Assembly: GCA_028283825.1 (NCBI GenBank) | Contig: JAPWJW010000003.1 | Span: 1,534,001 to 1,598,000, forward strand | Origin: Azospirillaceae bacterium | Lineage (GTDB): Bacteria > Pseudomonadota > Alphaproteobacteria > Azospirillales > Azospirillaceae | Direction of reading: 5' to 3' | DNA length: 64,000 nucleotides | Shown: positions 1 through 64,000 of the stretch, in pieces | How positions within the stretch are numbered: position 1 is the stretch's first letter | How the letters are laid out: each line of letters opens with the position of its first letter | Program-made: the position numbers and the translations under genes | The notes under the pieces: generated by a model | Database searches by the model: none | The model's input: only the letters and a program-made list of their open reading frames with translations | What the model was told of the DNA's origin: nothing

Positions 1-1803
1 CGTACCCTGGGCAGCTGGCCCATCCAGCTGGTGGCGGACGAGCCGCCGGCCATCGCCTTCCGCGACAAGCCCAGCGCCACCGAACGCTATGCCCTGAAGC
101 TGGACTATACCGCCGCCGACGATTACGGCATCGCCACCGTCACGGCGACGGTCACGCCCACCACCCGGGCGGAAGGGACGGCGGTGGAACCGCTGGTGCT
201 GACCCTGCCGGTGCCGGCGCGACCCACGCGGGATCCGGCCACCGCCGGCACACCCGTCGTCGCCAACGCCACCGGCTATTTCGACCTGACAGCCAGCCGC
301 TGGGCGGGCCAGCCCGTCACCATCCAGCTGACCGCCACCGACACCGCCGGCCAGACGGCCACCAGCGCCACTGAAACCACCACCCTGCCGGAGCGCGTGT
401 TCAACAACCCCACCGCCAAGGCCGTCATCGCCCAGCGCCGCGCCCTGATCGACAAGGGGGAGGATGCGCGCAAGCCCGCCATCCCGGCACTGCTGGACCT
501 GGCCAGCGCGCTGGACGGTTATGCCGGCGACCCCACGGTGTTCATGGCCCTGTATGCCGCCGCCCGGGAGCTGGCCCTGGATGAGGAGGCGGGGTCGCTG
601 GACGACGTCGCCGACCTGCTGTGGGACACGGCCCTGAAGATCGAGGACGGCAGCCTGGCGTCGGCCGAGACCGAACTGCGCGACGCCCGCCAGCGCCTGA
701 GCGACGCCCTGGACCGCAACGCGCCCGAAGCCGAGATCCGCCGCGACCTGGAGGCGATGAAGGCGGCGCTGGGCCGCTACATGCAGGCGCTGGCCGAGAA
801 AAGCGACCAGCAGCAGGGGCAGAACGGCGACGACGCCACGCTGGAGGACCAGGACGGCCAGACCATCGACATGGGCCAGATGATGCAGCAGCTGGAACAG
901 ATGGCGCAGACCGGCTCCCGCGATGCCGCGCGCAAGATGCTGGACCAGATGCAGGACCTGATGGAAAGCGTCCAGACCAACCCGCAGCAGCCGACGCCGG
1001 GCCAGCAACAGCAGATGCGCCAGGCCATGCAGGCGCTGGAGAAGCTGCAGCAGCTGACGGCCAAGCAGCGCGAACTGCTGGACGAAACCTTCCGCCAGAG
1101 CGACCGGTCGGGCGACGACAACCTGCCCCAGCCGCCCAGCACCCGGGGCGACAACCCCAGTTCCGCCCCCAACCGCCAGGGTGCCGCCCCGCGCCGGCCC
1201 CAGCCCAACCAGGGTGCCCAGGACGGCAAGGACCAGGGCCGGGATTTGGCCCAGCGCCAGAACGGCCTGCGCCAGGACCTGCTGGCCCTGATGCAGGAGT
1301 TGCAGCAAGGCCAACAGGGCCAGCAGCAGGGTGAGGAGGACGGCCAGCAGCCGGGTGGCCAGCAGGATAGCCAGGAAAGCGGCCAGGGGGCCACTGGTGC
1401 GGGCAAATCGCCGCTGGACCAGGCCCTGCGCTCCATGGGCCAGGCCGGCCGGGCGCTTTCCGATGGCGAGGCCGACGACGCGGTGGAGGCCCAGACCCAG
1501 GCCCTGCAGTCCCTGCAGGACGGCATCAAGGGCATGGCGCAGCAGATGGCCCGCCAGATGGGCGGCCGCGGCACCCGCATCGCCCCGCGCAGCGCCGGCA
1601 ACGGCCGGGGCCGCGGCGCCGACCCGCTGGGCCGCCAGATGAATGGCCAGGGGGCCGCCAGCACCGACAGCGTCAAGATCCCCGACCACGGCGACCTGCA
1701 GCGCGCCCGCGAAATCCTGGAAGAACTGCGCCGCCGCGCCGGCGAAGCCGGCCGGCCAAAGGAAGAGCTGGATTACATCGACCGCCTGCTGAAGCGGTTC
1801 TGA
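1..1803 (+). CDS. DUF4175 domain protein (TIGR02302-type), 5' end outside window
   Basis: The reading frame is open from base 1, so the N-terminus lies upstream; about 600 C-terminal residues are visible. The first 150 or so look like an extracytoplasmic beta domain (LDYTAADDYGI, then ITATDTAGQ-like strands). A helical, acidic stretch follows, then a long Gln/Gly/Asp-rich low-complexity region (about visible residues 260-450, many QQGQQ and GQQ units). The C-terminus is a charged helix ending LDYIDRLLKRF. This architecture is typical of the large alphaproteobacterial DUF4175 proteins, usually about 850 residues with N-terminal membrane segments that are not visible here. The function is unknown; a periplasmic or envelope role is inferred from the family. 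The GTG at 31 is only the first possible start inside the window, not the real one. Confidence 0.8.
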   Translation, partial: RTLGSWPIQLVADEPPAIAFRDKPSATERYALKLDYTAADDYGIATVTATVTPTTRAEGTAVEPLVLTLPVPARPTRDPATAGTPVVANATGYFDLTASRWAGQPVTIQLTATDTAGQTATSATETTTLPERVFNNPTAKAVIAQRRALIDKGEDARKPAIPALLDLASALDGYAGDPTVFMALYAAARELALDEEAGSLDDVADLLWDTALKIEDGSLASAETELRDARQRLSDALDRNAPEAEIRRDLEAMKAALGRYMQALAEKSDQQQGQNGDDATLEDQDGQTIDMGQMMQQLEQMAQTGSRDAARKMLDQMQDLMESVQTNPQQPTPGQQQQMRQAMQALEKLQQLTAKQRELLDETFRQSDRSGDDNLPQPPSTRGDNPSSAPNRQGAAPRRPQPNQGAQDGKDQGRDLAQRQNGLRQDLLALMQELQQGQQGQQQGEEDGQQPGGQQDSQESGQGATGAGKSPLDQALRSMGQAGRALSDGEADDAVEAQTQALQSLQDGIKGMAQQMARQMGGRGTRIAPRSAGNGRGRGADPLGRQMNGQGAASTDSVKIPDHGDLQRAREILEELRRRAGEAGRPKEELDYIDRLLKRF

Positions 1804-1904
1804 GGGCGGGAGCCGACCGGAAGGCGTGCCGCTGGCCCGCCTTAACACACCTGCCGGAACATGATATCAACCGATCCGTCGCCTATCATTTCCGGATCTG
1901 AGAA

Positions 1905-3086
1905 ATGCCGATCACGGGTTTAGTTGATAAATCCCCGGCCCCACAGGCGACGTCCCTGGATCGCAACAAGGCTTTTGATGGCGTGCGTGGATACGCGGCC
2001 CTTGTTGTCATCGTATTCCATTGTGTTCTTGGATTTGATTACGGGATCAGGAAATCCATCACGGAACCAGTATCGTCCATTTCCAATTACTATGCTTTCG
2101 CAAAATTCTTTCTGGCGACGTTTAGCGGCCATACTGCCGTAAACATATTCTTCGTGGTGAGTGGATGCGTCCTCATCCTGTCGTCCCAGCGCTGCCTTCA
2201 GGTCGGGAATATCCGGGGAAACGTGGTCTTCTTGATCCGGCGCACCTTCCGTATCCTGCCCCTGCTGATAATCTGCGTCGCGACCATCGCCGCCGCCTTC
2301 TGGGCGCTTTCCTTCGTATTCCCGCAAATCATCTCCCCGTACCCCGAGGCCCAGGTCCTCGACAATTTGCTGTTGGCCTCAAACAAGGTTCACGGCGCGT
2401 CCTGGACCTTGCGGGTGGAAATCCTGGCCATCCCGGCCATGGCGATCGCGGGTTTCCTCCATAAGAAGGTGGGAACCGCGGGCCTGGCGTTCTTTCTGCT
2501 ATTTTCGATCCTGGCCTATGAAAACGCCGGGTTGACCCTTGGCCACCCCGATTTGGGAACCTCGCTGATCTATTTTTCCCTGGGCGCGCTGATCCCGACC
2601 GAGGTGGGCGCCGCCGTGGGGCGGTTGCGGGTCGGCATCTGGGTCGTGATCGCGGCCATGCTGTATGAACGCAGCATCTTCATGCCCTATGACGGCTTGA
2701 CCGTGAAGTTCGCCCAGGCCGGCCTTTGCTTCTGGTTCCTCTGCCAGGTCTTTTACGGCCAGTCGCGGGCAGTGACGGCTTTCCTCAGCCGGCCGGTTTC
2801 CGTCTTCCTGGGGAAGATCAGCTACAGCGTCTATCTGTGGAACGTTCTTTTCCTGAACGCCCTGTTCGCGTTCAGGCCCCTTTTCCCCGCCTGGACGCCG
2901 GACCACGCGGTGCTTGTCGGCTCCATCGCCAGCATCGCCATCGGGGCCGTAACGATACCCGTGGCCATCCTGTCCGAAAGATACATCGAACAGCCCTTCA
3001 TCCTCCTGGGCAAGCGGATCGAAGGCCTGTTCCTGCACCTGACGCGCGGCCGTCCAGGCGTTCGCCAGGCGGTGCCCGAGTCCTGA
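1905..3086 (+). CDS. Membrane acyltransferase, acyltransferase-3 (OafA/YrhL) family
   Basis: 393 residues with about ten hydrophobic segments. The N-terminus has the family signature (FDGVRGYAALVVIVFH), with Arg and a membrane-proximal His expected to take part in acyl transfer. Family members O-acetylate sugars of O-antigen, exopolysaccharide or Nod factors at the inner membrane; the acceptor here is unknown. It stands alone between DUF4175 and the convergent zinc-ribbon gene. Its first half uses many A/T-ending codons (ttt, att, aaa, gat), unlike the strongly GC-biased neighbours, which suggests horizontal acquisition. Start: the ATG at 1905 has no strong Shine-Dalgarno sequence, but the family signature begins about 20 residues in, as usual. 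Confidence 0.88.
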   Translation: MPITGLVDKSPAPQATSLDRNKAFDGVRGYAALVVIVFHCVLGFDYGIRKSITEPVSSISNYYAFAKFFLATFSGHTAVNIFFVVSGCVLILSSQRCLQVGNIRGNVVFLIRRTFRILPLLIICVATIAAAFWALSFVFPQIISPYPEAQVLDNLLLASNKVHGASWTLRVEILAIPAMAIAGFLHKKVGTAGLAFFLLFSILAYENAGLTLGHPDLGTSLIYFSLGALIPTEVGAAVGRLRVGIWVVIAAMLYERSIFMPYDGLTVKFAQAGLCFWFLCQVFYGQSRAVTAFLSRPVSVFLGKISYSVYLWNVLFLNALFAFRPLFPAWTPDHAVLVGSIASIAIGAVTIPVAILSERYIEQPFILLGKRIEGLFLHLTRGRPGVRQAVPES

Positions 3087-3105
3087 ACCGGACCCAGGCC
3101 CACAC

Positions 3106-3903
3106 CTAGTTGGGCAGCACGAACTCCGGCCGGATCTGGGCGGCCTGGCCGCCCTTTTCCACGATGTTGCCGTGGTAGACGGTCTTTTCGCCCGGAAACA
3201 GGCGGCGGGCCTTGGGCTGCATGCGCCAGCGCTGGAAAGGCTTGCCGTCGGCACCCAGGGCCGACGCCATCAGGTCCGGCACCTCACGCTGGCGGTCGGA
3301 CTTGTTCTGCACGGTGATGTCGACGAACAGCATGGACGTGCCCTCCACGTCGCGGAACTCCGTCTTGCTGTCCACCATCTCCAGCCCAGCACCTGGCGGT
3401 TCCATGCCGAAACCCACCGCGTCGTAAAGACGCGCCGCCGCCGGCCAGGCATCGACGATGGCGTCGCGTTCCACCGCCAGGGCGGCCACGCCGCCGAACA
3501 CCACCACGGCCAGGGCCGCCCAGCGCACGGCGGCCAGGATGCGGCGCGGCTTTTCCTCGGGCTCCGCCGCGGAGGGCGGGCGCAGGCGTCCCAGCGACAG
3601 GGGTGCCGCCGGCGCGTCGTCGTCGTCCCCGGCCCGGCTTCTGTCCCGGGCCAGCATGTCGGTGCCCAGGGTGTTGTATTCCGTCTCGCGCTCCATCTCC
3701 GCCGCCAGGTCGGCGAAGGAGGATCGGGAACGCGGCGCCATCCAGTCGGCGTCGTCATCGGGGAAGGAATCGGACGCGCCGGCCGCCTCAGGCACCTGAT
3801 GCCAAACGGAACCACAGGCGCTGCACCGCACCCGCCGACCTTGCCCGAGAAGAGCATCGTCGACCCGGAAGCGCGTGGCGCAGGACGGGCAGGTTGTTAT
3901 CAT
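3106..3903 (-). CDS. MJ0042-type zinc-ribbon membrane protein with DUF3426-like C-terminus
   Basis: 265 residues. The N-terminus is an MJ0042 zinc ribbon with Cys at 5, 8, 27 and 30 (CPSC...CSAC). A disordered acidic linker follows, then one transmembrane helix (about 121-144) and a C-terminal extracytoplasmic domain (about 175-265) resembling DUF3426, with the typical VQNKS and GEKTVYHG patterns. The start at 3903 is chosen because the zinc ribbon normally begins at residue 2-5; a longer frame upstream encodes low-complexity shadow sequence. In many alphaproteobacteria this gene is divergent from ftsE-ftsX; here it is divergent from ftsX alone. The function is not established; a regulatory or envelope role is inferred from domains. 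Confidence 0.82.
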   Translation of the reverse strand: MITTCPSCATRFRVDDALLGQGRRVRCSACGSVWHQVPEAAGASDSFPDDDADWMAPRSRSSFADLAAEMERETEYNTLGTDMLARDRSRAGDDDDAPAAPLSLGRLRPPSAAEPEEKPRRILAAVRWAALAVVVFGGVAALAVERDAIVDAWPAAARLYDAVGFGMEPPGAGLEMVDSKTEFRDVEGTSMLFVDITVQNKSDRQREVPDLMASALGADGKPFQRWRMQPKARRLFPGEKTVYHGNIVEKGGQAAQIRPEFVLPN

Positions 3904-4136
3904 GGGGGGCAGGGCCAGGCCGTATTCCTTAAGAGGCACGTTAGACTTAAACGAAAAGGTCACGCCAGCGCAAGATGAGCCCCAGGAATGTCTTGACCAT
4001 GACGCTGCAGGGCGGCGTGGGACAACACGTGGGACAGGTAGTCCGCTGGACGCCCGGCCCCCGCCCGTGCCATCACTAGGGCCCGCGTGCGGACGACAGC
4101 GTCCGGATGCCGACACCCCAGATGAAGGCCAGTCCC

Positions 4137-5015
4137 ATGAGCCGGCGCGGCCCTGCCGTCCTGTCCCTACGTCGCGATGCCACGGGCCGCTTCCTGCCCT
4201 GGCTGATCGCCCTGATGGTGTTCCTGTCCACCCTGGCGGTGGCGGCTGCACAGATGCTGTCCGGCTGGGCGGCGCGCTGGGACAGCGGCCTGGACGGCAG
4301 CCTGACCATCCAGGTCAGCCCGGTGGGCCCCGGCCCCGCCCTGGATGAACGGGTGCAGGCGGTGCTGCACGCCCTGGGCGGCGCGCCGGGCATCATCAAC
4401 GCGCGTCCCGTGCCCATGGCCGACGCCGCCCGCCTGGTGGAGCCCTGGCTGGGCGACGGTGCCCTGTTGCAGGACCTGCCCTTGCCCGCCCTGATCGATG
4501 TCACCGCCGGCCCCAGCGCCGACGTGACGGCCCTGCGCCAGCGGCTGGCCGCCGCCGTGCCCGGCACGACGGTGGAGGAACCGGGCGTCTGGCTGCGCGA
4601 CCTGCGCCGCCTGGCCCGCCTGGTGGAAATGGTGGCCCTGGTCATCGTGGCCCTGATCGGCGGGGCGGCCGTCGCGGTGGTGATGTTCGCCGCCAAGGCG
4701 GGCCTGGCCATGCACCAGGACGATGTCGACCTGCTGCACGTCATGGGCGCCACCGACAGCCACGTGGCCGGCCAGTTCCAGCGCCACATCCTGCGCCTGT
4801 CGCTGACCGGCGGCCTGGGCGGGGCCGCCGTGGCGCTGGCCACCCTGGGCAGCCTATCCCTGCTGTCGCGCACGGTGGAGGGCACGCTGCTGCCGCCCAT
4901 GACCCTGGCGCCGGCGCAATGGCTGGTGCTGGTGGCCGTGCCGGTGGTGGCCGCGGCCCTGGCCGCCATCAGCGCCCGCCTGACGGTGCTGCGGGCACTG
5001 GAGCGGCTGCCGTGA
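4137..5015 (+). CDS. ftsX: FtsX-like cell division ABC permease
   Basis: About 292 residues. There is an N-terminal transmembrane helix (FLPWLIALMVFLSTLAVAAA), a periplasmic domain of about 120 residues, then three transmembrane helices in the C-terminal half, the FtsX layout. FtsX works with the ATPase FtsE to control septal peptidoglycan hydrolases. The start at 4137 has GAAGG 8 bases upstream; in-frame ATGs at 4107 and 4122 are alternatives. No ftsE lies between it and the divergent zinc-ribbon gene. The stop codon overlaps the next gene's start (GTGA), so it is translationally coupled to the DUF218 gene. Assignment as FtsX rests on membrane layout, family-like N-terminus and gene order. 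Confidence 0.8.
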   Translation: MSRRGPAVLSLRRDATGRFLPWLIALMVFLSTLAVAAAQMLSGWAARWDSGLDGSLTIQVSPVGPGPALDERVQAVLHALGGAPGIINARPVPMADAARLVEPWLGDGALLQDLPLPALIDVTAGPSADVTALRQRLAAAVPGTTVEEPGVWLRDLRRLARLVEMVALVIVALIGGAAVAVVMFAAKAGLAMHQDDVDLLHVMGATDSHVAGQFQRHILRLSLTGGLGGAAVALATLGSLSLLSRTVEGTLLPPMTLAPAQWLVLVAVPVVAAALAAISARLTVLRALERLP

Positions 5016-5674
5016 CGCCGCTGCAGCGGGACGACACCAAGGCCGCGCGCGAGCGCGCACCGGCCGTGTCGGCCCCGCGGTCCCGTCCCCTGCTGTCGCG
5101 CTTGCGCGGCCTGACGTCGCTGGGCGCCGCCCTGGGCGTGTTGTGGCTGGGCGGCCTGCTGGTCTTCGCCGCCCACATCCCCCGCACGCCGGAGAACACG
5201 GGCGAGGCCACCGACGCCATCGTCGTGCTGACCGGCGGCAGTGAACGGCTGGAGGCCGGATTCGACCTGCTGGCCGCCGGGCGGGCGCACAAGCTGTTCA
5301 TTTCCGGCGTCTATCGCGGCGTCGACGTGCGGGCGCTGCTGCGCATGTCGCAGGCGACGCCGGCGGCGCTGGAATGCTGCGTCGTGCTGGGCTACAGCGC
5401 CGACGACACCGTGGGCAACGCGCAGGAGACCGCCCGCTGGATGCAGGCGGAGGGCTATCACTCCCTGCGCCTGGTCACCGCCAACTACCACATGCCGCGC
5501 AGCCTGGTGGAATTCCACAACGCCCTGCCCGACGCCCGCATCGTGCCGCATGCGGTGCAGCCGCCCAACGTCCGCCTGGACGGCTGGTGGCACTGGCGCG
5601 GCACCGCCGGCCTGATCGTCAGCGAGTACGACAAATACCTGGTGGCCTTCCTGCGCCACGCCCTGGGGCTCTGA
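5012..5674 (+). CDS. YdcF-like DUF218 protein
   Basis: 220 residues. One N-terminal transmembrane helix (about 30-52) precedes a DUF218/YdcF domain: DAIVVLTGGSERLEAG near the start of the domain, then GYSADDTVGNAQETARWM and LVTANYHMPRSLVEF, the conserved patterns of this Rossmann-like family. Members include ElyC/SanA-type envelope proteins and vancomycin-sensitivity factors; the precise reaction is unsettled. The GTG start at 5012 overlaps the ftsX stop by four bases and fits the protein alignment; the frame extends further upstream only as shadow of ftsX. It lies in the ftsX-ydcF-plsC run common in alphaproteobacteria, suggesting an envelope or cell-division-linked role. Confidence 0.85.
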   Translation: MTPLQRDDTKAARERAPAVSAPRSRPLLSRLRGLTSLGAALGVLWLGGLLVFAAHIPRTPENTGEATDAIVVLTGGSERLEAGFDLLAAGRAHKLFISGVYRGVDVRALLRMSQATPAALECCVVLGYSADDTVGNAQETARWMQAEGYHSLRLVTANYHMPRSLVEFHNALPDARIVPHAVQPPNVRLDGWWHWRGTAGLIVSEYDKYLVAFLRHALGL

Positions 5675-5785
5675 CACCGGCGGCAAGGTGGTCAAGGGGT
5701 GCTGGACAGACGCCGCCCCAGACACTATCGGTACGGCCGAGGGCCCCTGATGCGGCCTTGCGAATCCGAGGGGCGGTTAAGGGCG

Positions 5786-6592
5786 ATGCTGGTTCTGCGA
5801 TCCCTGATCTTCAACATCGTCTTCTACGTCTGGACGGTGTTTTCCTGCTTCGGCCTGCTGTGGACGCTGGTGGTGCCCCACCGCACCATGATCTGGGCCA
5901 TCCGCGGCTATATGGCCAGCCTGTCCTGGCTGGAGCGCACCGTCATCGGCTTGCGCTACGAGGTGCGGGGGCTGGAGCATCTGCCCCCGGACGGCACCTT
6001 CCTGGTGGGGGCCAAGCACCAGTCGATGTGGGAGACGATGAAGCTGCACCTCATGTTCGAGGATCCGGCCATCGTCCTGAAAAAGGAACTGACCTACATC
6101 CCCATCTGGGGCTGGTACGCCGCCAAGGCCCGCATGATCGCCGTGGACCGGGGCAAGCGCGGGGCGGCCATCCAGTCGCTGCTGCGCGGCGCCAGGGAAC
6201 GGGTGGCCGAGGGCCGGCCCATCGTCATCTTCCCCCAAGGCACCCGCACCGCCGTGGGCGCCTGGCGGCCCTACAAGATCGGCATCGCCCTGCTGTATGA
6301 GACCCTGGGCGTGCCCCTGGTCCCCATGGCGCTGAATTCCGGCCTGTACTGGCCCCGGCACAAGTTCCTGCGCCGGCCCGGCACCATCATCATCGAGTTC
6401 CTGCCGGCCATCCCCCCGGGCCTGACCAAGGAAGAGGCGCTGACCCGCCTGGAGACGGTGCTGGAGGCCGCGACCGACCGGCTGGTGGTGGCGGCCGGCG
6501 GCCCGCCCACCGTGCGGCCGCCCGACGCGCCAACCCGCGCCAACCGCCATGTGACCAATCGCGTCCTGCCTGAGCGCCAGCCCACCCGCTGA
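5786..6592 (+). CDS. Lysophospholipid / 1-acylglycerol-3-phosphate acyltransferase
   Basis: 268 residues. An N-terminal transmembrane segment is followed by a PlsC domain. Motif I is GAKHQSMWET, the alphaproteobacterial HX4E variant of HX4D. Motif III is FPQGTRTAVG, corresponding to FPEGTR. The enzyme transfers a fatty acyl group to lysophosphatidic acid in phospholipid synthesis at the inner membrane; alternative acceptors such as ornithine lipids cannot be excluded. The start at 5786 has AAGG just upstream; in-frame starts at 5699 and 5750 would add a basic tail not expected for the family. The last 40 residues (Pro/Arg-rich) are a low-complexity tail. Confidence 0.87.
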   Translation: MLVLRSLIFNIVFYVWTVFSCFGLLWTLVVPHRTMIWAIRGYMASLSWLERTVIGLRYEVRGLEHLPPDGTFLVGAKHQSMWETMKLHLMFEDPAIVLKKELTYIPIWGWYAAKARMIAVDRGKRGAAIQSLLRGARERVAEGRPIVIFPQGTRTAVGAWRPYKIGIALLYETLGVPLVPMALNSGLYWPRHKFLRRPGTIIIEFLPAIPPGLTKEEALTRLETVLEAATDRLVVAAGGPPTVRPPDAPTRANRHVTNRVLPERQPTR

Positions 6593-6615
6593 CCGGTATG
6601 AACCGGTTGGCCGGA

Positions 6616-6645
6616 TTGACCGCCAGCCCCCCGGCACCCTACCCT
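6616..6645 (+). promoter_or_regulatory. Possible sigma70-type promoter for nrdJ
   Basis: TTGACC (6616-6621) and TACCCT (6640-6645) are separated by 18 bases and lie about 36 bases upstream of the chosen nrdJ start. This matches a housekeeping promoter only moderately. No cobalamin riboswitch fits in the 88-base leader. Confidence 0.3.
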
Positions 6646-6680
6646 TGAGACCGTTTCCAGTCGGGTTACCGGAGGACGGC

Positions 6681-8990
6681 ATGGTCGGGCGTGAGGGTCA
6701 GGCGGCGATCGACGAACCGGCATCCCCCGGAACCCCGCCGGATTGGCCCGCCATCTCATCCCAGGTCTGGGACATGAAGTACCGGTTCAAGCAGCCGGAC
6801 GGCGCCCCCATCGATCAGACCGTCGAGGACAGCTGGCGCCGCGTGGCCACGGCCCTGGCGGCGGCGGAACGCGACCCCGCCCTGTGGGAACCCCAGTTTT
6901 ATGAGGCGCTGAAGGACTTCGCCTTCCTGCCGGCCGGCCGCATCCTGGCGGGGGCCGGCACGGGGCGTGCCGTCACCCTGTTCAACTGCTTCGTCATGGG
7001 CACGGTGCCCGACGACATGGGCGGCATCTTCGCCGGATTGCGCGAGGCGGCGCTGACCCTGCAGCAGGGCGGCGGCATCGGTTACGACTTCTCCACCCTC
7101 CGCCCGCGCGGGGCGCCCGTGGCGGGGGTGGGCGCCGACGCCTCCGGCCCCGTCTCGTTCATGGACGTGTGGGACGCCATGTGCCGCACCATCATGAGTG
7201 CGGGCAACCGCCGGGGCGCCATGATGGCCACCCTGCGCTGCGACCATCCGGACATCGAGGCCTTCATCGACGCCAAGCGCGATCCCGGCCGCCTGCGCAT
7301 GTTCAACCTGTCGGTCCTGGTGACCGACCCGTTCATCGCCGCGGTGCGCGAGGACGGCCCCTGGGACCTGGTGTTCGGGGACACGGTCTGGCGCACGGTG
7401 CGGGCCCGCGCCCTGTGGGACCGCATCATGCGGGCGACGTACGACTACGCCGAACCGGGCGTCATCTTCATCGACCGCATCAACGACCGGAACAATCTGG
7501 GCGGGGTGGAGGTGATCAGCGCCACCAACCCCTGCGGCGAACAGCCCCTGCCCCCCTATGGCGCCTGCCTGCTGGGGTCCGTCAACCTGGCGGCCCTGGT
7601 GGTGGACGCCTTCACCGATCAGGCGCGGCTGGACCTGGACCGGCTGGCCCGCCTGGTGCCGGTGGCGGTGCGCATGCTGGACAACGCCATCGACGTCTCG
7701 CGTTTCCCCCTGCCGGCGCAAAGTGCCGAGGCCCAGGCCAAGCGCCGGGTAGGCCTGGGCGTCACCGGGCTGGCCGACGCGTTGATCCTGTGCGGGGTGC
7801 GTTACGGCACCCAGGACGCGGTGGATCTGACACGGCAATGGCTGGGTGCGGTACGCCGCCACGCCTATCGCGCCAGCGCCGGCCTGGCGGCGGAGAAGGG
7901 CGCCTTCCCCCTGTACGACCGCGACCGCTTCCTGGCCCGGCCCATGATCCGGGGCCTGGACGACGTGACCCGCGCGGCGGTGGAGCGGCACGGCGTGCGC
8001 AACGCCCTGCTGACCTCCATCGCGCCCACGGGCACCATCTCGCTGCTGGCGGGCAACGTGTCCTCAGGCATCGAGCCGGTGTTCACCTGGGAATACGACC
8101 GCGCCGTCCTGCAACGCGACGGCAGCCGCCGGACGGAACGGGTGGCCGATTACGCCTATCACCGCTTCCGCCTGGCCTTCGGGCCCGACGCCCCCCTGCC
8201 CGACAGCTTCGTCGATGCCGGCGACCTGCCGCCCGCCGCCCACCTGGTGATGCAGGCCGCCGCCCAGGAAGAGGTGGACAGTTCCATCTCCAAGACCATC
8301 AACTGCCCGGCGGACCTGGATTTCGAGGCATTCAAGGACGTCTACCTGCAAGCCTACGACCTGGGCTGCAAGGGCTGCACGACCTACCGTCCCAACGCCA
8401 TCACCGGGTCGGTGCTGAGCGCGCCCGCCGCTCCGGTACCGGAACCGACACCGCCGGCGGCCACCGGTGCCGTGCCGCTGGACCGGCCGGAGACGCTGAT
8501 CGGCGCCACCTACAAGGTGCGCTGGCCGGGCACCGACCACGCCCTCTACATCACCATCAACGACATCGTGATCGATGAACGGCGGCGGCCGTTCGAGGTG
8601 TTCATCAACTCCAAGAACATGGAGCATTACGCCTGGACGGTGGCGCTGACCCGCATGATCTCCGCCGTCTTCCGCCGGGGTGGCGACGTCGCCTTCGTGG
8701 TGGAGGAACTGAAGGCCGTGTTCGATCCGCGCGGCGGGCAGTGGATGAAGGGCCGCTACGTCCCCTCCCTGCTGGCCGCCATCGGCGAGGTGATCGAACG
8801 CCATCTGGTGGAGACGGGCTTCCTGGCCCGCCCCGGCGGCCTGCCGGCGGTGGAGTCGGCCGACGCGGGGGCACCCGACGCCGACACCCGGCCCCCGCCG
8901 GCGCAATGCCCCCGCTGTGGCGAGGCCAGCCTGACGCATCAGGAGGGGTGCGACACCTGCCTGTCGTGCGGCTATTCGCGCTGTGGTTGA
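6681..8990 (+). CDS. nrdJ: Vitamin B12-dependent (class II) ribonucleotide reductase
   Basis: 769 residues. It reduces ribonucleoside diphosphates to deoxyribonucleotides using adenosylcobalamin instead of an oxygen-dependent diiron subunit. Visible motifs: LFNCFVMG (first redox Cys), the NPCGEQPLPPYG active-site loop with the catalytic Cys and Glu, SIAPTGTISLLAGN, and GCTTYRPN. After about residue 600 there is an additional domain (TYKVRWPGTDHALYITIND) found in the NrdJ subgroup. The tail holds a Cys-rich zinc-ribbon/redox segment (CPRCGE...CDTC...CGYSRCG). ATG 6681 is chosen for GGAGGA five bases upstream. The gene stands alone. A B12 enzyme allows dNTP synthesis with or without oxygen, consistent with a facultative soil lifestyle. 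Confidence 0.95.
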   Translation: MVGREGQAAIDEPASPGTPPDWPAISSQVWDMKYRFKQPDGAPIDQTVEDSWRRVATALAAAERDPALWEPQFYEALKDFAFLPAGRILAGAGTGRAVTLFNCFVMGTVPDDMGGIFAGLREAALTLQQGGGIGYDFSTLRPRGAPVAGVGADASGPVSFMDVWDAMCRTIMSAGNRRGAMMATLRCDHPDIEAFIDAKRDPGRLRMFNLSVLVTDPFIAAVREDGPWDLVFGDTVWRTVRARALWDRIMRATYDYAEPGVIFIDRINDRNNLGGVEVISATNPCGEQPLPPYGACLLGSVNLAALVVDAFTDQARLDLDRLARLVPVAVRMLDNAIDVSRFPLPAQSAEAQAKRRVGLGVTGLADALILCGVRYGTQDAVDLTRQWLGAVRRHAYRASAGLAAEKGAFPLYDRDRFLARPMIRGLDDVTRAAVERHGVRNALLTSIAPTGTISLLAGNVSSGIEPVFTWEYDRAVLQRDGSRRTERVADYAYHRFRLAFGPDAPLPDSFVDAGDLPPAAHLVMQAAAQEEVDSSISKTINCPADLDFEAFKDVYLQAYDLGCKGCTTYRPNAITGSVLSAPAAPVPEPTPPAATGAVPLDRPETLIGATYKVRWPGTDHALYITINDIVIDERRRPFEVFINSKNMEHYAWTVALTRMISAVFRRGGDVAFVVEELKAVFDPRGGQWMKGRYVPSLLAAIGEVIERHLVETGFLARPGGLPAVESADAGAPDADTRPPPAQCPRCGEASLTHQEGCDTCLSCGYSRCG

Positions 8991-9698
8991 TCAGCCCCGG
9001 TGCAAGCCCTTACCGCCGCTATGTTGTCGAAGGGGCAGGGCTACTGGTCTAAGGAGATAGGGGTCCCCCACATGGCACTTCCGGTCGCGCCGGTGCGATC
9101 CCCAAAGGGGCTGCCATAAGGCATAGGCCGGGGCCGGCGGCAAGTGCGCGAGGACGGCCGGCCACCGGCTGGGGCGCCCCGCCAGCGGGTGAAGGATGCA
9201 AGGCCGGGACGGCTGAAACCCGCGCTTCACACCCCGTTTACCTCGGGGCCACTTGTTAACAAACCGCGCCCAACCCACCCCGGGGACATCGAAGCGATGT
9301 TAACAGGATGGACAGCCGGAAGGGGTGGCTACGCCGTCCCGGGGGGATGACCAATGGCCTATCGGAAGGGATGTTAAGCCCCCGAATAGGCCCGGCCGAT
9401 ATCGCCCGATTATATCAAATTCGAGAAATTAGACCCTTTGGTGGTGGTAATAGGCGAGTACGACCCGGACCAGCCTAAGGCGAGGTCGGGTTATGCCCTG
9501 TGGGTGATCGACTTTTTCCCGCGATATTTCAGTGATCCGATGGGTCATTACTGTCTTACCGATCCCGCAAATCCACGTGGGGTGTTGACCTGGGGGAATA
9601 GGCCGCCGGGACACCCCATCCGGGAACGCCGCTGTAGGGGACCCTAAGAAACCGTCCCCATGGGCGGTCGTGCCGGGTCAGCCAAGATGGAGGGGGGC
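8991..9698. other. 708-base intergenic region without a recognised gene
   Basis: No convincing gene was found. Short open frames at 9144-9350 and 9438-9647 lack ribosome binding sites and recognisable domains. The stretch holds a GTTAAC-centred palindrome TTGTTAACAA (9252-9261), a second TGTTAACA near 9298 beside CATCGaagCGATG, and several C/G-run hairpins around 9060-9120. It is unusually long for this window and sits directly upstream of the rpoH-like gene, so a long 5' leader, a small RNA or complex regulation is possible. No RNase P, tmRNA or SRP RNA signature was recognised. Confidence 0.4.
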
Positions 9699-10583
9699 AT
9701 GGCGCACATCGACGATCCTCAAACCCAAAGGGCGAACCTGTCGTTCATCAAGGCGTCCATGAAGGCGCCGCTGCTGAGCCGGGATTACGAATTTGAACTG
9801 GCCCGCCGCTGGCAGCAGAGCCGGGACGAGAAGGCGCTGCACGCCCTGGTCTCATCCCACACCCGCCTGGTCATCGCCGTGGCCAGCCGCTTCCGCAACT
9901 ACGGCCTGCCGCTGGGCGACCTGGTGCAGGAAGGCAATCTGGGCCTGATGCAGGCCGCCAGCCGGTTCGAACCGGAGCGCGAGGTGCGTTTCTCCACCTA
10001 CGCCGCCTGGTGGATCCGCTCCACCATCCAGGAATTCGTGCTGCGCAACTGGTCCATTGTGCGCACCGGCACCACGGCGGGGCAGAAGTCGCTGTTCTTC
10101 AACCTGCGCCGCCTGCGCGCCCGCATCGACAGCAACCCCTCCTCCACCTCGCTGACGGCCGAGGGCCGCCGCCACGTCGCCACCGAACTGGACGTGAGCG
10201 AGCATGAGGTGGAGAGCATGGAAATCCGCCTGACCTCCATGGACCAGTCGCTGAACCACCCGCTGAGCGAGGATGGCGGCGAGTGGCAGGACTTCCTGGC
10301 CGACGACGGCCCCTCGCCCGAGCAGATCGTCATCGGCATCAAGGACAGCCGCAGCCGCACCGCCTGGCTGAGCGAGGCCATGGACACCCTGTCGCCGCGC
10401 GAACGCACCATCATCTCCGCCCGCCGCCTGCGGGAGGATGGCGCGACGCTGGAGGAACTGGGCCACACCCTGGGCGTCAGCAAGGAGCGGGTGCGCCAGT
10501 TGGAGCACCGCGCCATGGGCAAGCTGCGCCAGAGCATGATGCGCCATGTCGGCCGGCCGGAAGAGCTGTTTGTGGATGCGTGA
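9699..10583 (+). CDS. rpoH: RpoH-family (sigma-32) alternative sigma factor
   Basis: 294 residues, normal RpoH length. Region 1.2/2.1 includes LLSRDYEFELARRWQ. Region 2.2-2.4 includes LVIAVASRFRNYGLPLGDLVQEGNLGLM (quoted here only as the span near residues 55-82) and the FSTYAAWWIRSTIQEFVLRN promoter-recognition helix. The RpoH-box-like segment follows (QKSLFFNLRRLRARI), and region 4.2 carries the helix-turn-helix (LGVSKERVRQLEHRAMGKLR). Heat-shock sigma factors direct RNA polymerase to chaperone and protease genes; alphaproteobacteria often carry two or more paralogs, so the regulon cannot be told from sequence. ATG 9699 has GGAGG 7 bases upstream; the in-frame ATG at 9687 is an alternative. 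A strong terminator follows the repeat copy downstream. Confidence 0.9.
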   Translation: MAHIDDPQTQRANLSFIKASMKAPLLSRDYEFELARRWQQSRDEKALHALVSSHTRLVIAVASRFRNYGLPLGDLVQEGNLGLMQAASRFEPEREVRFSTYAAWWIRSTIQEFVLRNWSIVRTGTTAGQKSLFFNLRRLRARIDSNPSSTSLTAEGRRHVATELDVSEHEVESMEIRLTSMDQSLNHPLSEDGGEWQDFLADDGPSPEQIVIGIKDSRSRTAWLSEAMDTLSPRERTIISARRLREDGATLEELGHTLGVSKERVRQLEHRAMGKLRQSMMRHVGRPEELFVDA

Positions 10584-10591
10584 ACGCATCC

Positions 10592-10690
10592 CTCAGGCGC
10601 CGGCAGGCCCGTCCGGACCTTTGGCTTGTCCTCGCATTTCGGTCCGCTGACGCTCCCCAAAATGCTCCGGCGGCCGCGGTCGCGGCCTAG
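10592..10690 (+). repeat. Two-hairpin intergenic repeat, copy A
   Basis: Begins CCTCAGGCGCCGGC. Hairpin 1 stem AGGCCC/GGACCT (one mismatch) has loop GTCC, followed by TTTGGCTTGTCCTCG. Hairpin 2 stem GGCCGC/GCGGCC has loop GGTC and ends CTA. It lies between the convergent rpoH and aminotransferase genes, before the rpoH terminator. Confidence 0.8.
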
Positions 10691-10706
10691 TCGCTTCGCT
10701 CCGACC

Positions 10707-10742
10707 AGGGCCATGGGAAACCGTGGCCCTGGTTTCGTTTTG
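10707..10742 (+). terminator. Rho-independent terminator after rpoH
   Basis: The stem CAGGGCCA (10707-10714) pairs with TGGCCCTG (10725-10732), followed by GTTTCGTTTT. It occupies the position where copies B and C of the repeat carry a third hairpin. Confidence 0.7.
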
Positions 10743-10745
10743 GCG

Positions 10746-12047
10746 TCAGGCGATTGCCTTCAGCGCCCTTGCCAGCGCCGTCATGTCGTCGGGCGTGGTG
10801 CTGAAGCCGGGGGTGACGCGGATGCAGGCGCCGCCGGCCAGGCCGGCGCGCATGACCGTGAAGATGTGGTGGTCGGCCAGCAGGCGTTTCGCCAGCGCGG
10901 TGTTGTCCGCGACCGAGGTCCGGTCCTTCAGGCGGAACGACGTCATGCCGGCGCACAGGCGGGGGTCGTCGGGGGTCAGCACCTGTACCCCCGGTATCTC
11001 GCGGGCGGGCAGCGCCCACAGGTCGCGCAGGTAACGCAGGCGCGCGCCGATCACCTTGGTGCCGAGGGCGGCGTGGAAGTCCACGGCGTCAACGGCCGCC
11101 ATCTGGGCGGCGTAGTTGGCCATGCCGGTGTGCACCCGCGCCAGGATGGGATCGTCGGCCGCGACCTCCTCCCCCATGAAGGGATCGATGTCGGCGATGC
11201 GGTCCCGGCGGATGTAGAGGGCGCCGACGCCCGGCGGGGCGCCGATCCACTTGTGCAGGTTGAGCACGGCGAAATCGACGCCGTCGGCGCGGACATCGAC
11301 CGGCCCCTGGCCCCAGGCCTGGGCGCTGTCCACCACCACGTCCACCCCCCGGCGGCGGGCCAGGGCCACGATCTCCGCCACCGGCAGGCGCAGGCCGTCA
11401 CGGTGGCTGAGATGGGTCAGCAGCATCAGGCGGACGGCGGGGTGTGCCGCCAGCGCCTGGTCATAGGCGTCGATCAGGCCCTGGTCTGTCGCCGGCCAGG
11501 GCAGGTCCACGTTGACCACCGCCACGCCCCGGCGCCGTTCCAGCCAGGCCAGGGCCGTGCGGGCGCTGTCATAGTCATGGTCGCTCATCAGCACGGCGTC
11601 GCCGGGCCGCAACCGGCTGTAGCCGCTGAGCACCGCCTGCAGCGATTCGGTGGCGTTGCGGGTGATGACGATCTCACCCGGTTCGGCATTGATCTGGGCG
11701 GCGATGCGCTGCCGCAAGGCCTGGTAATAGGGCCAGAAGTCCCGCCGCACGAAGGTGGCACCCTCCGCGTTCACCTTGGCGGTGTAGCGGTCATAGGCGG
11801 CGTTGACGGCCAGCGGCATCTGGCCGAAGGCGCCGAATTCCAGGTTGATGATGCCGGTGTCCGGTCGCGCCGGATAGGCGGCGGCGATCTTCTGCCAGCC
11901 GGCCTCGTCATCCAGCGCCTTGGGCGCCGTGACGGTCGCGGGAACCGGTTGCGCCCCCGCCGGGGAGGACCCGGCCATCAGGCCACCGGCGGCCCCCATC
12001 AAGGCGGCTTGCAAAAGCATGCGTCGTTCCATGGACATGGACTCCAT
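10746..12047 (-). CDS. Exported class V aminotransferase-fold PLP enzyme (isopenicillin-N epimerase-like)
   Basis: 433 residues. The N-terminus (MERRMLLQAALMGAAGG, then an Ala-rich hydrophobic core ending near GAQP) resembles a Tat or Sec export signal, although it has only one Arg pair. The mature part is a class V aminotransferase fold: TRNATESLQAVLSGYSRLRP (cofactor phosphate region), DSAQAWGQGPVDVRADGVDF, and NLHKWIGAPPGVGALY with the PLP-binding Lys. Family members act as cysteine desulfurases, epimerases or lyases; the substrate is not deducible. Three in-frame ATGs (12047, 12038, 12032) crowd the start; GGAG lies 9 bases before 12032. It lies downstream of the TonB receptor on the same strand, separated by repeat copy B, and may act on the imported ligand (inference). 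Confidence 0.82.
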   Translation of the reverse strand: MESMSMERRMLLQAALMGAAGGLMAGSSPAGAQPVPATVTAPKALDDEAGWQKIAAAYPARPDTGIINLEFGAFGQMPLAVNAAYDRYTAKVNAEGATFVRRDFWPYYQALRQRIAAQINAEPGEIVITRNATESLQAVLSGYSRLRPGDAVLMSDHDYDSARTALAWLERRRGVAVVNVDLPWPATDQGLIDAYDQALAAHPAVRLMLLTHLSHRDGLRLPVAEIVALARRRGVDVVVDSAQAWGQGPVDVRADGVDFAVLNLHKWIGAPPGVGALYIRRDRIADIDPFMGEEVAADDPILARVHTGMANYAAQMAAVDAVDFHAALGTKVIGARLRYLRDLWALPAREIPGVQVLTPDDPRLCAGMTSFRLKDRTSVADNTALAKRLLADHHIFTVMRAGLAGGACIRVTPGFSTTPDDMTALARALKAIA

Positions 12048-12080
12048 CCGCCGACCGGCGGTTCAGGGATATCAGGATAA

Positions 12081-12114
12081 TACAGCGGCATGGGATTTCC
12101 CCCATGCCGCTGTA
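12081..12114. repeat. 14-bp perfect inverted repeat, third hairpin of repeat copy B
   Basis: The arms TACAGCGGCATGGG (12081-12094) and CCCATGCCGCTGTA (12101-12114) flank a 6-base loop. Related arms (AGCGGCATG and CATGCCGC) occur next to copy C at 17009-17040. It may terminate transcription leaving the TonB receptor gene, but no T-run is attached. Confidence 0.75.
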
Positions 12115-12210
12115 GGACGCGACCGCGTCCGCCGGAGCTTGCCCAGGGAGCGGAGTGGACTGGAAAGCGAGGAAGGCAAGCCGGCGGATGCCGGCGCCCG
12201 CCGATTGAGG
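12113..12210 (-). repeat. Two-hairpin intergenic repeat, copy B
   Basis: Minus orientation. Hairpin 1 has stem GCCGGC/GCCGGC with loop ATCC. The conserved block reads GGCTTGCCTTCCTCG. Hairpin 2 has stem GGACGC/GCGTCC with loop GGTC. It lies between the TonB receptor and aminotransferase genes (both minus strand). Confidence 0.8.
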
Positions 12211-12252
12211 GCGGCATTTGAGCGGTACGATCAAATGCCACGCATTCAAGCT

Positions 12253-14961
12253 TCAGAAAGCGGCGTTGACGCGCACGTAATAGCGGCCGCCATAGGTGTC
12301 GTAGGGCGCGTTGCGCGAATATTCGATGCCCCGGCTGGCCTGGTAGACGGCCTTTTCCGGATAGGTGTCGAAGATGTTCTCACCCGCCACCCGCACCGAC
12401 AGATTGTCGTTGATGTGATAGGTGACCGACAGGTCGTAGAAGGTGATGCCGCCGAAGGTCTGGTAGATGTCGCCGGTGGAATTGCCGGTGCTGTCCGTCC
12501 AGCCGCCGTAATACCGGACCCGCGCCTGGTATTCGAAGGGATGGTCGGTATAGGTGACGCTGGCCGTCACGTTGTTCTTGGGCAGGCCCTGTTCATACAG
12601 GATCTTCTGCGTCGGATTGGCGTTCAGGCTGCCGGCGGTCACCATGGTCAGGTTGTGATTGTAGGCCAGCTTCAGGTCCACGCGGCCCGTCTCGAACACC
12701 GGCTGGGTGTAGTCCACCACCACGTCCAGGCCCTGGGTGCGGGTGTTGAAGTCGTTGGTGAACCAGTAGACGGAGGTGTAGTTGTCCGCCCCCGGCACGC
12801 CCTGGGCCACCAGCTGGGCCTTTTGCGCCGCGGTCAGGGTGATGGTCTGGGAACTTGAGAAGCGGTTGGCGACGTCGACCTGGTAGGCATCGACCGAGCC
12901 CGACAGGCCGACATCGGTGCGCCAGACGGCACCCAGGCTGTAGTTCTGCGAGGTTTCGGGCTTCAGCGGCTGGGCGCCCAGCGCCACCGCCAGTGGGTTG
13001 TCCGGCGACAGGCGGCCGCTGGTGAACAGTTGCAGGGTGTTGGTGTCCAGCCCCTGCGAGGTGCTGAGGGAGTTGATCTGCCCCGGCGTCGGCGCCCGGA
13101 AACCGGTGGAGTATGAGGCGCGCAGGGCCAGGTCGGGCGTGATCTCGTACCGGGTGGAGGCCTTGTAGGTCATCTTGTCGCCGAAACCGCTGTAGGTCTC
13201 ATACCGGGCGGCACCACCCACGGTCCATTGCGGCAGCAGCTTGGCCTCAAGGTCCAGGTAACCGGCATAGCTGGTCTGGTACCAGGACCCGGCCTGCTGG
13301 TCGCTGAAGCCCGGGAAGCCGTTGGCGCCCGAGGCCAGGCCGGCGGTGGCGCCCGGCCCCACCAGATACGAGGCCTTGTCCCCCGTCTCCACTGTATAGA
13401 TCTCCAGCCGGCGCTCACCGCCGAAGGCGATGTTCAGCGGTTCCGGCAGGGCGCCGACATCCAGGCGATAGACGCCGTCGGCGTTCAGGTTGAACTCATC
13501 CTGCCGCTGGGTGCCCAGGAAGAAGTTGGTGGGGCTGTCCGGCCCCATCGACGCGTTGATGGAATTGTAGAGGTAGAAGCGGCTTTCGTTCTCGCCGTAC
13601 GACCCGCTGAGGTCCCAGTCGAAATCACCGCCGACATGGCCGCGGGTACCCCAGACGGCCTGATAGTCGGTGTACTTGATGCCTTCCTGCGGCGTGAAGC
13701 CGTTGGGGTAGAGGGACTTCAGGTCCCAGCCGGGGAAGATGGTGGGCGCCAGCCCGTAGACACTGGCGTTGCTCTTCACGTCGGGCGTGCGCCAGTTGAT
13801 GTCGTTCAGCCCCTCGCCCGTCGCCACGGTCATGAAGCCGTACACCTCCGCCGCGCCCACCGGCAGCATGCCGTCCACGGCGTAGTGGTAGGAACTCTCG
13901 TCCGGCCGACCCCAGCGCTGCACCGGGTCGGGGATCTTCAGGGATGGGTTGGCCGCCTGCAACGCGGCGGCATCCGCGCGCTGGTGAGTGCGGGAGGTCA
14001 GGGTGCCGTCCGACCATTCCGCCGTGGCGATCAGGTGGCCGCCGTCGCCCACCTCCGTCCCGGCGCGCAAACCGCCATTCCAGGTGGTGCCGTCGCCGGC
14101 ATAGTACTGCGAGCCCTGGGCGTAGCCATAGACGCCGGGCCGGTCGTCCAGCTGGATGTTGATGACGCCGGCGATGGCGTCGGACCCGTACTGGGCGGAG
14201 GCACCGTCGCGCAACACCTCCACCCGGCCGATGGCGAAGTCCGGGATCTGCGCCAGGTCCGCCCCCTGGGCGCCGCGCTGGCCCAGGAAGGCGGTGCGGT
14301 GGAAACGCTTGCCGTTGACCAGCACCAAGGTCTGGTCGGGCGACAGGCCGCGCAGATGGGCCGGGCGGATGAACTGCCCACCGTCGGAGCTGGGCAGCTT
14401 CTGCACGTTGAAGCCGGGAATGACCTGGGTCAGGTTTTCCAGCAGCTGGTTGGAGGCGCCGTCCTGAAGGTCCTTGGCGCTCAGCACGTCCACCGGCGTC
14501 ATGGTGGTGAACTGGGTGCGGCCACGATCGCGCGTGCCGGTGACCACGATCTCATCCAGGCTGCCACCGGCGGCATCGGCCACCTGGACGTCGGCGGGGG
14601 CCGCCTGGGCCCGGGGCCGGGCCGCCGACCCGGATGACGGTGCCACAGCCGGCGCCAGCTTCAGCACCACCGTGCGGCCGTCGTCCGACGCCACCACCAG
14701 GGGCGTGCCCTTCAGCAGGCGGGCCAGGGCCTGGCCGCGATCGAGATCGCCTTGCAAGGCGGCGGTGTTGATGCCGTCCAGCTGGTCGGTGGGCGCCAGG
14801 ATCTGGATGCCGGCTTGCTGGGCGAACAGGGGGATGGAACGCACCGCCGGCTGGGCCGCCAGATCGAAATGCGCGTTCTGCGCCCAGGCCGGCGTGACAC
14901 CCCACAGGCCACCCAACGCCGTGCCCGCCAACATCAGGCCGCGACCGTATTTCACAATCAT
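12253..14961 (-). CDS. TonB-dependent receptor with N-terminal STN signalling domain
   Basis: 902 residues. A signal peptide (ending AWA-QNA) is followed by an STN (secretin/TonB N-terminal) domain at about 30-100 (SIPLFAQQAGIQILAP, LLKGTPLVVASDDGRTV), a plug (about 140-260; TPVDVLSAKDLQDG, GVINIQLDD) and a beta-barrel ending with aromatic RYYVRVNAAF, the usual outer-membrane C-terminus. STN domains pass the ligand-bound state to a FecR-type anti-sigma factor; fecR and an ECF sigma gene lie immediately upstream on the same strand. ATG 14961 is preceded by GGGGGAAG at a suitable spacing, so it is preferred over TTG 14976. The ligand is unknown: the receptor resembles the large group with serine-rich, non-siderophore barrels, so iron is not certain. 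Confidence 0.9.
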   Translation of the reverse strand: MIVKYGRGLMLAGTALGGLWGVTPAWAQNAHFDLAAQPAVRSIPLFAQQAGIQILAPTDQLDGINTAALQGDLDRGQALARLLKGTPLVVASDDGRTVVLKLAPAVAPSSGSAARPRAQAAPADVQVADAAGGSLDEIVVTGTRDRGRTQFTTMTPVDVLSAKDLQDGASNQLLENLTQVIPGFNVQKLPSSDGGQFIRPAHLRGLSPDQTLVLVNGKRFHRTAFLGQRGAQGADLAQIPDFAIGRVEVLRDGASAQYGSDAIAGVINIQLDDRPGVYGYAQGSQYYAGDGTTWNGGLRAGTEVGDGGHLIATAEWSDGTLTSRTHQRADAAALQAANPSLKIPDPVQRWGRPDESSYHYAVDGMLPVGAAEVYGFMTVATGEGLNDINWRTPDVKSNASVYGLAPTIFPGWDLKSLYPNGFTPQEGIKYTDYQAVWGTRGHVGGDFDWDLSGSYGENESRFYLYNSINASMGPDSPTNFFLGTQRQDEFNLNADGVYRLDVGALPEPLNIAFGGERRLEIYTVETGDKASYLVGPGATAGLASGANGFPGFSDQQAGSWYQTSYAGYLDLEAKLLPQWTVGGAARYETYSGFGDKMTYKASTRYEITPDLALRASYSTGFRAPTPGQINSLSTSQGLDTNTLQLFTSGRLSPDNPLAVALGAQPLKPETSQNYSLGAVWRTDVGLSGSVDAYQVDVANRFSSSQTITLTAAQKAQLVAQGVPGADNYTSVYWFTNDFNTRTQGLDVVVDYTQPVFETGRVDLKLAYNHNLTMVTAGSLNANPTQKILYEQGLPKNNVTASVTYTDHPFEYQARVRYYGGWTDSTGNSTGDIYQTFGGITFYDLSVTYHINDNLSVRVAGENIFDTYPEKAVYQASRGIEYSRNAPYDTYGGRYYVRVNAAF

Positions 14962-15075
14962 TACATCTTCCCCCAACGATGAAGTGGGCGGCCTTGCCGT
15001 CCTCGACAGTCGGCCGCGCTCATTGCGTTCATGCTGGGAGAGAGAATTGGCGGCTTATCTTTCCGCCACTCCGTC

Positions 15076-15097
15076 ATTTAAGTTTAACAGCTTAAAT
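15076..15097. promoter_or_regulatory. Candidate operator upstream of the STN receptor gene
   Basis: A perfect inverted repeat ATTTAAG (15076-15082) and CTTAAAT (15091-15097), 8 bases apart, lies in the AT-rich 165-base gap between fecR and the receptor gene. The binding protein is unknown; a promoter for the ECF sigma factor would also be expected in this gap. Confidence 0.4.
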
Positions 15098-15126
15098 CCC
15101 TACGCGACCTATCCTCACGAACTCAT

Positions 15127-16146
15127 TCAATCAGAAAGAACTATATTGCCACCATCTTCCCTGTATTGGGCACCGAAGCTGATGGCGGCGGCACGGGCGA
15201 AGCCGGCCAGGTCGGTCGCCTGGAACAGGCCGGAGATGCGCCGCTGGGCCAGGCGGTCACCCGCCAGCACCAGGCGCCGGGGGGAATAGCGCGCGAACTC
15301 CGCCGCCGCCTGGGCCAGGGTTTCGCCTTCGAAGGCCAGGCGCCCCTCCCGCCACATCAGGGCGCGTTCCAGCCCACCCTTGGCCACCGTCTCGAAACTG
15401 ACCTGGGTGCCGTGACCGCCGTGGCGGATCATCACCTCCTGCCCCGGCGCCACCAGCACGGCGTCATCCGGCGCCGGCCGCAGGGACCAGTCCCGGCCGG
15501 TCAGGCGGCCCAGCGCGTCGGCCAGCGCCGACGGCGGCCCCTCGATGGCGGCCTTGCCCGACACCACCGCCACCGTCATCGCCCCCGTGCCCAGCAGGCG
15601 CAGGGCGCAGGCCGCCCCGCCGGCGAAGACCTGGGCCACGGCGCTGCGCACCACGAAGGGCGCCGCCCAAGCCTCCGCCCCCTCGAAGAAGGCCTCCCCC
15701 CGGTCCAGGCGGACCAGGCGCCGGCCGGCATGGAAATCCACCGAGACGGCCGAGTCGGTGTTCAGGATGATGCGCGACCCGTCGTCCAGCGGGATGTGCC
15801 GCACCTCCCCCACCAGGGAGGTGAAGGTCTGCGCCGCCGCCGGGCGCCGGCCGCCCAGGCCATAGACCGCAACGCCCGCCAATCCCGCCGCCGCGGCCAC
15901 CAGGGCGCCCCGGCGGGTGATCCCGCGCGACGGCGGTGGCGCCATGGCCAGGGCGTCGGCCACGCCGCCGCCCAGCAGCAGGGCGCGGGCCCGGGTCAGG
16001 GCGCCCAGGTGGCGCACATCGTCCACCAGCCAGGCGTCCAGGTCGCGCTGTTCTTCCGGCGTCAGGGCATGCGCGTCCAGCCGGGCCGCCCACTGGGCGG
16101 CGATCAGGTCAATCGCCCCGGCGGTTTGTCTTGGAATCACGCTCAT
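15127..16146 (-). CDS. FecR-family anti-sigma / sigma regulator
   Basis: 339 residues. The N-terminal DUF4880-like helical domain (QWAARLDAHALTPEEQRDLD) is the cytoplasmic sigma-binding part. One transmembrane helix (about 100-120; RGALVAAAAGLAGVAVYGLG) follows, then the periplasmic FecR domain (VGEVRHIPLDDGSRIILNTD, FVVRSAVAQVFAGG) and a C-terminal STN-like/DUF4974 region (LVLAGDRLAQRRISGLFQ). FecR proteins hold the cognate ECF sigma factor and release or activate it when the TonB receptor's STN domain signals. ATG 16146 overlaps the sigma gene's 3' end by 38 bases, indicating translational coupling; the longer frame to 16200 is shadow of the sigma gene. Confidence 0.88.
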   Translation of the reverse strand: MSVIPRQTAGAIDLIAAQWAARLDAHALTPEEQRDLDAWLVDDVRHLGALTRARALLLGGGVADALAMAPPPSRGITRRGALVAAAAGLAGVAVYGLGGRRPAAAQTFTSLVGEVRHIPLDDGSRIILNTDSAVSVDFHAGRRLVRLDRGEAFFEGAEAWAAPFVVRSAVAQVFAGGAACALRLLGTGAMTVAVVSGKAAIEGPPSALADALGRLTGRDWSLRPAPDDAVLVAPGQEVMIRHGGHGTQVSFETVAKGGLERALMWREGRLAFEGETLAQAAAEFARYSPRRLVLAGDRLAQRRISGLFQATDLAGFARAAAISFGAQYREDGGNIVLSD

Positions 16147-16759
16147 TCGACCTTTTGTCCGCCACGCCACCCGTCTCCGGTTCCGCACCCGCCCGGGCAC
16201 GTCCGAACTTTTCCATCAGCAGCTTCAGCCCCCGGCTGACATGCTTTTCGACCGTGTTTTCCGACAATCGCATGCGCCGCGCGATTTCCTGCTGCGGCAA
16301 ACCCTCCACCCGGCGCATGACGAAGGCCCGCCGCGTCTGGCGCGGCAAATCCTCGATGGCGCTTTGGATCAGGCGCAGTTCCTGCCGGGCGGAGGTGATC
16401 TCCTCCGGCGAGGGCGCGTCCATTTCCGCCCCCAGCGCCGACAGGTCGGCCACGGCGGCGATGGGCACCACGCGGGCCTGGCGCAACTGGCGCAGGATGA
16501 CAGAGTAGGCGGTCTGGAAGGCATAGGCGCGGGGGTTGTGGATGTCGGCCACGCACGGCCGGGCCGCCAGGATGGTGTAGGTTTCCTGCACCACATCGTC
16601 GGCATCGAAGCCCAGATAGGACTTGGACCGCAACCAGACGCGCAGGCCGTGCTCATGCGGCAGCACATGCGCCGCCAGCCACCGCGCCCGGTCGTCGCTG
16701 AGCCGCGCCGCCGGCGGGGAACTTCCCTGAAAGTCGTTCAGATCCTGCACAGGCCGCAT
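16109..16759 (-). CDS. ECF sigma factor, FecI-like
   Basis: About 216 residues. Region 2 carries LRSKSYLGFDADDVVQETYT (core-binding and -10 recognition), and region 4 ends in a helix-turn-helix (LPQQEIARRMRLSENTVEKH, then VSRGLKLLMEKF). This is the FecI type, which works with the adjacent fecR and the STN-domain TonB receptor in cell-surface signalling: ligand binding outside leads to transcription of the receptor gene. Start uncertain: ATG 16759 gives normal length with GCGGG upstream; an upstream in-frame ATG at 16852 lies inside a GGGGG/CCCCC hairpin and would add a tail without recognised homology. Repeat copy C separates it from the cyclase gene upstream. Confidence 0.87.
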   Translation of the reverse strand: MRPVQDLNDFQGSSPPAARLSDDRARWLAAHVLPHEHGLRVWLRSKSYLGFDADDVVQETYTILAARPCVADIHNPRAYAFQTAYSVILRQLRQARVVPIAAVADLSALGAEMDAPSPEEITSARQELRLIQSAIEDLPRQTRRAFVMRRVEGLPQQEIARRMRLSENTVEKHVSRGLKLLMEKFGRARAGAEPETGGVADKRSNERDSKTNRRGD

Positions 16760-16911
16760 CCCGCTGCGGCGCCGGCAGACAAGGCCCATCCCCATCCCGG
16801 CGCACGCGATCGTCGTAGGGCCTTGATGCGTCAGCGGGGGTGTTTCCCCCATGCGTCATAAAAAATTTATAGTCTTACGCGCGCAGTTTGATCGTGGCCG
16901 ATCAAACTTCC

Positions 16912-17010
16912 CCTCAGGCGCCGGGCGCCAGCATCCGCTGGCTTGGCTTCCTCGATTTCCAGTCCGTCTTCGGCTCCCCAGAAATCTCCGGCGGCTGCGG
17001 TCGCAGCCTA
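16912..17010 (+). repeat. Two-hairpin intergenic repeat, copy C
   Basis: Hairpin 1 stem GCCAGC/GCTGGC has loop ATCC, followed by TTGGCTTCCTCGATTTCCAG. Hairpin 2 stem GGCTGC/GCAGCC has loop GGTC. A third hairpin (arms AGCGGCATG and CATGCCGC, 17012-17038) follows at the 3' side of the minus-strand cyclase gene. Confidence 0.8.
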
Positions 17011-17048
17011 CAGCGGCATGAGCCGAAGTCCCATGCCGCCGGTATTCT

Positions 17049-19025
17049 TCACGACAGCTTCGGGCAGTCCTCGGTCACGCTGGGCGCCCCGGCTTCACCG
17101 ATGGTGATGCCCACGGGGCCAACGGGATCGGAGGGGCCGTGGTCGCCATCGGCCAATTGCCAGACCCGCACCTGGCCGGTACGGCCGCGCAGGCTGTATT
17201 CGCCGACATCGGTCATGGCGACGCCGCAGTCGCCGGCGGCATCCACCGTGTCGGCGCTGGCCAGGACGATGCAGGGGGCGGCCTCGGCGGCCAGGTCGGC
17301 GCCCAGCGCCTCCAGCCGGGCGGCGGCGTTCACCGTGTCGCCGACGATGGTGTAGTTGATGCGGCTGGCGGTGCCGATGTTGCCCACCACCACCGGGCCG
17401 GAATGGATGCCCACCCGCAGGCAGATGGCGGGCCGGCCCTGGGCCATCGCCTCGTCATGGGTGTGACGGATGCAGCGGCTGATGGCGGCGGCGGCGCGCA
17501 GCGCGCGGGCGGCGTGGTCGGCCTGGTCGTCAGGCGCGCCCCAGAAGGCCATAACGGCGTCGCCGATGAACTTGTCCACCGTGCCGCCCTCCGCCTCGAT
17601 GCAGGCGGACAGCAGGGTGAAATGCTCATTGAGCAGGGAGGCGGTCTGGGCCGGCGTCATGTTCTGCGCCAGGGTACTGAAGCCCTTGATGTCGGTGAAC
17701 ATGACGGTGACGTCGCGTTCCTCCGACAGGATGGAGCCGGCATGGTCGCCCCGGCGGATCAGGCGCAGGACCAGCGCCTTGGGCACGTAGGATTCAAACC
17801 AGCGCAGGCCGGTCAGCATGGTGTTGAAGGCCGCCGCCGCGTCCGACAATTCGCTGAGGCGGCTATCCGGCAAATAGGGCACGGCGTGGAAGTCCAGGTC
17901 GCGTAGCGAGGTCGCTGCCCGCGACAGGCCCCGGATCTGCCGGCTGATGGTCTTGCCCAGGATGAGGCTGAGGACCACGGACACCAGCAGGATGGCGACA
18001 CCACCCAGGCCGAACCAGCGCACCCGGCGGATTTCCTGGTCCACCTCACGCTGCGGCAGGGCCATGACCAGGGTCCAGCTGCGGGCGCCGTACCCCGTCA
18101 GGTCGCGCAGCAGATAGACGTAATCGACGTCGCCCACGGTGGCCTGGCGGAAATCCAGGTCACGCAGCTTGCCGCCCATGCCGTCGCGGGCCACCACATG
18201 GCCCGGCGGCTGGCGCTGCCAGATGCCGGCGGCCACGGGATCGCCCAGGTCGGCCAGGGTGGGCAGCGGCGGGGTGCGATCGGCCAGGTCGAAGGTGCGG
18301 CCGATCAGGGCCGGGTGGGCCAGCACATGGTCGGCGTCATACAGGATGAAGGCGGTTACGCCCTGGCTGCTGTCCAGCTCACCCAGGAAGCCTGACAAGT
18401 CGACGAAGCTGACGCCCACCAGCACGGCACCCAGGAAAGTGCCGTCGGCCGCGCGCACCGGCGCCCGCACCGTCAGATAGCTGGTCTCCCCTTCCGTGGA
18501 CCAGACGGGATCGACCCAGCGGGCGATGGGCGCGGCCTTCATCTCCTCCATCAGCACCTTGGTGGCGGGGGGCGGCGTCATGGTCGACACCTCCGCCTCC
18601 GTCCGCCCGGTACGGCGGGCCACGGTCCACTTGCCCTCCGGCGAGACGAAGCTGACCGCCGTGATCTGGGGCGAGGCCGCCAGGGCGGAGCGCAGATTCT
18701 GGCCCAGGCGCGCGGTGTCGGTGGTGTCGATCTCCCCCCGCGCGATGGAGGCCACCAGGAATTCCGCCTGGTACTGGGCCGGATCCAGCTGGGCGCGCAC
18801 GCGCACCGTCATACCGTCCATGGCCAGGATGACCTTGTCCGTCAGCAGCGCCGCCGTGTTGCGGGTGGATGTGCTGAAGCCCAGGATCAGGACGCTGGCC
18901 ACCGCCACCAGAACCAGCGTGCCGAACCCCAGCAGCAGCGCGGTGGCGATGGACAGGCGCACGGCGGAGCGACGGATGGGGCATCCCCTTGCCGACTGCT
19001 CCAGGGCCTGTGTCGTTTCACTCAT
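17049..19025 (-). CDS. Membrane-bound class III adenylate cyclase with Cache-like sensor
   Basis: 658 residues. Transmembrane helix 1 (about 25-48), a periplasmic dCache-like sensor (about 50-330), a second transmembrane helix (about 335-360), a HAMP-like linker (QIRGLSRAATSLRDLDF) and a C-terminal class III cyclase domain. The metal-binding Asp residues are in VMFTDIKGFS and FIGDAVMAFWG. Lys in VDKFIGD and Thr in YTIVGDTVNAAARLE form the Lys/Thr pair of class IIIb adenylate (not guanylate) cyclases. It makes cAMP in response to an unknown external ligand. ATG 19025 is chosen at the start of the signal-anchor region; the longer frame to 19415 crosses AT-rich non-coding sequence. Confidence 0.88.
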   Translation of the reverse strand: MSETTQALEQSARGCPIRRSAVRLSIATALLLGFGTLVLVAVASVLILGFSTSTRNTAALLTDKVILAMDGMTVRVRAQLDPAQYQAEFLVASIARGEIDTTDTARLGQNLRSALAASPQITAVSFVSPEGKWTVARRTGRTEAEVSTMTPPPATKVLMEEMKAAPIARWVDPVWSTEGETSYLTVRAPVRAADGTFLGAVLVGVSFVDLSGFLGELDSSQGVTAFILYDADHVLAHPALIGRTFDLADRTPPLPTLADLGDPVAAGIWQRQPPGHVVARDGMGGKLRDLDFRQATVGDVDYVYLLRDLTGYGARSWTLVMALPQREVDQEIRRVRWFGLGGVAILLVSVVLSLILGKTISRQIRGLSRAATSLRDLDFHAVPYLPDSRLSELSDAAAAFNTMLTGLRWFESYVPKALVLRLIRRGDHAGSILSEERDVTVMFTDIKGFSTLAQNMTPAQTASLLNEHFTLLSACIEAEGGTVDKFIGDAVMAFWGAPDDQADHAARALRAAAAISRCIRHTHDEAMAQGRPAICLRVGIHSGPVVVGNIGTASRINYTIVGDTVNAAARLEALGADLAAEAAPCIVLASADTVDAAGDCGVAMTDVGEYSLRGRTGQVRVWQLADGDHGPSDPVGPVGITIGEAGAPSVTEDCPKLS

Positions 19026-19120
19026 GGCCCGCACGGTAGCGGTCGGCCGGCCCGGCGGCAACTGCGGCAAGGGGGCACGCCACCCGTGTTGCGGGTATGG
19101 GGCGGATGCCAACTGAGCAT

Positions 19121-19171
19121 ATTGCATTAAGCAATAGTTAACAGCACCCCAACAAACAATTGCATTATGCA
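19121..19171. promoter_or_regulatory. AT-rich repeated sites upstream of the cyclase gene
   Basis: ATTGCATTA occurs twice (19121-19129 and 19159-19167), 38 bases apart. The first lies within TTGC-ATTAA-GCAA (an inverted repeat, 19122-19134), the second within the palindrome TGCATTATGCA (19161-19171). They lie 96-146 bases upstream of the cyclase start. They look like paired binding sites for a dimeric regulator; identity unknown. Confidence 0.45.
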
Positions 19172-19532
19172 TTACATAAAGCGACACGCCTGACCATCGT
19201 TCCAGTGCTACAAGCCGAGCCGACGTGGGAAGTGACACCGCGGATGCCCAGTTCCTAAGGCTTTTGCGCTTCCCAATGAACCTTTGGCCGCTTGGCCCGG
19301 TGTTTGCGAAGTATCGAACGTCTCGCAGAGCAACCCCCACCTCAAGGGATCCGCAGACGATGGAACCGATGGAATTTCGTCCCCTACGCGTTTTTGGCCT
19401 CGCCCCACCGTCCACCTGAGACGGGCCGGGCAGCGGCCGGAACCCTGGGACCGCCGATACCCATCAGACGCGCCATCACCGGCTTACGCGGCCGTGCCAT
19501 CAATCGGTTCTGGCAGAACGCGTAAACTGTCA
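19172..19532. other. Gene-free stretch ending at an orphan terminator
   Basis: No supported gene. A TTG-initiated frame of 77 codons (19292-19525) ends just before a strong terminator but has no ribosome binding site or recognisable domain. Because the terminator points away from this stretch on the plus strand, an unrecognised small transcript may start in the AT-rich region near 19120-19170. Confidence 0.35.
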
Positions 19533-19567
19533 ACGGCGCGGACCAATGGTCCGCGCCGTCTTTTCTT
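19533..19567 (+). terminator. Rho-independent terminator with no obvious upstream gene
   Basis: The stem ACGGCGCGGAC (19533-19543) pairs with GTCCGCGCCGT (19549-19559), followed by CTTTTCTT. It lies about 50 bases upstream of the nuclease-like gene on the same strand, and no plus-strand gene precedes it for over 8 kb. Confidence 0.7.
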
Positions 19568-19620
19568 CTGGACCGTCAGCCCGTATCGTCATCGCGCCCC
19601 AGTTGCCGGAAACGCCCGCG

Positions 19621-20571
19621 ATGCACGCCAGACGACTCGCCTTCACGCTGCTGGCCGTGGCGCTGTGCGCCCTGCCGTGCGGTGCCGGGGCGCGGACGCA
19701 CCGGACCAGGACCGCCCATGCCAAATCCTTCCGGGGCCTGACGCCCGCCGGCAACGGCGTGGTGATGGCGGTACTGAGCGGCGACACCCTGACTCTGCGC
19801 GACGGCCGCGTGGTACGGCTGGCCGGCATCCTGGCGCCACGCCGGGCGCAGACCGGCCGCCAGGCGGATGGCGAAGGCACCCACGCGGCTTGGCCGCTGG
19901 CACCGGAATCGCGCGCGGCGCTGGAGGCGCTGGTGCTGAACCGCACGGTCGGCCTGATGCTGGGCGGCACCGACCACGACCGTTACGGCCGCGTCCTGGC
20001 CCACCTGGTCATCCGGGATGGACAGGGCCGCCGCCCGCTGTGGGTGCAGGACGCCCTGCTGCGCCAGGGCTGGGCGGAACTGGCCCCCCATCCCGACGCG
20101 CCCAAGGGCCTGGCACCGCTGCGCCGGGCCGAAACCTATGCCCGCGATCATGGCCTTGGCCTGTGGGCCGATCCGTTCTACGCCGTGCGCGATCCCGACA
20201 CAGCGGCTCAGAGCGAGGGGCGCTACGCGGTGGTCAGCGGCCGGGTGCTGGACGCCGCCGACGCCCGCGACCGCGTCTATCTGAACTTCGGCGCCAACCG
20301 GCGCACCGACTTCACGGTGGAGATCGACCGCCGCGACATGGCCGCCTTCCGCGCCCGCCAGTTGAGCCCGCTGGACCTGAAAGGCCGCATGGTGGAGGTG
20401 CGCGGCTGGGTGGAGGAGCACAACGGCCCCATGATCCGCGTCACCAACCCCGACCAGATCGTCACCACCGACGGCCGCTGGCCCCACCGCCGCCCGACGC
20501 GCAAGGGGAAGGACGCCGCACCGGACAGCACGCCGAGGGCGGAGGGCACGCCTCCGGCCACAGAGCCCTGA
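19621..20571 (+). CDS. Exported thermonuclease (SNase)-like protein
   Basis: 316 residues with an N-terminal signal peptide (LAFTLLAVALCALPCGAGA) and an SNase-like fold at about 45-190 (VLSGDTLTLRDGRVVRLAGI, then DHDRYGRVLAHLVI and WVQDALLRQGWAEL), followed by an OB-like C-terminal domain (about 200-290; YAVVSGRVLDAADARDRVYL). Catalytic nucleases usually have DGDT and GIDAPE; here the first Asp is Ser (SGDT) and the APE Glu is Arg (ILAPRR), while the Arg of YGRVLA is kept. Nuclease activity is therefore doubtful. A binding or scaffold role is possible. ATG 19621 is chosen because the signal peptide begins there. Confidence 0.8.
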   Translation: MHARRLAFTLLAVALCALPCGAGARTHRTRTAHAKSFRGLTPAGNGVVMAVLSGDTLTLRDGRVVRLAGILAPRRAQTGRQADGEGTHAAWPLAPESRAALEALVLNRTVGLMLGGTDHDRYGRVLAHLVIRDGQGRRPLWVQDALLRQGWAELAPHPDAPKGLAPLRRAETYARDHGLGLWADPFYAVRDPDTAAQSEGRYAVVSGRVLDAADARDRVYLNFGANRRTDFTVEIDRRDMAAFRARQLSPLDLKGRMVEVRGWVEEHNGPMIRVTNPDQIVTTDGRWPHRRPTRKGKDAAPDSTPRAEGTPPATEP

Positions 20572-20572
20572 C

Positions 20573-20672
20573 CATGGCCGGCGACCGCCGGCCCCGGAAC
20601 TTTCCGGGGAACGCAGTGAACTGGAAAGTGAGGACAAGCCTAGCGGCCGGACGGCCGCGCCCGGCGCCTGAG
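20573..20672 (-). repeat. Two-hairpin intergenic repeat, copy D
   Basis: Minus orientation. Hairpin 1 stem GCGGCC/GGCCGC has loop GTCC. The block reads TAGGCTTGTCCTCA. Hairpin 2 stem GGCCGGC/GCCGGCC has loop GGTC. It fills the gap between the convergent SNase-like and globin genes almost exactly. Confidence 0.8.
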
Positions 20673-20679
20673 GGCGCGC

Positions 20680-21108
20680 TTAAAGATAAGCCCCAGCACC
20701 CTCGCCCCGCGCCACCGCCAGGCCCATCTGCAGGCTGCGGCCGATGCGGGTAGCGGCCGCCACGATGCGGTCCGCGGCCTCCGCCGCGAACATTTCCCGG
20801 GCCGTCTCGCCGAACAAGGTCAGCCAGCGGCGGAAATGGTCGGGGCCGATCTCCGGCAGGCCGGCATGCACCACCATGGGCCGGCCTTCATAACGCCCGG
20901 TGCTCAACAGGACCGAAGACCAGAAGTCGCTGATGCGGGCGCGATGGCGGACCCAGGCCTCCTCCGCCGTGCCCACGACCGCGAGGAAGACGGGGCCCAG
21001 CAGGGCATCGGCCCGGGCGCGATCGTAAAAGGCCGCGACCAGGGCGGCGATGGCATCCTCCGTCACCGTGGGGAAAACGGTGGGGCAAGCGGCGGGAAAT
21101 TGTGACAT
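20680..21108 (-). CDS. Group III truncated hemoglobin
   Basis: 142 residues, normal for the family. The pattern VAAFYDRARADALLGPVF, then FWSSVLLSTGRYEGRP and HAGLPEIGPDHFRRWLTLF is that of group III (P) truncated globins, with the proximal His in DHFRRWL. Such proteins bind oxygen or NO and are thought to help with NO or oxidative stress or with redox chemistry under low oxygen. ATG 21108 matches the family's N-terminus; upstream CGGAG could act as ribosome binding site. The longer frame to 21252 encodes no globin sequence. Confidence 0.88.
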   Translation of the reverse strand: MSQFPAACPTVFPTVTEDAIAALVAAFYDRARADALLGPVFLAVVGTAEEAWVRHRARISDFWSSVLLSTGRYEGRPMVVHAGLPEIGPDHFRRWLTLFGETAREMFAAEAADRIVAAATRIGRSLQMGLAVARGEGAGAYL

Positions 21109-21227
21109 CGCTGTATGGCTCCGGCCGGATCGGGTCAAAACGCCCGCTCCCGCCTTGGTTGGGTTTGCGCTGGCACGTGCGCTTGTCCTACACTTTGCGC
21201 CTTTCCCAGAAGCTGGTGTAACGACCC

Positions 21228-22175
21228 ATGGCGCGCGGCGATCTTTTTCCACCCCTGGAACCCTATCGGACCGGCACGCTGGCCGTCAGCGGCCTGCACA
21301 CGATCTATTGGGAAGAAGCCGGCAATCCGGCGGGCGCGCCAGTCGTATTCCTGCATGGCGGCCCGGGTGCCGGCGCCTCGCCCACCCATCGCCGCTTCTT
21401 CGACCCCGCCCATTACCGCATCATCATCCTGGACCAGCGCGGCGCCGGCCGCTCCACCCCCCTGGGTGAAATCCGCGAAAACGACATCCCGCAGCTTGTT
21501 TCGGATCTGGAACAACTGCGGTCGCTGCTGGAAATCGACCGCTGGCTGGTGTTCGGCGGCTCCTGGGGCTCCACCCTGGCGCTGGCTTACGCCCAGGCCC
21601 ATCCGGAACGGACCAAGGGCCTGGTGCTGCGCGGCATCTTCCTGATGCGCCAGCAGGAGATCGACTGGTTCCTGTATGAGATGCGCACCCTGTTCCCGGA
21701 GGCGTGGGGCACCTTCGCCAACCACATACCGGTGAACGAACGCGGCGATCTGCTGGAGGCGTACTACCGCCGCCTGACCTCCGCCGACCCGCAGACCCGC
21801 ATGGCCGCCGCCCGGATCTGGAGCGTGTATGAGGGCGCCTGCTCCACCCTGCTGCCCAGCCCGGAACTGGTCTCCGCCTCCGGCGAGGACAACCACGCCC
21901 TGGGCCTGGCGCGGATGGAGGCGCACTACTTCCGCAACAACAAACTGACGCCGGAAGGCGCCCTGCTGGACAATGTGGACCGCATCCGCCACATCCCGGC
22001 GATCATCGTGCAGGGCCGCTACGACGTGGTCTGCCCCATCCGCACGGCGGATGAATTGCACCGCGCCTGGCCCGAGGCCGACTACATCATCGTGCCGGAC
22101 GCCGGCCACAGCGCCATGGAACCGGGCATCCGCTCCGCCCTGGTGCAGGCGACGGAGCGGTTCAAGACTTTATAA
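21228..22175 (+). CDS. pip: Proline iminopeptidase (first copy)
   Basis: 315 residues, alpha/beta-hydrolase fold of peptidase family S33. HGGPGAGASPTHRRFFDP gives the HGGPG oxyanion motif, the nucleophile is in [13 protein letters not shown], and the Asp and His of the triad lie near PIRTADELHRAWPEAD and PDAGHSAMEPG. It releases N-terminal proline from peptides in the cytoplasm. A clearly related gene lies at 51799-52755; the two share motif order and length but differ at many positions, so this is not a recent duplication. It reads into repeat copy E and the IS110 element. Confidence 0.92.
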   Translation: MARGDLFPPLEPYRTGTLAVSGLHTIYWEEAGNPAGAPVVFLHGGPGAGASPTHRRFFDPAHYRIIILDQRGAGRSTPLGEIRENDIPQLVSDLEQLRSLLEIDRWLVFGGSWGSTLALAYAQAHPERTKGLVLRGIFLMRQQEIDWFLYEMRTLFPEAWGTFANHIPVNERGDLLEAYYRRLTSADPQTRMAAARIWSVYEGACSTLLPSPELVSASGEDNHALGLARMEAHYFRNNKLTPEGALLDNVDRIRHIPAIIVQGRYDVVCPIRTADELHRAWPEADYIIVPDAGHSAMEPGIRSALVQATERFKTL

Positions 22176-22178
22176 GTT

Positions 22179-22211
22179 CCTCAGGCGCCGGCGCCCCCAT
22201 CCGGGGGCTTG
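22179..22211 (+). repeat. Two-hairpin repeat copy E, left part cut by the IS110 element
   Basis: CCTCAGGCGCCGGC followed by hairpin 1 (stem GCCCCC/GGGGGC, loop ATCC) and CTTG. The rest of the same copy resumes at 23358 after the IS. Confidence 0.8.
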
Positions 22212-22242
22212 TATCTTCCCAATCTGCGTAAAGTAGCGCCGT

Positions 22243-22396
22243 CACGGGCTGGGGCATGCCCCAGCCCGTGATCCGACCGGAAGACCGTTCCAACGGCGGG
22301 AAGTTCCGGCTCCGTAGCCAAGCAAGGCTCTCCGGTCGGCCCCTTCATTAGCCCGAACAGTTGCACGGGGTCGCCGCCCCGCATGCGCAAGGCTGG
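22243..22396 (+). ncRNA. Putative bridge RNA of the IS110 element
   Basis: The left-end region folds as expected for an IS110 bridge RNA. There is a 5' hairpin (arms CACGGGCTGGGGC 22243-22255 and GCCCCAGCCCGTG 22258-22270). A first loop is closed by GACCGG (22275-22280) and CCGGTC (22332-22337). A second is closed by AGCC (22350-22353) and GGCT (22391-22394), with an inner hairpin CGGGG/CCCCG (22366-22381). The first loop holds TAGCCAAGC (22315-22323), the reverse complement of the target across the core and to its right (GCTTGGCTA). The second holds ACAGTTGC (22357-22364), identical to the element's right end (23351-23358). The left-target guide and right-donor guide are not clear; CAAG at 22388-22391 could pair with the core and first bases of the left end. 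Transcription was not shown. Confidence 0.72.
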
Positions 22397-22406
22397 GAGT
22401 ATGAAG

Positions 22407-23348
22407 ATGGCGCAGAACGACTCTATCATCGCCCTGGATGTCAGCAAGGACCGTCTCGACGGCTTCGACGATGAAACCGGGGATGTCTTCCAAATTGAGA
22501 ATTCCCCGGCTGGCTACGTGGCTTTGCGGCAACGCTGCCGGAAACGCACCGTGCAGATCGTCATGGAGGCCAGCGGTGGCTATGAACGGCCCGTCGCTCA
22601 GACCATGGTGAAGGCCGAGATCCCAGTTCGGATCGTCGACCCCCGCAAGGTTCGCTACTACGCCAAAGCTTCCGGTCGTTGGGCCAAGAATGATCGGCTC
22701 GACGCCCGCATGATCGCAGCCTATGCCAAGGCGATCAAAGGGGAAGACCACAAGCCGGACAAAGACCGGGAAGCGTTGGCTGAGCTGACAACATACCGCC
22801 GCCAATTGCTTGAGGATCGGACCACGATCACCAACCAGGCCAGACGGCTGGAGAACGCCGAACTGCGCCGACTGGCCAAGCGACGATTGAAATCCATCGC
22901 CCTTCAGATCGTCCTGGTCGATAAGCGCATCGCCAGCCACATCGCCGCCTCGGAGGTCTTGAAGACCAAGAACAAATTCCTCCGCTCCATCCCCGCCATA
23001 GGCCCTGTCTTCGCAAGTACCGCGCTGGCCCATATGCCCGAACTGGGCGCCCTTACACGCCAACAGGCTGCCGCCCTCGCCGGCGTCGCACCCATGGACA
23101 ATCAAAGCGGAAAACGCGACGGGCCCCGGAGCATCTACGGCGGAAGACCCGCCGTCCGTAACGTTCTCTACATGGCCGCCGTCGTCGCCAGCCGCCACAA
23201 CCCACCCCTGGCCGCCTTCTACAAAAAGCTCATCGCCGCCGGCAAAAAGCCCAAGGTCGCTCTCACCGCACTCATGCGGAAAATCATCGTCCTCGCAAAC
23301 TCAATCCTCAGGCAACAGCGCGAATACGATCCGGCTCACGCCTCATGA
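22407..23348 (+). CDS. IS110-family transposase (DEDD recombinase)
   Basis: 313 residues. The N-terminal RuvC-like DEDD domain shows ALDVSKDRLDGF (first Asp), VMEASGGYERP (Glu) and KNDRLDARMIAAYAK (Asp pair). The C-terminal Transposase_20 domain has LRSIPAIGPVFASTALA and GVAPMDNQSGKRDGPRSI, with the serine proposed as nucleophile in NQSGKRDG. These enzymes excise and insert the element as a circular intermediate using a bridge RNA. The start at 22407 is chosen because GGGAG (22395-22399) then has good spacing; 22401 and 22383 are in-frame alternatives. All catalytic residues are present, so the copy looks active. Confidence 0.93.
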   Translation: MAQNDSIIALDVSKDRLDGFDDETGDVFQIENSPAGYVALRQRCRKRTVQIVMEASGGYERPVAQTMVKAEIPVRIVDPRKVRYYAKASGRWAKNDRLDARMIAAYAKAIKGEDHKPDKDREALAELTTYRRQLLEDRTTITNQARRLENAELRRLAKRRLKSIALQIVLVDKRIASHIAASEVLKTKNKFLRSIPAIGPVFASTALAHMPELGALTRQQAAALAGVAPMDNQSGKRDGPRSIYGGRPAVRNVLYMAAVVASRHNPPLAAFYKKLIAAGKKPKVALTALMRKIIVLANSILRQQREYDPAHAS

Positions 23349-23357
23349 AGACAGTTG

Positions 23358-23427
23358 CTTGGCTATCCTCGATTTCCAGTCCGCCTGCGGCTCTCCGGAA
23401 ATCTCCGGCGGCCGCAGTCGCGGCCTA
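23358..23427 (+). repeat. Two-hairpin repeat copy E, right part after the IS110 element
   Basis: Resumes with CTTGGCTATCCTCGATTTCC, then the CCGGAAATCTCCGG segment and hairpin 2 (GGCCGC/GCGGCC, loop AGTC). Joined with 22179-22211 it makes a normal complete copy. Confidence 0.8.
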
Positions 23428-23486
23428 CGGGTCTGGCGGCCCGATGGGAGACCTTTCCTTCAGGGCTGTACGGAGCGAAGCGACAA

Positions 23487-23571
23487 GGACGCGACCGCGT
23501 CCGCCGCAGCGAGCACCGAAGGGCGCAGCGAGGATAGCCAAGCCCCCGGATGGGGGCGCCGGCGCCTGAGG
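23487..23571 (-). repeat. Two-hairpin intergenic repeat, copy F
   Basis: Minus orientation, facing copy E. Hairpin 1 is identical to that of copy E (GCCCCC/GGGGGC, loop ATCC). The block CTTGGCTATCCTCG is intact, and hairpin 2 is GGACGC/GCGTCC with loop GGTC. The middle segment is the second subtype (CTGCGCCCTTCGGTGCTCGC), shared with copies H and L. Confidence 0.8.
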
Positions 23572-23580
23572 AACTGAATA

Positions 23581-23609
23581 GCCCCCAGAGGGGGCGCCGG
23601 CGCCTGAGG
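23581..23609 (-). repeat. Truncated two-hairpin repeat, copy G
   Basis: Only the CCTCAGGCGCCGGC end and hairpin 1 (GCCCCC/GGGGGC, here with loop TCT) are present, 9 bases beyond copy F and in the same orientation. It lies just 3' of the minus-strand antiporter gene. Confidence 0.7.
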
Positions 23610-23618
23610 ACAACAGCG

Positions 23619-25373
23619 TTAAGCCCTTAGGCGCAGGCCTTTGACGCCTTGGCGCAGCTTGGTCCAGGGGCGTTCGTCGGGGGTCAGGTCGATGCCGACC
23701 TCGGTCACCCGGGCCTCGTCCATCGCGGCGACGATCAGCGCCACCTCGCCCACCCGCAGGCGCACGCCGACGCTGGCGCGGCGGCCCAGGCGGCGGCTGA
23801 GATGGTCGCCGATGGCGACATCCTCCGCCAGATCGGGCGGGGTGAAACCATAGAGGCCGGCCACGGTGGTCAGCGGCGTTTCGCCCTTGACCTGGAAATC
23901 ACCCAATCCCGACGCCCGGCGGCCATGGTCGCGGCGACCGAACAGGCGTTCCATGGCGGTCAGCGCCGCGGGCTCGCCCAGCACCAGGACGGCATCGCCG
24001 GGGTAGAGCACCCGTACCTCCTCCGGTGCTACGGGATGACCCTCACGGATCATGGCCAGCACGCGCACCGATTCCGGCACCACCAGCCGGCCCAGGCCGC
24101 GTACCGCCGCCTCGCTTTCCGCCGCCACGGTCAGCATGGCCAGCTGCTGCGGCCCGTCCACCGGCAGGTCGATGTCGGCCCGGCTGGGCGGTTCAGGGTC
24201 GGCCGGGATCTCCACGTCCAGCAGGCGTGCCGCCGGGCCGATGGTCCAGCCCTGGGCCAGCAGCGACAGCAGCACCACGGCGAAGGCGATGCCGAAATAG
24301 GTCTCCGCCCCGCGCAGGCCCGACAGCACAGGCAGCAACCCCAGGAAGATGGGCACCGCGCCGCGCAGGCCCACCCAAGAGATGAACAGCCGCTCGTTCC
24401 AGGCGAAGCCGAAGAAGGACAGGCACAGGGTGACGGCCAGGGGGCGCGCCACCAGGATCAGCGCCACGGCCACCACCAGGGCCGGCAACGCCACCCGCAG
24501 CAGCGTGTCGGGCGACACCAGCACGCCCAGCATCAGGAACAGGGAAATCTGGCTGAGCCAGGCCAGGCCGTCGTGGAACCGCTCGATGATCTGGCGCGCC
24601 TTCATGCGGCGATCGCCCATGACCAGGCCGGCGAGATAGACGGCCAGGAAGCCCGAGGCGCCAATGGTCTGCGTGGCGCCGAAGATGAACAGCGTGCCGG
24701 CCAGCGCCAGGATGGGGTAGAGGCCGGCCGACAGCTCAAGCCGGTTGATCAGGGCGGCCAGCGCGAAGCCGCCGGCGACGCCGATGATGCCGCCGCCGCC
24801 CATCTCCAGCGCGAACTGGCCCAACTGCGCCCAGCCGAAACCCGAGCCCTGGACGGCATGGATGGACAGCAGGGTCAGGAACACGGCCATGGGATCGTTC
24901 AGGCCCGACTCCACCTCCAACAGGGCGGAGACGCGGGGCCGCAGGCGCAGGCCCCGCTGGTGCAGCAGCAGGAACACGGCCGCGGCGTCGGTGGACGCGA
25001 CGATGGACCCGATCAGGAAACCCTGCGCCCAGCCCACGCCCAGCAGCCAGCGCGCCACCACGCAGGTGATGCCGGCGGTGATGACCACGCCGACGGTTGA
25101 CAGGACCAGGGCCGGCCAGCGCGCCATCTTGAACACGCTGCGCGGCGTGCGCAGGCCGCCGTCGAACAGGATGACGGCGATGGCCATGGACCCGACCAGC
25201 GAGGCCAGGCGGTAATCGTTGAACTGGAAGTTGGCCAGCTTGTCGACCGCGATGCCCAGCGCCAGGAACACCAGCAGCAGCGGCGCGCCGATACGCGAGG
25301 ACGCGCGGCCGGCCAGGATGGCCAGCAGCAGCAGCGCCCCCATGGCGAGGATGATGGTATCGACGTGATGCAC
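23619..25373 (-). CDS. Potassium/proton (CPA1-type) antiporter, NhaP2/CvrA-like
   Basis: 584 residues. The first 390 or so form the Na+/H+ exchanger domain with about 12 transmembrane helices; the ion-binding region includes VASTDAAAVFLLLHQ and EVESGLNDPMAVFLTLL, as in NhaP2. A TrkA-C (RCK C-terminal) domain follows (about 400-480; VPESVRVLAMIREGHPVAP), then a CorC/HlyC-like domain (about 490-580; LGDFQVKGETPLTTVAGLYG). This domain order is typical of K+/H+ antiporters that export K+ at high cytoplasmic K+; the soluble domains sense nucleotides or ions. Monocistronic; the ATG at 25373 fits the family's N-terminus (VDTIILAMGALLLLAI). Confidence 0.92.
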   Translation of the reverse strand: MHHVDTIILAMGALLLLAILAGRASSRIGAPLLLVFLALGIAVDKLANFQFNDYRLASLVGSMAIAVILFDGGLRTPRSVFKMARWPALVLSTVGVVITAGITCVVARWLLGVGWAQGFLIGSIVASTDAAAVFLLLHQRGLRLRPRVSALLEVESGLNDPMAVFLTLLSIHAVQGSGFGWAQLGQFALEMGGGGIIGVAGGFALAALINRLELSAGLYPILALAGTLFIFGATQTIGASGFLAVYLAGLVMGDRRMKARQIIERFHDGLAWLSQISLFLMLGVLVSPDTLLRVALPALVVAVALILVARPLAVTLCLSFFGFAWNERLFISWVGLRGAVPIFLGLLPVLSGLRGAETYFGIAFAVVLLSLLAQGWTIGPAARLLDVEIPADPEPPSRADIDLPVDGPQQLAMLTVAAESEAAVRGLGRLVVPESVRVLAMIREGHPVAPEEVRVLYPGDAVLVLGEPAALTAMERLFGRRDHGRRASGLGDFQVKGETPLTTVAGLYGFTPPDLAEDVAIGDHLSRRLGRRASVGVRLRVGEVALIVAAMDEARVTEVGIDLTPDERPWTKLRQGVKGLRLRA

Positions 25374-25592
25374 TGGCAGCCTTGCTCCCCCTTCGGTCTG
25401 CGAGGCTTACCGTGCGGCAAGACCCCGGACCAGCTATCCATTCGGACCAGACGGCGCCGGGTCCCGTATAGGTGACGTGCGCGGGAAGGCCCCCCACCGG
25501 GCCATCCCCATCATACCCCCCAAGATTTCCATGGACATTGTGACGGCCATACGGCGGCGGCCGGGATTTTCTGGGAATACGGCGGCGACCCG

Positions 25593-26045
25593 TCAGAAAG
25601 CCGGGTCGGCCATCAGATGATGCACCTGGAACCCCCATCCCGTCGCCATGTCGGACGCCACACGGGCGCGGTGGCAGATATGCGGGTCATGTTCCAGGCA
25701 CAGCAGGCAGGCGGGGCCCTTGAGCGCCGTGGCCGCCGCCACACCCAATTCATACTGCGCCTCCGGCCGGGCCAGCGCCTTGTCCACCACCGACCAGAAC
25801 AGCGGCAGGTTGCCGGCCCGCCCCGCCAGCCGTCCCTCCTTGGGCGTGCCCAGCGCCTTCAGGTGCAGATACTCGATCCCCGCACCGCGCAAGGCCGCCG
25901 ACAGGGGGCCCTTGGAAAAGCCCGCGCGGCGCGACAGCGGCAGCTCGCGCACATCGATCAGGGTGCGCACGCCCGCCTTCACCAACTGTTCCACCAGGGC
26001 CGGCTGGCCCACCTTCTCATACCCTATGGTGTAGAGGTCGGGCAT
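25593..26045 (-). CDS. DUF488 family protein
   Basis: 150 residues. The N-terminus LYTIGYEKVGQPALVEQLV, then LIDVRELPLSRRAGFSKGPL, is the DUF488 signature; the C-terminal LLCLEHDPHICHRARVA carries conserved Cys and His residues. The biochemical function is unknown. ATG 26045 places the TIGYE motif at residue 5, as in relatives; the longer frame to 26156 is discarded. It stands alone upstream of the antiporter gene on the same strand, with 219 bases between them. Confidence 0.85.
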   Translation of the reverse strand: MPDLYTIGYEKVGQPALVEQLVKAGVRTLIDVRELPLSRRAGFSKGPLSAALRGAGIEYLHLKALGTPKEGRLAGRAGNLPLFWSVVDKALARPEAQYELGVAAATALKGPACLLCLEHDPHICHRARVASDMATGWGFQVHHLMADPAF

Positions 26046-26298
26046 GGGCGGGCGTGTCCTTATGGTTAAGAGGGCATTGCCATCAGAGGTGGGGCCCACC
26101 CCCGCGCCAGGCAAGGGGCCCATGCGTCCGGCAGTGGGGTCTTCCACCCCGCACAACCCTTGCCTTAAGCCCCCACCCCGTGTACAAACCGCGCTTCATT
26201 TGGGCGGCGAGGCCGGACCGAGAGGTCCAGGGCATGCCCACCCGTTCAAGTGAGATCCACCGCCGTTCCCGGAACGGTTATTATTCGAAGGAACCAAA

Positions 26299-26499
26299 AT
26301 GCCCAAGCTGAAGAATCACAGCGGGACGAAGAAGCGGTTCAAGCTGACCGCCTCCGGTCTCGTTCGCGCCCAGGCCGCCGGCAAGCGCCACGGCATGCGC
26401 AAGCGTCCGCAGAAGATGAAGCGGAACGCCCGCGGTATGATGACCCTGTCCAAGCAGGACGGTATCATCATCACCAAGAATTTCATTCGGGTACCGTAA
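26299..26499 (+). CDS. rpmI: 50S ribosomal protein L35
   Basis: 66 residues, highly basic, with the L35 signature [18 protein letters not shown] and a conserved C-terminus. Part of the large ribosomal subunit. It is followed after 13 bases by rplT, with which it forms an operon. infC (IF-3), which often precedes rpmI, is absent from the 250 bases upstream. The start ATG at 26299 follows a GAAGGAA ribosome-binding sequence. Confidence 0.98.
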
Positions 26500-26512
26500 G
26501 GAGGGCTGAACC

Positions 26513-26875
26513 ATGGCTCGCGTTAAGCGGGGCGTGACCACCCACGCCCGTCACAAGAAGATCCTGAAGCTCGCCAAGGGCTTCCGCGGTCGTTCCAACA
26601 ACTGCTTCCGCATCGCGATCGAGAAGGTCGAAAAGGCGCTTCGTTACGCCTACCGCGACCGTCGCGCCAAGAAGCGCAACTTCCGCGCCCTGTGGATCCA
26701 GCGCATCAACGCCGGTGCCCGCATCCACGGCCTGACCTACAGCCAGTTCATGCACGGCCTGAAGCGCGCCGCCATCGACGTTGACCGCAAGGTCCTCGCC
26801 GACATCGCCGCGCGTGAGCCGGATGCGTTTAAGGTCCTGGTCGATCAAGCCCAGGCCGCTCTCAAGGCTGCTTGA
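26513..26875 (+). CDS. rplT: 50S ribosomal protein L20
   Basis: 120 residues, the usual length. [20 protein letters not shown] begins the conserved basic N-terminal extension; the globular C-terminus includes [21 protein letters not shown]20 is needed for early 50S assembly and in many bacteria represses its own operon. Preceded by AAGGAGGG seven bases before the ATG. A strong terminator lies 30 bases downstream, separating the ribosomal genes from pheST. Confidence 0.98.
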
Positions 26876-26905
26876 TCCTACCCGGATCAACGCCTACTGA
26901 AAAAA

Positions 26906-26941
26906 GGGGAGCAGGCCCGGCGGGCCCGCTCCCCTTTTTTT
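26906..26941 (+). terminator. Rho-independent terminator after rplT
   Basis: The stem GGGGAGC (26906-26912) pairs with GCTCCCC (26928-26934), with an inner GGCCC/GGGCC extension, followed by seven T. AAAAAA before the stem makes it potentially bidirectional. Confidence 0.85.
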
Positions 26942-26962
26942 GTTTTGTGGTTTTGTTTGTTC

Positions 26963-27050
26963 CCTCAGACGCCGGGCGCGGCCCTCCGGCCGCTTGGCTT
27001 CCTCGGCTCGCGCCCTGCGGTACTCGCTGCGGGGCCGGCGGTCGCCGGCC
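26963..27050 (+). repeat. Two-hairpin intergenic repeat, copy H
   Basis: Starts CCTCAGACGCCGGGC. Hairpin 1 has stem GCGGCC/GGCCGC with loop CTCC, followed by CTTGGCTTCCTCGG. The middle is the second subtype (GCGCCCTGCGGTACTCGCTG). Hairpin 2 has stem GGCCGGC/GCCGGCC with loop GGTC. It lies between the rplT terminator and pheS, about 70 bases upstream of the pheS start. Confidence 0.8.
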
Positions 27051-27118
27051 ATAACGGCGTTCGTGTCATTGCCAGTACCCAAGAACCGTCCCAACGCACC
27101 CAATAACGGATCGTCGCG

Positions 27119-28195
27119 ATGAACATCCTCGACAGCCTGAAGGCCGACTTGCTGGCCGCCGCTGCCGCCGCCCCCGACCTGGCCGCCCTGGAAGAGGTGC
27201 GGGTGGACGCCCTGGGCAAGAAGGGCCGCATCACCGGCCTGATGAAGGACATGGGATCGCTGACGCCCGATGAACGGCGCGAGCGCGGCCAGGCCCTGAA
27301 CGCGGTGAAGGAAGAGATCAGCGCGGCGCTGGACGCCCGCCGCCAGGTGCTGAAGGCCGCCGACTTGGCCAAGCGGCTGGAGGCGGAGCGCATCGACGTC
27401 AGCCTGCCCGCCCGGCCGGAGACGGAGGGCCGCGTCCACCCCATCACCCAGACGGTGGAGGAGATGATCGCCATCTTCGCCGACATGGGCTTCACCGTGG
27501 CGGAAGGGCCGGACATCGAGACGGATTTCAACAACTTCACCGCCCTGAACATCCCGCCGGAACACCCGGCGCGCCAGATGCACGACACCTTCTACCTGCC
27601 CAACGGGCCGGACGGGGGTACGCGCGTGCTGCGCACCCACACCAGCCCGGTGCAGATCCGCACCATGCTGGCGGGCCAGCCGCCCATCCGCATCATCGCC
27701 CCCGGCCGCACCTACCGGTCCGACTATGACCAGACCCACACCCCCATGTTCCACCAGATCGAAGGCCTGGTGATCGGTGAGAACATCAACATGGGCCACC
27801 TGAAGGGCACGCTGCTGGAGTTCTGCCGCGCCTTCTTCCAGGTGGACGACCTGCCGCTGCGTTTCCGCCCCAGCTTCTTCCCCTTCACCGAACCGTCGGC
27901 GGAGGTGGACATCGGCTGCTCGCGCAAAGGCGGTGAGCTGAAGCTGGGCAACTACGGTGACTGGCTGGAGATCCTGGGCTGCGGCATGGTGCATCCGAAG
28001 GTGCTGGAGAACTGCGGCATCGACAGCACCCGCTGGCAGGGCTTCGCCTTCGGCATGGGGATCGAGCGCGTGGCGATGCTGAAGTACGGCATCCCCGACC
28101 TGCGTACCTTCTTCGAGGCCGATCTGCGCTGGCTGAAGCACTACGGCTTCGTGCCGCTGGACGTGCCCAGCCTGGCCCAGGGCCTGACCCGATAA
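27119..28195 (+). CDS. pheS: Phenylalanine-tRNA ligase alpha subunit
   Basis: 358 residues. The N-terminal coiled-coil tRNA-binding part ([20 protein letters not shown]) is followed by a class II aminoacyl-tRNA synthetase core with motif 2 ([20 protein letters not shown]) and motif 3 ([20 protein letters not shown]). It forms the alpha2-beta2 enzyme with PheT and charges tRNA-Phe. The ATG at 27119 follows shortly after copy H of the repeat. pheT follows after 64 bases on the same strand. Confidence 0.97.
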
Positions 28196-28259
28196 CCCAT
28201 CCCAAGAGCGGCAGCCGGTCTGAAGACCAGGCGCCCCAATCCGATAACGGCAGGTAGCG

Positions 28260-30669
28260 ATGAAGTTCACCCTTTCCTGGCTGAAGCAGCACCTTGAAAC
28301 CGACGCCCCGCTGGACGTCATCACCGACAAGCTGACCTCCCTGGGCCTGGAGGTCGAGGGTGTGGAGGATCAGGGCCGGGCCCTGGCCCCCTTCACCATC
28401 GCCAAGGTCCTGTCAGCGGAAAAGCACCCCAACGCCGACAAGCTGCGCGTCGCCATGGTCGATACCGGCAAGGGGGAGCCCATCCAGGTGGTGTGCGGCG
28501 CCCCCAACTGCCGTGCCGGCATCACCGTGGTGTTCGCCAGCCCCGGCGCCGTGGTGCCCGCCACCGGCGACGTGCTGAAGGTCGGCGCCATCCGCGGCGT
28601 GGAAAGCCGGGGGCATGCTGTGCTCCGAACGCGAGCTGAACCTGTCGGATGAGCACAACGGCATCATCGAGCTGCCGGACGACGCCCCCGTGGGCACCGG
28701 CTTTGCCGCCTGGCGCAAGCTGGACGACGCCGTCATCGAAATCTCCCTGACGCCCGACCGGGTGGACTGCGCCGGCGTCCACGGCATCGCCCGCGACCTG
28801 GCCGCCGCCGGCCTGGGCACCCTGAAGCCGCTGGACACCACCCCGGTGCCCGGCGCCTTCCCCGCCCCGGTGAAGGTGACGCTGGACTTCCCCCCCGCCC
28901 GCGCCGGCGCCTGCCCGCAGTTCGCCGCCCGCGTGGTGCGCGGCGTGCGCAACGGCCCCAGCCCGCAATGGCTGCAGGACAAGCTGACGGCCGTGGGCCT
29001 GCGCCCCATCTCGGCCCTGGTGGACATCACCAACCTGATGACCCTGGACCAGGTGCGCCCCCTGCACGTGTTCGACGCCGCCAAGGTCCAGGGCGGCCTG
29101 GTCGTGCGCGAGAGCAAGGCGGGTGAGTCCCTGCTGGCCCTGAACGGCAAGGAATACACCCTGCCCGCCGGCCTGACCGTCATCAGCGACGCCAGCGGTG
29201 CCGTGCTGTCCCTGGGCGGCGTCATGGGCGGCGAGACCACCGGCGTGTCCGAGACCACGACCGACGTGATCATCGAGGCCGCCCTGTTCGACCCGACCAA
29301 GGTGGCGGAGACCGGCCGCGCCCTGCAGATCGACAGCGACGCCCGTTACCGCTTCGAGCGCGGCGTGGACCCGGCCAGTGTCGTCAGCGGTATCGAGCAG
29401 GCCACCCGCCTGGTGCTGGACCTCTGTGGCGGTGAGGCCGGCGCGGTGTTCGTAGCCGGTGCCGAACCCGCGTGGCAGCGCCCCCTGACCCTGCGCCCGT
29501 CGCGCGTCGCCAACCTGGGCGGCGTGGACGTGCCCGAAGTCGATCAGGTACGCATCCTGAAGGCCCTGGGCTTCGAGGTCGCGCAGCAGGACGGCCTGAT
29601 CCATGCCACCCCACCATCCTGGCGCGCCGACGTGCAGGGCGAGGCCGACCTGGTGGAAGAGGTGCTGCGCATCCACGGCTTCGATGCCATCCCCACCACC
29701 AGCCTGCCGCGTGACGAGGGCCTGCCCAAGGTCGCGGTCACGCCCAAGCAGCGCCGCACCGCCACCGTGCGCCGCCTGCTGGCCGGCCGCGGCATGATGG
29801 AGGCCATCACCTGGTCCTTCCTGGCGCCGGAAACCGCCAAGCTGTTCGGGGGATCGCCGGATGAGCTGGCGCTGCTGAACCCCATCAGCGCGGATCTGGC
29901 CGTCATGCGGCCGTCGGTGCTGGCCAACCTGGCCGCCGCCGCCGGCCGCAACGCCGCGCGCGGCCATGCCGACCTGGCGCTGTTCGAGGTGGGTCCCGCC
30001 TTCCGCGACGGCAGTGAGAAGGGCCAGGACCTGATCGCCGCCGGCGTGCGCGCCGGCCTGGCCGTGGGCCGTCACTGGGCCAAGGGCACCCGCCCCGTCG
30101 ACGCCTATGACGCCAAGGCCGACGCCATCGCCGCGCTGGAGGCCGCCGGCGCCCCCACCGCCAACCTGGTCGTCTCCACCGACGCGCCCGCCTGGTACCA
30201 CCCGGGCCGTTCCGGCTGCCTGCGGCTGGGGCCCACCGTGCTGGCCCGCTTTGGCGAGCTGCACCCCACGGTGCTGGAGGCCATGGACCTGACCGGCCCG
30301 CTGGTGGCGTTCGAGGTGTTCCTGGACGCCGTCCCCCAGCCAAAGAAGAAGGGTGGGACGGAAAAGCCCAAGCTGGAACTGTCCGCCTTCCAGCCCATCA
30401 GCCGCGACTTCGCTTTCGTGGCGGAAGCAGGGGTGGAGGCGGACCGCCTGATCCGCGCCGCCAAGGGCGCCGACAAGGCCCTGATCACCGCGGTACAACT
30501 GTTCGACGTCTACCAGGGTCCCGGAGTCGAGGCCGGGTTCAAGTCGGTGGCACTGTCGGTCACCCTGCAACCGGTGGACAAGACGCTGACGGATGCCGAA
30601 ATCGAGGCGGTGGCCGCCAAAGTGGTCGCCGCCGTCACCAAGGCGACCGGGGCCGTGTTGCGCGGCTGA
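28260..30669 (+). pseudogene. pheT: Phenylalanine-tRNA ligase beta subunit, split by a one-base insertion
   Basis: The first 130 codons (28260-28652 frame) give a perfect PheT N-terminus ([24 protein letters not shown]-type tRNA-binding domain [20 protein letters not shown]). The rest runs in another frame from 28615 to 30669, starting [20 protein letters not shown], with B3/B4, B5 and FDX-ACB domains and a normal C-terminus. The junction is a run of five G (28609-28613); four G would restore [13 protein letters not shown] and one protein of about 802 residues. PheT is essential, so a sequencing error is most likely, unless there is a second copy or recoding. The rest of the gene is intact, without other stops. 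Confidence 0.9.
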
Positions 30670-30693
30670 CACAGGACTTATCCGTTTGCAGTA

Positions 30694-30728
30694 GGCGCCC
30701 CTTGGCTTCCAGGGGGCGCCTTTCTTTT
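30694..30728 (+). terminator. Rho-independent terminator after pheT
   Basis: The stem GGCGCCCC (30694-30701) pairs with GGGGCGCC (30713-30720), followed by TTTCTTTT, 24 bases after the pheT stop. Confidence 0.85.
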
Positions 30729-30862
30729 AATGCCCATTTAATCGACGAAAACCCCGTCCTTATCCCCTTGCGCGCCGCCTTTGGCCGGCCCTTACTATCC
30801 TTCCAAAGATAGAAAAAAGACTGGCGCCGAATGGCGCCATGCTCCGGGAGGGAGGGGACCGC

Positions 30863-32551
30863 ATGAGGTTTTTCCGGGATCTGCCCATCATCCAGAAACT
30901 GCTGCTGCCCCTGATCCTGATGGGTCTGGTGACGCTGGGCACCTCGCTCTACACCCTGTCGCAGATGAACACGGGTGCCGCACAGTACCAGTACCTGCTG
31001 CGTGGCGAGGCGGAGGCGCTGAAGGCCATCGACCGCGCCAATGGGGCCGCCGCCAATATCGGGCGCATCAGCTACATGATGGTGGCCGAGACCGACAAGT
31101 TCATCATCGACAGCATGAAGGATGAGATCGGGCAGCAGGCCAGCGACCTGGGCCGCTATCTGGACGCGGTGGCGACCCTGCACCCCGGCACCAAGGATGA
31201 CCTGGCCATGGCCAGGGCCGAGTTCAAGGCCATGATGGGCTTCGCGGAGAAGGCGCGCGAACAGATGCTGGCCGGCGACACCAAGGCCGGGGCATCCACC
31301 CTGACCGATGAGTTCGATATCCGCCTGTCCAAGCTGCAGGACCGGCTGACCGTCATCACCAAGGCGGTGGACGACAGCCTGGCCAAGGGCGAGGCCGCCG
31401 CCAAGGCGCGCAACGAGCGCACCTACTGGGTCACCCTGGCCAGCGGCCTGTCGGGTGCGGTGCTGGTGATGGCGCTGGCGCTGTGGATGGCCTGGGCCGG
31501 TGTCTCCCGCCCGCTGAAACGCATCGTCGACAGCATGACCGCCCTGGCCGACGGCGACCGCACGGTGGAGATCCGGACGACCGAACGGCGGGACGAGATC
31601 GGCGCCACCGTGCGGGCCCTGCGCATCTTCCAGCGCACCATGGGCGAGGCCGACACCCTGCGCCATGAGCAGGAAACCCTGAAGGCCCAGGCGCAGGCGG
31701 AACGCCACCAGGCGCTGGCCCGCCTGGCGGATGAGTTCGAGGCCGCCATGGACCAGGTGGTGGAGGGGGTGGGCGGTGCCGCCGACCGCATGCAGGGCAG
31801 CGCCAAGGGCCTGTCCGCCATCGCCGAGCAGACCAACCACCAGACCTTGGCGGTGGCAGGCGCCGCCGAGGCGGCCGCCGGCAACGTCAACACCGTGGCC
31901 GCCGCCGCCGAGCAACTGTCCGCCAGCATCCAGGAGATCGGCCGCCGGGTGGAGGAGTCGTCCGGCATCGCCCAGGATGCGGTGATGGAAGCGGAACGCA
32001 GCAACCACACCGTCAGCGGCCTGGTGGAGGCGGCGCGCAAGATCGGCGATGTGGTGCGCCTGATCAGCGACATCGCCAGCCAGACCAACCTGCTGGCCCT
32101 GAACGCCACCATCGAGGCGGCGCGCGCCGGTGAGGCCGGCAAGGGTTTCGCCGTGGTGGCATCGGAGGTGAAGACCCTGGCGACCCAGACCGCCAAGGCG
32201 ACGGAGGAGATCAGCGCCCAGATCGGGGAGATCCAGTCGGTGGCCGGCAACGCCGCCGGCGCCATCCACGGCGTCAGCGGCACCATCGGCCGCATCAGCG
32301 ACATCGTCGCCACCATCGCCGCCGCCGTGGAACAGCAGGGTGCCGCCACCAACGAGATCGCCAGCAGCGTGGCCCAGGCCGCCGCCGGCACCTCCGACGT
32401 GTCCAGCACCATCGGCCAGGTCACCCGGGCGGCCAGCGAAACCGGCACCATGGCCAGCGACGTGCTGCACGCGGCGCAAGACCTGGTCAGCCAATCCGAC
32501 CATCTGCGCCACCAGGTGGCCGGCTTCGTCGCCAAGGTGCGGGCGGGGTAG
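30863..32551 (+). CDS. Methyl-accepting chemotaxis protein (first)
   Basis: 562 residues. Transmembrane helix 1 (about 10-32) is followed by a periplasmic helical sensor (about 33-190), a second transmembrane helix (about 195-215), a HAMP domain ([20 protein letters not shown]) and a long MCP signalling coil whose tip is [20 protein letters not shown] with the usual [17 protein letters not shown]. It senses an unknown ligand and controls CheA. No C-terminal CheR-docking pentapeptide is seen. ATG 30863 is preceded by GGAGGGG at good spacing; the upstream ATG at 30839 is less likely. No chemotaxis genes are adjacent, so it is an orphan receptor. Confidence 0.93.
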
Positions 32552-32652
32552 GGTCGGGCCCGCACCGCACATGAACGCCCCGCCATCCCTGCGGTTGCGC
32601 CGGGACGCGGGGCATCCTATGGTCGCGCTCAGTTTCCCCAGACCGGCCCGTC

Positions 32653-34455
32653 ATGACCGACCTTTCGCACATCCGCAATTTCTCCATCATCGCCCACATC
32701 GACCATGGCAAGTCGACCCTGGCCGATCGCCTGATCCAGTTTTGCGGCGGCCTGGAGGCGCGCGAGATGCGCGAACAGGTGCTCGACAGCATGGATATCG
32801 AGCGTGAACGCGGCATCACCATCAAGGCGCAGACCGTGCGCCTGGCCTACAAGGCCGATGATGGCGAGACCTATCAGCTGAACCTGATGGACACGCCCGG
32901 CCACGTCGACTTCGCCTATGAGGTCTCGCGCTCGCTGGCGGCCTGCGAAGGCTCGCTGCTGGTGGTCGATGCCTCGCAGGGGGTGGAGGCGCAGACGCTG
33001 GCCAACGTCTACCAGGCCATCGACCATAACCATGAGATCGTGCCGGTCCTGAACAAGATCGACCTGCCCGCGGCCGAACCCGACCGCATCAAGCAGCAGA
33101 TCGAGGATGTGATCGGCCTGGACGCCAGCGACGCGGTGATGATTTCGGCCAAGACCGGCCTGAACATCAAGGACGTGCTGGAAGCCATCGTCAAACGCCT
33201 GCCCGCCCCGAAGGGCAACCTGGACGCGCCGCTGAAGGCCCTGGTGGTCGACAGCTGGTACGACCCCTACCTGGGCGTTGTCATCCTGGTGCGCGTGGTC
33301 GACGGCGAACTGAAGGTCGGCCAGAAGATCCGCATGATGGCGACGGGCGCCTCGAAGGAGGCCGACCGCGTCGGTCACTTCACGCCCAAGGCCGTGCAGT
33401 CCGGTCGCCTGGGGCCGGGCGAGATGGGCTTCATCACCGCCGGCATCAAGGACATCCGCGAGACCAAGGTCGGCGACACCATCACCGAGGAACGCCGCCC
33501 GGCGGCCGAACCGCTGGAGGGCTTCAAGCCGTCCGTGCCGGTGGTGTTCTGCGGCCTGTTCCCCACCGACGCCGCCGAGTTCGAGCATCTGCGCGAAAGC
33601 CTGGGCAAGCTGGCCCTGAACGACGCCAGCTTCCAGTTCGAGGCGGAGACGTCGGCGGCCCTGGGCTTCGGCTTCCGCTGCGGCTTCCTGGGCCTGCTGC
33701 ACCTGGAGATCATTCAGGAGCGGTTGGAGCGTGAGTTCAACCTGGACCTCATCACCACCGCCCCCAGCGTCATCTACAAGGTCCACATGACCGACAAGTC
33801 GGTGGTGGACATGCACAACCCGGCCGACATGCCGGACCCCATCCGCATCGACCACATGGACGAGCCGTGGATTCGCGCCACCATCATGCTGCCCGACGAA
33901 TACCTGGGCGGCATCCTGGCGCTGTGCACCGAGCGTCGCGGCCAGCAGATCGACCTGACCTATGTCGGCGGTCGCGCCATGCTGGTCTACAAGCTGCCGC
34001 TGAACGAAGTGGTGTTCGACTTCTACGACCGGCTGAAGTCCATCAGCCGGGGCTACGCCAGCTTTGATTACCAGATGGACGGGTATGAGACCGGCGACCT
34101 GGTCAAGATGTCCATCCTGGTCAATGCCGAGGCGGTGGACGCCCTGTCCACCATCGTCCACCGCAGCCAGGCCGAACACCGTGGCCGCTTGCTGTGTGAA
34201 CGGCTGAAGGAACTGATCCCGCGCCAGCTGTTCAAGATCGCCGTGCAGGCATCCATCGGCAGCCGCGTCATCGCCCGCGAAACCATCAGCGCCATGCGCA
34301 AGGACGTGCTGGCCAAGTGCTACGGCGGCGACATCAGCCGCAAGCGCAAGCTGCTGGACAAGCAGAAGGAAGGCAAGAAGCGCATGCGGCAGTTCGGCGA
34401 GGTCGAAATCCCGCAAAGCGCCTTCATCGCCGCCCTGAAGATGGGCGACGGCTGA
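32653..34455 (+). CDS. lepA: Elongation factor 4 (LepA), ribosome back-translocase
   Basis: 600 residues, full length. The GTPase domain has G1 [15 protein letters not shown]3 [16 protein letters not shown] and G4 [12 protein letters not shown]. Domain II, EF-G-like domains and the LepA-specific C-terminal domain ([20 protein letters not shown], then [19 protein letters not shown]) are all present. It binds the ribosome and helps initiation or remobilises stalled ribosomes; often dispensable except under stress. Monocistronic, with a strong terminator 30 bases after the stop. Confidence 0.97.
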
Positions 34456-34484
34456 TCCCGTTGATTTGAGTATCGAGTACCGCG

Positions 34485-34519
34485 CCGGCCGCCCCCACAA
34501 GGGCGGCCGGTTCGCTTTT
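34485..34519 (+). terminator. Rho-independent terminator after lepA
   Basis: The stem CCGGCCGCCC (34485-34494) pairs with GGGCGGCCGG (34501-34510), loop CCACAA, followed by TTCGCTTTT. Confidence 0.85.
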
Positions 34520-34747
34520 GGGGCCATCCCTTGACGCCCCCAAAGGAACGCCCAATTTGGCGGTATGGTTTGAGGTGCACGGGCGCGCACCTGGAGGGCG
34601 ACATGGCGGACCACGTCTATACGGTGCAGGTGGCATGGGATGAGGAATCCCGCACCTACTACGTCGCCGAAACCGACATCCCCGGCCTGCATTCGGAAGC
34701 GGATACCTTCGAAGCCCTGATCGAGAGGGTCACCGCCGTGGTGCCAG

Positions 34748-36171
34748 GATCGTGTCCCAGGTCGTGGTGTAAGAAGCGCCCGGTCATTTTGGTCTCCGGC
34801 GCGTTTGGCCGGGACGATCATGCGGCGACAGTGGGCAGCATGATGGTTGGATCATCGCCGACGGCGGCGATGGTTTCCAGGGTCATGTAGCGACCGCGCT
34901 GAACTGCCCATTCATCGTTGATCTCCATGAGGACGGCACCCACCAGGCGGGTGATGGCGTCCTCGTTCGGGAAGATACCGACGACCTCGGTACGGCGCTT
35001 GATCTCGCCGTTGAGGCGTTCGATGGGGTTGGTGCTGTGCAGCTTTGCCCTGTGGGCGGCGGGGAAGGACATGAAGGCCAGGACGTCCTCCTCGGCCTCG
35101 TCCATCAGGGCGGCGAGCTTGCCGACCTTGGGTCGGAGTTGATCGGCGACCTGGCGCCACTGGGTCCGGGCGGCGGTGGCGTCATCCTGGGCAAAGGCGG
35201 TGCCGATGAAGGCAGCCACCACACGGCGGCCTTGCTTGCCGGCGTGGGCCAAGGCGTTGCGCATAAAGTGGACACGGCAACGCTGCCAGGTGGCACGGAA
35301 TACGCGGGCGACAGCGGCCTTGATGCCCTCGTGGGCATCGGAGACGACCAGCTTGACGCCACCCAGGCCGCGGCGTTTGAGCTTGCGCAGGAACTCTACC
35401 CAGAAGGTCTCGGCTTCCGAGGTGCCGATGTCCATGCCCAGGATCTCTCGCCGACCGTTGGTATTGACCGCCACGGCGATGGTGACGGCCACGGAGACGA
35501 TGCGGCCGTTCTGGCGGACCTTCACATAGGTGGCGTCGATCCACAGGTAGGGCCAGTCGCCTTCCAGCGGCCGTTCCAGGAAGGTCTTAACCCGGCCGTC
35601 GATCTCCTCGCACAGCCGGCTGACCTGGCTCTTGGAGATGCCGGTCATGCCCATGGCCTGGACCAGGTCGTCCACCGCGCGGGTGGAGACGCCCTGGATG
35701 TAGGCCTCCTGGATCACGGCGGTCAGCGCTTTCTCCGCCATGCGGCGGGGCTCCAGGAAGCCTGGGAAGTAGCTGCCCTTGCGCAGCTTGGGGATGTGCA
35801 GTTCCACCGTGCCGGCGCGGGTATGCCAATCGCGGTCACGGTAGCCATTGCGCTGAACCAGGCGGTCGGCCGACCGTTCGCCGTGGCCGGCACCGGTCAA
35901 CTCCTGAACCTCCAGTTCCATCAGTCGCTCGGCGGCAAAGCCGATCATCTGTCTCAGGACATCGGCGTCTGCGCCCTTTTCAAGCATCACGCGCAGCGCC
36001 ATCATCGGGTCGGTCATCGTGGTCACCCTCGGTTGGGGATGTGTTGTGGTGACCAAACTCTACCGAAGAACCGCGATGACCGCCCGCCGTGTCAGGCCTT
36101 CCAGCCGGCTATGCCGGCCTCCACGCCTGACACGGCGGAGGCGCTCCTACACCACGCAGTGGGACGTGACC
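34748..36171 (-). mobile_element. IS256-family insertion sequence (1424 bp)
   Basis: The ends are imperfect inverted repeats: GATCGTGTCCCAGG at the left and GGTCACGTCCCACT at the right (read inward), both followed by a shared CGTGGTGTA. The flanking 8-bp target duplication GGTGCCAG is at 34740-34747 and 36172-36179. One transposase gene fills it on the minus strand. Confidence 0.92.
34818..36014 (-). CDS. IS256-family (mutator) transposase
   Basis: 398 residues. DDE catalytic residues lie in [16 protein letters not shown] (first Asp), [15 protein letters not shown] (second Asp) and [20 protein letters not shown] (Glu). [15 protein letters not shown] gives the family's Cys-x2-His signature. 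The N-terminal part has the [20 protein letters not shown] segment typical of mutator transposases. Start: ATG 36014 ([14 protein letters not shown]); the longer frame to 36056 is possible. The gene is full length with all catalytic residues, so the element may be active. Confidence 0.94.
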
Positions 36172-36290
36172 GGTGCCAGAGTTATTGGCCCTCAACGGCG
36201 ACATTCACGCCGCCAAGCCCCTGCCTCTGAACTTCGTGGCGTCCCGCCAAGTTTCAGCCACCTGACCATAGTGGCTTCGTCGAACCGTGC

Positions 36291-36749
36291 TTAATCGATA
36301 TCGCGGCGTTCAGCTTCAGCCGCCTCTTTCAGCGCCCTTAGCTTGGTGGCATAGATTTCCTCTCGCCGCGCGACGAGCCGCAATCCATCGTTGAACACTG
36401 CGTTGGCATCCGGGTAACGGCCAGAGCGCACCAAGTCATCAATCAGGCGATCATGATGATGCGACAGGACGAGTTTGAGCGTCCTGTCAGCCTGTCCGGA
36501 TGCGCTCGCAACGCGGCGGAACCTGACTCGCCGTGATCCGGAAGTCAGAAAGGCATCGTATCCAGCTTTTCGCCAAGCCTCGCGCTGGACGTGACTGGAT
36601 TCGCCCCGCACATTCGCCCACCACTGCGGTCGGTCGGCACTTTCGGGCAAGGGTGCCCGTATTATATTCTCGATTTCCTGGAAGTTCAGATCGAACTCAT
36701 CCATTTGCTGCTTCATGAGATAGTCACGAAGCAAATCGTACTTTGCCAT
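36291..36749 (-). CDS. DUF7662 - ParD-like antitoxin fusion protein
   Basis: 152 residues. Residues 1-80 (KYDLLRDYLMKQQMDEFDL, LPESADRPQWWANVRGESSH, REAWRKAGYDAFL) match what I recall as the DUF7662 module, often seen alone or beside restriction and defence genes. Residues 95-152 (LSHHHDRLIDDLVRSGRYPD, then ANAVFNDGLRLVARREE) are a ParD-like ribbon-helix-helix antitoxin segment. ATG 36749 is the natural start (KYDLL); a longer frame starts at 36788. No ParE/RelE toxin follows on the same strand. Base composition is less GC-rich than the neighbours. It converges with the interrupted DUF1902 gene. Confidence 0.7.
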   Translation of the reverse strand: MAKYDLLRDYLMKQQMDEFDLNFQEIENIIRAPLPESADRPQWWANVRGESSHVQREAWRKAGYDAFLTSGSRRVRFRRVASASGQADRTLKLVLSHHHDRLIDDLVRSGRYPDANAVFNDGLRLVARREEIYATKLRALKEAAEAERRDID

Positions 36750-36826
36750 GCGCCATTCCCCATTTCGCCGGTCCCTCTCGGGAAACAAGAATTTATCACG
36801 CGCTATCTATAATTGAAAACTCACCT

Positions 36827-38584
36827 TCACTCCCGCCCCAACGGGAAGCGCAGGGTGAAGCGGGTGCCCGGGGCGGCGTCTTCGAAGTGGAAGGTGCCGC
36901 GCAACTGGCGGGCGAAGGCGTCGATCAGCAGCAGGCCCAGGCTCTGCCGGCCGGCGGCGGGGGCGGTGGGGTCGGGCATGCCGACGCCATCGTCGGTCAC
37001 GGTCAGCACGCCGTCATCGCCATCACGGCGCAAGGCCACCTTCAGCACGCCGCCCCGGCCGTCGGCATAGGCGTGCTTGAAGGCGTTGGACATCACCTCG
37101 TTCAGCACCAGGGTGACGGGGACGGAGGCGGTGAGGTCGGTTTCCACCGGTTCCGCGTCCAGGGTCACGGTCACGTGGCCGGCGACGGCGCGTTCCGCCC
37201 CCTCCCCCTGGTGGATGTTGTCGATCTCACGCGTCAGCGCATCGACGACGCGGTCCAGCTGCACCACGTCCACGTCCGCCGCCCGGTGCAGTTGTTCGTG
37301 CAGCAGCCCCATGGCCTGGATGCGGCGCAAGGCGTCGCCCAGCAGGGGACGCAGGGTGGGGTGCATGCCGCTTTGCAGCTGCAACAGGCTGGAAACGACC
37401 TGGAGATTGTTCTTCACCCGGTGGTGGGTGTCGCGCAGCAGCACCTCCCGGTCCGCCAGCGCCCGGTCCAGGTGGCGGGTGCGGTCGGCCACGCGGGCCT
37501 CCAGCACCGTGTTGGCCTGGCGCAGGATGCGGTCGGCGCGCACCAGGTCGCGCGACCGGCGGATGGCGATCCACGCCACCAGCATCAGAGCCAGGGAGGC
37601 CGGCACCGCCACTGCCGCGTAGAGCAGGGCACGCGCCCGCCATTCGTGCGCCACGCTTTGGGTGGTGATGCCGTAGACGACGAACAGCGGCAGGTTGGGC
37701 ACCTTGCGCCGGGCGTACAGGCGTTCCACCCCATCAATGGGCGATGTCAGGATGAAGGTGCCGGCCTTGTCCACGGGCGCCTGGATCAGTTGCGGATAGA
37801 ACCCCTGCTGCAAGGCCCCATCCGGCGGCGCCGGTTCGCGCAGCAGCAGGGCGCCGTCGTCGCGCACCAGCATCATGGTCTTGGGCTCACCCGAGAACAG
37901 GGAGCGGTAGAAGGCGATGAAATAATCCGGCCGCAGCGACAGCTGGGCGACACCGTTGAACCGCCCATCCAGCGTTTCCATGCGCTGGCTGACGGGCAGG
38001 AAGGGCACGCCGGACAGGCGGCCGCGCAGCTGCTGGCCGATGAAGATGCCGTGGCCGGGTTCCAGCTGCGCCTTGAAGTATTCGCGGTCGTTCACGTCCA
38101 GCGCCGGTGCCGGCCATTGCACGGTGTTGACGCGGACGATGCCGGTGGGGTCCACCACCCACACGCCCTCCAGCTCCGGCGAGGCCTGCCAGATTTCGCG
38201 CAGGCGATCGTAGAAACGGCGGTCCTCGGCGATATCCTTCCAGCCGGCATCGTCCACCAGCCGTTCCACGTAACGCAGGCTGGTGGCATGGATGGTGAAG
38301 ATCTTGCCGGCGTGTTCCTCCAGCACGTGGGTGACGTCCACCACCTGGTCGCGGGCATCGTCCCACACCCGGCGGTGATGATCCCAGGCGGCCCAGATGA
38401 ACACCATCAGGGTGACCAGCAGGCTCATCAGCAGCAAGGCGGCCACCGGCCGGCCGGCGGATGGAATCAGGGGAACGGCGGTGCTCAAGCCGTCGTGGTG
38501 CGGGCCATCGTGAGGCCTGCCGGAACCATGGTTCCGGGGCGCATCGCCAGCAGTCGCGGCTTGGTCTGGCGCTGTGGCGGTCAT
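36827..38584 (-). CDS. Membrane sensor histidine kinase (HisKA_2 type) with Cache-like domain
   Basis: 585 residues. After a Pro/Asp-rich N-terminus there is a transmembrane helix (about 48-70), a large periplasmic dCache-like sensor (about 75-310; VVDPTGIVRVNTVQWPAPA, FYRSLFSGEPKTMMLVRDD), a second transmembrane helix (about 330-352), then a HisKA_2 domain (LLRDTHHRVKNNLQVVSSLL, phosphoacceptor His in HHRVKNN) and a HATPase_c domain (VLNEVMSNAFKHAYADGRGG; TDDGVGMPDP). HisKA_2 kinases often feed the general stress response or phospho-relay regulators in alphaproteobacteria. No response regulator is adjacent. ATG 38584 is the first plausible start for this layout. Confidence 0.88.
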   Translation of the reverse strand: MTATAPDQAATAGDAPRNHGSGRPHDGPHHDGLSTAVPLIPSAGRPVAALLLMSLLVTLMVFIWAAWDHHRRVWDDARDQVVDVTHVLEEHAGKIFTIHATSLRYVERLVDDAGWKDIAEDRRFYDRLREIWQASPELEGVWVVDPTGIVRVNTVQWPAPALDVNDREYFKAQLEPGHGIFIGQQLRGRLSGVPFLPVSQRMETLDGRFNGVAQLSLRPDYFIAFYRSLFSGEPKTMMLVRDDGALLLREPAPPDGALQQGFYPQLIQAPVDKAGTFILTSPIDGVERLYARRKVPNLPLFVVYGITTQSVAHEWRARALLYAAVAVPASLALMLVAWIAIRRSRDLVRADRILRQANTVLEARVADRTRHLDRALADREVLLRDTHHRVKNNLQVVSSLLQLQSGMHPTLRPLLGDALRRIQAMGLLHEQLHRAADVDVVQLDRVVDALTREIDNIHQGEGAERAVAGHVTVTLDAEPVETDLTASVPVTLVLNEVMSNAFKHAYADGRGGVLKVALRRDGDDGVLTVTDDGVGMPDPTAPAAGRQSLGLLLIDAFARQLRGTFHFEDAAPGTRFTLRFPLGRE

Positions 38585-38687
38585 GACAAGCGGTCGGTCC
38601 CTATTGGCCCGGTCAACCACCCCCCTGCGGTTCCCGGGCTGCCCCATCGGTCATCGCCGCCCAACCAACCGGACCTTCATGAAACCC

Positions 38688-38729
38688 GTCTGCGGGCACG
38701 GGGGGCGGATGCCGACCGTGCCCGCAGAC
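38688..38729 (-). terminator. Probable terminator after purH
   Basis: A perfect 13-bp stem (GTCTGCGGGCACG 38688-38700, CGTGCCCGCAGAC 38717-38729) lies 10 bases beyond the purH stop on the minus strand. The tail is only GGGTTTC, so termination may be partial. Confidence 0.6.
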
Positions 38730-38739
38730 GTGAGGCCCG

Positions 38740-40329
38740 TCAGTGACGGAAATGACGCATGCCCGTAAATACCATGGCCAGGCCGCGTTCGTCCGCAGCG
38801 TCGATCACTTCCTGGTCGCGCATGGAACCGCCGGGCTGGATCACCGCCGTCACGCCCGCTTCCGCCGCCGCGATCAGGCCGTCGGCGAAGGGGAAGAAGG
38901 CGTCGGAGGCGACGACGCTGCCCTTGGTGCCCGGTTCGGACAGGCCCGCGGCCTCCGCCGCCTCACGGCTTTTGATGGCGGCGATGCGGCTGCTGTCGAC
39001 TCGGCTCATCTGCCCAGCGCCGATGCCCACCGTGGCCAGGTCCTTGGCATAGACGATGGCGTTGGACTTCACATGCTTGCCCACGCGGAAGGCGAACAGC
39101 AGGTCGGCCAGTTCCTTCGGCGTGGGGCCGCGCTTGGTCACCACCTTCAGCGCCGAGGGCAACACCCGGCCGTCGTCCCGGCTCTGCGCCAGGAAACCGC
39201 CGGCCACGGTCTTGATCAGGGTGCCGGCCTGGGCCGGGTTGGGCAGGTCGCCGGTCAGCAGCACGCGCAGGTTCTTCTTGGACGCCAGGACGGCGCGGGC
39301 CGCCTCATCCGCGTCCGGGGCGATCACCACCTCGGCGAACAGCTTGGCGATGGCTTCGGCCGTCACGGCGTCCAGGGTGCGGTTGGTGGCGATGATGCCA
39401 CCGAAGGCCGAGACGGGGTCGCAGGCCAGCGCGCGGGCGTAGGCCGTGGGCAGGTCGTCGCCCTCGGCCACGCCGCAGGGGTTGGCGTGCTTGATGATGG
39501 CGATGGCCGGACGTTCGAACTCGGCCACCAGCTCAAACGCCGCGTCGGTGTCGTTCAGGTTGTTGTACGACAGCTCCTTGCCCTGCAGCTGGGTGGCGGT
39601 GGCGATGCCGGGGCGGCGCTCACCCGTCACATAGAAGGCCGCGGTCTGGTGCGGGTTCTCACCATAACGCAGGGTCTGGCGCAGGGTGCCGGACACGGTG
39701 ACGCTCTCCGGCCAGGTCTGGCCCAGGCGGTTGGCGAACCAGGCGCCGATGGCGGCGTCGTAGGCGCCGGTGCGGGCGTAGGCCTTGGCGGCCAGGCGGC
39801 GGCGCAGGTCCAGGCTGGTCTGCCCGTCATGGGCGGCCAGTTCGGACAGCAGCGGGGCATAGTCGGACGGGTCGGTCACCACGGCGACGAAGTCGTGGTT
39901 CTTGGCGGCACCACGGATCAGGCTGGGGCCGCCGATGTCGATGTTCTCGATGCAGGTCTCGAAATCGGCACCCTTCGCCACCGTCGCCTCGAACGGGTAG
40001 AGGTTCACCACCACCAGGTCGATGCCGGGGATGTCGTGGCTGTTCATGGCGGCCACGTGGCCCTCGTCATCACGGCGGGCCAGGATGCCGCCGTGGATGC
40101 GGGGGTGCAGGGTCTTCACCCGGCCGTCCATCATCTCCGGAAAGCCGGTGTGGTCGCTGACCTCCGTCACCGGCACGCCGGCCTCAGCCAAACGTTGGGC
40201 GGAACCGCCGGTGGACAGGATGTGCACGCCGCGCGCGGCCAGGGCCTGGCCCAGCTCGATCAATCCGGTCTTGTCGGAGACGGAGATGAGGGCGCGGCGC
40301 AGGGGAACGAGATCGGGGCTGCTGGTCAT
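38740..40329 (-). CDS. purH: Bifunctional AICAR formyltransferase / IMP cyclohydrolase
   Basis: 529 residues. The N-terminal MGS-like cyclohydrolase domain has [20 protein letters not shown] and [20 protein letters not shown]. The formyltransferase domain has [37 protein letters not shown] and [14 protein letters not shown] (catalytic Lys-His). It carries out the last two steps of IMP synthesis. ATG 40329 starts the cyclohydrolase domain with normal spacing; the longer frame to 40440 encodes Pro/Arg-rich shadow. A terminator-like hairpin (40352-40383) separates it from the heparinase-like gene, so it is not simply the last gene of an operon. Confidence 0.97.
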
Positions 40330-40351
40330 GATGGCAATCCGGCTTGGATGG

Positions 40352-40383
40352 GAAAAGACAAAGCCCGGCTGCGGGGCCGGGCT
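40352..40383 (-). terminator. Terminator or attenuator between heparinase-like gene and purH
   Basis: On the minus strand the stem AGCCCGG/CCGGGCT (40362-40368 with 40377-40383) is followed by TTGTCTTTT. It would stop rsmB-rpe-heparinase readthrough before purH or act as a purH leader attenuator. No PurR box or purine riboswitch core is seen. Confidence 0.6.
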
Positions 40384-40408
40384 CAGGATGGCATTCGGTC
40401 GCAATGGC

Positions 40409-42058
40409 TCAGGGGTCGGCGCCCTCGGCCTTCTTCTCACGGCGCAGGGCCCACTTCAGGGTGGCGCCACCGGTCCCGGTCTCACCGCGCACGGTGACCT
40501 GCAGGGTGCCGCGCGGCTCGGGCCCGTCGCCCAAATAGACGCTTTCCTCCAGCCCCACGGTGCCGCCCGACAGGCGCAGGCGCCAGCCGGCACCCGAGGG
40601 CAGGCGCAACAACACGCCGTCGCCGCCCTGGGACAGGCTGGCGTGCACGGCGGGATGCAGGTGGAAACGCAGGGTGTAGGTCTGGCCGGCGGATCCCTCC
40701 AGCCTATCCTCGCCGCGCAGATCCTCGCCGTTCTCGGCCAGGTACAGGCGGCGGTGGTGGATGATGCCGAAACCGTCGCGATAACCGTCGTGCGCGGCCT
40801 CCACCAGCACGGCACCGCCGGTCTCGCTGCGCTTGGCCTCCACCGGGTGCGGGCGGCGGCCCAGGCCGCCATCCTCCCGCACGGAGGCGGAATTGGTGTC
40901 GGCCACCACCAGGGTGGAATGGGCGGCGGTGGACGCCAGCGCGCCGCGCCAGGCGCCGGCTTCCGACGGGTGGCTGCCGCAGTTCACGATCAGGCGTTCG
41001 CGCCCCACGCTCATCTCGAACGACAGCGTGCCGGCATGGGCGCGGCCGTCCAGGCCCGCCGGCGGCGGGGCGCCGGCGTCGAACAGGATGCAGGTGCGGC
41101 CCGCCGCCAGGCGTTCGAACCCGACATGCGGGGCGCTGCGCAAGGGGCGGCCGCGGGCGTCGGCCTGGCTCAGCACCGTGTCGATCAGGATGGGGTCTTC
41201 CACCCAGCCGCCGTTGAACAGCGCCAGGCCGCCGTCACCATGGCGGAAGAAGCGCAGGGTGGGCGTCAGGCGGTCGATGGTGTGCTGCAAGGCGTCGGGC
41301 ATGTCCGCCCGGGCGGTGCGCAACACGCCGCGGATGTCGATCAGGTGACGCAGCGCCTGCATCTGCAAGGACGGGCTGCGCTGCACATGGCCGCCGTCGG
41401 CCATGACCTGGCGGGCCAGCTCGCGTTCCAGCAGCCACAGGGCGCGCTGGGCGGTGCGGCCGCGCCCCGCCAGGCAGAAGCCGCCATAGATCAGCCCCTT
41501 GATACCCAGCAGCAAATCAACGCCGCGCAGGCGTCCCGGCACCAGGCGGGCCAGGTGGCGGATCTGGCGGGCCAGGCTGTCGAACACCCGGGCGCGCAGG
41601 CCGTCGTCGGCGCTGGCCAGGAAGAAGTCGTGGGCGCCGATCCAGGCGACGATGCGCTGGGCCGTCACCTCCGGCGCCCAGGCCACGGCATGCCAGGAAG
41701 AGAAACCGTCCAGCCAGCTGGTCACCAGCACGCGCGCCTGGCGCCGGGCGGCGTCACCGCCGGCGGCCTTCAGGTGGCGCAACCAGTCGAAGCCGTGCAG
41801 CGCCGTCAGCCAGGCGGAGCCGGCCGTCAGGTCCAGCCAGGGCGGCAACTCACCCTGCCGTTCCTCACCGGCGAAACGGTAGGTCCCGGCCAGCAAGGCC
41901 TGGCCCTGGCGGGAATCCCCCGGCCACGGGTCGGCCGGCACCACGCCCAGCGATTGGGGCGCGCGGCCGCCCAGCCAGACGCCATAGAGCGGTGTCCGGT
42001 AGACCAGCGCGCCGGGGCCGGCGCGGAAGCGTCTCATGCCGGTGATGCCACGGGCCAT
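40409..42058 (-). CDS. Heparinase II/III-family protein
   Basis: 549 residues. The N-terminal half is an alpha/alpha toroid-like helical region ([40 protein letters not shown]). The C-terminal half is the heparinase II/III beta-sandwich ([40 protein letters not shown] with the conserved AHSTL motif). In alphaproteobacteria this protein is regularly encoded between rpe and purH. Its substrate is unknown; polysaccharide lyase activity is expected from the fold, but no signal peptide is seen. It lies 16 bases downstream of rpe on the same strand. Confidence 0.85.
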
Positions 42059-42073
42059 GCGCCGTCGAACCCC

Positions 42074-42754
42074 TTAGACCAGCGGGCCGCGCAGGCGGCG
42101 GATATTGTCGGCGTAAGCGGCGGGACCGCCCTGGAAGGTGGCGGTGCCGGCCACCAGCACGTCGGCACCGGCGGCGATGGCCACGGGCGCCAGTTCGGCA
42201 TTGATGCCGCCGTCGACCTCAAGATCGATGACACGGGTCGTGCCCGCCGTCACGGCGTCGATGCGCTGGCGGATGGCCCGGATCTTGTCCTTCTGGCTGT
42301 TGATGAAGGACTGGCCGCCGAAGCCGGGGTTGACCGACATGACCAGGATCATGTCGACGTCGTCCATGATGTAGTCCAGCACCGACACCGGCGTGGCCGG
42401 GTTCAGGGCGACACCGGCCTTTTTGCCCAGGCTGCGGATCAGTTGCAGCGTGCGGTGGGTATGGGCACCCGCCTCGGGGTGCACGGTGATGATGTCGGCG
42501 CCGGCCTTGGCGAAGGCGGCGATGAAGTTGTCCACCGGCGAGATCATCAGGTGCACGTCGAACACCTTGGCCGAATGCGGGCGCAGGGCCTGCACCACCA
42601 TGGGGCCGATGGTCAGGTTGGGCACGAAATGCCCGTCCATGACGTCGATATGGATGTAGTCCGCACCGGCGGCGTCCACCGCCCGCACCTCCGCGCCCAG
42701 ATTGGCGAAGTCGGCCGACAGGATGGAGGGGGCGATGCGTACCGGCTGCTGCAT
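42074..42754 (-). CDS. rpe: Ribulose-phosphate 3-epimerase
   Basis: 226 residues, a TIM barrel. Metal and substrate residues appear in [31 protein letters not shown] and [20 protein letters not shown]; the second catalytic Asp is in [20 protein letters not shown]. It interconverts ribulose-5-phosphate and xylulose-5-phosphate (pentose phosphate pathway, and Calvin cycle where present). It sits between rsmB and the heparinase-like gene on the same strand, a common alphaproteobacterial run. Complete and intact. Confidence 0.96.
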
Positions 42755-42836
42755 GATGAAAAGGTTCCTATCAACTCAAGACTGCTTTGCCAAGCCGGCC
42801 ACCCGGCACCCATCCATCAGGATCAATTGGCCGGGA

Positions 42837-44162
42837 TCAATTGGTGCGCCGCAGGCGGGTCACGAAAAATCCGTCGAGGCCGCCCAGCTTGGCCCAGTGG
42901 CCCGGCGTGGCGCGCACATCGCCGGCGTCGGTCACCAGTTCCCCCAGCGCCGCCATGCCGGCGTCGTCGGCCGCACCCTGGTAGGCCAAATCCACCGGGA
43001 TGACCGGTTCCACCATCACGTCGGTGCGGCGCGACAGCAGCTTGGACAACTGCTCCTCCCCCTCCTCCGGCTGGAGGGAGCAGGTGCAGTAGACCACCAG
43101 GCCGCCGGGCTTCACCATGTCGATGGCGCGGTCCAGCAGGCGGCGTTGCAGGCTGGCCAGGCGGCCGACATCTTCCGCCGTCTTCAGGCGCGCCACGTCG
43201 GGGTGGCGGCGGATGGTGCCGGTGGCGCTGCACGGCGCGTCCAGCAGGAGGGCGTCGGCCAATTCCTCCGGCTGCCACCGGGCGGCGTCGGCCACGGCGG
43301 TGGTCACCGACAGGCCCAGCCGTTCCATATTGCGCGACAGCCGGTCCAGCCGGGGGGCGGAGCGATCGACGGCGGTGACCTTGGCGCCGGCGGCGGCCAG
43401 TTGCGCGGTCTTGCCGCCGGGGGCGGCGCACAGGTCAATCACGTTCAGCCCGGCGACATCACCCAGCAGGCGGGCGGGCAGCGCGGCGGCGGCGTCCTGC
43501 ACCCACCAGGCGCCCTCGGCAAAGCCTGGCAGGTCGATGACGTTGCCGCCGGCGGCACGGCGCAGGGTGCCGGTGGGCAGCACCGTCGCCTCCAGCTTTT
43601 CCGCCCAGCCGTGCGGGTCTTCCTTCACGGTGATGTCCAGCGGCGCCTCATTCAGGTGGGCGTCGACGATGGCGCGGGTGTGGCCGGTGCCGTAATGCTG
43701 GCGCCAGCTGAGCCACAGCCAGTCGGGCGTGTTCAGGCGGCCGGCGTCCTGCGCCACCAGCAATTCGGCACCCTCACGCGACAGCCGGCGCAGCACGGCG
43801 TTGATCAGGCCCTTCATGCCGGCGAAGCCCTTGGCCACCGCCAGTTCCACGCCCGTGTCCACGGCGGCGTGGGCGGGGGTGCCCAGGAACAGCAGCTGGG
43901 CGGCGGACACGCGCAGGATGTCCAGCACGCCGCCCTTGGGCAGGTCGGGCCGGGCCAGCAGCGACAGCACCACTTCGTCGATCTGGCCCAGGCGGCGGAT
44001 GACGGTGGCGGTCAGCAGGCGGGTGAAGGCGCGATCACGCGGCTCCAGCCCGGCCAAACCCGGGTGCTGGTCCAATGCGTCATCCAGCGGCACGCGGCGG
44101 CGCAGCACGCTTTCCAGAAGGTCGAGGGCAACCCGGCGGGCGGCCAAAGTTTCGGTGTTCAT
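42837..44162 (-). CDS. rsmB: 16S rRNA (cytosine-967 C5) methyltransferase-like protein
   Basis: 441 residues. The N-terminal NusB-like helical domain (residues 1-140; LLESVLRRRVPLDDALDQHP) is followed by a Rossmann methyltransferase domain with motif I NVIDLCAAPGGKTAQLAAAG, motif IV LLLDAPCSATGTIRRHPDV (Cys that releases the product) and motif VI GGLVVYCTCSLQPEEGEEQ (catalytic Cys). It methylates C967 of 16S rRNA. Its start at 44162 is 138 bases from the divergent DUF1674 gene, so they share one regulatory gap. Confidence 0.93.
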   Translation of the reverse strand: MNTETLAARRVALDLLESVLRRRVPLDDALDQHPGLAGLEPRDRAFTRLLTATVIRRLGQIDEVVLSLLARPDLPKGGVLDILRVSAAQLLFLGTPAHAAVDTGVELAVAKGFAGMKGLINAVLRRLSREGAELLVAQDAGRLNTPDWLWLSWRQHYGTGHTRAIVDAHLNEAPLDITVKEDPHGWAEKLEATVLPTGTLRRAAGGNVIDLPGFAEGAWWVQDAAAALPARLLGDVAGLNVIDLCAAPGGKTAQLAAAGAKVTAVDRSAPRLDRLSRNMERLGLSVTTAVADAARWQPEELADALLLDAPCSATGTIRRHPDVARLKTAEDVGRLASLQRRLLDRAIDMVKPGGLVVYCTCSLQPEEGEEQLSKLLSRRTDVMVEPVIPVDLAYQGAADDAGMAALGELVTDAGDVRATPGHWAKLGGLDGFFVTRLRRTN

Positions 44163-44299
44163 GGGGGCGGGGTGTAACCCGGAAAACGCCCGCTGTCACC
44201 GGCACCTTTCGGGCACCCGTACCCCGTTTCCGGCATGGATTTGGGTGGGAACGGCAAAAGCCCTTGGCGGTCGGCGGCGGCAGGGCCAATTATAGGGGC

Positions 44300-44509
44300 A
44301 TGAGCAAGCTGCCCCCCCTGCCCCAGCCCAAGGCCCCCGTGTTCAAGGCGCATGTCGCCCCCACCACGCCCGCACCTGAGACGAAGCCCGAGCCCGCCAA
44401 GGCCGAAGCCCAGGCGGAAAAGCCCGTGCAGGAGATCGGCGGCCCCACCGGCCCCGAACCCACGCGCTACGGCGACTGGGAACGCAAGGGCCGCTGTAGC
44501 GATTTTTAA
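44300..44509 (+). CDS. DUF1674 / SDHAF4-like succinate dehydrogenase assembly protein
   Basis: 69 residues. The Pro/Ala/Lys-rich N-terminus is not conserved in the family. The C-terminus GPEPTRYGDWERKGRCSDF is the diagnostic DUF1674 motif shared with mitochondrial SDHAF4, which binds flavinylated SdhA and protects it during succinate dehydrogenase assembly. The role in this bacterium is by homology. ATG 44300 has AGGGG at suitable spacing; longer upstream frames are shadow of the rsmB region. It is divergent from rsmB and converges with regA through a palindromic region. Confidence 0.88.
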   Translation: MSKLPPLPQPKAPVFKAHVAPTTPAPETKPEPAKAEAQAEKPVQEIGGPTGPEPTRYGDWERKGRCSDF

Positions 44510-44523
44510 GATTTTTGTTTTTG

Positions 44524-44559
44524 TTCCCTCAATTGCCGGGCGCCCGGCGCTTGAGGGAA
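44524..44559. repeat. Copy I: head-to-head repeat ends forming a terminator-like palindrome
   Basis: The arms TTCCCTCAA (44524-44532) and TTGAGGGAA (44551-44559) enclose GCCGGGCGCCCGGC, itself palindromic. Each half equals the CCTCA(A)...GCCGGGCGC start of the dispersed repeat. On the minus strand it is followed by AACAAAAACAAAAATC, and on the plus strand it is preceded by TTTTTGTTTTTG, so it likely terminates regA and perhaps DUF1674. Confidence 0.7.
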
Positions 44560-44565
44560 CCCGCA

Positions 44566-45147
44566 TCAAGTCCTGGGCGCGTGCTTGTTAAGGATGCGCT
44601 GCAGGGTGCGGCGGTGCATCTTCAGGCGGCGCGCGGTTTCAGAGACGTTGCGGTCGCACTGTTCGAACACCCGCTGGATGTGTTCCCAGCGCACCCGGTC
44701 GGCGGACATGGGGTGTTCGGGCGGCGGCGGCAGGGGGCCATCGGTCAGCAAGGCGGCCTCGACCGCGTCGGCGTCCGCCGGCTTGGGCAGGTAATCCACC
44801 GCACCGGCCTTCACGGCGGCGACGGCGGTGGCGATGTTGCCATAGCCGGTCAGCATGACGATGCGGGCCTCGGGCCGGGCGTCACGCAGGGCCTTCACCA
44901 CGTCCAGGCCGCTGCCATCCGCCAGGCGCAGGTCGACCACGGCGTAGCGGGGGGCCGCTTCCTGCGCCACGTCGACACCCAGCGCCACGCTTTCCACGGC
45001 CACGACGTCGAAGCCGCGCTTTTCCAGGGCGCGGGCCAGTCGGATGCGGAAGGGGGCGTCGTCATCCACCACCAGCAGGCTGCGCGAGGCGTCCCCGGTG
45101 AAGCCGAGGCGCATGGGATCAGTCACGTCACCGCTTTCAACGATCAT
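44566..45147 (-). CDS. regA: Response regulator, RegA/PrrA/ActR family
   Basis: 193 residues. The receiver domain (about 22-135) has the acidic pair in LLVVDDDAPFRIRLARALEK, the phospho-acceptor Asp in YAVVDLRLADGSGLDVVKAL, Thr in VMLTGYGNIATAVAAVKAGA and Lys in VDYLPKPAD. The C-terminal Fis-type helix-turn-helix (VSETARRLKMHRRTLQRILN) is nearly identical in all RegA homologs. It controls redox-dependent genes (photosynthesis, nitrogen and carbon fixation, respiration) when phosphorylated by RegB. The kinase gene lies 303 bases upstream on the same strand, with no senC between them. Confidence 0.93.
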   Translation of the reverse strand: MIVESGDVTDPMRLGFTGDASRSLLVVDDDAPFRIRLARALEKRGFDVVAVESVALGVDVAQEAAPRYAVVDLRLADGSGLDVVKALRDARPEARIVMLTGYGNIATAVAAVKAGAVDYLPKPADADAVEAALLTDGPLPPPPEHPMSADRVRWEHIQRVFEQCDRNVSETARRLKMHRRTLQRILNKHAPRT

Positions 45148-45450
45148 TCTTGAAAACCCTTCTTGGCCTTTCCCGGGCGGCTTCCCGGCGGCGGCACCTG
45201 ACCTGGATGGTCCGTCACAAAACTGAGATTACTACGCCAGGCAGCGTTGAAACCCGTACGACGCCGGCACGCGGCAGATCGCCGCCCCGCGCATGGCACA
45301 GACTTCACAAGGGAAACCCAACGTAGAATCCGTGCAACCGGACAAATGGACACGGGGGCCGCCATATCAAGGCGGCATTACGTCGCTATCCCCCGCCTTG
45401 AATGCGCCATTTTCCTTTTGTGGTACCGCGCCGGCGGTGGCGAAAACTGC
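45148..45450. other. Gap between regB and regA
   Basis: 303 bases with no supported gene. An inverted repeat GCCGCC/GGCGGC lies at about 45358-45375, too weak to call as a terminator. The separation suggests regA has its own promoter here rather than depending on regB. Confidence 0.4.
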
Positions 45451-46983
45451 TCAAGGGGCCGCCAAGGGGGCGTTCCAGCTGACGATGACCCGGGCACCCG
45501 ATCCCGCCGGCGTGCTGCCCGGCCGGCCGTTGGCGTAGGCCACCGTGGCGCCGGTGCGTTCCAGCAAGGTCTGGGCGATGAACAGGCCCAGGCCCATGTT
45601 GCCGCCGCCACCGGCCCTGACCGGCACCTCGGTCAGGCGTTCGTCCCGGTCGGAGACGTAGGGTTCGCCCAGGCGTTCCAGCAGGCCGACGGGAAAACCT
45701 GGGCCGTCGTCCATCACCGTCAGCACCAGGGCCGGGGAGGCGCAGTGCAGGGTGACGTCCACCCGCGTCTGGGCGAACTGCATGGCGTTCTGGAGGATGT
45801 TGCCCAGGCCGTGCTGCAATTCCGGCGACAGCGGCAGGGGGGACGGCGTCCCCTCCTCCACCCCCGTCACGTCGATGTCCAGCACCACCTCCATCCGGCG
45901 ATGGGGGGCGGCCACCGCCTCGATCACCTGGACCGCACCCAAGGGGGCGTAGGGCTCCATCTCACCCTCCGCGTCGGGACGGCGGGCGAGATCCGCCAGG
46001 ATGTCGCGGCAACGGGCGCTTTGGCTTTGCAGCAGCTGGATATCCTCCGCCCACGGGCTGTCGGGCGGCAGGTCGCGGGCCAGTTCCTTGGCCACCACGG
46101 CGATGGTGCCCAACGGGCTGCCCAGTTCATGCGCCGCCGCCGCCGCCAGGGCGCCCAGGGCGGAGGCCTTCTGCGCGCGGGCCAACGACACCTGGCTGGC
46201 GATCAGCGCCTGCGACAGGTCGCGACCGGATTGCGCCACCTTGTAGACGTAAGTGGCGATGAAGATGGCGGACAGGGTCAGCGCCGCCCAGATGCCGTCC
46301 AGATAGACCGGCGGCAGGGTGACGCCATAACTGGCGGGCCAGGACAGCGGCATGGCCAGCGCCCACACCAGGGTCAGGCAGGCGGCGGTGATGACGGTCA
46401 GGATGGCCACCAGCCGCTGGCCCAGCATGCTGGCCCCCACCATCAGCGGCGCCAGCACCAGCACGGCGAACGGATTCTCCAGCCCGCCGGTCAGCATCAG
46501 CAGCACGGTCAGCTGCACGATGTCGTAGCCCAGGAACAGGGCCGCCCCCCGTTCGGTCAGGAAGGGGCTGCGCCGCCGCCGGGCGATGGCGTAGAGGTTG
46601 ATCAGCAGCGACACCGCCGTCACCGCCAGCGCCGGCAGCAGCGGAATGTCGATGCCGACCAGATCCTCCACCGTCAGCAGGGTGATGGCCTGGCCGGCGA
46701 TGGCGATCCAGCGGATGGTGTTGAGGGTACGCAGGTTGATGCGGGCGCCGGTCCACCGGCCGTTCACGCGGCCGTCATCGGGATCCTCACCGAAAGGGGC
46801 GCCGCCGGGCCACTGCCGCTCGCTCGGCCGTTCGTCCCGCGCCCCGAATGTCCACGCCTGCCGCGCCATCGCCCAGACCCAACCCACCTTGAGACCATCC
46901 GCGGCCACCATGCCGGGGTTCAGCATATAGCGCACGGGGCACGGCGTCGCACCTAATCCCCCGCCGGCATCGTCCACCGGCAT
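45451..46983 (-). CDS. regB: Redox sensor histidine kinase, RegB/PrrB/ActS family
   Basis: Up to 510 residues. Six transmembrane helices (about 95-270) carry the quinone-binding heptad GGLENPF before AVLVLAPLMVGAS. The H-box is LGALAAAAAHELGSPLGTIA, and SQSARCRDILADLARR holds a Cys probably equivalent to the redox-active Cys of RegB. The HATPase domain ends GGGNMGLGLFIAQTLLERTG. Membrane quinone redox state controls its kinase activity and thus RegA. Start uncertain: ATG 46983 follows GGGGGCAAGGGG; ATGs at 46926 and 46869 would give lengths closer to relatives (about 470-490). Confidence 0.92.
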   Translation of the reverse strand: MPVDDAGGGLGATPCPVRYMLNPGMVAADGLKVGWVWAMARQAWTFGARDERPSERQWPGGAPFGEDPDDGRVNGRWTGARINLRTLNTIRWIAIAGQAITLLTVEDLVGIDIPLLPALAVTAVSLLINLYAIARRRRSPFLTERGAALFLGYDIVQLTVLLMLTGGLENPFAVLVLAPLMVGASMLGQRLVAILTVITAACLTLVWALAMPLSWPASYGVTLPPVYLDGIWAALTLSAIFIATYVYKVAQSGRDLSQALIASQVSLARAQKASALGALAAAAAHELGSPLGTIAVVAKELARDLPPDSPWAEDIQLLQSQSARCRDILADLARRPDAEGEMEPYAPLGAVQVIEAVAAPHRRMEVVLDIDVTGVEEGTPSPLPLSPELQHGLGNILQNAMQFAQTRVDVTLHCASPALVLTVMDDGPGFPVGLLERLGEPYVSDRDERLTEVPVRAGGGGNMGLGLFIAQTLLERTGATVAYANGRPGSTPAGSGARVIVSWNAPLAAP

Positions 46984-47068
46984 CCCCTTGCCCCCGGTGC
47001 GGCGGCGCTGTTAATTCCTAGGGGACCAAGCGCCCCTGAGCCATGGCCTTGTCGGTGGAGGATGATCC

Positions 47069-47464
47069 TTGGAATCCCAACGCAAATTCGCCGTGCAGAA
47101 ACCCCAGGGCAAGAAGTGGGAAACGCTGGCCATGGTGGACAACCTGTCCGCCGGCAAGCGGGAGTTCAGCGAGGCCGTGCGCGCCCACGGCCGCGGTTAC
47201 GTCCGGCTGATCCAGGTCGATTTCGCCAGTGAGGAGGCCCTGTCCAACTACGACTGGCGCCTGGTGGAACTGCACGATCCCTACAAGGGCAATGGCCGGC
47301 CCAAGCCCACCGTGGTGGCGGGATCGGAACGCCCGGCCAAGCCCAAGAAGAAGGCCGTCCGGCCGGGTGAGAAGGTGCCGGTGCCGCTGAGGACCTGGAT
47401 GCTGGCCTGCCTGGTGGCCCTGGTGGTGGGCGTGGCCTGGGTGCTGACGTATCACGCGCCTTGA
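47069..47464 (+). CDS. Hypothetical protein with C-terminal membrane helix
   Basis: 131 residues, not recognised. The N-terminal 80 residues look globular (KFAVQKPQGKKWETLAMVDN, then GRGYVRLIQVDFASEEALSN); a Lys/Pro-rich linker (about 82-103) leads to one C-terminal transmembrane helix (WMLACLVALVVGVAWVLTY), suggesting a tail-anchored inner-membrane protein. The start is a TTG at 47069 with GGAGG 7 bases upstream; no ATG fits as well. Shadow-free codon usage (third-position GC) supports it being real. It lies alone, divergent from regB, followed by two tandem repeat copies. Confidence 0.7.
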   Translation: MESQRKFAVQKPQGKKWETLAMVDNLSAGKREFSEAVRAHGRGYVRLIQVDFASEEALSNYDWRLVELHDPYKGNGRPKPTVVAGSERPAKPKKKAVRPGEKVPVPLRTWMLACLVALVVGVAWVLTYHAP

Positions 47465-47476
47465 GTTTTATATGAG

Positions 47477-47572
47477 CCTCAAGCGCCGGCGGGCCATCCG
47501 GCCCTTGGCTATCCTCGATTCCCAGTCCGCCTTCGGCTCCCCGGAAATCTCCGCCGGACGCGGTCGCGTCCT
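47477..47572 (+). repeat. Two-hairpin intergenic repeat, copy J
   Basis: Starts CCTCAAGCGCCGGC. Hairpin 1 has stem GGGCC/GGCCC with loop ATCC, then CTTGGCTATCCTCGATTCCC. Hairpin 2 has stem GGACGC/GCGTCC with loop GGTC and is followed by CTAGCTCGCTGCGCTCGCG, also present after copy K. Confidence 0.82.
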
Positions 47573-47601
47573 AGCTCGCTGCGCTCGCGGGTCTTCCTGA
47601 G

Positions 47602-47698
47602 CCTCAGGCGCCGGCGGGGCATCCGCCCCTTGGCTAATCCTCAGTTTCCGGTCCGCTAATGCTCCCCGGAAACTTCCGGCGGACGCGGTCGCGTCCTA
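47602..47698 (+). repeat. Two-hairpin intergenic repeat, copy K (tandem with J)
   Basis: Starts CCTCAGGCGCCGGC, 125 bases after copy J and in the same orientation. Hairpin 1 has stem GGGGC/GCCCC with loop ATCC, then TTGGCTAATCCTCA. Hairpin 2 has stem GGACGC/GCGTCC with loop GGTC. With J it fills most of the 374-base gap 47465-47838, which otherwise holds nothing recognised. Confidence 0.82.
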
Positions 47699-47838
47699 GC
47701 TCGCTGCGCTCGCGGTTGCTTGACTGAGGGCGGAGCCGCTGCGGCCAATTCATCGTGCTGCGGAAAGTCTAATTGCGATTCATTCTTAACCGCATTATGG
47801 TGCTCCGGCGGGTGCGATCAGTCATTTGGAGGACCACC

Positions 47839-47988
47839 ATGCCGGAGTTCAAAGAGGCGACATTGGAAGAGATGCTGACCGACCCCATCGTCCAGGCCGT
47901 GATGCGCCGCGACGGGGTGACGGAGGGGGAGATACGGACGCTGGTGCGTGAGATCTGCCCCCTCCTGCTGCTGTCGTTCGCGGCCTGA
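47839..47988 (+). CDS. Small hypothetical protein (49 aa)
   Basis: 49 residues: PEFKEATLEEMLTDPIVQAV, then MRRDGVTEGEIRTLVREICP and a short hydrophobic end. GGAGG lies six bases before ATG 47839, stronger than most starts in this window, which supports translation. Mostly helical and acidic; no domain recognised. It converges with the isochorismatase-like gene, whose stop is only six bases away. The function is unknown; small proteins of this form are common in this bacterial group in my recollection, but I cannot verify that. Confidence 0.65.
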   Translation: MPEFKEATLEEMLTDPIVQAVMRRDGVTEGEIRTLVREICPLLLLSFAA

Positions 47989-47993
47989 GCCAA

Positions 47994-48560
47994 TCAACCC
48001 AGAGCAATATCAGCAGTGGTGGTCAGGCGGCCCAGGCGGGGGAAGATGGCCTTGAAGGCGAAATCCTGCATCTCGGCCGAGAAGGTGGTCATGGCGTCCT
48101 GGGGGAAGACCAGGGCGTAGCCATGTTCCCAGGCGCCGCGCGCGGTGGATTCCACGCCGATGTTGGTGGCGATGCCGGCCAGCACGATGGTGGTGATGCC
48201 GCGGCGGCGCAACTGCAGGTCCAGGTCGGTGCCGAAGAAGGCGCCCCACTGGCGCTTGGTGACGATGATGTCGCTGGGCTGCACCAGGCCTTCATCCAGC
48301 GTGGACCAGTTGGCCGGCAGGCCATTGGGGAAGTGGGCGGCCTGGTCCACCGGCTGGCTGGGGGCATCGCTGAAGTCGGGCGCGAAGGCCACGCGCACCA
48401 GCACCACCGGCGACCCGGCGGCGCGGAACTTCTCCGCCAGCGGCTTCGCGGTCGCCAGCACCTCCGCCCCCGTGTGGGGCGCCAGCGGCAGGTTGATGAT
48501 GCCGTGCTGCAGGTCGATCAGCACCAGGGCGGTGGTCTTGGGATCCAGCGTGATGGTCAT
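47994..48560 (-). CDS. Isochorismatase-like hydrolase lacking the usual Cys
   Basis: 188 residues, cysteine-hydrolase fold. The Asp of the triad is in ALVLIDLQHGIINLPLAPHT, the Lys in IIVTKRQWGAFFGTDLDLQL, but the nucleophile position reads LAGIATNIGVESTARGAWEH, where most family members have TNICVE. Gly at this position is known in isochorismatases of the EntB/PhzD type, which do not use Cys, so a vinyl-ether or related hydrolysis is possible rather than amide hydrolysis. The substrate is unknown. Divergent from a TetR gene 81 bases away and probably controlled by it. Confidence 0.85.
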   Translation of the reverse strand: MTITLDPKTTALVLIDLQHGIINLPLAPHTGAEVLATAKPLAEKFRAAGSPVVLVRVAFAPDFSDAPSQPVDQAAHFPNGLPANWSTLDEGLVQPSDIIVTKRQWGAFFGTDLDLQLRRRGITTIVLAGIATNIGVESTARGAWEHGYALVFPQDAMTTFSAEMQDFAFKAIFPRLGRLTTTADIALG

Positions 48561-48617
48561 GGCGAAGCAACCTCAGATGGGAAATGGGGTGGACCGGACG
48601 GGGCCCGGATGGGAATA

Positions 48618-48656
48618 TGAGGGCGTCCTCGCAAAAGATATATGAGTATGCCCTCA
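48618..48656. promoter_or_regulatory. Candidate TetR operator in the divergent promoter region
   Basis: The inverted repeat TGAGGGC (48618-48624) and GCCCTCA (48650-48656) spans the start codon of the TetR gene. Overlaid on it are direct repeats CCTCGCAAAAG (48627-48637) and CCTCACAAAAG (48652-48662), 25 bases apart. The region fits autoregulation and repression of the divergent hydrolase gene. Confidence 0.5.
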
Positions 48657-49268
48657 CAAAAGTCAACCTCCCAACCGGCCGAAGCCAAGGCGCCGCAGCG
48701 CCAGCGCGGGCGTGAGCGTGTGGCCGCCCTGCTGGCCGCCGCCAGCGCCGTATTCGCGGAAAAGGGTTATGACGCCGCCACGATGACGGAGATCGCGGCC
48801 CGCGCCGGCGCCCCCATCGGATCGCTGTACCAGTTCTTTCCCAACAAGGCGGTGCTGGGCGACGCCCTGCTGACACGTTATGCCGAGGCCTTGCAGGGCC
48901 TGCTGGCGGCAATAGAGGCTCAGGCAGCAGCGCTGCCCGTGGCTGCGTTGGCCCAGGCGCTGCTGCACGTCCTGCCCAGTCTGAAGGTGGAGCGGCGCGC
49001 CGCCTTCGCCCTGATCGACGGTCGGGCGGACACCGCCCCCCAGCAGATGGCCTTGCGCGCCGGCCTGCGCCAGGCCATCGCCGCCGTGCTGCGCGCCAAG
49101 GCGCCTGGCCTGGCACCCGACCGGGCGGACGCCGCCGCCGTCACGCTGTTGCAGATGATGAAGGGCGCCGCAGCCTTGGGCGACGAACCCGGCTTGGTCG
49201 CCGGCCCCGCCGCACTAACCGGCCTGACACGGGCCGCCGAACTTTACCTGGCCGACGTGCTGGCCTGA
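48642..49268 (+). CDS. TetR-family transcriptional regulator
   Basis: 208 residues. The N-terminal helix-turn-helix (LLAAASAVFAEKGYDAATMT, EIAARAGAPIGSLYQFFPNK) is standard TetR; the C-terminal ligand domain is Ala/Leu-rich and resembles the TetR_C group found next to small-molecule hydrolases. It is divergent from the isochorismatase-like gene and likely represses it; candidate operator sequences overlap its start. ATG 48642 or 48648 are both possible starts. The flavin monooxygenase gene downstream (opposite strand) may be part of the same catabolic unit, but this is inference. Confidence 0.9.
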   Translation: MSMPSQKSTSQPAEAKAPQRQRGRERVAALLAAASAVFAEKGYDAATMTEIAARAGAPIGSLYQFFPNKAVLGDALLTRYAEALQGLLAAIEAQAAALPVAALAQALLHVLPSLKVERRAAFALIDGRADTAPQQMALRAGLRQAIAAVLRAKAPGLAPDRADAAAVTLLQMMKGAAALGDEPGLVAGPAALTGLTRAAELYLADVLA

Positions 49269-50639
49269 TCAGGCCCAGCGGTATCCCGCGACCGGATGGC
49301 TGTCGGGCAGGCGGGCGCCACCACCCAGCTTCTGCCGCAGGGTGCCGGGGGCGTATTCCGTCTTGTAGATGCCGCGCCGTTGCAGTTCCGGCACCACCAG
49401 GTCGATGAAGTCGATGAAGCAATCCGGCGTCACCGTGCGCGCCAGAATGAAGCCATCGATATCGGCCTCCACAACCCAAGCCATCAGTTCGTCGGCCACG
49501 CGCGACGGGCCGCCGACGACGGGTTGCTGTCGGCCGCCCAAAGCCAGGCCCTGCACTAGGCCACGCCGGGTCAGCACCTTGTCCGGCCGGCGCGCCGCCT
49601 GGTTTTCGATGTTGGAGGTGATGGCCTGGCTTTGCCCCGGCTGGATGGGATCGTCCCAACCCAGCCCGGCGAAGTCCACCCCCAGCGAGGCGGAGGCGTG
49701 GGCCAGCGCGCCCTCCACGCTGGCGTAACGTTCGTAATCGGCGCGTTTGGCCTCGGCCAGGACATCGGTCTCAGCCGTCACCACGGTGGCGCCGACGAAG
49801 ATTTTCAGGTCGCCCGGATCGCGGCCCGCATCCCGCGCCAGCGCCCGCAGGTCGGCCACCAGGCGCGCGACATGGGGCTTGGGGCCACCGTTCAGGAACA
49901 CGCACTCGGCATGGGCGGCGGCGAAACGCCGGCCCCGGTCCGACGCACCCGCCTGGTACAGCACCGGCGTGCGCTGGGGCGAGGGTTCGCACAGATGGAT
50001 GCCGTCCATCCGGAAATGGGGGCCGTGATGGCGCACCGGCCGGACGCGGGCGGGGTCGGCGTAGGCACCGCCGTCATAAACGCCCCCATCTCGGGGCCTG
50101 ACCGCGTCATCCGCCCAGCTGCCCTCCCACAACTTGTAGACCACCTGCATGTAGTCCTCGGCCACCGCATAGCGGTCGTCATGCGCCGCCTGGCCGTCCA
50201 GGCCCAGCGCGCGGGCGGCACTGTCGAGATAACCGGTGACGATGTTCCAGCCGATGCGGCCGCCCGTCAGATGGTCCAGCGTGCTCATGCGCCGGGCGAA
50301 GGTGTAGGGCGCCTCATAACTCAAATTGGCGGTGACGCCGAAACCCAGGTGGGTGGTGGCCGCCGCCATGGCCGGCACCAGCATCATCGGGTCGCCCACC
50401 GGCACCTGCACCGCCTCACCCAAGGCCATGTCCGGCCCGCCCTGGTAGACGTCGTAGACGCCCAGCACGTCGGCCAGGAACAGGCCGTCGAACAGCCCGC
50501 GTTCCAGCAGGCGGGCCAGGTCCGTCCAATGGGCCAGGCTGGTGTAATGCGTCGAACGGTCGCGCGGGTGGCGCCACAGGCCCTGGTGGATGTGGCCGAC
50601 ACAGTTCATGTCGAAGGCGTTCAGGCGGATCTGCTTCAT
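49269..50639 (-). CDS. FMN-dependent monooxygenase, NtaA/SnaA/DszA family
   Basis: 456 residues, a luciferase-like (LLM) TIM barrel. Family marks: LNAFDMNCVGHIHQGLWRHP, WTDLARLLERGLFDGLFLAD, ARRMSTLDHLTGGRIGWNIV, and PQRTPVLYQAGASDRGRRFA. The enzyme takes reduced FMN from a separate reductase and oxidises sulfonates, nitrilotriacetate, dibenzothiophene or alkanesulfonate-like compounds; no reductase gene is adjacent and the substrate is unknown. ATG 50639 matches the family's N-terminus (KQIRLNAFDMN); the longer frame to 50723 is not supported. It converges with the TetR gene (stops abut at 49268/49269). Confidence 0.9.
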   Translation of the reverse strand: MKQIRLNAFDMNCVGHIHQGLWRHPRDRSTHYTSLAHWTDLARLLERGLFDGLFLADVLGVYDVYQGGPDMALGEAVQVPVGDPMMLVPAMAAATTHLGFGVTANLSYEAPYTFARRMSTLDHLTGGRIGWNIVTGYLDSAARALGLDGQAAHDDRYAVAEDYMQVVYKLWEGSWADDAVRPRDGGVYDGGAYADPARVRPVRHHGPHFRMDGIHLCEPSPQRTPVLYQAGASDRGRRFAAAHAECVFLNGGPKPHVARLVADLRALARDAGRDPGDLKIFVGATVVTAETDVLAEAKRADYERYASVEGALAHASASLGVDFAGLGWDDPIQPGQSQAITSNIENQAARRPDKVLTRRGLVQGLALGGRQQPVVGGPSRVADELMAWVVEADIDGFILARTVTPDCFIDFIDLVVPELQRRGIYKTEYAPGTLRQKLGGGARLPDSHPVAGYRWA

Positions 50640-50823
50640 GGGCGCACGCTGGACCGGGCGTTCTTGGGAAGGGAGGCCCCACATCATGGCAAGACCACCA
50701 CAATGCCGCCATGAAATTGCCAAGTGACACCCGGGGAGGGATCTCCTATCACACAGGGGCTATCCATCACGCCTTTCCGGGCCCTTCGTGCGGCCCGGGC
50801 GTCTGCCAGGGACCGTTCCACCC

Positions 50824-51771
50824 GTGTCGCGATCCATCCGGTTTGGCCTGCCGGCCGCAGCCATCCTCGCCCCCACCCTGTTGGCCCCGCTGTTCCTGGC
50901 CGGCTGCGCCAGCGACTATTCCCCCAACACCTACAGTGCCACCGCGGTGCAGCAGGCCAACAAGGCGGAGCCGGGCATCATCATCGGCTATCGCCAGGTG
51001 GCCATCAGCGCCAGCGGCACGGTGGGCGCCGTGGCCGGCGGCGCCGCCGGCGGCATCCTGGGATCGCAGGTGGCGGGCAGCGCCGCCCTGGGCGCGGTGG
51101 GCGGCACCGTGGTGGGCACCATCGTCGGCACCAGCGCCGAGCACCTGTCCGGCGACACCACCGGCTGGGAATACATCGTGCGCAAGCCCAACGGCGACCT
51201 GCTGTCGGTGACGCAGACCGAGGTCACGCCCATCCCGCTGGGCCAGAAGGTGCTCGTCATCACCGGCAGCCAGGCACGCATCGTGCCCGACTACACCGTC
51301 GCCATCGATCCGCCGGCCGACACCAAGGCCGAGAAGACGGACGCCAAGGCCGAGGCCAAGCCGGCGAAACCCGCCAAGCCCGCGCATGTGGAACCGGCGG
51401 TACCGGCTGAGACCAAGGCGGCCGAGCCCGCCACCGCGCCTGAAACGGCCCCCGTACCCACATCGCCCGCCCCCGTGGCCCCCGCGACGACGGCCCCCGC
51501 CGCCACGACCCCGGCGACGGAGCCGGCCACCCCGGTTCCGACCGAACCCAAAGCGGCGGAACCCGCCCCCACCGCGACGGAACCCGCCCCGGCGGCCCAG
51601 CCCGCGACGCCGGAAACGCCGGCCACCACGCCGCAGGAATCGGCGCCGGCCGCCACACCCGACACGACGCCGAAGGCCGACGCCACCGAAGCCCCGGCCA
51701 CCAAGTCCGGTTGGGTCCCGGCGGATACCGACAGCGCGCCCGCCACCGAGGGCGACACGCCCAAGCCGTAA
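50824..51771 (+). CDS. Glycine-zipper outer-membrane lipoprotein with Pro/Ala-rich tail
   Basis: About 315 residues. The signal sequence ends in a lipobox (PLFLAGC, lipid-carrying Cys at about residue 28). A glycine-zipper region (GTVGAVAGGAAGGILGSQVA, then GAVGGTVVGTIVG) is like SlyB/Pcp lipoproteins. From about 165 on it is a very long Ala/Pro/Thr/Glu-rich low-complexity tail (PAKPAKPAHVEPAVPAETKA and similar), probably spanning the periplasm or peptidoglycan. The start is a GTG at 50824 chosen for signal length; GTG 50788 is the alternative. It is followed 27 bases later by the second proline iminopeptidase on the same strand. Confidence 0.8.
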   Translation: MSRSIRFGLPAAAILAPTLLAPLFLAGCASDYSPNTYSATAVQQANKAEPGIIIGYRQVAISASGTVGAVAGGAAGGILGSQVAGSAALGAVGGTVVGTIVGTSAEHLSGDTTGWEYIVRKPNGDLLSVTQTEVTPIPLGQKVLVITGSQARIVPDYTVAIDPPADTKAEKTDAKAEAKPAKPAKPAHVEPAVPAETKAAEPATAPETAPVPTSPAPVAPATTAPAATTPATEPATPVPTEPKAAEPAPTATEPAPAAQPATPETPATTPQESAPAATPDTTPKADATEAPATKSGWVPADTDSAPATEGDTPKP

Positions 51772-52755
<984 letters not shown>

Positions 52756-52910
52756 CGGCGACGCATCCCACGCCTATCCCGATTAGCGTACAGGAACGCT
52801 GGCATTCCTGCATGGATATGCCTTAAATCCCCGATGAGAATGCGAACGAGGCGCACATCCATGCGCCAGCGGATCAACCACCGCGTTCCGGATTAAGTCG
52901 GGGGACTTAG

Positions 52911-55062
52911 ATGAAGCAGGGTTTCATGCGCGCCAGGCTGACGGCCGGCGTTTCCGTCATCGCGCTGGCGATGACCGCCGTGGCCGCGCAGGCGCAGCAG
53001 GCGGGCGACGACGCACCGCCGCAAACGGTGTCGAGCATGGTCGACGGCGTGGAGACGGTGGTGGTCACCGCCCGGCACTACGTGCCCTCGGGCAGCCTGA
53101 CCGCGACCAAAAGCGACGCGCCGCTGATCGAGACGCCGCAGTCGGTCTCCGTCGTCACCCGCGACCAGATCGACCTGCTGAACTTCATCGATGTGCAGCA
53201 GGCCGTGCGCTACACCGCCGGCATCGTGGGTGAGAATTACGGGCCCGACCTGCGCTTCGACTTCCTGACCCTGCGCGGCTTCACCCCGGTGCAGTACATC
53301 GACGGCGTGCAGGCGCCCATCACCACCACCATCAGCAACGTGGGCGTGGACCTCTACGGCTTCGAATCGGTGGACATCCTCAAGGGTCCGTCGTCGGTGC
53401 TGTACGGCACGGTACCCCCCGGCGGCATCTACAACCTGACCAGCCGCCGCGCCTCCGACACCTTCGGCGGCGAGATCGGCATCAAGTACGGCGAGGATGA
53501 TTACAAGCAGGTGGAGGGCACCATCACCGGCCCGGTGGCGGACCACCTGTCGGTACGTGTCACCGGCCTGTACCGCGACCGCGATTCGCAGGTGAAGGGC
53601 GTCACCGCCGACCGCGGCTACATCGCCCCCACCGCCACCCTGTCGCTGGAAAACACCACCCTGACGGCGCTGGGGTATTACCAGCACGACCGGGTGAATG
53701 GCGACACCAACGGCTTCCTGCCGGTGCTGGGCACCCTGCTGCCCAACCCGCTGGGCCAGATCGCCCGCGACACCAACCTGGGTGAGCCCAACTACAACTA
53801 CTATCAGCGCGACCAGTACAGCGTGGGCTATCAGCTGGCCCACGATTTCGGCAGCGACATCGGGTTCGAGCAGAACCTGAAGTGGTTCCATTACAAGGAA
53901 CTGCAGCACGTCATCTATGGCGCCGGGCTGGAATCCGACAACCGCACGGTTGATCGCTACAACTTCCCCTACCAGGAGCGGGTGGACGAGCTGGCGATCG
54001 ACAACCGCCTGAAGGCCAAGGTCGATACCGGATCGATCAGCCACGACCTGCTGGCCGGCGTCGATTACCGCAGCAGCCGCAACAACGCCCAGTACGGCTT
54101 CGCCGTCGCCCACCCCCATCGACCTGTACAACCCGGTCTATTCCAACGGCGACATCGCGACACCGGCCATGGGCCCCTATGTCGACCTGCGGGTGCACCA
54201 GACCGGCGGCTATGTCCAGGACCAGGCCCGGTTCGGCCCCCTGGTCTTCACCGCCAGCGGCCGCTATGACGAGGTCACCACCCACAACCTGCTGGCCGGC
54301 ACCACCGTCCACGACGACAAGTTCACCTATCGCGTCGGCGCCAACTACGTCCTGGACAGCGGCTTCGCGCCCTATATCAGCTATGCCACCTCGTTCCAGC
54401 CGGTGGCCGGCGTGGACGCGCGGGGCAAGGCTTTCGTGCCGTCCACCGGCCGGCAGGTGGAGGGCGGCGTGAAATATGACGGACGCACCCTGGACGACAC
54501 GGTGCACCTGTTCACCACCCTGGCGGCGTTCGACATCGTCCAGACCAACGTGGTGACGCCCAGCAACGACCCCGCCAACCCGGTGGGCAGCCTGCAGACG
54601 GGCGAGGTCGAGGTGAAGGGCGTGGAACTGGAGGGCGTGGCCCGCATCAATGAACAGCTGAGCCTGAACGGGTCCTACACCTACACCTATTCGGAAGTGA
54701 CCAAGAGCAACGGCCCCGACCTGGGTGGCCCGCTGCCCACCACCCCCCGGCACAAGCTGTCGCTGTTCGCCGACTACACCCTGCAACAGGGCCCGGCGGC
54801 GGGCCTGGGTGCCGGTGCCGGCGTGCGCTACGTGACGGGCAGCGCCGGCGCCCAGCTGGGCGCCTTCGTCAGCACCGTCTATTACACCGAGGCGACGACG
54901 CTGTTCGACGCCATCGTCCACTACGACACGCCGGACTGGCGCGTCGCGGTGAACGCCAGCAACCTGTTCGACCGCACCTATGTCGGCCGTTGCGCCAGCG
55001 CCACCAACTGCATCTTCGGCCAGGGCCGCCAGGTCATCGCCAGCCTGACCCGCAAGTTCTGA
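52911..55062 (+). pseudogene. TonB-dependent siderophore receptor, frameshifted
   Basis: Two overlapping frames make one receptor. The first (52911 to about 54110) has a signal peptide (ALAMTAVAAQAQ), TonB box/plug (TVVVTARHYVPSGSLTATKS; TPQSVSVVTRDQIDLLNFID; KGPSSVLYGTVPPGGIYNLT) typical of siderophore receptors. The second continues from about 54110 (TPIDLYNPVYSNGDIATPAM) through the barrel to the terminal aromatic (RQVIASLTRKF). The break is one extra C in the GCCCACCCCC run at 54108-54117; removal gives about 716 residues. No STN domain, so not a signalling type. The rest is free of stops, so a sequencing error or a very recent mutation is likely. A strong terminator follows. Confidence 0.88.
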
Positions 55063-55081
55063 ACACGGGTTTATCGCGCAC

Positions 55082-55123
55082 AAAAAACGCCGGCCGGGAT
55101 CGCCCCTGGCCGGCGTTTTGTTT
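55082..55123. terminator. Bidirectional Rho-independent terminator
   Basis: The stem ACGCCGGCC (55087-55095) pairs with GGCCGGCGT (55108-55116), flanked by AAAAAA upstream and TTTTGTTTG downstream. It separates the TonB receptor from the convergent alpha/beta-hydrolase gene. Confidence 0.85.
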
Positions 55124-55132
55124 GAACTATAC

Positions 55133-56209
55133 CTACTTCAGCAAATCACCCAACGCCCCCTTCCACACCTTGGCCTGGGTCAGGGTCTGGTGGCCGCGGG
55201 TATCGGATGATGCCGGGATCAGGACATATTGGCCGTGGGGCACGCGTTTGATCGCGTCTTCCATCACGCCCAGTTCGGCAGGGTTCAGCAAATCGTCGGC
55301 GAAGTTCACCGCCACCAGCTTGGCCTTGATCTTCCCCAAATCCGGCGCGGGATCGTAGTCGTACGAGGATTCGAACCAGTAGAGGTAATCGTTGGCATCG
55401 ATGGTTTTGCCGTAATCCGCCACCCACTGGTCGTACAGGGTGGTGGCCGCCGGGCGCGTGGGCGCCTGCTGCTGCAGGAGGGCCGCGTTGTTGACCATGA
55501 TGTTGAAGATGGGCAGGGCGCGGGTATAGGCCGTGGGCTGGGCCGTGTAGTCGCCGCCCTTCCAGTCCGGATCGTTGCGGATGGCCTCGATCACCAGCTG
55601 GCGCCACAGCATGTTGCGGCCGGATATCGCCACGGGCTGCGAGGCCACGGGCATCAGCGCGTCCATCATGTCGGGATGCCGCTCACCCCAAATCCAGGTC
55701 TGCATGCCGCCCATGGACGTGCCCAGCACCAGCTTCAGGTGCTTGATGCCCAGGCCCTGGGTGACGATCTTGTACTGCCCCTCCACCGCGTCGACGTAGC
55801 CGTAGTGGGGGAAATGCCCCTTCATCCCGTCCGACGGCTTGGAGGAGCCGCCGTGGCCGATGCCATCGGCCAGGATGATGAAGTATTTCTCCGCGTCCAG
55901 CGGCTGACCGGGCCCGAACAGTTCGCCGGCCAGGCTGGGGTTCAGGAAATTGCGGCCGGTGCCGGTGGTGCCGTGCAGCAGCAGCACGCCGTTGGTGATG
56001 GCGCCCGAGGCGTCGCGCTGGGCCGTGCCGATGGTGGTGTAATGGAAACGCGCGTCGGCCAGATGCTCCCCATTCGTCAGGGCGAAGTCATGCACGATGA
56101 CGTCGCCCTCCATCTGGTTGGGATAGCTGGGCGGCTTGGCGTCGGCCGCGACGGCGGCGTTCGTCACGAGCAGGGCGCCAAGCGCCAGGGTGGAGAGCCA
56201 GGCTTTCAT
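55133..56209 (-). CDS. Exported alpha/beta-hydrolase, MetX-like fold
   Basis: 358 residues with an N-terminal signal peptide (WLSTLALGALLVTNAAVAAD). The fold resembles homoserine O-acetyltransferase: LLHGTTGTGRNFLNPSLAGE, the nucleophile in VLGTSMGGMQTWIWGERHPD, and Asp/His near NFADDLLNPAEL and SSDTRGHQTLTQAK. Because it is exported, it is unlikely to make methionine precursors in the cytoplasm; an esterase or acyl-hydrolase in the periplasm is more likely. It converges with the siderophore receptor and may process a siderophore ester, but that is speculation. Confidence 0.8.
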   Translation of the reverse strand: MKAWLSTLALGALLVTNAAVAADAKPPSYPNQMEGDVIVHDFALTNGEHLADARFHYTTIGTAQRDASGAITNGVLLLHGTTGTGRNFLNPSLAGELFGPGQPLDAEKYFIILADGIGHGGSSKPSDGMKGHFPHYGYVDAVEGQYKIVTQGLGIKHLKLVLGTSMGGMQTWIWGERHPDMMDALMPVASQPVAISGRNMLWRQLVIEAIRNDPDWKGGDYTAQPTAYTRALPIFNIMVNNAALLQQQAPTRPAATTLYDQWVADYGKTIDANDYLYWFESSYDYDPAPDLGKIKAKLVAVNFADDLLNPAELGVMEDAIKRVPHGQYVLIPASSDTRGHQTLTQAKVWKGALGDLLK

Positions 56210-56258
56210 CAGGTCATCCTTTCAGGCGGTACTACGGGTGAGTGGGGGGCTGCGACCG

Positions 56259-57932
56259 TCAGGCCGCGCGCAGGGCCGCCAGGAAGGTGGAGACCTTGCC
56301 GCGCAGATCCTCCGCCTGGGTGGACAGGCCGTTGGCGGCCGTCAGCACGTCGCCGGCCACGTCACCCGTCTCGCCCGCCACCTCGCGCACACCGTTCATG
56401 CCGGCGCTGACCTCACTGGTGCCGCGCGCCGCCTCCTGCACGTTGCGGGCGATCTCCTGCGTCGCCGCCCCCTGTTCCTCCACCGCCGCGGCGATGGTGG
56501 TGGTGATGTGGTCGATCTCACCGATGGTCTGGCCGATGGCGGTGATGGCCTTGGCCGCCTCACCCGTCGCGGCCTGCATGGCTTCGATCTGCTGGCGGAT
56601 GTCGTTGGTGGCCCGTTCCGTCTGGTTGGCCAGGGCCTTGACCTCGGACGCCACCACGGCGAACCCTTTGCCGGCCTCACCCGCGCGTGCCGCTTCTATG
56701 GTGGCGTTCAGGGCCAGCAGGTTGGTCTGGCCGGCGATGTCGCTGATCAGGGCGACCACGGCGCCGATCTGCTGCGCCGCCTCGGTCAGGCTGGTCACGG
56801 CGTCGGTGGTGCGCGTCGCCTCATCCACCGCCTTGGTGGCGATGGTGGCGGAGATGGAGACCTGGCGCCCGATCTCACCGATGCTGGCGCCCAGTTCCTC
56901 GGCCGCCACGGCCACCGTCTGCACGTTGGCCGCCGCCTGTTCCGAGGCGCCGGCCACCGCCACCGCGTCGCGGGCGCCAGTTTCGGCGATGCGGCTCAGG
57001 CTCTCCGCCGTGGTGTGCAGGCCGGTCGAGGCCTGGGTCACCGATTGCAGGGTGTGGGCCACGTCGGTGTCGAAGGTCTGCACCAGGCCGTCCACGCGGT
57101 TGGCGCGCTCCGCCTTGGCCGCGGCCTCGGCCGCCTGCTGGGCCGCCAGTTCGTCGCCCTGGCGCATGTTGGTGCGGAAGACATCGATGGCGCGCGCCAT
57201 GTCGCCCACCTCATCCCCGCGCGTGGTGCCGTCCAGGGTGAAAGCATAATCCTTGTGCGCCAGGCGGCGCATGACACCGGCCAGGCGGGCCAGGTGCTGG
57301 GCCACGTCGCGGTCCAGCCACAGCACGGCGCCGATGGACAGGGCCACCGCCACCAGGGCGGCGACGATGATGCTCCAGAACGCGTGGGTGTAGGCCGCCT
57401 GCACCACCTCGTTCGCCGTGGCCGCCCCCTCGCGGTCATAGGTCGCCAGCGCCTCCAGCGCCGCCTGCACCTTGCGGAAGGTCACGACGATGTCGCCGTT
57501 CATGGCCTTTTCCGCCAGGTCGCGGTGGTCCTTGGCGTCGGCGAAGGCGGCGGCCATCGCCGCCTCATACGGCCCGCGCAGGGCCTGGTACTTGGCATAG
57601 AGGTCGGCGGCCGGCCCCGTCACGCCGATGGCGTCGAACCGCTTCATGGCGGCCGCCAGGTCGGTCGTCTGCTTTCCATATAGCTTGATGGCCTCATCCC
57701 GCGCCGTATCGTCGGCCGACACCACCACCCGGCTGGCGGAGATGCGCTGGCGGGCCGTGGCCGTCTTCAAGTCGCCGAGGACGTCGATGGACGGCAGCCA
57801 TACGGTGCGGATTTCGGCCGCGGCGCTATTGATGGTGCCGATCTGCCAGAGGGCCAGAAGACTAATGGCGATGGTCAACAGCAACAGGCTGCCGAACGCG
57901 GTCAGCAGTTTAGGGCGAAGCGCCAGATTCAT
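56259..57932 (-). CDS. Methyl-accepting chemotaxis protein (second)
   Basis: 557 residues. Transmembrane helix 1 (about 10-32), a 4-helix-bundle sensor ([40 protein letters not shown]), transmembrane helix 2 (about 188-208), HAMP ([20 protein letters not shown]) and an MCP signalling domain with tip [20 protein letters not shown]. Orphan receptor without adjacent che genes. ATG 57932 is preceded by GGTGG; ATG 57944 is an in-frame alternative, and the longer frame to 58064 is AT-rich non-coding. The two MCPs of the window share the signalling module but not the sensor. Confidence 0.92.
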
Positions 57933-58151
57933 AAAAACCACCATCAATTTTGCTAAAGGTCGAAGTAATTCAACCTCCCCGATTGATCTTATAAACTCTC
58001 TGTTACGCTTTGTCGTGATGCGGTGAATTCGCCCGGCCGCTATGTACGGCCCGCAGTTCCGCAACCCTGCGACCTCACAAGCACTCGACAGCCGGCGGCT
58101 TAGCCGTCACCTTCAGGCATTGATGCAAAATAATACTGCAAAGGACTTGGG

Positions 58152-59531
58152 ATGAGCGCGGACGGCGTAGGCACGACGACGACCCCCGTGGATGAGGGCG
58201 AAGGTATCGGCGGTTATGTCAGCGGCATCACCTATCCCCGCCGTTATTACCAGGAGCTGAACCCGGCCGCGATCTCCTACGCGGCGCTGCAATCAGGCTA
58301 CCGCGCGCCCCGGCTGGACCGGCCCTTCCGCTATCTGGACCTGGGCTGCGGCCATGGCTACAGCCCGCTGCTGTTCGCCAGCCTGTTCCCCCAGGGGCAT
58401 TTCATGGGCGTTGACTTCAACCCCATGCACATCGGCAGCGCCGGGTCCCTGCGCCGGGCGGCGGGCCTGACCAATGCCGAATTCATCGCCGCCACCTTCC
58501 AGGACCTGGTGGCTATCGAGGACGGCCCCAGCCTGGATTGCGACTTCATCGTCCTGCATGGGGTGATGAGCTGGGTCAGCGAGACGGTGCGCCGCGACAT
58601 CGCCGCCCTGGTCCGCCGCCGGCTGAAGCCAGGCGGCATCGTCTATGCCAGCTATAACTGCCACCCCGGCTGGGCCGCCAAGCTGCCCCTGCGCACCCTG
58701 ATGGTCGACGCCTACGCCGTCACCACCGGCACGGTGGAGGAACGGGTGAAGAAGGTGCTGGCCTTCCTGCGGCAGCTGCTGGACAGCAAGGCGCTGTACA
58801 TGGAACTGAACCCCGTCGTGCGCCAGCAGATCGAAACGCTGGAGACGCTGGACCCCGGCTATGTGGCGCATGAGTACCTGAACCAGTACTGGCGCGCCTT
58901 CCACCACAAGGAAATCGTGGCCTTCATGGAACGGCTGGGCATCGGCTACCTGGGGTCCGCCACCGCCGCCGACAATGTGCCTCTGCTGGCCGTGCCGGAC
59001 CAGCCGGCGGCCCTGATGGCGGTCATGCCCAACGCCCTGCTGCGGGAAAACGTGCGCGACGTGGCCCTGAACCGCCAGTTCCGCCGCGACCTGTATGGCC
59101 GTGACCTGAAACCCCTGGCCGTGCCCGATCTGGTGGCCGCACACCAGGCCACCCGCTATGCCCTGGGGCGGCCACGGACGGACTGCCCCCTGCTGGTCAA
59201 GCGGTCCTTCGGCGACGTCACCCTGCATGAGGGGGTGTTCGCCCCGCTGCTGGATCGCCTCGCGGCCGGCCCCGCCACCTTCCGGGAACTGGCCGCCGTG
59301 CCGCCGCTGGACGGGTGGGAGGTGGCGGACCAGATCCAGGCGCTGCAGGTGCTGGTGGGCGCCGACTACGCCCGTCCCATCGTGGCGGGGGCGGAGGTGC
59401 CGGCCGACAGCGACGCCGTGCGCCGCTTCAACCAGGCGGCCCTGGTGACGGCCCGGGGCGTCGGCCAGCCGGAAACGGCGCTGGCCGTGCCGGCACTCTC
59501 CGGCGCCATGATGACGGCGGTGGGCGCTTAA
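58152..59531 (+). CDS. SAM methyltransferase with methyltransferase regulatory domain
   Basis: 459 residues. Residues 40-170 form a class I SAM-dependent methyltransferase (YLDLGCGHGYSPLLFASLFP = motif I; FMGVDFNPMHIGSAGSLRRA; FIVLHGVMSWVSETVRRDIA). A methyltransferase regulatory domain (PF10119-type) follows at about 200-300 (LLDSKALYMELNPVVRQQIE; YLNQYWRAFHHKEIVAFM), then a winged-helix-like C-terminus (about 380-430). The acceptor substrate is unknown. In some bacteria such proteins occur with capsule or lipopolysaccharide genes; no such context here. It is divergent from the second MCP gene. Confidence 0.85.
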   Translation: MSADGVGTTTTPVDEGEGIGGYVSGITYPRRYYQELNPAAISYAALQSGYRAPRLDRPFRYLDLGCGHGYSPLLFASLFPQGHFMGVDFNPMHIGSAGSLRRAAGLTNAEFIAATFQDLVAIEDGPSLDCDFIVLHGVMSWVSETVRRDIAALVRRRLKPGGIVYASYNCHPGWAAKLPLRTLMVDAYAVTTGTVEERVKKVLAFLRQLLDSKALYMELNPVVRQQIETLETLDPGYVAHEYLNQYWRAFHHKEIVAFMERLGIGYLGSATAADNVPLLAVPDQPAALMAVMPNALLRENVRDVALNRQFRRDLYGRDLKPLAVPDLVAAHQATRYALGRPRTDCPLLVKRSFGDVTLHEGVFAPLLDRLAAGPATFRELAAVPPLDGWEVADQIQALQVLVGADYARPIVAGAEVPADSDAVRRFNQAALVTARGVGQPETALAVPALSGAMMTAVGA

Positions 59532-59550
59532 GCGGGCGGGACGGCGTCGC

Positions 59551-62220
59551 CTACCTCACCGGCACGAGGTCGATGGCTGACACCACGGCCTGGCCGGTCA
59601 GGGGCCGGAATTCCAGCGTCAGGCCGGTGGCACCCTTGGCCGTCGCCTCCACCGTGCGGTCCAGCGCCTTCAGCACCCCGCCCGCCTGGGCGGCGATGTC
59701 CAGGCCCTTCACCACCACCGCGTCCCCGGCCAGCACGTCGAACACCCGGGCGCCCGGCGTGGCCCCCTTGGGCTCCATGAAATGCAGGGTGACGCGATAG
59801 CGCCCCGCCGGCACCGGCACCCGGTAGGTGAAGGCGCCCTCGCGGTAGGTTTCATACAGGGCGGGATCACCTGAGCCGGTGACCGCCGGAATGGCCTGGT
59901 CCGGCACGCCCTGTTCCGGCGGCGGGTTGCGGTCGTGCGGCGTGCCGCCGTCAACGAAGGCGTCGGAGCCATAGCGGGCGCCGCCGGCCGTCGTCAGCCC
60001 GGCGGACGAGCCGGCACGGATGCGTATCTCATCCCCCGCGCCGTCGTAGCGCCAGGTGACGCTGTCGCTGAGGGGCTTGCCATCGATCTGCGCCGTGACG
60101 GTCAGGACGTTGGCGCCCGCGTCCAGGCGCACGGCCGGCCACAGGCAGACATGGTCCAGGCAGGGGGCGATGCCCAACTCGCGGCCGTTCAGGCTCAGCC
60201 GGGCGGCGGCGGCGTTGCTGTAGGCCTGCACGTCCGTCACGGGATAGGCGCGGTCGATGTAACGCCGACCGTTCAGGTGCAGCACCGGCCGGCCGCTCCA
60301 GTCCGCCTGGTAGAAATAGAACACGTCCTTGCGGACGGTGCGGTCATAGGACACCAGGCCCTTGTCGTTGGTATCGACCATGTCGCCCTCGGTCCGGCTG
60401 TCGCTGGCGAAGTCGAACATGGTCCAGAGGAAGGTGCCCCACAGGTAGGGACGGTCCTTCAGCTGCGCCCACCAGATCTCATGCAGGCGGCTTTCCAGTT
60501 CCTCGGGATGGAAATGGCCCTTGGGGTAGACCACGCCGCCCTGGCCGGAGCCCGCATCCACCTGGTCGGTGTGCTGGGTCAGGCCGCCGCCGCCGCCATA
60601 TTCGCTGACCGCCAGCGGCAGGCCGGGGTGCAGGCCGTGCAGCCGGTCCAGCACGGGCCCCAGATCCTCCGGCTTTTCATAATACCAGCCCTGGTAACGG
60701 TTATAGCCCAGCAGGTCGGTGATGCCGGCCACCACGTCCACGCCCGGCCGGGGCTGGTCGGGCCGGGGCTCGCAGCAATCGGCCATGGTGGTGGGCCGGG
60801 TGTGGTCCAGGGTATAGGCCAGGTTGTTGAGGTCGGTCAGCAGCGGGCGCGCGTCGCTGACGCCATGGCCGCTGGCCGCCATCAGGTTGACCTCATTGCC
60901 GATGGACCAGGTGACGACGCTGGGGTGGTTGTAGTTCTGCTTGACCAGTTCCCGCAGCTGGCTTTCCGCGTTGGCGGTGAAGGCCGGCGTGGTGACACCC
61001 TTGTCGCCCTCCGCCGTTTCGGGTGCGGTGCGGTTGACCAACGGGATTTCCGCCCACACCACCACACCGTCGCGGTCGGCCAGGTCGTAGATGGCCTGGT
61101 CGTGCTGGTAATGGGCAAGGCGCAGGGCGTTGACGCCCATGTCCAGCATGATGTCCATGTCCTGGGCCTGGTCGGCCGGACTGATGGCCCAGCCCTTGCC
61201 CGGCCGGTCCTGGTGGCGGGACACGCCGTGCAGCGCCAAATGCTTGCCGTTCAGGAAAAAGCCCCGCTCGGGATCAAAGCGGAAGGCGCGGATGCCCAGG
61301 GGCTGGGCCACCTGGTCCATCTCGCCGGGGGCGCCCTCCACCATCACCACCACGTGGTACAGGTAGGGATCGGCACGGCCATCCCACAGGTGCGGGGTCG
61401 GCACGGTCAGGGTCTGCACCACCTCATCCCCCGCGCCGGCGGCCAGCGCCAGGGGCTGGCTGGCACTGGCGACAACCGCGCCGCCGGCATCCACGATGGC
61501 CGCCTTGACCGCCACGGTACGGGCCTGGGTCGCGTCGTTCTTCACCCGGGCCGTCACCTCGATGCTGGCGGCCTTGTCATCCACCTCGGCCGTGCGGGCG
61601 TAAACGCCGGGCCCGCCCCAGTCCATCATATCGACATGCACGGGGTCGGTGGCGATCAGCGATACCGGGCGGTACAGCCCGCCGAACAGGAAGAAGTCGC
61701 CCGACATGGGGATGACCTCCGCCGTCGCGGCACCCACCGTCTTTGGGCTGGAATTGTCGGTGCGCACCGCCAGCACGTTGGCCTTGCCCATCTTCAGGGC
61801 GCTGGTGGCGTCAAAGCGGAAGCGGCCGAAGGCGCCCTTGTGCATGCCCAGCTTCACGCCGTTCAGCCAGACCTCGGCATTGATGCTGGCGCCGTCGAAC
61901 TGCAGCCAGATCTTGCGGCCGGCATAGTCGGCCGGCGGCTTGAACGACAGGCGGTACCAGCCGGCCCCCCGCGTGGCGTTGTAGTCGGGTGCCCGCCTGG
62001 CCGTGCCACCCAGATGGTTCCAGGTGTGCGGCAGGGTGACCGCCGCCCACTTATGATCGTTGAAGGCGGTCGCGTCCGCCCCCGGCGCATCGCCCTGCTG
62101 GAACCGCCAGCCGGTGGTCAGCGGCATCTCGCGGCGCTCGGCCGCCTGAGCCGTACCGGCCAGGGATGAGACCGCCGTCAGGACGGCCAGGATGCGGCGC
62201 ATCGCCGAAACAGAAATCAT
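59551..62220 (-). CDS. Exported glycoside hydrolase family 2 enzyme with malectin-like domain
   Basis: 889 residues. Signal peptide (RRILAVLTAVSSLAGTAQAA), GH2 sugar-binding N-domain (LTTGWRFQQGDAPGADATAF), immunoglobulin-like domain and GH2 TIM barrel with acid/base Glu in VVTWSIGNEVNLMAASGHGV and nucleophile Glu in LPLAVSEYGGGGGLTQHTD. A C-terminal malectin-like carbohydrate-binding domain (AFTYRVPVPAGRYRVTLHFM; GARVFDVLAGDAVVVKGLDI) is the last 130 residues. Probably a beta-galactosidase, beta-mannosidase or beta-glucuronidase-type enzyme in the periplasm; the sugar is not determinable. Start ATG 62220 has GGGAGG upstream; 62202 is an alternative. The last gene of the window (C-terminal fragment) may be another secreted glycosidase. 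Confidence 0.88.
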   Translation of the reverse strand: MISVSAMRRILAVLTAVSSLAGTAQAAERREMPLTTGWRFQQGDAPGADATAFNDHKWAAVTLPHTWNHLGGTARRAPDYNATRGAGWYRLSFKPPADYAGRKIWLQFDGASINAEVWLNGVKLGMHKGAFGRFRFDATSALKMGKANVLAVRTDNSSPKTVGAATAEVIPMSGDFFLFGGLYRPVSLIATDPVHVDMMDWGGPGVYARTAEVDDKAASIEVTARVKNDATQARTVAVKAAIVDAGGAVVASASQPLALAAGAGDEVVQTLTVPTPHLWDGRADPYLYHVVVMVEGAPGEMDQVAQPLGIRAFRFDPERGFFLNGKHLALHGVSRHQDRPGKGWAISPADQAQDMDIMLDMGVNALRLAHYQHDQAIYDLADRDGVVVWAEIPLVNRTAPETAEGDKGVTTPAFTANAESQLRELVKQNYNHPSVVTWSIGNEVNLMAASGHGVSDARPLLTDLNNLAYTLDHTRPTTMADCCEPRPDQPRPGVDVVAGITDLLGYNRYQGWYYEKPEDLGPVLDRLHGLHPGLPLAVSEYGGGGGLTQHTDQVDAGSGQGGVVYPKGHFHPEELESRLHEIWWAQLKDRPYLWGTFLWTMFDFASDSRTEGDMVDTNDKGLVSYDRTVRKDVFYFYQADWSGRPVLHLNGRRYIDRAYPVTDVQAYSNAAAARLSLNGRELGIAPCLDHVCLWPAVRLDAGANVLTVTAQIDGKPLSDSVTWRYDGAGDEIRIRAGSSAGLTTAGGARYGSDAFVDGGTPHDRNPPPEQGVPDQAIPAVTGSGDPALYETYREGAFTYRVPVPAGRYRVTLHFMEPKGATPGARVFDVLAGDAVVVKGLDIAAQAGGVLKALDRTVEATAKGATGLTLEFRPLTGQAVVSAIDLVPVR

Positions 62221-62379
62221 CAAGCGGGCCTCCCACCCCAGTCCGGCCGCCTTGAAGGCCACCGGTGTCAGGCAGGCCGATACGCCGCCCCTAATCCTCG
62301 ATCGCGGGCGATGGTGGCCAGGGCGCCTGGCCCTGTCAAGCAGGCGGCACTAGGCAAATGGTCAAGGTAATCCGGGTAC

Positions 62380-63453
62380 TTAAAACCCGAACTCCAATTG
62401 CGCCGCCGGTCCCGACGCCTCGAAACTGGAAACGGTGACGCCCAGCAGGCGGATGCCGGTGGGCAGGGGATAGACGCTGCGCACCAGGTCGATGCTGACG
62501 CCGCGCAGCGTTTCCTGCGCCACCACCGGGGCGGCCAGGGTGCGGCTGCGCGTGGCCTGGCGGAAGTCGCCGTACTTGATCTTCACGGTCACGGTACGGC
62601 CAAAGGCCTGCGCCTTCTCACACCAGGCCCAGACCTCGTCCGCCATGGCGCGCACGCCCTCCTCCACCGCCGCCGGTTCGGTCAGATCCTCGGCGAAGGT
62701 GGTCTCGGAACCGGAGGATTTGCGCGGCCGGTCGGACACCACCGGCCGGTTGTCCTCGCCATGGGCGATGGCGTGGTACCAGGGGCCGGCCTTGCCGAAA
62801 TGGGTTTGCAGGAAGGTGGGCGTCTGGCGGCGCAGGTCGGCGCCGGTGTGGATGCCCAGGCCATTCATCTTCTCGGCCGTCACCGGCCCCACGCCGTGGA
62901 AGCGGCCGACGGCCAGGTTTTCCACAAAGGCCTCGCCATGGCCGGGCGGTACCACGAACTGGCCGTTGGGCTTGCGGTAGTCCGATGCCAGCTTGGCCAG
63001 GAACTTGTTGTAGGAGATGCCGGCGGAGGCGTTCAGCCCCGTCTCCGCCTTGATGCGGGCGCGAATCTCGACGGCGGTCGCGGTCGCCGTGGGCAGGCCG
63101 CGCCGGTTCTCCGTCACGTCCAGATAGGCCTCATCCAGCGACAGCGGCTCGATCAGGTCGGTGTAGTCGGCGAAGATGTCCCGGATCTGGCGGGAGATGG
63201 CGCGGTAGACCTCGAACCGCGGCGAGACGAAGACGATGTGCGGGCATTTGCGCAAGGCGGTGGTGGACGGCATGGCGCTGCGCACACCGTATTCCCGCGC
63301 CTCGTAACTGGCGGCCGCCACCACGCCGCGCTTGGCGCCATGGCCCACCGCCACCGGCCGGCCGCGCAGGTGCGGATTGTCGCGCTGTTCCACCGACGCA
63401 TAGAATGCGTCCATGTCGATGTGGATGATCTTGCGGATGCCGGGGTCGCTCAT
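62380..63453 (-). CDS. dinB: DNA polymerase IV (Y-family, translesion)
   Basis: 357 residues, complete. Catalytic Asp residues in IIHIDMDAFYASVEQRDNPH and SLDEAYLDVTENRRG, with the finger/palm context VAAASYEAREYGVRSAMPST. The little-finger domain (VTVKIKYGDFRQATRSRTLA) follows. It copies damaged templates without proofreading. The C-terminus ends with hydrophobic Phe after about 10 residues, without a long tail; a beta-clamp motif is not obvious. Often under LexA control, but no LexA box is recognised upstream. Copy L of the repeat lies upstream of the start. Confidence 0.95.
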   Translation of the reverse strand: MSDPGIRKIIHIDMDAFYASVEQRDNPHLRGRPVAVGHGAKRGVVAAASYEAREYGVRSAMPSTTALRKCPHIVFVSPRFEVYRAISRQIRDIFADYTDLIEPLSLDEAYLDVTENRRGLPTATATAVEIRARIKAETGLNASAGISYNKFLAKLASDYRKPNGQFVVPPGHGEAFVENLAVGRFHGVGPVTAEKMNGLGIHTGADLRRQTPTFLQTHFGKAGPWYHAIAHGEDNRPVVSDRPRKSSGSETTFAEDLTEPAAVEEGVRAMADEVWAWCEKAQAFGRTVTVKIKYGDFRQATRSRTLAAPVVAQETLRGVSIDLVRSVYPLPTGIRLLGVTVSSFEASGPAAQLEFGF

Positions 63454-63508
63454 AACCCCGGTATCTTAGCAGATTGCCCATGAACGAAAAGCGAACATGT
63501 TGATTCGC

Positions 63509-63597
63509 CCTCAATCGCCGGGCGCCAGCATGCGCTGGCTTGGCTGTCCTCGCTCCGCCCTTCGGTACTCGCTCCGGCGCCCGCGGTCGCGGGCTAT
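63509..63597 (+). repeat. Two-hairpin intergenic repeat, copy L
   Basis: Starts CCTCAATCGCCGGGC. Hairpin 1 has stem GCCAGC/GCTGGC with loop ATGC, then TTGGCTGTCCTCG. The middle is the second subtype (CTCCGCCCTTCGGTACTCGC). Hairpin 2 has stem GCCCGC/GCGGGC with loop GGTC. It lies between dinB and the C-terminal fragment gene. Confidence 0.82.
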
Positions 63598-63625
63598 GAA
63601 TGAACGATGCGAGAGTGAAAGGAGC

Positions 63626-64000
63626 TCACTTCTCGATCTTGAACACTTGGTAGGAGTGCGGCTGCACCGTGGCGGGGAAGTCGGTGCGGGCGGGGACGCC
63701 GTCGCGCTTCCACCGGTCGGCCTTGCCCGCGGCGTCCGGCGTGGCGGCCACCACCTCGCCCGTGGACAGGTTGCGCAAATGCACGCCCTGGCCCAGCAGC
63801 GACAGGTTCACCGACACCGGCTGGTCGCGGAAGGACTGCACGATGAAGGTGTCGTTGTCATAGGCAAACAGGCTGACATGGTCGGGGCCGTCGACCCGCA
63901 CCGGGAAGTCCCGCTGCAAATACTTCTTCACCTCGGTGATCAGGCCCTGGGGCAGGTTGTACAGGTCACCCAGATTATCCGGCATGGTCAGGACATACAG
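63626..64000 (-). CDS. C-terminal fragment of a probable secreted glycosidase or related protein
   Basis: The frame is open at the window end, so only about 124 C-terminal residues are visible. They look like a terminal beta-sandwich (DHVSLFAYDNDTFIVQSFRD; SVNLSLLGQGVHLRNLSTGE; FPATVQPHSYQVFKIEK). This resembles the C-terminal all-beta domain found at the end of various glycoside hydrolases, but I do not recognise the family, and without the N-terminus no activity can be named. Its position just upstream of the dinB and GH2 genes, on the same strand as both, fits a sugar-degradation group. Confidence 0.45.
   Translation of the reverse strand: MYVLTMPDNLGDLYNLPQGLITEVKKYLQRDFPVRVDGPDHVSLFAYDNDTFIVQSFRDQPVSVNLSLLGQGVHLRNLSTGEVVAATPDAAGKADRWKRDGVPARTDFPATVQPHSYQVFKIEK

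Follow-up and report, generated by a model that had tools for sequence, protein, structure and literature searches.

Why a bacterial genome should carry many near-copies of one short palindromic sequence between its genes, and what spreads them, is the question raised by a 64,000-nucleotide stretch of Azospirillaceae DNA (the window, meaning the whole of that stretch). A first-pass annotation had listed about a dozen intergenic copies, A–L. We find that they belong to a non-coding family, about 100 bases in length, that is dispersed in hundreds of copies and occurs across other Alphaproteobacteria.

Composition and architecture of the repeat

The covariance model R1 has 11 matches in the window (copy E counts as two, 22179+ and 23358+), in agreement with the annotated copies A–F, H and J–L (Table 1). 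The remaining two, G and I, do derive from the repeat, but as a hairpin-1 fragment and a head-to-head remnant rather than as full copies. The weakest match, at 22179, was kept despite E = 0.074, its weakness arising because an insertion sequence (IS) cuts copy E; two window rows were shortened to leave out the IS. Copy A starts 8 nt past the stop codon of a sigma-70 family gene (Pfam).

Table 1 Features of the repeat copies and of the insertion sequence in the window
Feature	Positions	Strand	Score or basis
Copy A, type I core CCTCAGGCGCCGGC	10591..10689	+	R1 104.8 bits
Copy B, type II core CCTCAATCGGCGGGCG	12113..12210	-	R1 62.4 bits
Copy B, left outer hairpin GGCATTTGA..TCAAATGCC	12213..12239	-	read from sequence
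Copy B, right outer hairpin CAGCGGCATGGG..CCCATGCCGCTG	12083..12112	-	read from sequence
Copy C, type II core	16912..17010	+	R1 94.5 bits
Copy C, left outer hairpin AGTTTGATCG TGGC CGATCAAACT	16885..16908	+	read from sequence
Copy C, right outer hairpin	17011..17041	+	read from sequence
Copy D, flanked by two convergent stop codons	20576..20673	-	R1 86.6 bits
Copy E, 5' part (hairpin 1), IS-interrupted	22179..22208	+	R1 match, E = 0.074
IS110-family insertion sequence splitting copy E at CTTG^GCT	22209..23357	+	Pfam PF01548 and PF02371 in ORF
TAGCCAAGC in IS 5' non-coding region	22315..22323	+	complementary to GCTTGGCTA of the repeat
IS110 transposase ORF, 321 aa	22383..23348	+	DEDD_Tnp_IS110 1.3e-19, Transposase_20 8.1e-19
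Copy E, 3' part (hairpins 2 and 3)	23358..23427	+	R1 75.3 bits
Copy F, type I, short middle hairpin	23486..23571	-	R1 67.2 bits
Copy G, hairpin-1 fragment	23576..23609	-	exact 14-mer start; absent from R1 matches
Copy H, type II, behind terminator-like T-tract	26963..27055	+	R1 31 bits, E = 0.002
Copy I, short palindrome left from two head-to-head 5' ends	44524..44561	.	read from sequence
Copy J, type I	47477..47573	+	R1 96.7 bits
Copy K, type I, in tandem with J	47602..47698	+	R1 104.3 bits
Copy L, type II, short middle hairpin	63509..63596	+	R1 47.8 bits

The core of the repeat, ~97 bases long, is composed of hairpin 1 (loop RTCC), the sequence CTTGGCT, a variable hairpin 2 and hairpin 3 (loop RGTC), the loops being nearly fixed. 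It folds as three hairpins and not as the two initially proposed, because what had been taken for a middle segment itself covaries as a stem. All 32 aligned copies have CCTC at the 5' end, although 30 of these were chosen by an exact 14-mer that starts with CCTC and contains the 5' side of the inner extension of hairpin 1; CCTC thus stands before hairpin 1, and many copies have it before hairpin 2 as well. Most copies seen end in CCTA. Of 121 distinct Nitrospirillum cores, 85 carry TAG on the bottom strand at the foot of hairpin 3 (38 as GTAG, 47 with another base before TAG) and 36 lack it.

Two forms of the core occur. Type I has a T-rich leader in front (49–50% T versus 18% in the background), and the last four bases 5' of the core are most often TGTT (13), AGTT (12) or TTCG (8) in 64 type I copies. 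Type II, the commoner form (25/29 in an unselected, evenly spaced sample), often has outer hairpins, the ends of which resemble inverted repeats. A strict hairpin script found such hairpins next to the core on the left in 13/48 and on the right in 19/48 type II copies, compared with 0/64 and 13/64 for type I; type I is over-represented in this count and in the Sphingomonadales set because the selected stretches and the Sphingomonadales search pattern use the type I start. Identical cores were counted once here, in the TAG count and in the mismatch count below.

Base pairing and position relative to genes

That opposite stem arms change together, as the first-pass annotation had claimed, is confirmed. 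In the 32 full copies, 97.3% of stem cells are paired and both sides have changed in 109 cells, compared with 28 in shuffles (0/500 shuffles reach as high a number); when the partner is slid by 1–3 columns as a control, only 3–18 such cells are left. A second covariation analysis lies above shuffles in three of five measures; the two others are the number of pairs that changed (5 versus 5.0) and the number of pair types (13 versus 15.1). The putative inner extension of hairpin 1 (AGG/CCT, GCC/GGC) shows little variation, in part because the 14-mer selection fixed its 5' side. Folding of single copies as single-stranded DNA gives a graded picture: copy K folds better than shuffles on both strands (z −3.2 and −4.0), copy C less markedly so (z −2.0) and copy B not at all (z −1.2; 25/200 shuffles as good). 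A long-range stem favoured by the folding of copy K, CGCCGG..CCGGCG, has no support across copies: among 67 copies not selected by the 14-mer, 52 keep CGCCGG and seven have CGGCGG, and none of the three partners read for these compensates.

The annotation had attributed the pairing to selection on structure, either in RNA or in extruded DNA. The structure is indeed conserved, and mismatches within the stems bear on the choice between the two levels. Over four stem sets, restricted to the copies that could be parsed (94, 85, 99 and 116), there are 2251 Watson–Crick, 22 G–T and 29 A–C pairs, whereas a control of 29 distinct CCA-ending tRNAs (from 41 records of fetched DNA) gives 314, 24 and 6, respectively, ARAGORN itself possibly favouring G–U. 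The repeat tolerates G–T and A–C alike, unlike tRNAs, and DNA-level palindromy is therefore favoured: by mismatch symmetry, the structure leans to the DNA rather than the RNA level. Alternatively, the symmetric mismatches could reflect recombination homogenizing an element that acts as RNA.

Genes were called with an in-house hexamer gene finder, which missed the IS110 gene. None of 40 scored copies (11 in the window and 29 elsewhere) overlaps a predicted gene, as had been claimed for the window, and neither does any of 125 Nitrospirillum rows (four copies being counted twice here, because loci L033 and L089 overlap) or of the 107 rows used from a mostly-Sphingomonadales set of 108, in which one partial row (E = 0.00078) was left out. 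Among rows with both neighbours, copies lie between divergent genes in 0/122 Nitrospirillum and 2/80 mostly-Sphingomonadales cases; divergent gaps are the longest gap class in Nitrospirillum. In being intergenic, numerous and mostly outside divergent gaps, the repeat is REP-like.

Many copies begin 4–15 nt past a stop codon. Where a sense upstream gene is present, the 5' end lies within 20 nt of its stop in 40/70 rows of the selected set and in 18/32 of the even sample plus window. Copies are indeed found in both orientations, which are not equivalent: in convergent gaps the 5' end is the end nearer a stop codon in 58/74 rows (with the same four copies counted twice), and in 18/24 of the even sample plus window. 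Tandem gene pairs hold 25 sense and 19 antisense rows, the latter countering a strict sense-strand 3' UTR element. Some copies are antisense directly before a start codon and, among the copies listed, some follow a T-tract that looks like a separate terminator.

Spread, turnover and an IS110-family insertion

The family extends well beyond the window. A genome-wide covariance-model search, the check that the annotation had proposed, returned at least 150 matches (all E < 3e-11). Evenly spaced stretches totalling 400 kb contain 29 copies (four non-window matches with E 0.14–0.49 were left out), from which the genome total is probably about 500. The same core is found in other Nitrospirillum and in many Sphingomonadales, in which the core end differs from the Nitrospirillum form. 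In a survey of the class, at least 12 of 240 genomes carry the element, a lower bound because up to 27 candidates were scored per genome; one genome of the same family (G057) gave no match in this survey. Chance origin is rejected by a reversed 14-mer that occurs 0 times compared with 50 for the forward one, and by the covariation controls.

Sites differ in how they are kept among relatives. The copy A site is filled in 7/7 Nitrospirillum genomes and that of copy B in the source genome and G006, the five others being empty. The left outer hairpin of B is not seen at the empty sites, and a GTATTA-like end sequence remains at some of them; 'empty' sites could thus be old deletions. Among the genomes compared, copies C and D are present in the source genome only (C absent and D empty in 5/5 relatives with the site). 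Copy H is full in 4/5 relatives with the site and shortened in G004, and the site of the copy I remnant holds a full copy in G002. At an hrcA-like site, only the source genome has a copy; the six empty sites of its relatives also lack the T-rich leader, which therefore probably came with the element. At locus A, the source copy is 77–88% identical to its six orthologues, a divergence like that among unrelated copies of the same genome (mean 82.6%), whereas the coding flank is 92–94% identical. Such turnover is not universal, as G001, G002 and G006 are 97–99% alike at this locus. At an rph-like site, species carry different core types. Reading by eye of the sequence on either side of the loci that share an end sequence revealed no target-site duplication.

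Copy E is one repeat element split by an IS110-family insertion, the exact ends of which are ambiguous because CTTG is present at both junctions. The insert has the DEDD N-terminal and Transposase_20 C-terminal domains and the fixed target of that family; copy E of G002 and G004 does not contain it. The genome has four near-identical IS copies, and the IS110-family IS is located inside the repeat in 7/7 IS copies. An IS110-family IS of the bridge-RNA type thus uses the repeat as a landing site. Judging from complementarity, TAGCCAAGC in its non-coding region is a candidate for the target-binding part of a bridge/seek RNA; a AGCCAAGC match belongs to the same evidence, and TAGCCAAGCAAGG is kept in all three related IS copies of G006. 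REPs are targeted by IS110/IS1111 elements such as IS621 in E. coli and ISPpu10 in P. putida (PMC11187229; PMC1525189). Like these, the window IS occupies a single fixed position in a repeated palindrome and has matching sequence in a long non-coding region; unlike IS621 and ISPpu10 as described there, it targets another repeat family, and its bridge/seek RNA is putative, read from sequence.

Probable nature and proposed mobilization of the repeat

Rfam has no match at gathering score in the window, and nine matches at E ≤ 5 across three copy-bearing loci all fall far below that score, ruling out a known Rfam RNA; literature searches of open PMC text by sequence words and topic found no description of the family, which the annotation had also failed to recognize. 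Fragments of a coding transposon were rejected, as genes between nearby copies look ordinary (translations read) and nothing of the kind is attached in the gaps between neighbouring copies (fetched DNA). A link to group II introns was likewise discarded: there are eight near-identical RT matches, terminator-like hairpins precede all four of the flanks that were read, and no repeat core turned up when those loci were searched by pattern.

E. coli BIMEs combine several palindromic modules into intergenic mosaics, and the repeat is similarly built of several such modules; unlike in BIMEs, its core keeps one set order of modules, and the T-rich leader or outer shell is family-specific. Correia repeats are short, non-coding miniature elements. 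The repeat shares this character and, in the type II unit, related outer ends; it differs in that no target duplication was seen by eye and no parent IS was noticed for that unit. GTAG REPs and REPINs are non-autonomous, high-copy palindromic repeats often found as inverted pairs (PMC3116915; PMC2817692); the repeat has all of these properties, without a RAYT in the genome or a fixed GTAG tag. CGTC REPs, as described in PMC3733652, are palindromic, intergenic, mostly alphaproteobacterial and without a known dedicated transposase, lie mainly between convergent or unidirectional genes near 3' ends, often have the tag CCTC, and consist of a single 8–9 bp stem with AT pairs first (positions 1 and 2), a loop of 4–5 and a CCA-like tail. 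The repeat is likewise palindromic, intergenic, alphaproteobacterial, near gene 3' ends and mostly outside divergent gaps, and may share the tag, to judge from the CCTC of copies mostly chosen by a 14-mer that starts with it, but has three hairpins over ~97 bases and no CCA tail.

On balance, the copies probably form a REP/BIME-like, non-coding family of mobile palindromes in Alphaproteobacteria, with its action at the level of DNA. A trans-acting enzyme would work on single-stranded or cruciform hairpin DNA and spread the copies; those seated behind stop codons would be retained, being nearly harmless in that place. Non-allelic recombination would rewrite them, inverted neighbouring copies may collapse into short palindromes, and effects on transcripts, if any, would be incidental. 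Several points stand against this: besides the possible deletions at 'empty' sites, the limits of turnover and the alternative source of mismatch symmetry given above, the orientation bias in convergent gaps exceeds what a neutral insert needs, and searches for Y1/RAYT (PF01797) did not find the mobilizing enzyme. More speculatively, and less likely than not, one may see here a widespread alphaproteobacterial class of multi-hairpin DNA repeats handled by an undescribed enzyme of folded DNA, other than Y1/RAYT, that would dock copies directly behind stops, with recombination rewriting them such that position is inherited and sequence is not, and with an IS110 lineage specialized on the repeat as its safe site.

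The absence of RAYT from the window, noted at the outset, holds for the whole genome, which has 0 PF01797 matches (control positive in 5/14 genomes, including E. coli); for Y2 (PF04986) the control was silent, hence this search carries no information. A standard REPIN/RAYT system that has lost its Y1 transposase in this lineage would fit the REP-like hairpins, the intergenic placement, the copy number and the bottom-strand TAG. It is nevertheless very improbable, given the source genome without Y1, the lack of a fixed GTAG and the different ends of Sphingomonadales copies. Nor did the suggested co-occurrence emerge: Y1 is present in 4/12 element-bearing and 49/228 other genomes, and absent from eight of the 12, including G181 and G202 (24 and 26 matches among the candidates scored). 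We regard as unlikely a MITE, in which a DDE-type transposase would recognize the type II outer ends TAATACCAGCGGC / GCCGCGCGTATAA and type I would be shell-less derivatives. The prevalence of type II speaks for it, as do the occurrence of ATACCAG..CTGGTAT at outer ends in another genus of the family (L238) and the surroundings of one end sequence, read by eye at 20 loci: 13 adjoin a core (about nine of these with the other end too), two are coreless shells (L266 and L268) and five are unrelated. Against it are the modest yield of the strict hairpin script, the imperfect inverted repeats and the lack of a target duplication by eye. Quite unlikely, too, is an RNA element of the 3' UTR (for end protection, attenuation or as a small-RNA source), selected for its fold and copied by recombination. 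Placement at gene ends, the T-rich leader and the site kept at locus A all agree with it, and PMC3733652 reads a similar placement of REPs at gene ends as pointing to an RNA function. However, G–T is not commoner than A–C in the stems, tandem pairs hold 19 antisense beside 25 sense rows, and the copies before start codons or behind separate T-tracts do not suit such a role.

The favoured reading, a mobile palindromic family acting as DNA, has consequences beyond this locus. The repeat is abundant, sequenced species differ at several sites in whether they have it, and it occurs in genomes in which no Y1 is detected; the question of its mobilization is therefore testable. Counting G–T against A–C mismatches provides a simple test of DNA- versus RNA-level palindromes in other repeats. 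Finally, the IS110-family element in the repeat is a natural example of target choice, which may be readable from its non-coding region.

Extent, structure and range of the repeat family

The repeat, an intergenic core of about 97 bases, is a real and large family, undescribed as far as our literature searches reach; neither topic nor sequence-word searches returned a description of it. The 14-base type I start (the 14-mer), CCTCAGGCGCCGGC, occurs 50 times in the 7.16-Mb genome (five contigs), and the reversed control never. A covariance model of the repeat gives at least 150 matches genome-wide, the 150 scored all having E < 3e-11, so the copies described in the first-pass annotation continue beyond the window. 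Twenty evenly spaced 20-kb stretches (the even sample) hold 29 matches at E ≤ 4e-5, which scales to about 500 copies in the genome, with a wide error; the 64-kb window, with 11 matches, is richer than the genome average.

The 14-mer matches were covered by 37 fetched stretches. Their 50 sites combine fixed blocks with freely varying, mutually complementary arms, and a few (for example, loci L023 and L041) are the bare 14-mer with the rest of the repeat absent. We aligned 32 full copies, of which 30 had been chosen by the 14-mer. The alignment contains three covarying hairpins and two short inner helices, with both sides changed in some copy at 14 of 25 pairs. Cells with both sides changed number 109, against 28 in shuffles and 3–18 when the partner is slid by 1–3 columns. 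The compensating stems proposed earlier thus hold, but the two-hairpin description gives way to three. For the 5′ part in 50 sequences, 93 cells have both sides changed versus 35 in shuffles, and two of five covariation measures do not exceed shuffles. Separately, hairpin 1 in Erythrobacter and relatives (L122, L129, L135, L137, L169 and others) repeatedly shows a symmetric mismatch of two bases (for example, GTTCGC/GCTCAC), which may be an internal loop fixed in these genera.

The 14-mer is present in all seven genomes of the genus, 5 to 50 times each. In named genomes, a pattern fixing the 5′ block and TTGGCT.TCCTC matches at least 120 stretches; among the matches listed are Nitrospirillum amazonense, N. 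viridazoti, N. iridis, Azospirillum sp. B4, many Sphingomonadales (Sphingomonas, Rhizorhabdus, Novosphingobium, Sphingobium, Erythrobacter, Qipengyuania, Croceibacterium and others) and one record each from Magnetospirillum and Phaeospirillum. Outside this fixed pattern, Sphingomonadales copies keep the RTCC loop and, further on, a hairpin whose loop resembles GGTC; their middle parts and 3′ ends differ from those of Nitrospirillum. A class-wide sample, with few candidates scored per genome, yielded a match in at least 12 of 240 genomes (nine families by handle) and none in one of the two further genomes from our bacterium's own family.

Two forms and their position relative to genes

Type I copies start CCTCA..CGCCGGC and type II copies CCTCA..CGCCGGGCG. 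The even sample is mostly type II (25/29, against 4/29 type I); all sets together comprise 120 distinct cores (64 type I, 48 type II and 8 untyped), those gathered with the 14-mer being enriched in type I. By a strict script, outer hairpins adjoin the type II core on the left in 13/48 and on the right in 19/48 copies, and the type I core in 0/64 and 13/64. The ends of complete type II units read TAATACCAGCGGC and GCCGCGCGTATAA, or nearly so. Two short units carry these outer ends around no core (see table), so the shell of outer hairpins seems able to exist alone. The 12-base stretch ahead of the core is 49% T for type I (64 copies), 35% for type II (48) and 50% in a Sphingomonadales set (88), on a general background of 18% directly downstream of stop codons; a terminator-like T-tract is visible ahead of some copies (6/64 type I by strict script).

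Neighbours were called with a home-made gene finder. No copy overlaps a predicted gene, either among the 40 of the window plus even sample or among the 107 of a mostly Sphingomonadales set. Among the 37 copies of the former with both neighbours, 24 lie in convergent, 13 in tandem and none in divergent gaps, divergent gaps being the longest class there (18.8 of about 52 kb). The other Nitrospirillum set gives 53, 32 and 0 (85 copies), and the mostly Sphingomonadales set 33, 45 and 2 (80 copies with both neighbours). In convergent pairs, the end of the repeat that lies closer to a stop codon, commonly at 4–15 nt, is the 5′ end in 58 of 74 Nitrospirillum rows (four copies counted twice), and by 18 to 6 in the even sample and window. 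Tandem rows in Nitrospirillum divide into 25 sense and 19 antisense (four copies twice). PMC3733652 places known REPs (those of S. wittichii among them) similarly close to 3′ ends and reads this as a hint of RNA function; placement by itself is therefore not new.

At one group of orthologous sites (L089-type; see table), antisense copies end a few bases before the next gene's start codon, often in CCTGAGG, and may, judging from sequence, supply its Shine–Dalgarno. In L280, a relative without a copy there, CCTGAGG is present by itself. The window also contains a 427-nt inverted repeat (74%), which probably reflects a pair of related genes in opposite orientation.

Positions of features in the genome (G000), the window and fetched loci
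Feature	Position	Further loci
Reverse-transcriptase matches	G000 C1:730836-731453	7 further places (L286, L287, L288; L095 ~5281-7140)
Short unit without core, L266	G000 C5:88432	
Short unit without core, L268	G000 C1:548463	
Inverted repeat, 427 nt	window 31966-32392 and 56418-56844	
Antisense copies before a start codon	L089 ~9237-9400	L279, L281-L284
Short palindromes of two 5′ ends	window 44524-44561	L283, L284 (near grpE-like gene); L220 (site J)

Turnover and mobile elements

Orthologous sites were compared in six relatives where data allowed; neighbouring genes that we take to be rph, hrcA and grpE were recognised from their translations. Site A is filled in 7/7 genomes and the site behind the rph-like gene in 6/7. 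Only our genome has a copy at sites C and D (five relatives empty at each) and at the hrcA-like site (six empty). Site B is filled here and in G006 and empty in five others, where deletion is possible since some keep a GTATTA-like stretch. Site E has a copy here, in G002 and in G004; three remaining relatives have none, and their next gene also differs. Four of five relatives share the full copy at site H. Site J has two copies here, one in G002, remnants in G003 and G001, and none in G006. The grpE-like site has short palindromes in G003 and G004 and full or paired copies in the others. Such palindromes of two 5′ ends seem to be collapsed inverted neighbouring copies, apparently formed by deletion between inverted repeats.

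At site A, our copy is 77–88% identical to its six orthologues, no closer than unrelated type I copies of our genome are to one another (mean 82.6%, sd 3.9%, 400 pairs among 47), although the 389–393-nt upstream flank is 92–94% identical. G001, G002 and G006 are 97–99% alike among themselves at this site, orthologous copies at site H are 83–97% alike, and the rph-like site carries type I in some species and type II in others. From these comparisons the repeat looks replaced in place; re-insertion at the same spot is a possible alternative.

PF01797 (the Y1/RAYT family) has no match in our genome, with a working control, which extends to the whole genome the earlier remark that the window lacks a RAYT transposase. 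The co-occurrence of Y1 and repeat raised there shows no strong link, with 4/12 element-bearing genomes positive versus 49/228 others, and no gene between close repeat copies reads as a transposase. A reverse-transcriptase family has eight equal-score matches in our genome (457-aa open frame); the element, about 1.85 kb, lies behind a terminator-like hairpin in the four flanks read, a placement that would fit a group IIC intron, and a pattern search of these loci found no repeat core.

Both IS110 domains are present in the protein encoded by the insert that splits copy E; this insert is absent from the G002 and G004 copies at that site. Four near-identical IS110 copies are found in our genome and three at 73% identity in G006, whereas the remaining five genomes of the genus have no match at E ≤ 1e-50. 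All seven copies are inserted inside the repeat at CTTG^GCT. REP targeting is known for the IS110 relatives IS621 (PMC11187229) and ISPpu10 (PMC1525189; also PMC11187229). The long non-coding region of the element contains TAGCCAAGC, the complement of GCTTGGCTA in the repeat, and TAGCCAAGCAAGG is kept in 3/3 G006 copies; we infer that an RNA would guide the IS110 element to the repeat.

A probable DNA-level palindrome and likeness to REPs

Under selection on an RNA fold, G–U pairs should outlast A–C on the transcribed strand. Four stem sets contain 2251 Watson–Crick, 22 G–T, 29 A–C and 64 other pairs, G–T and A–C not differing from even (P = 0.40). This is unlike 29 tRNAs in the fetched DNA, whose acceptor and T stems hold 314 Watson–Crick, 24 G–T, 6 A–C and 4 other pairs, and provides indirect evidence that the repeat is palindromic at the DNA level. 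Homogenising recombination could mimic this mismatch symmetry.

On the tested features, the family belongs to neither the GTAG nor the CGTC REP families. We regard it as REP/BIME-like: its core has three hairpins, its signature is DNA-level, its range is wide but patchy, and it likely works like a REP.
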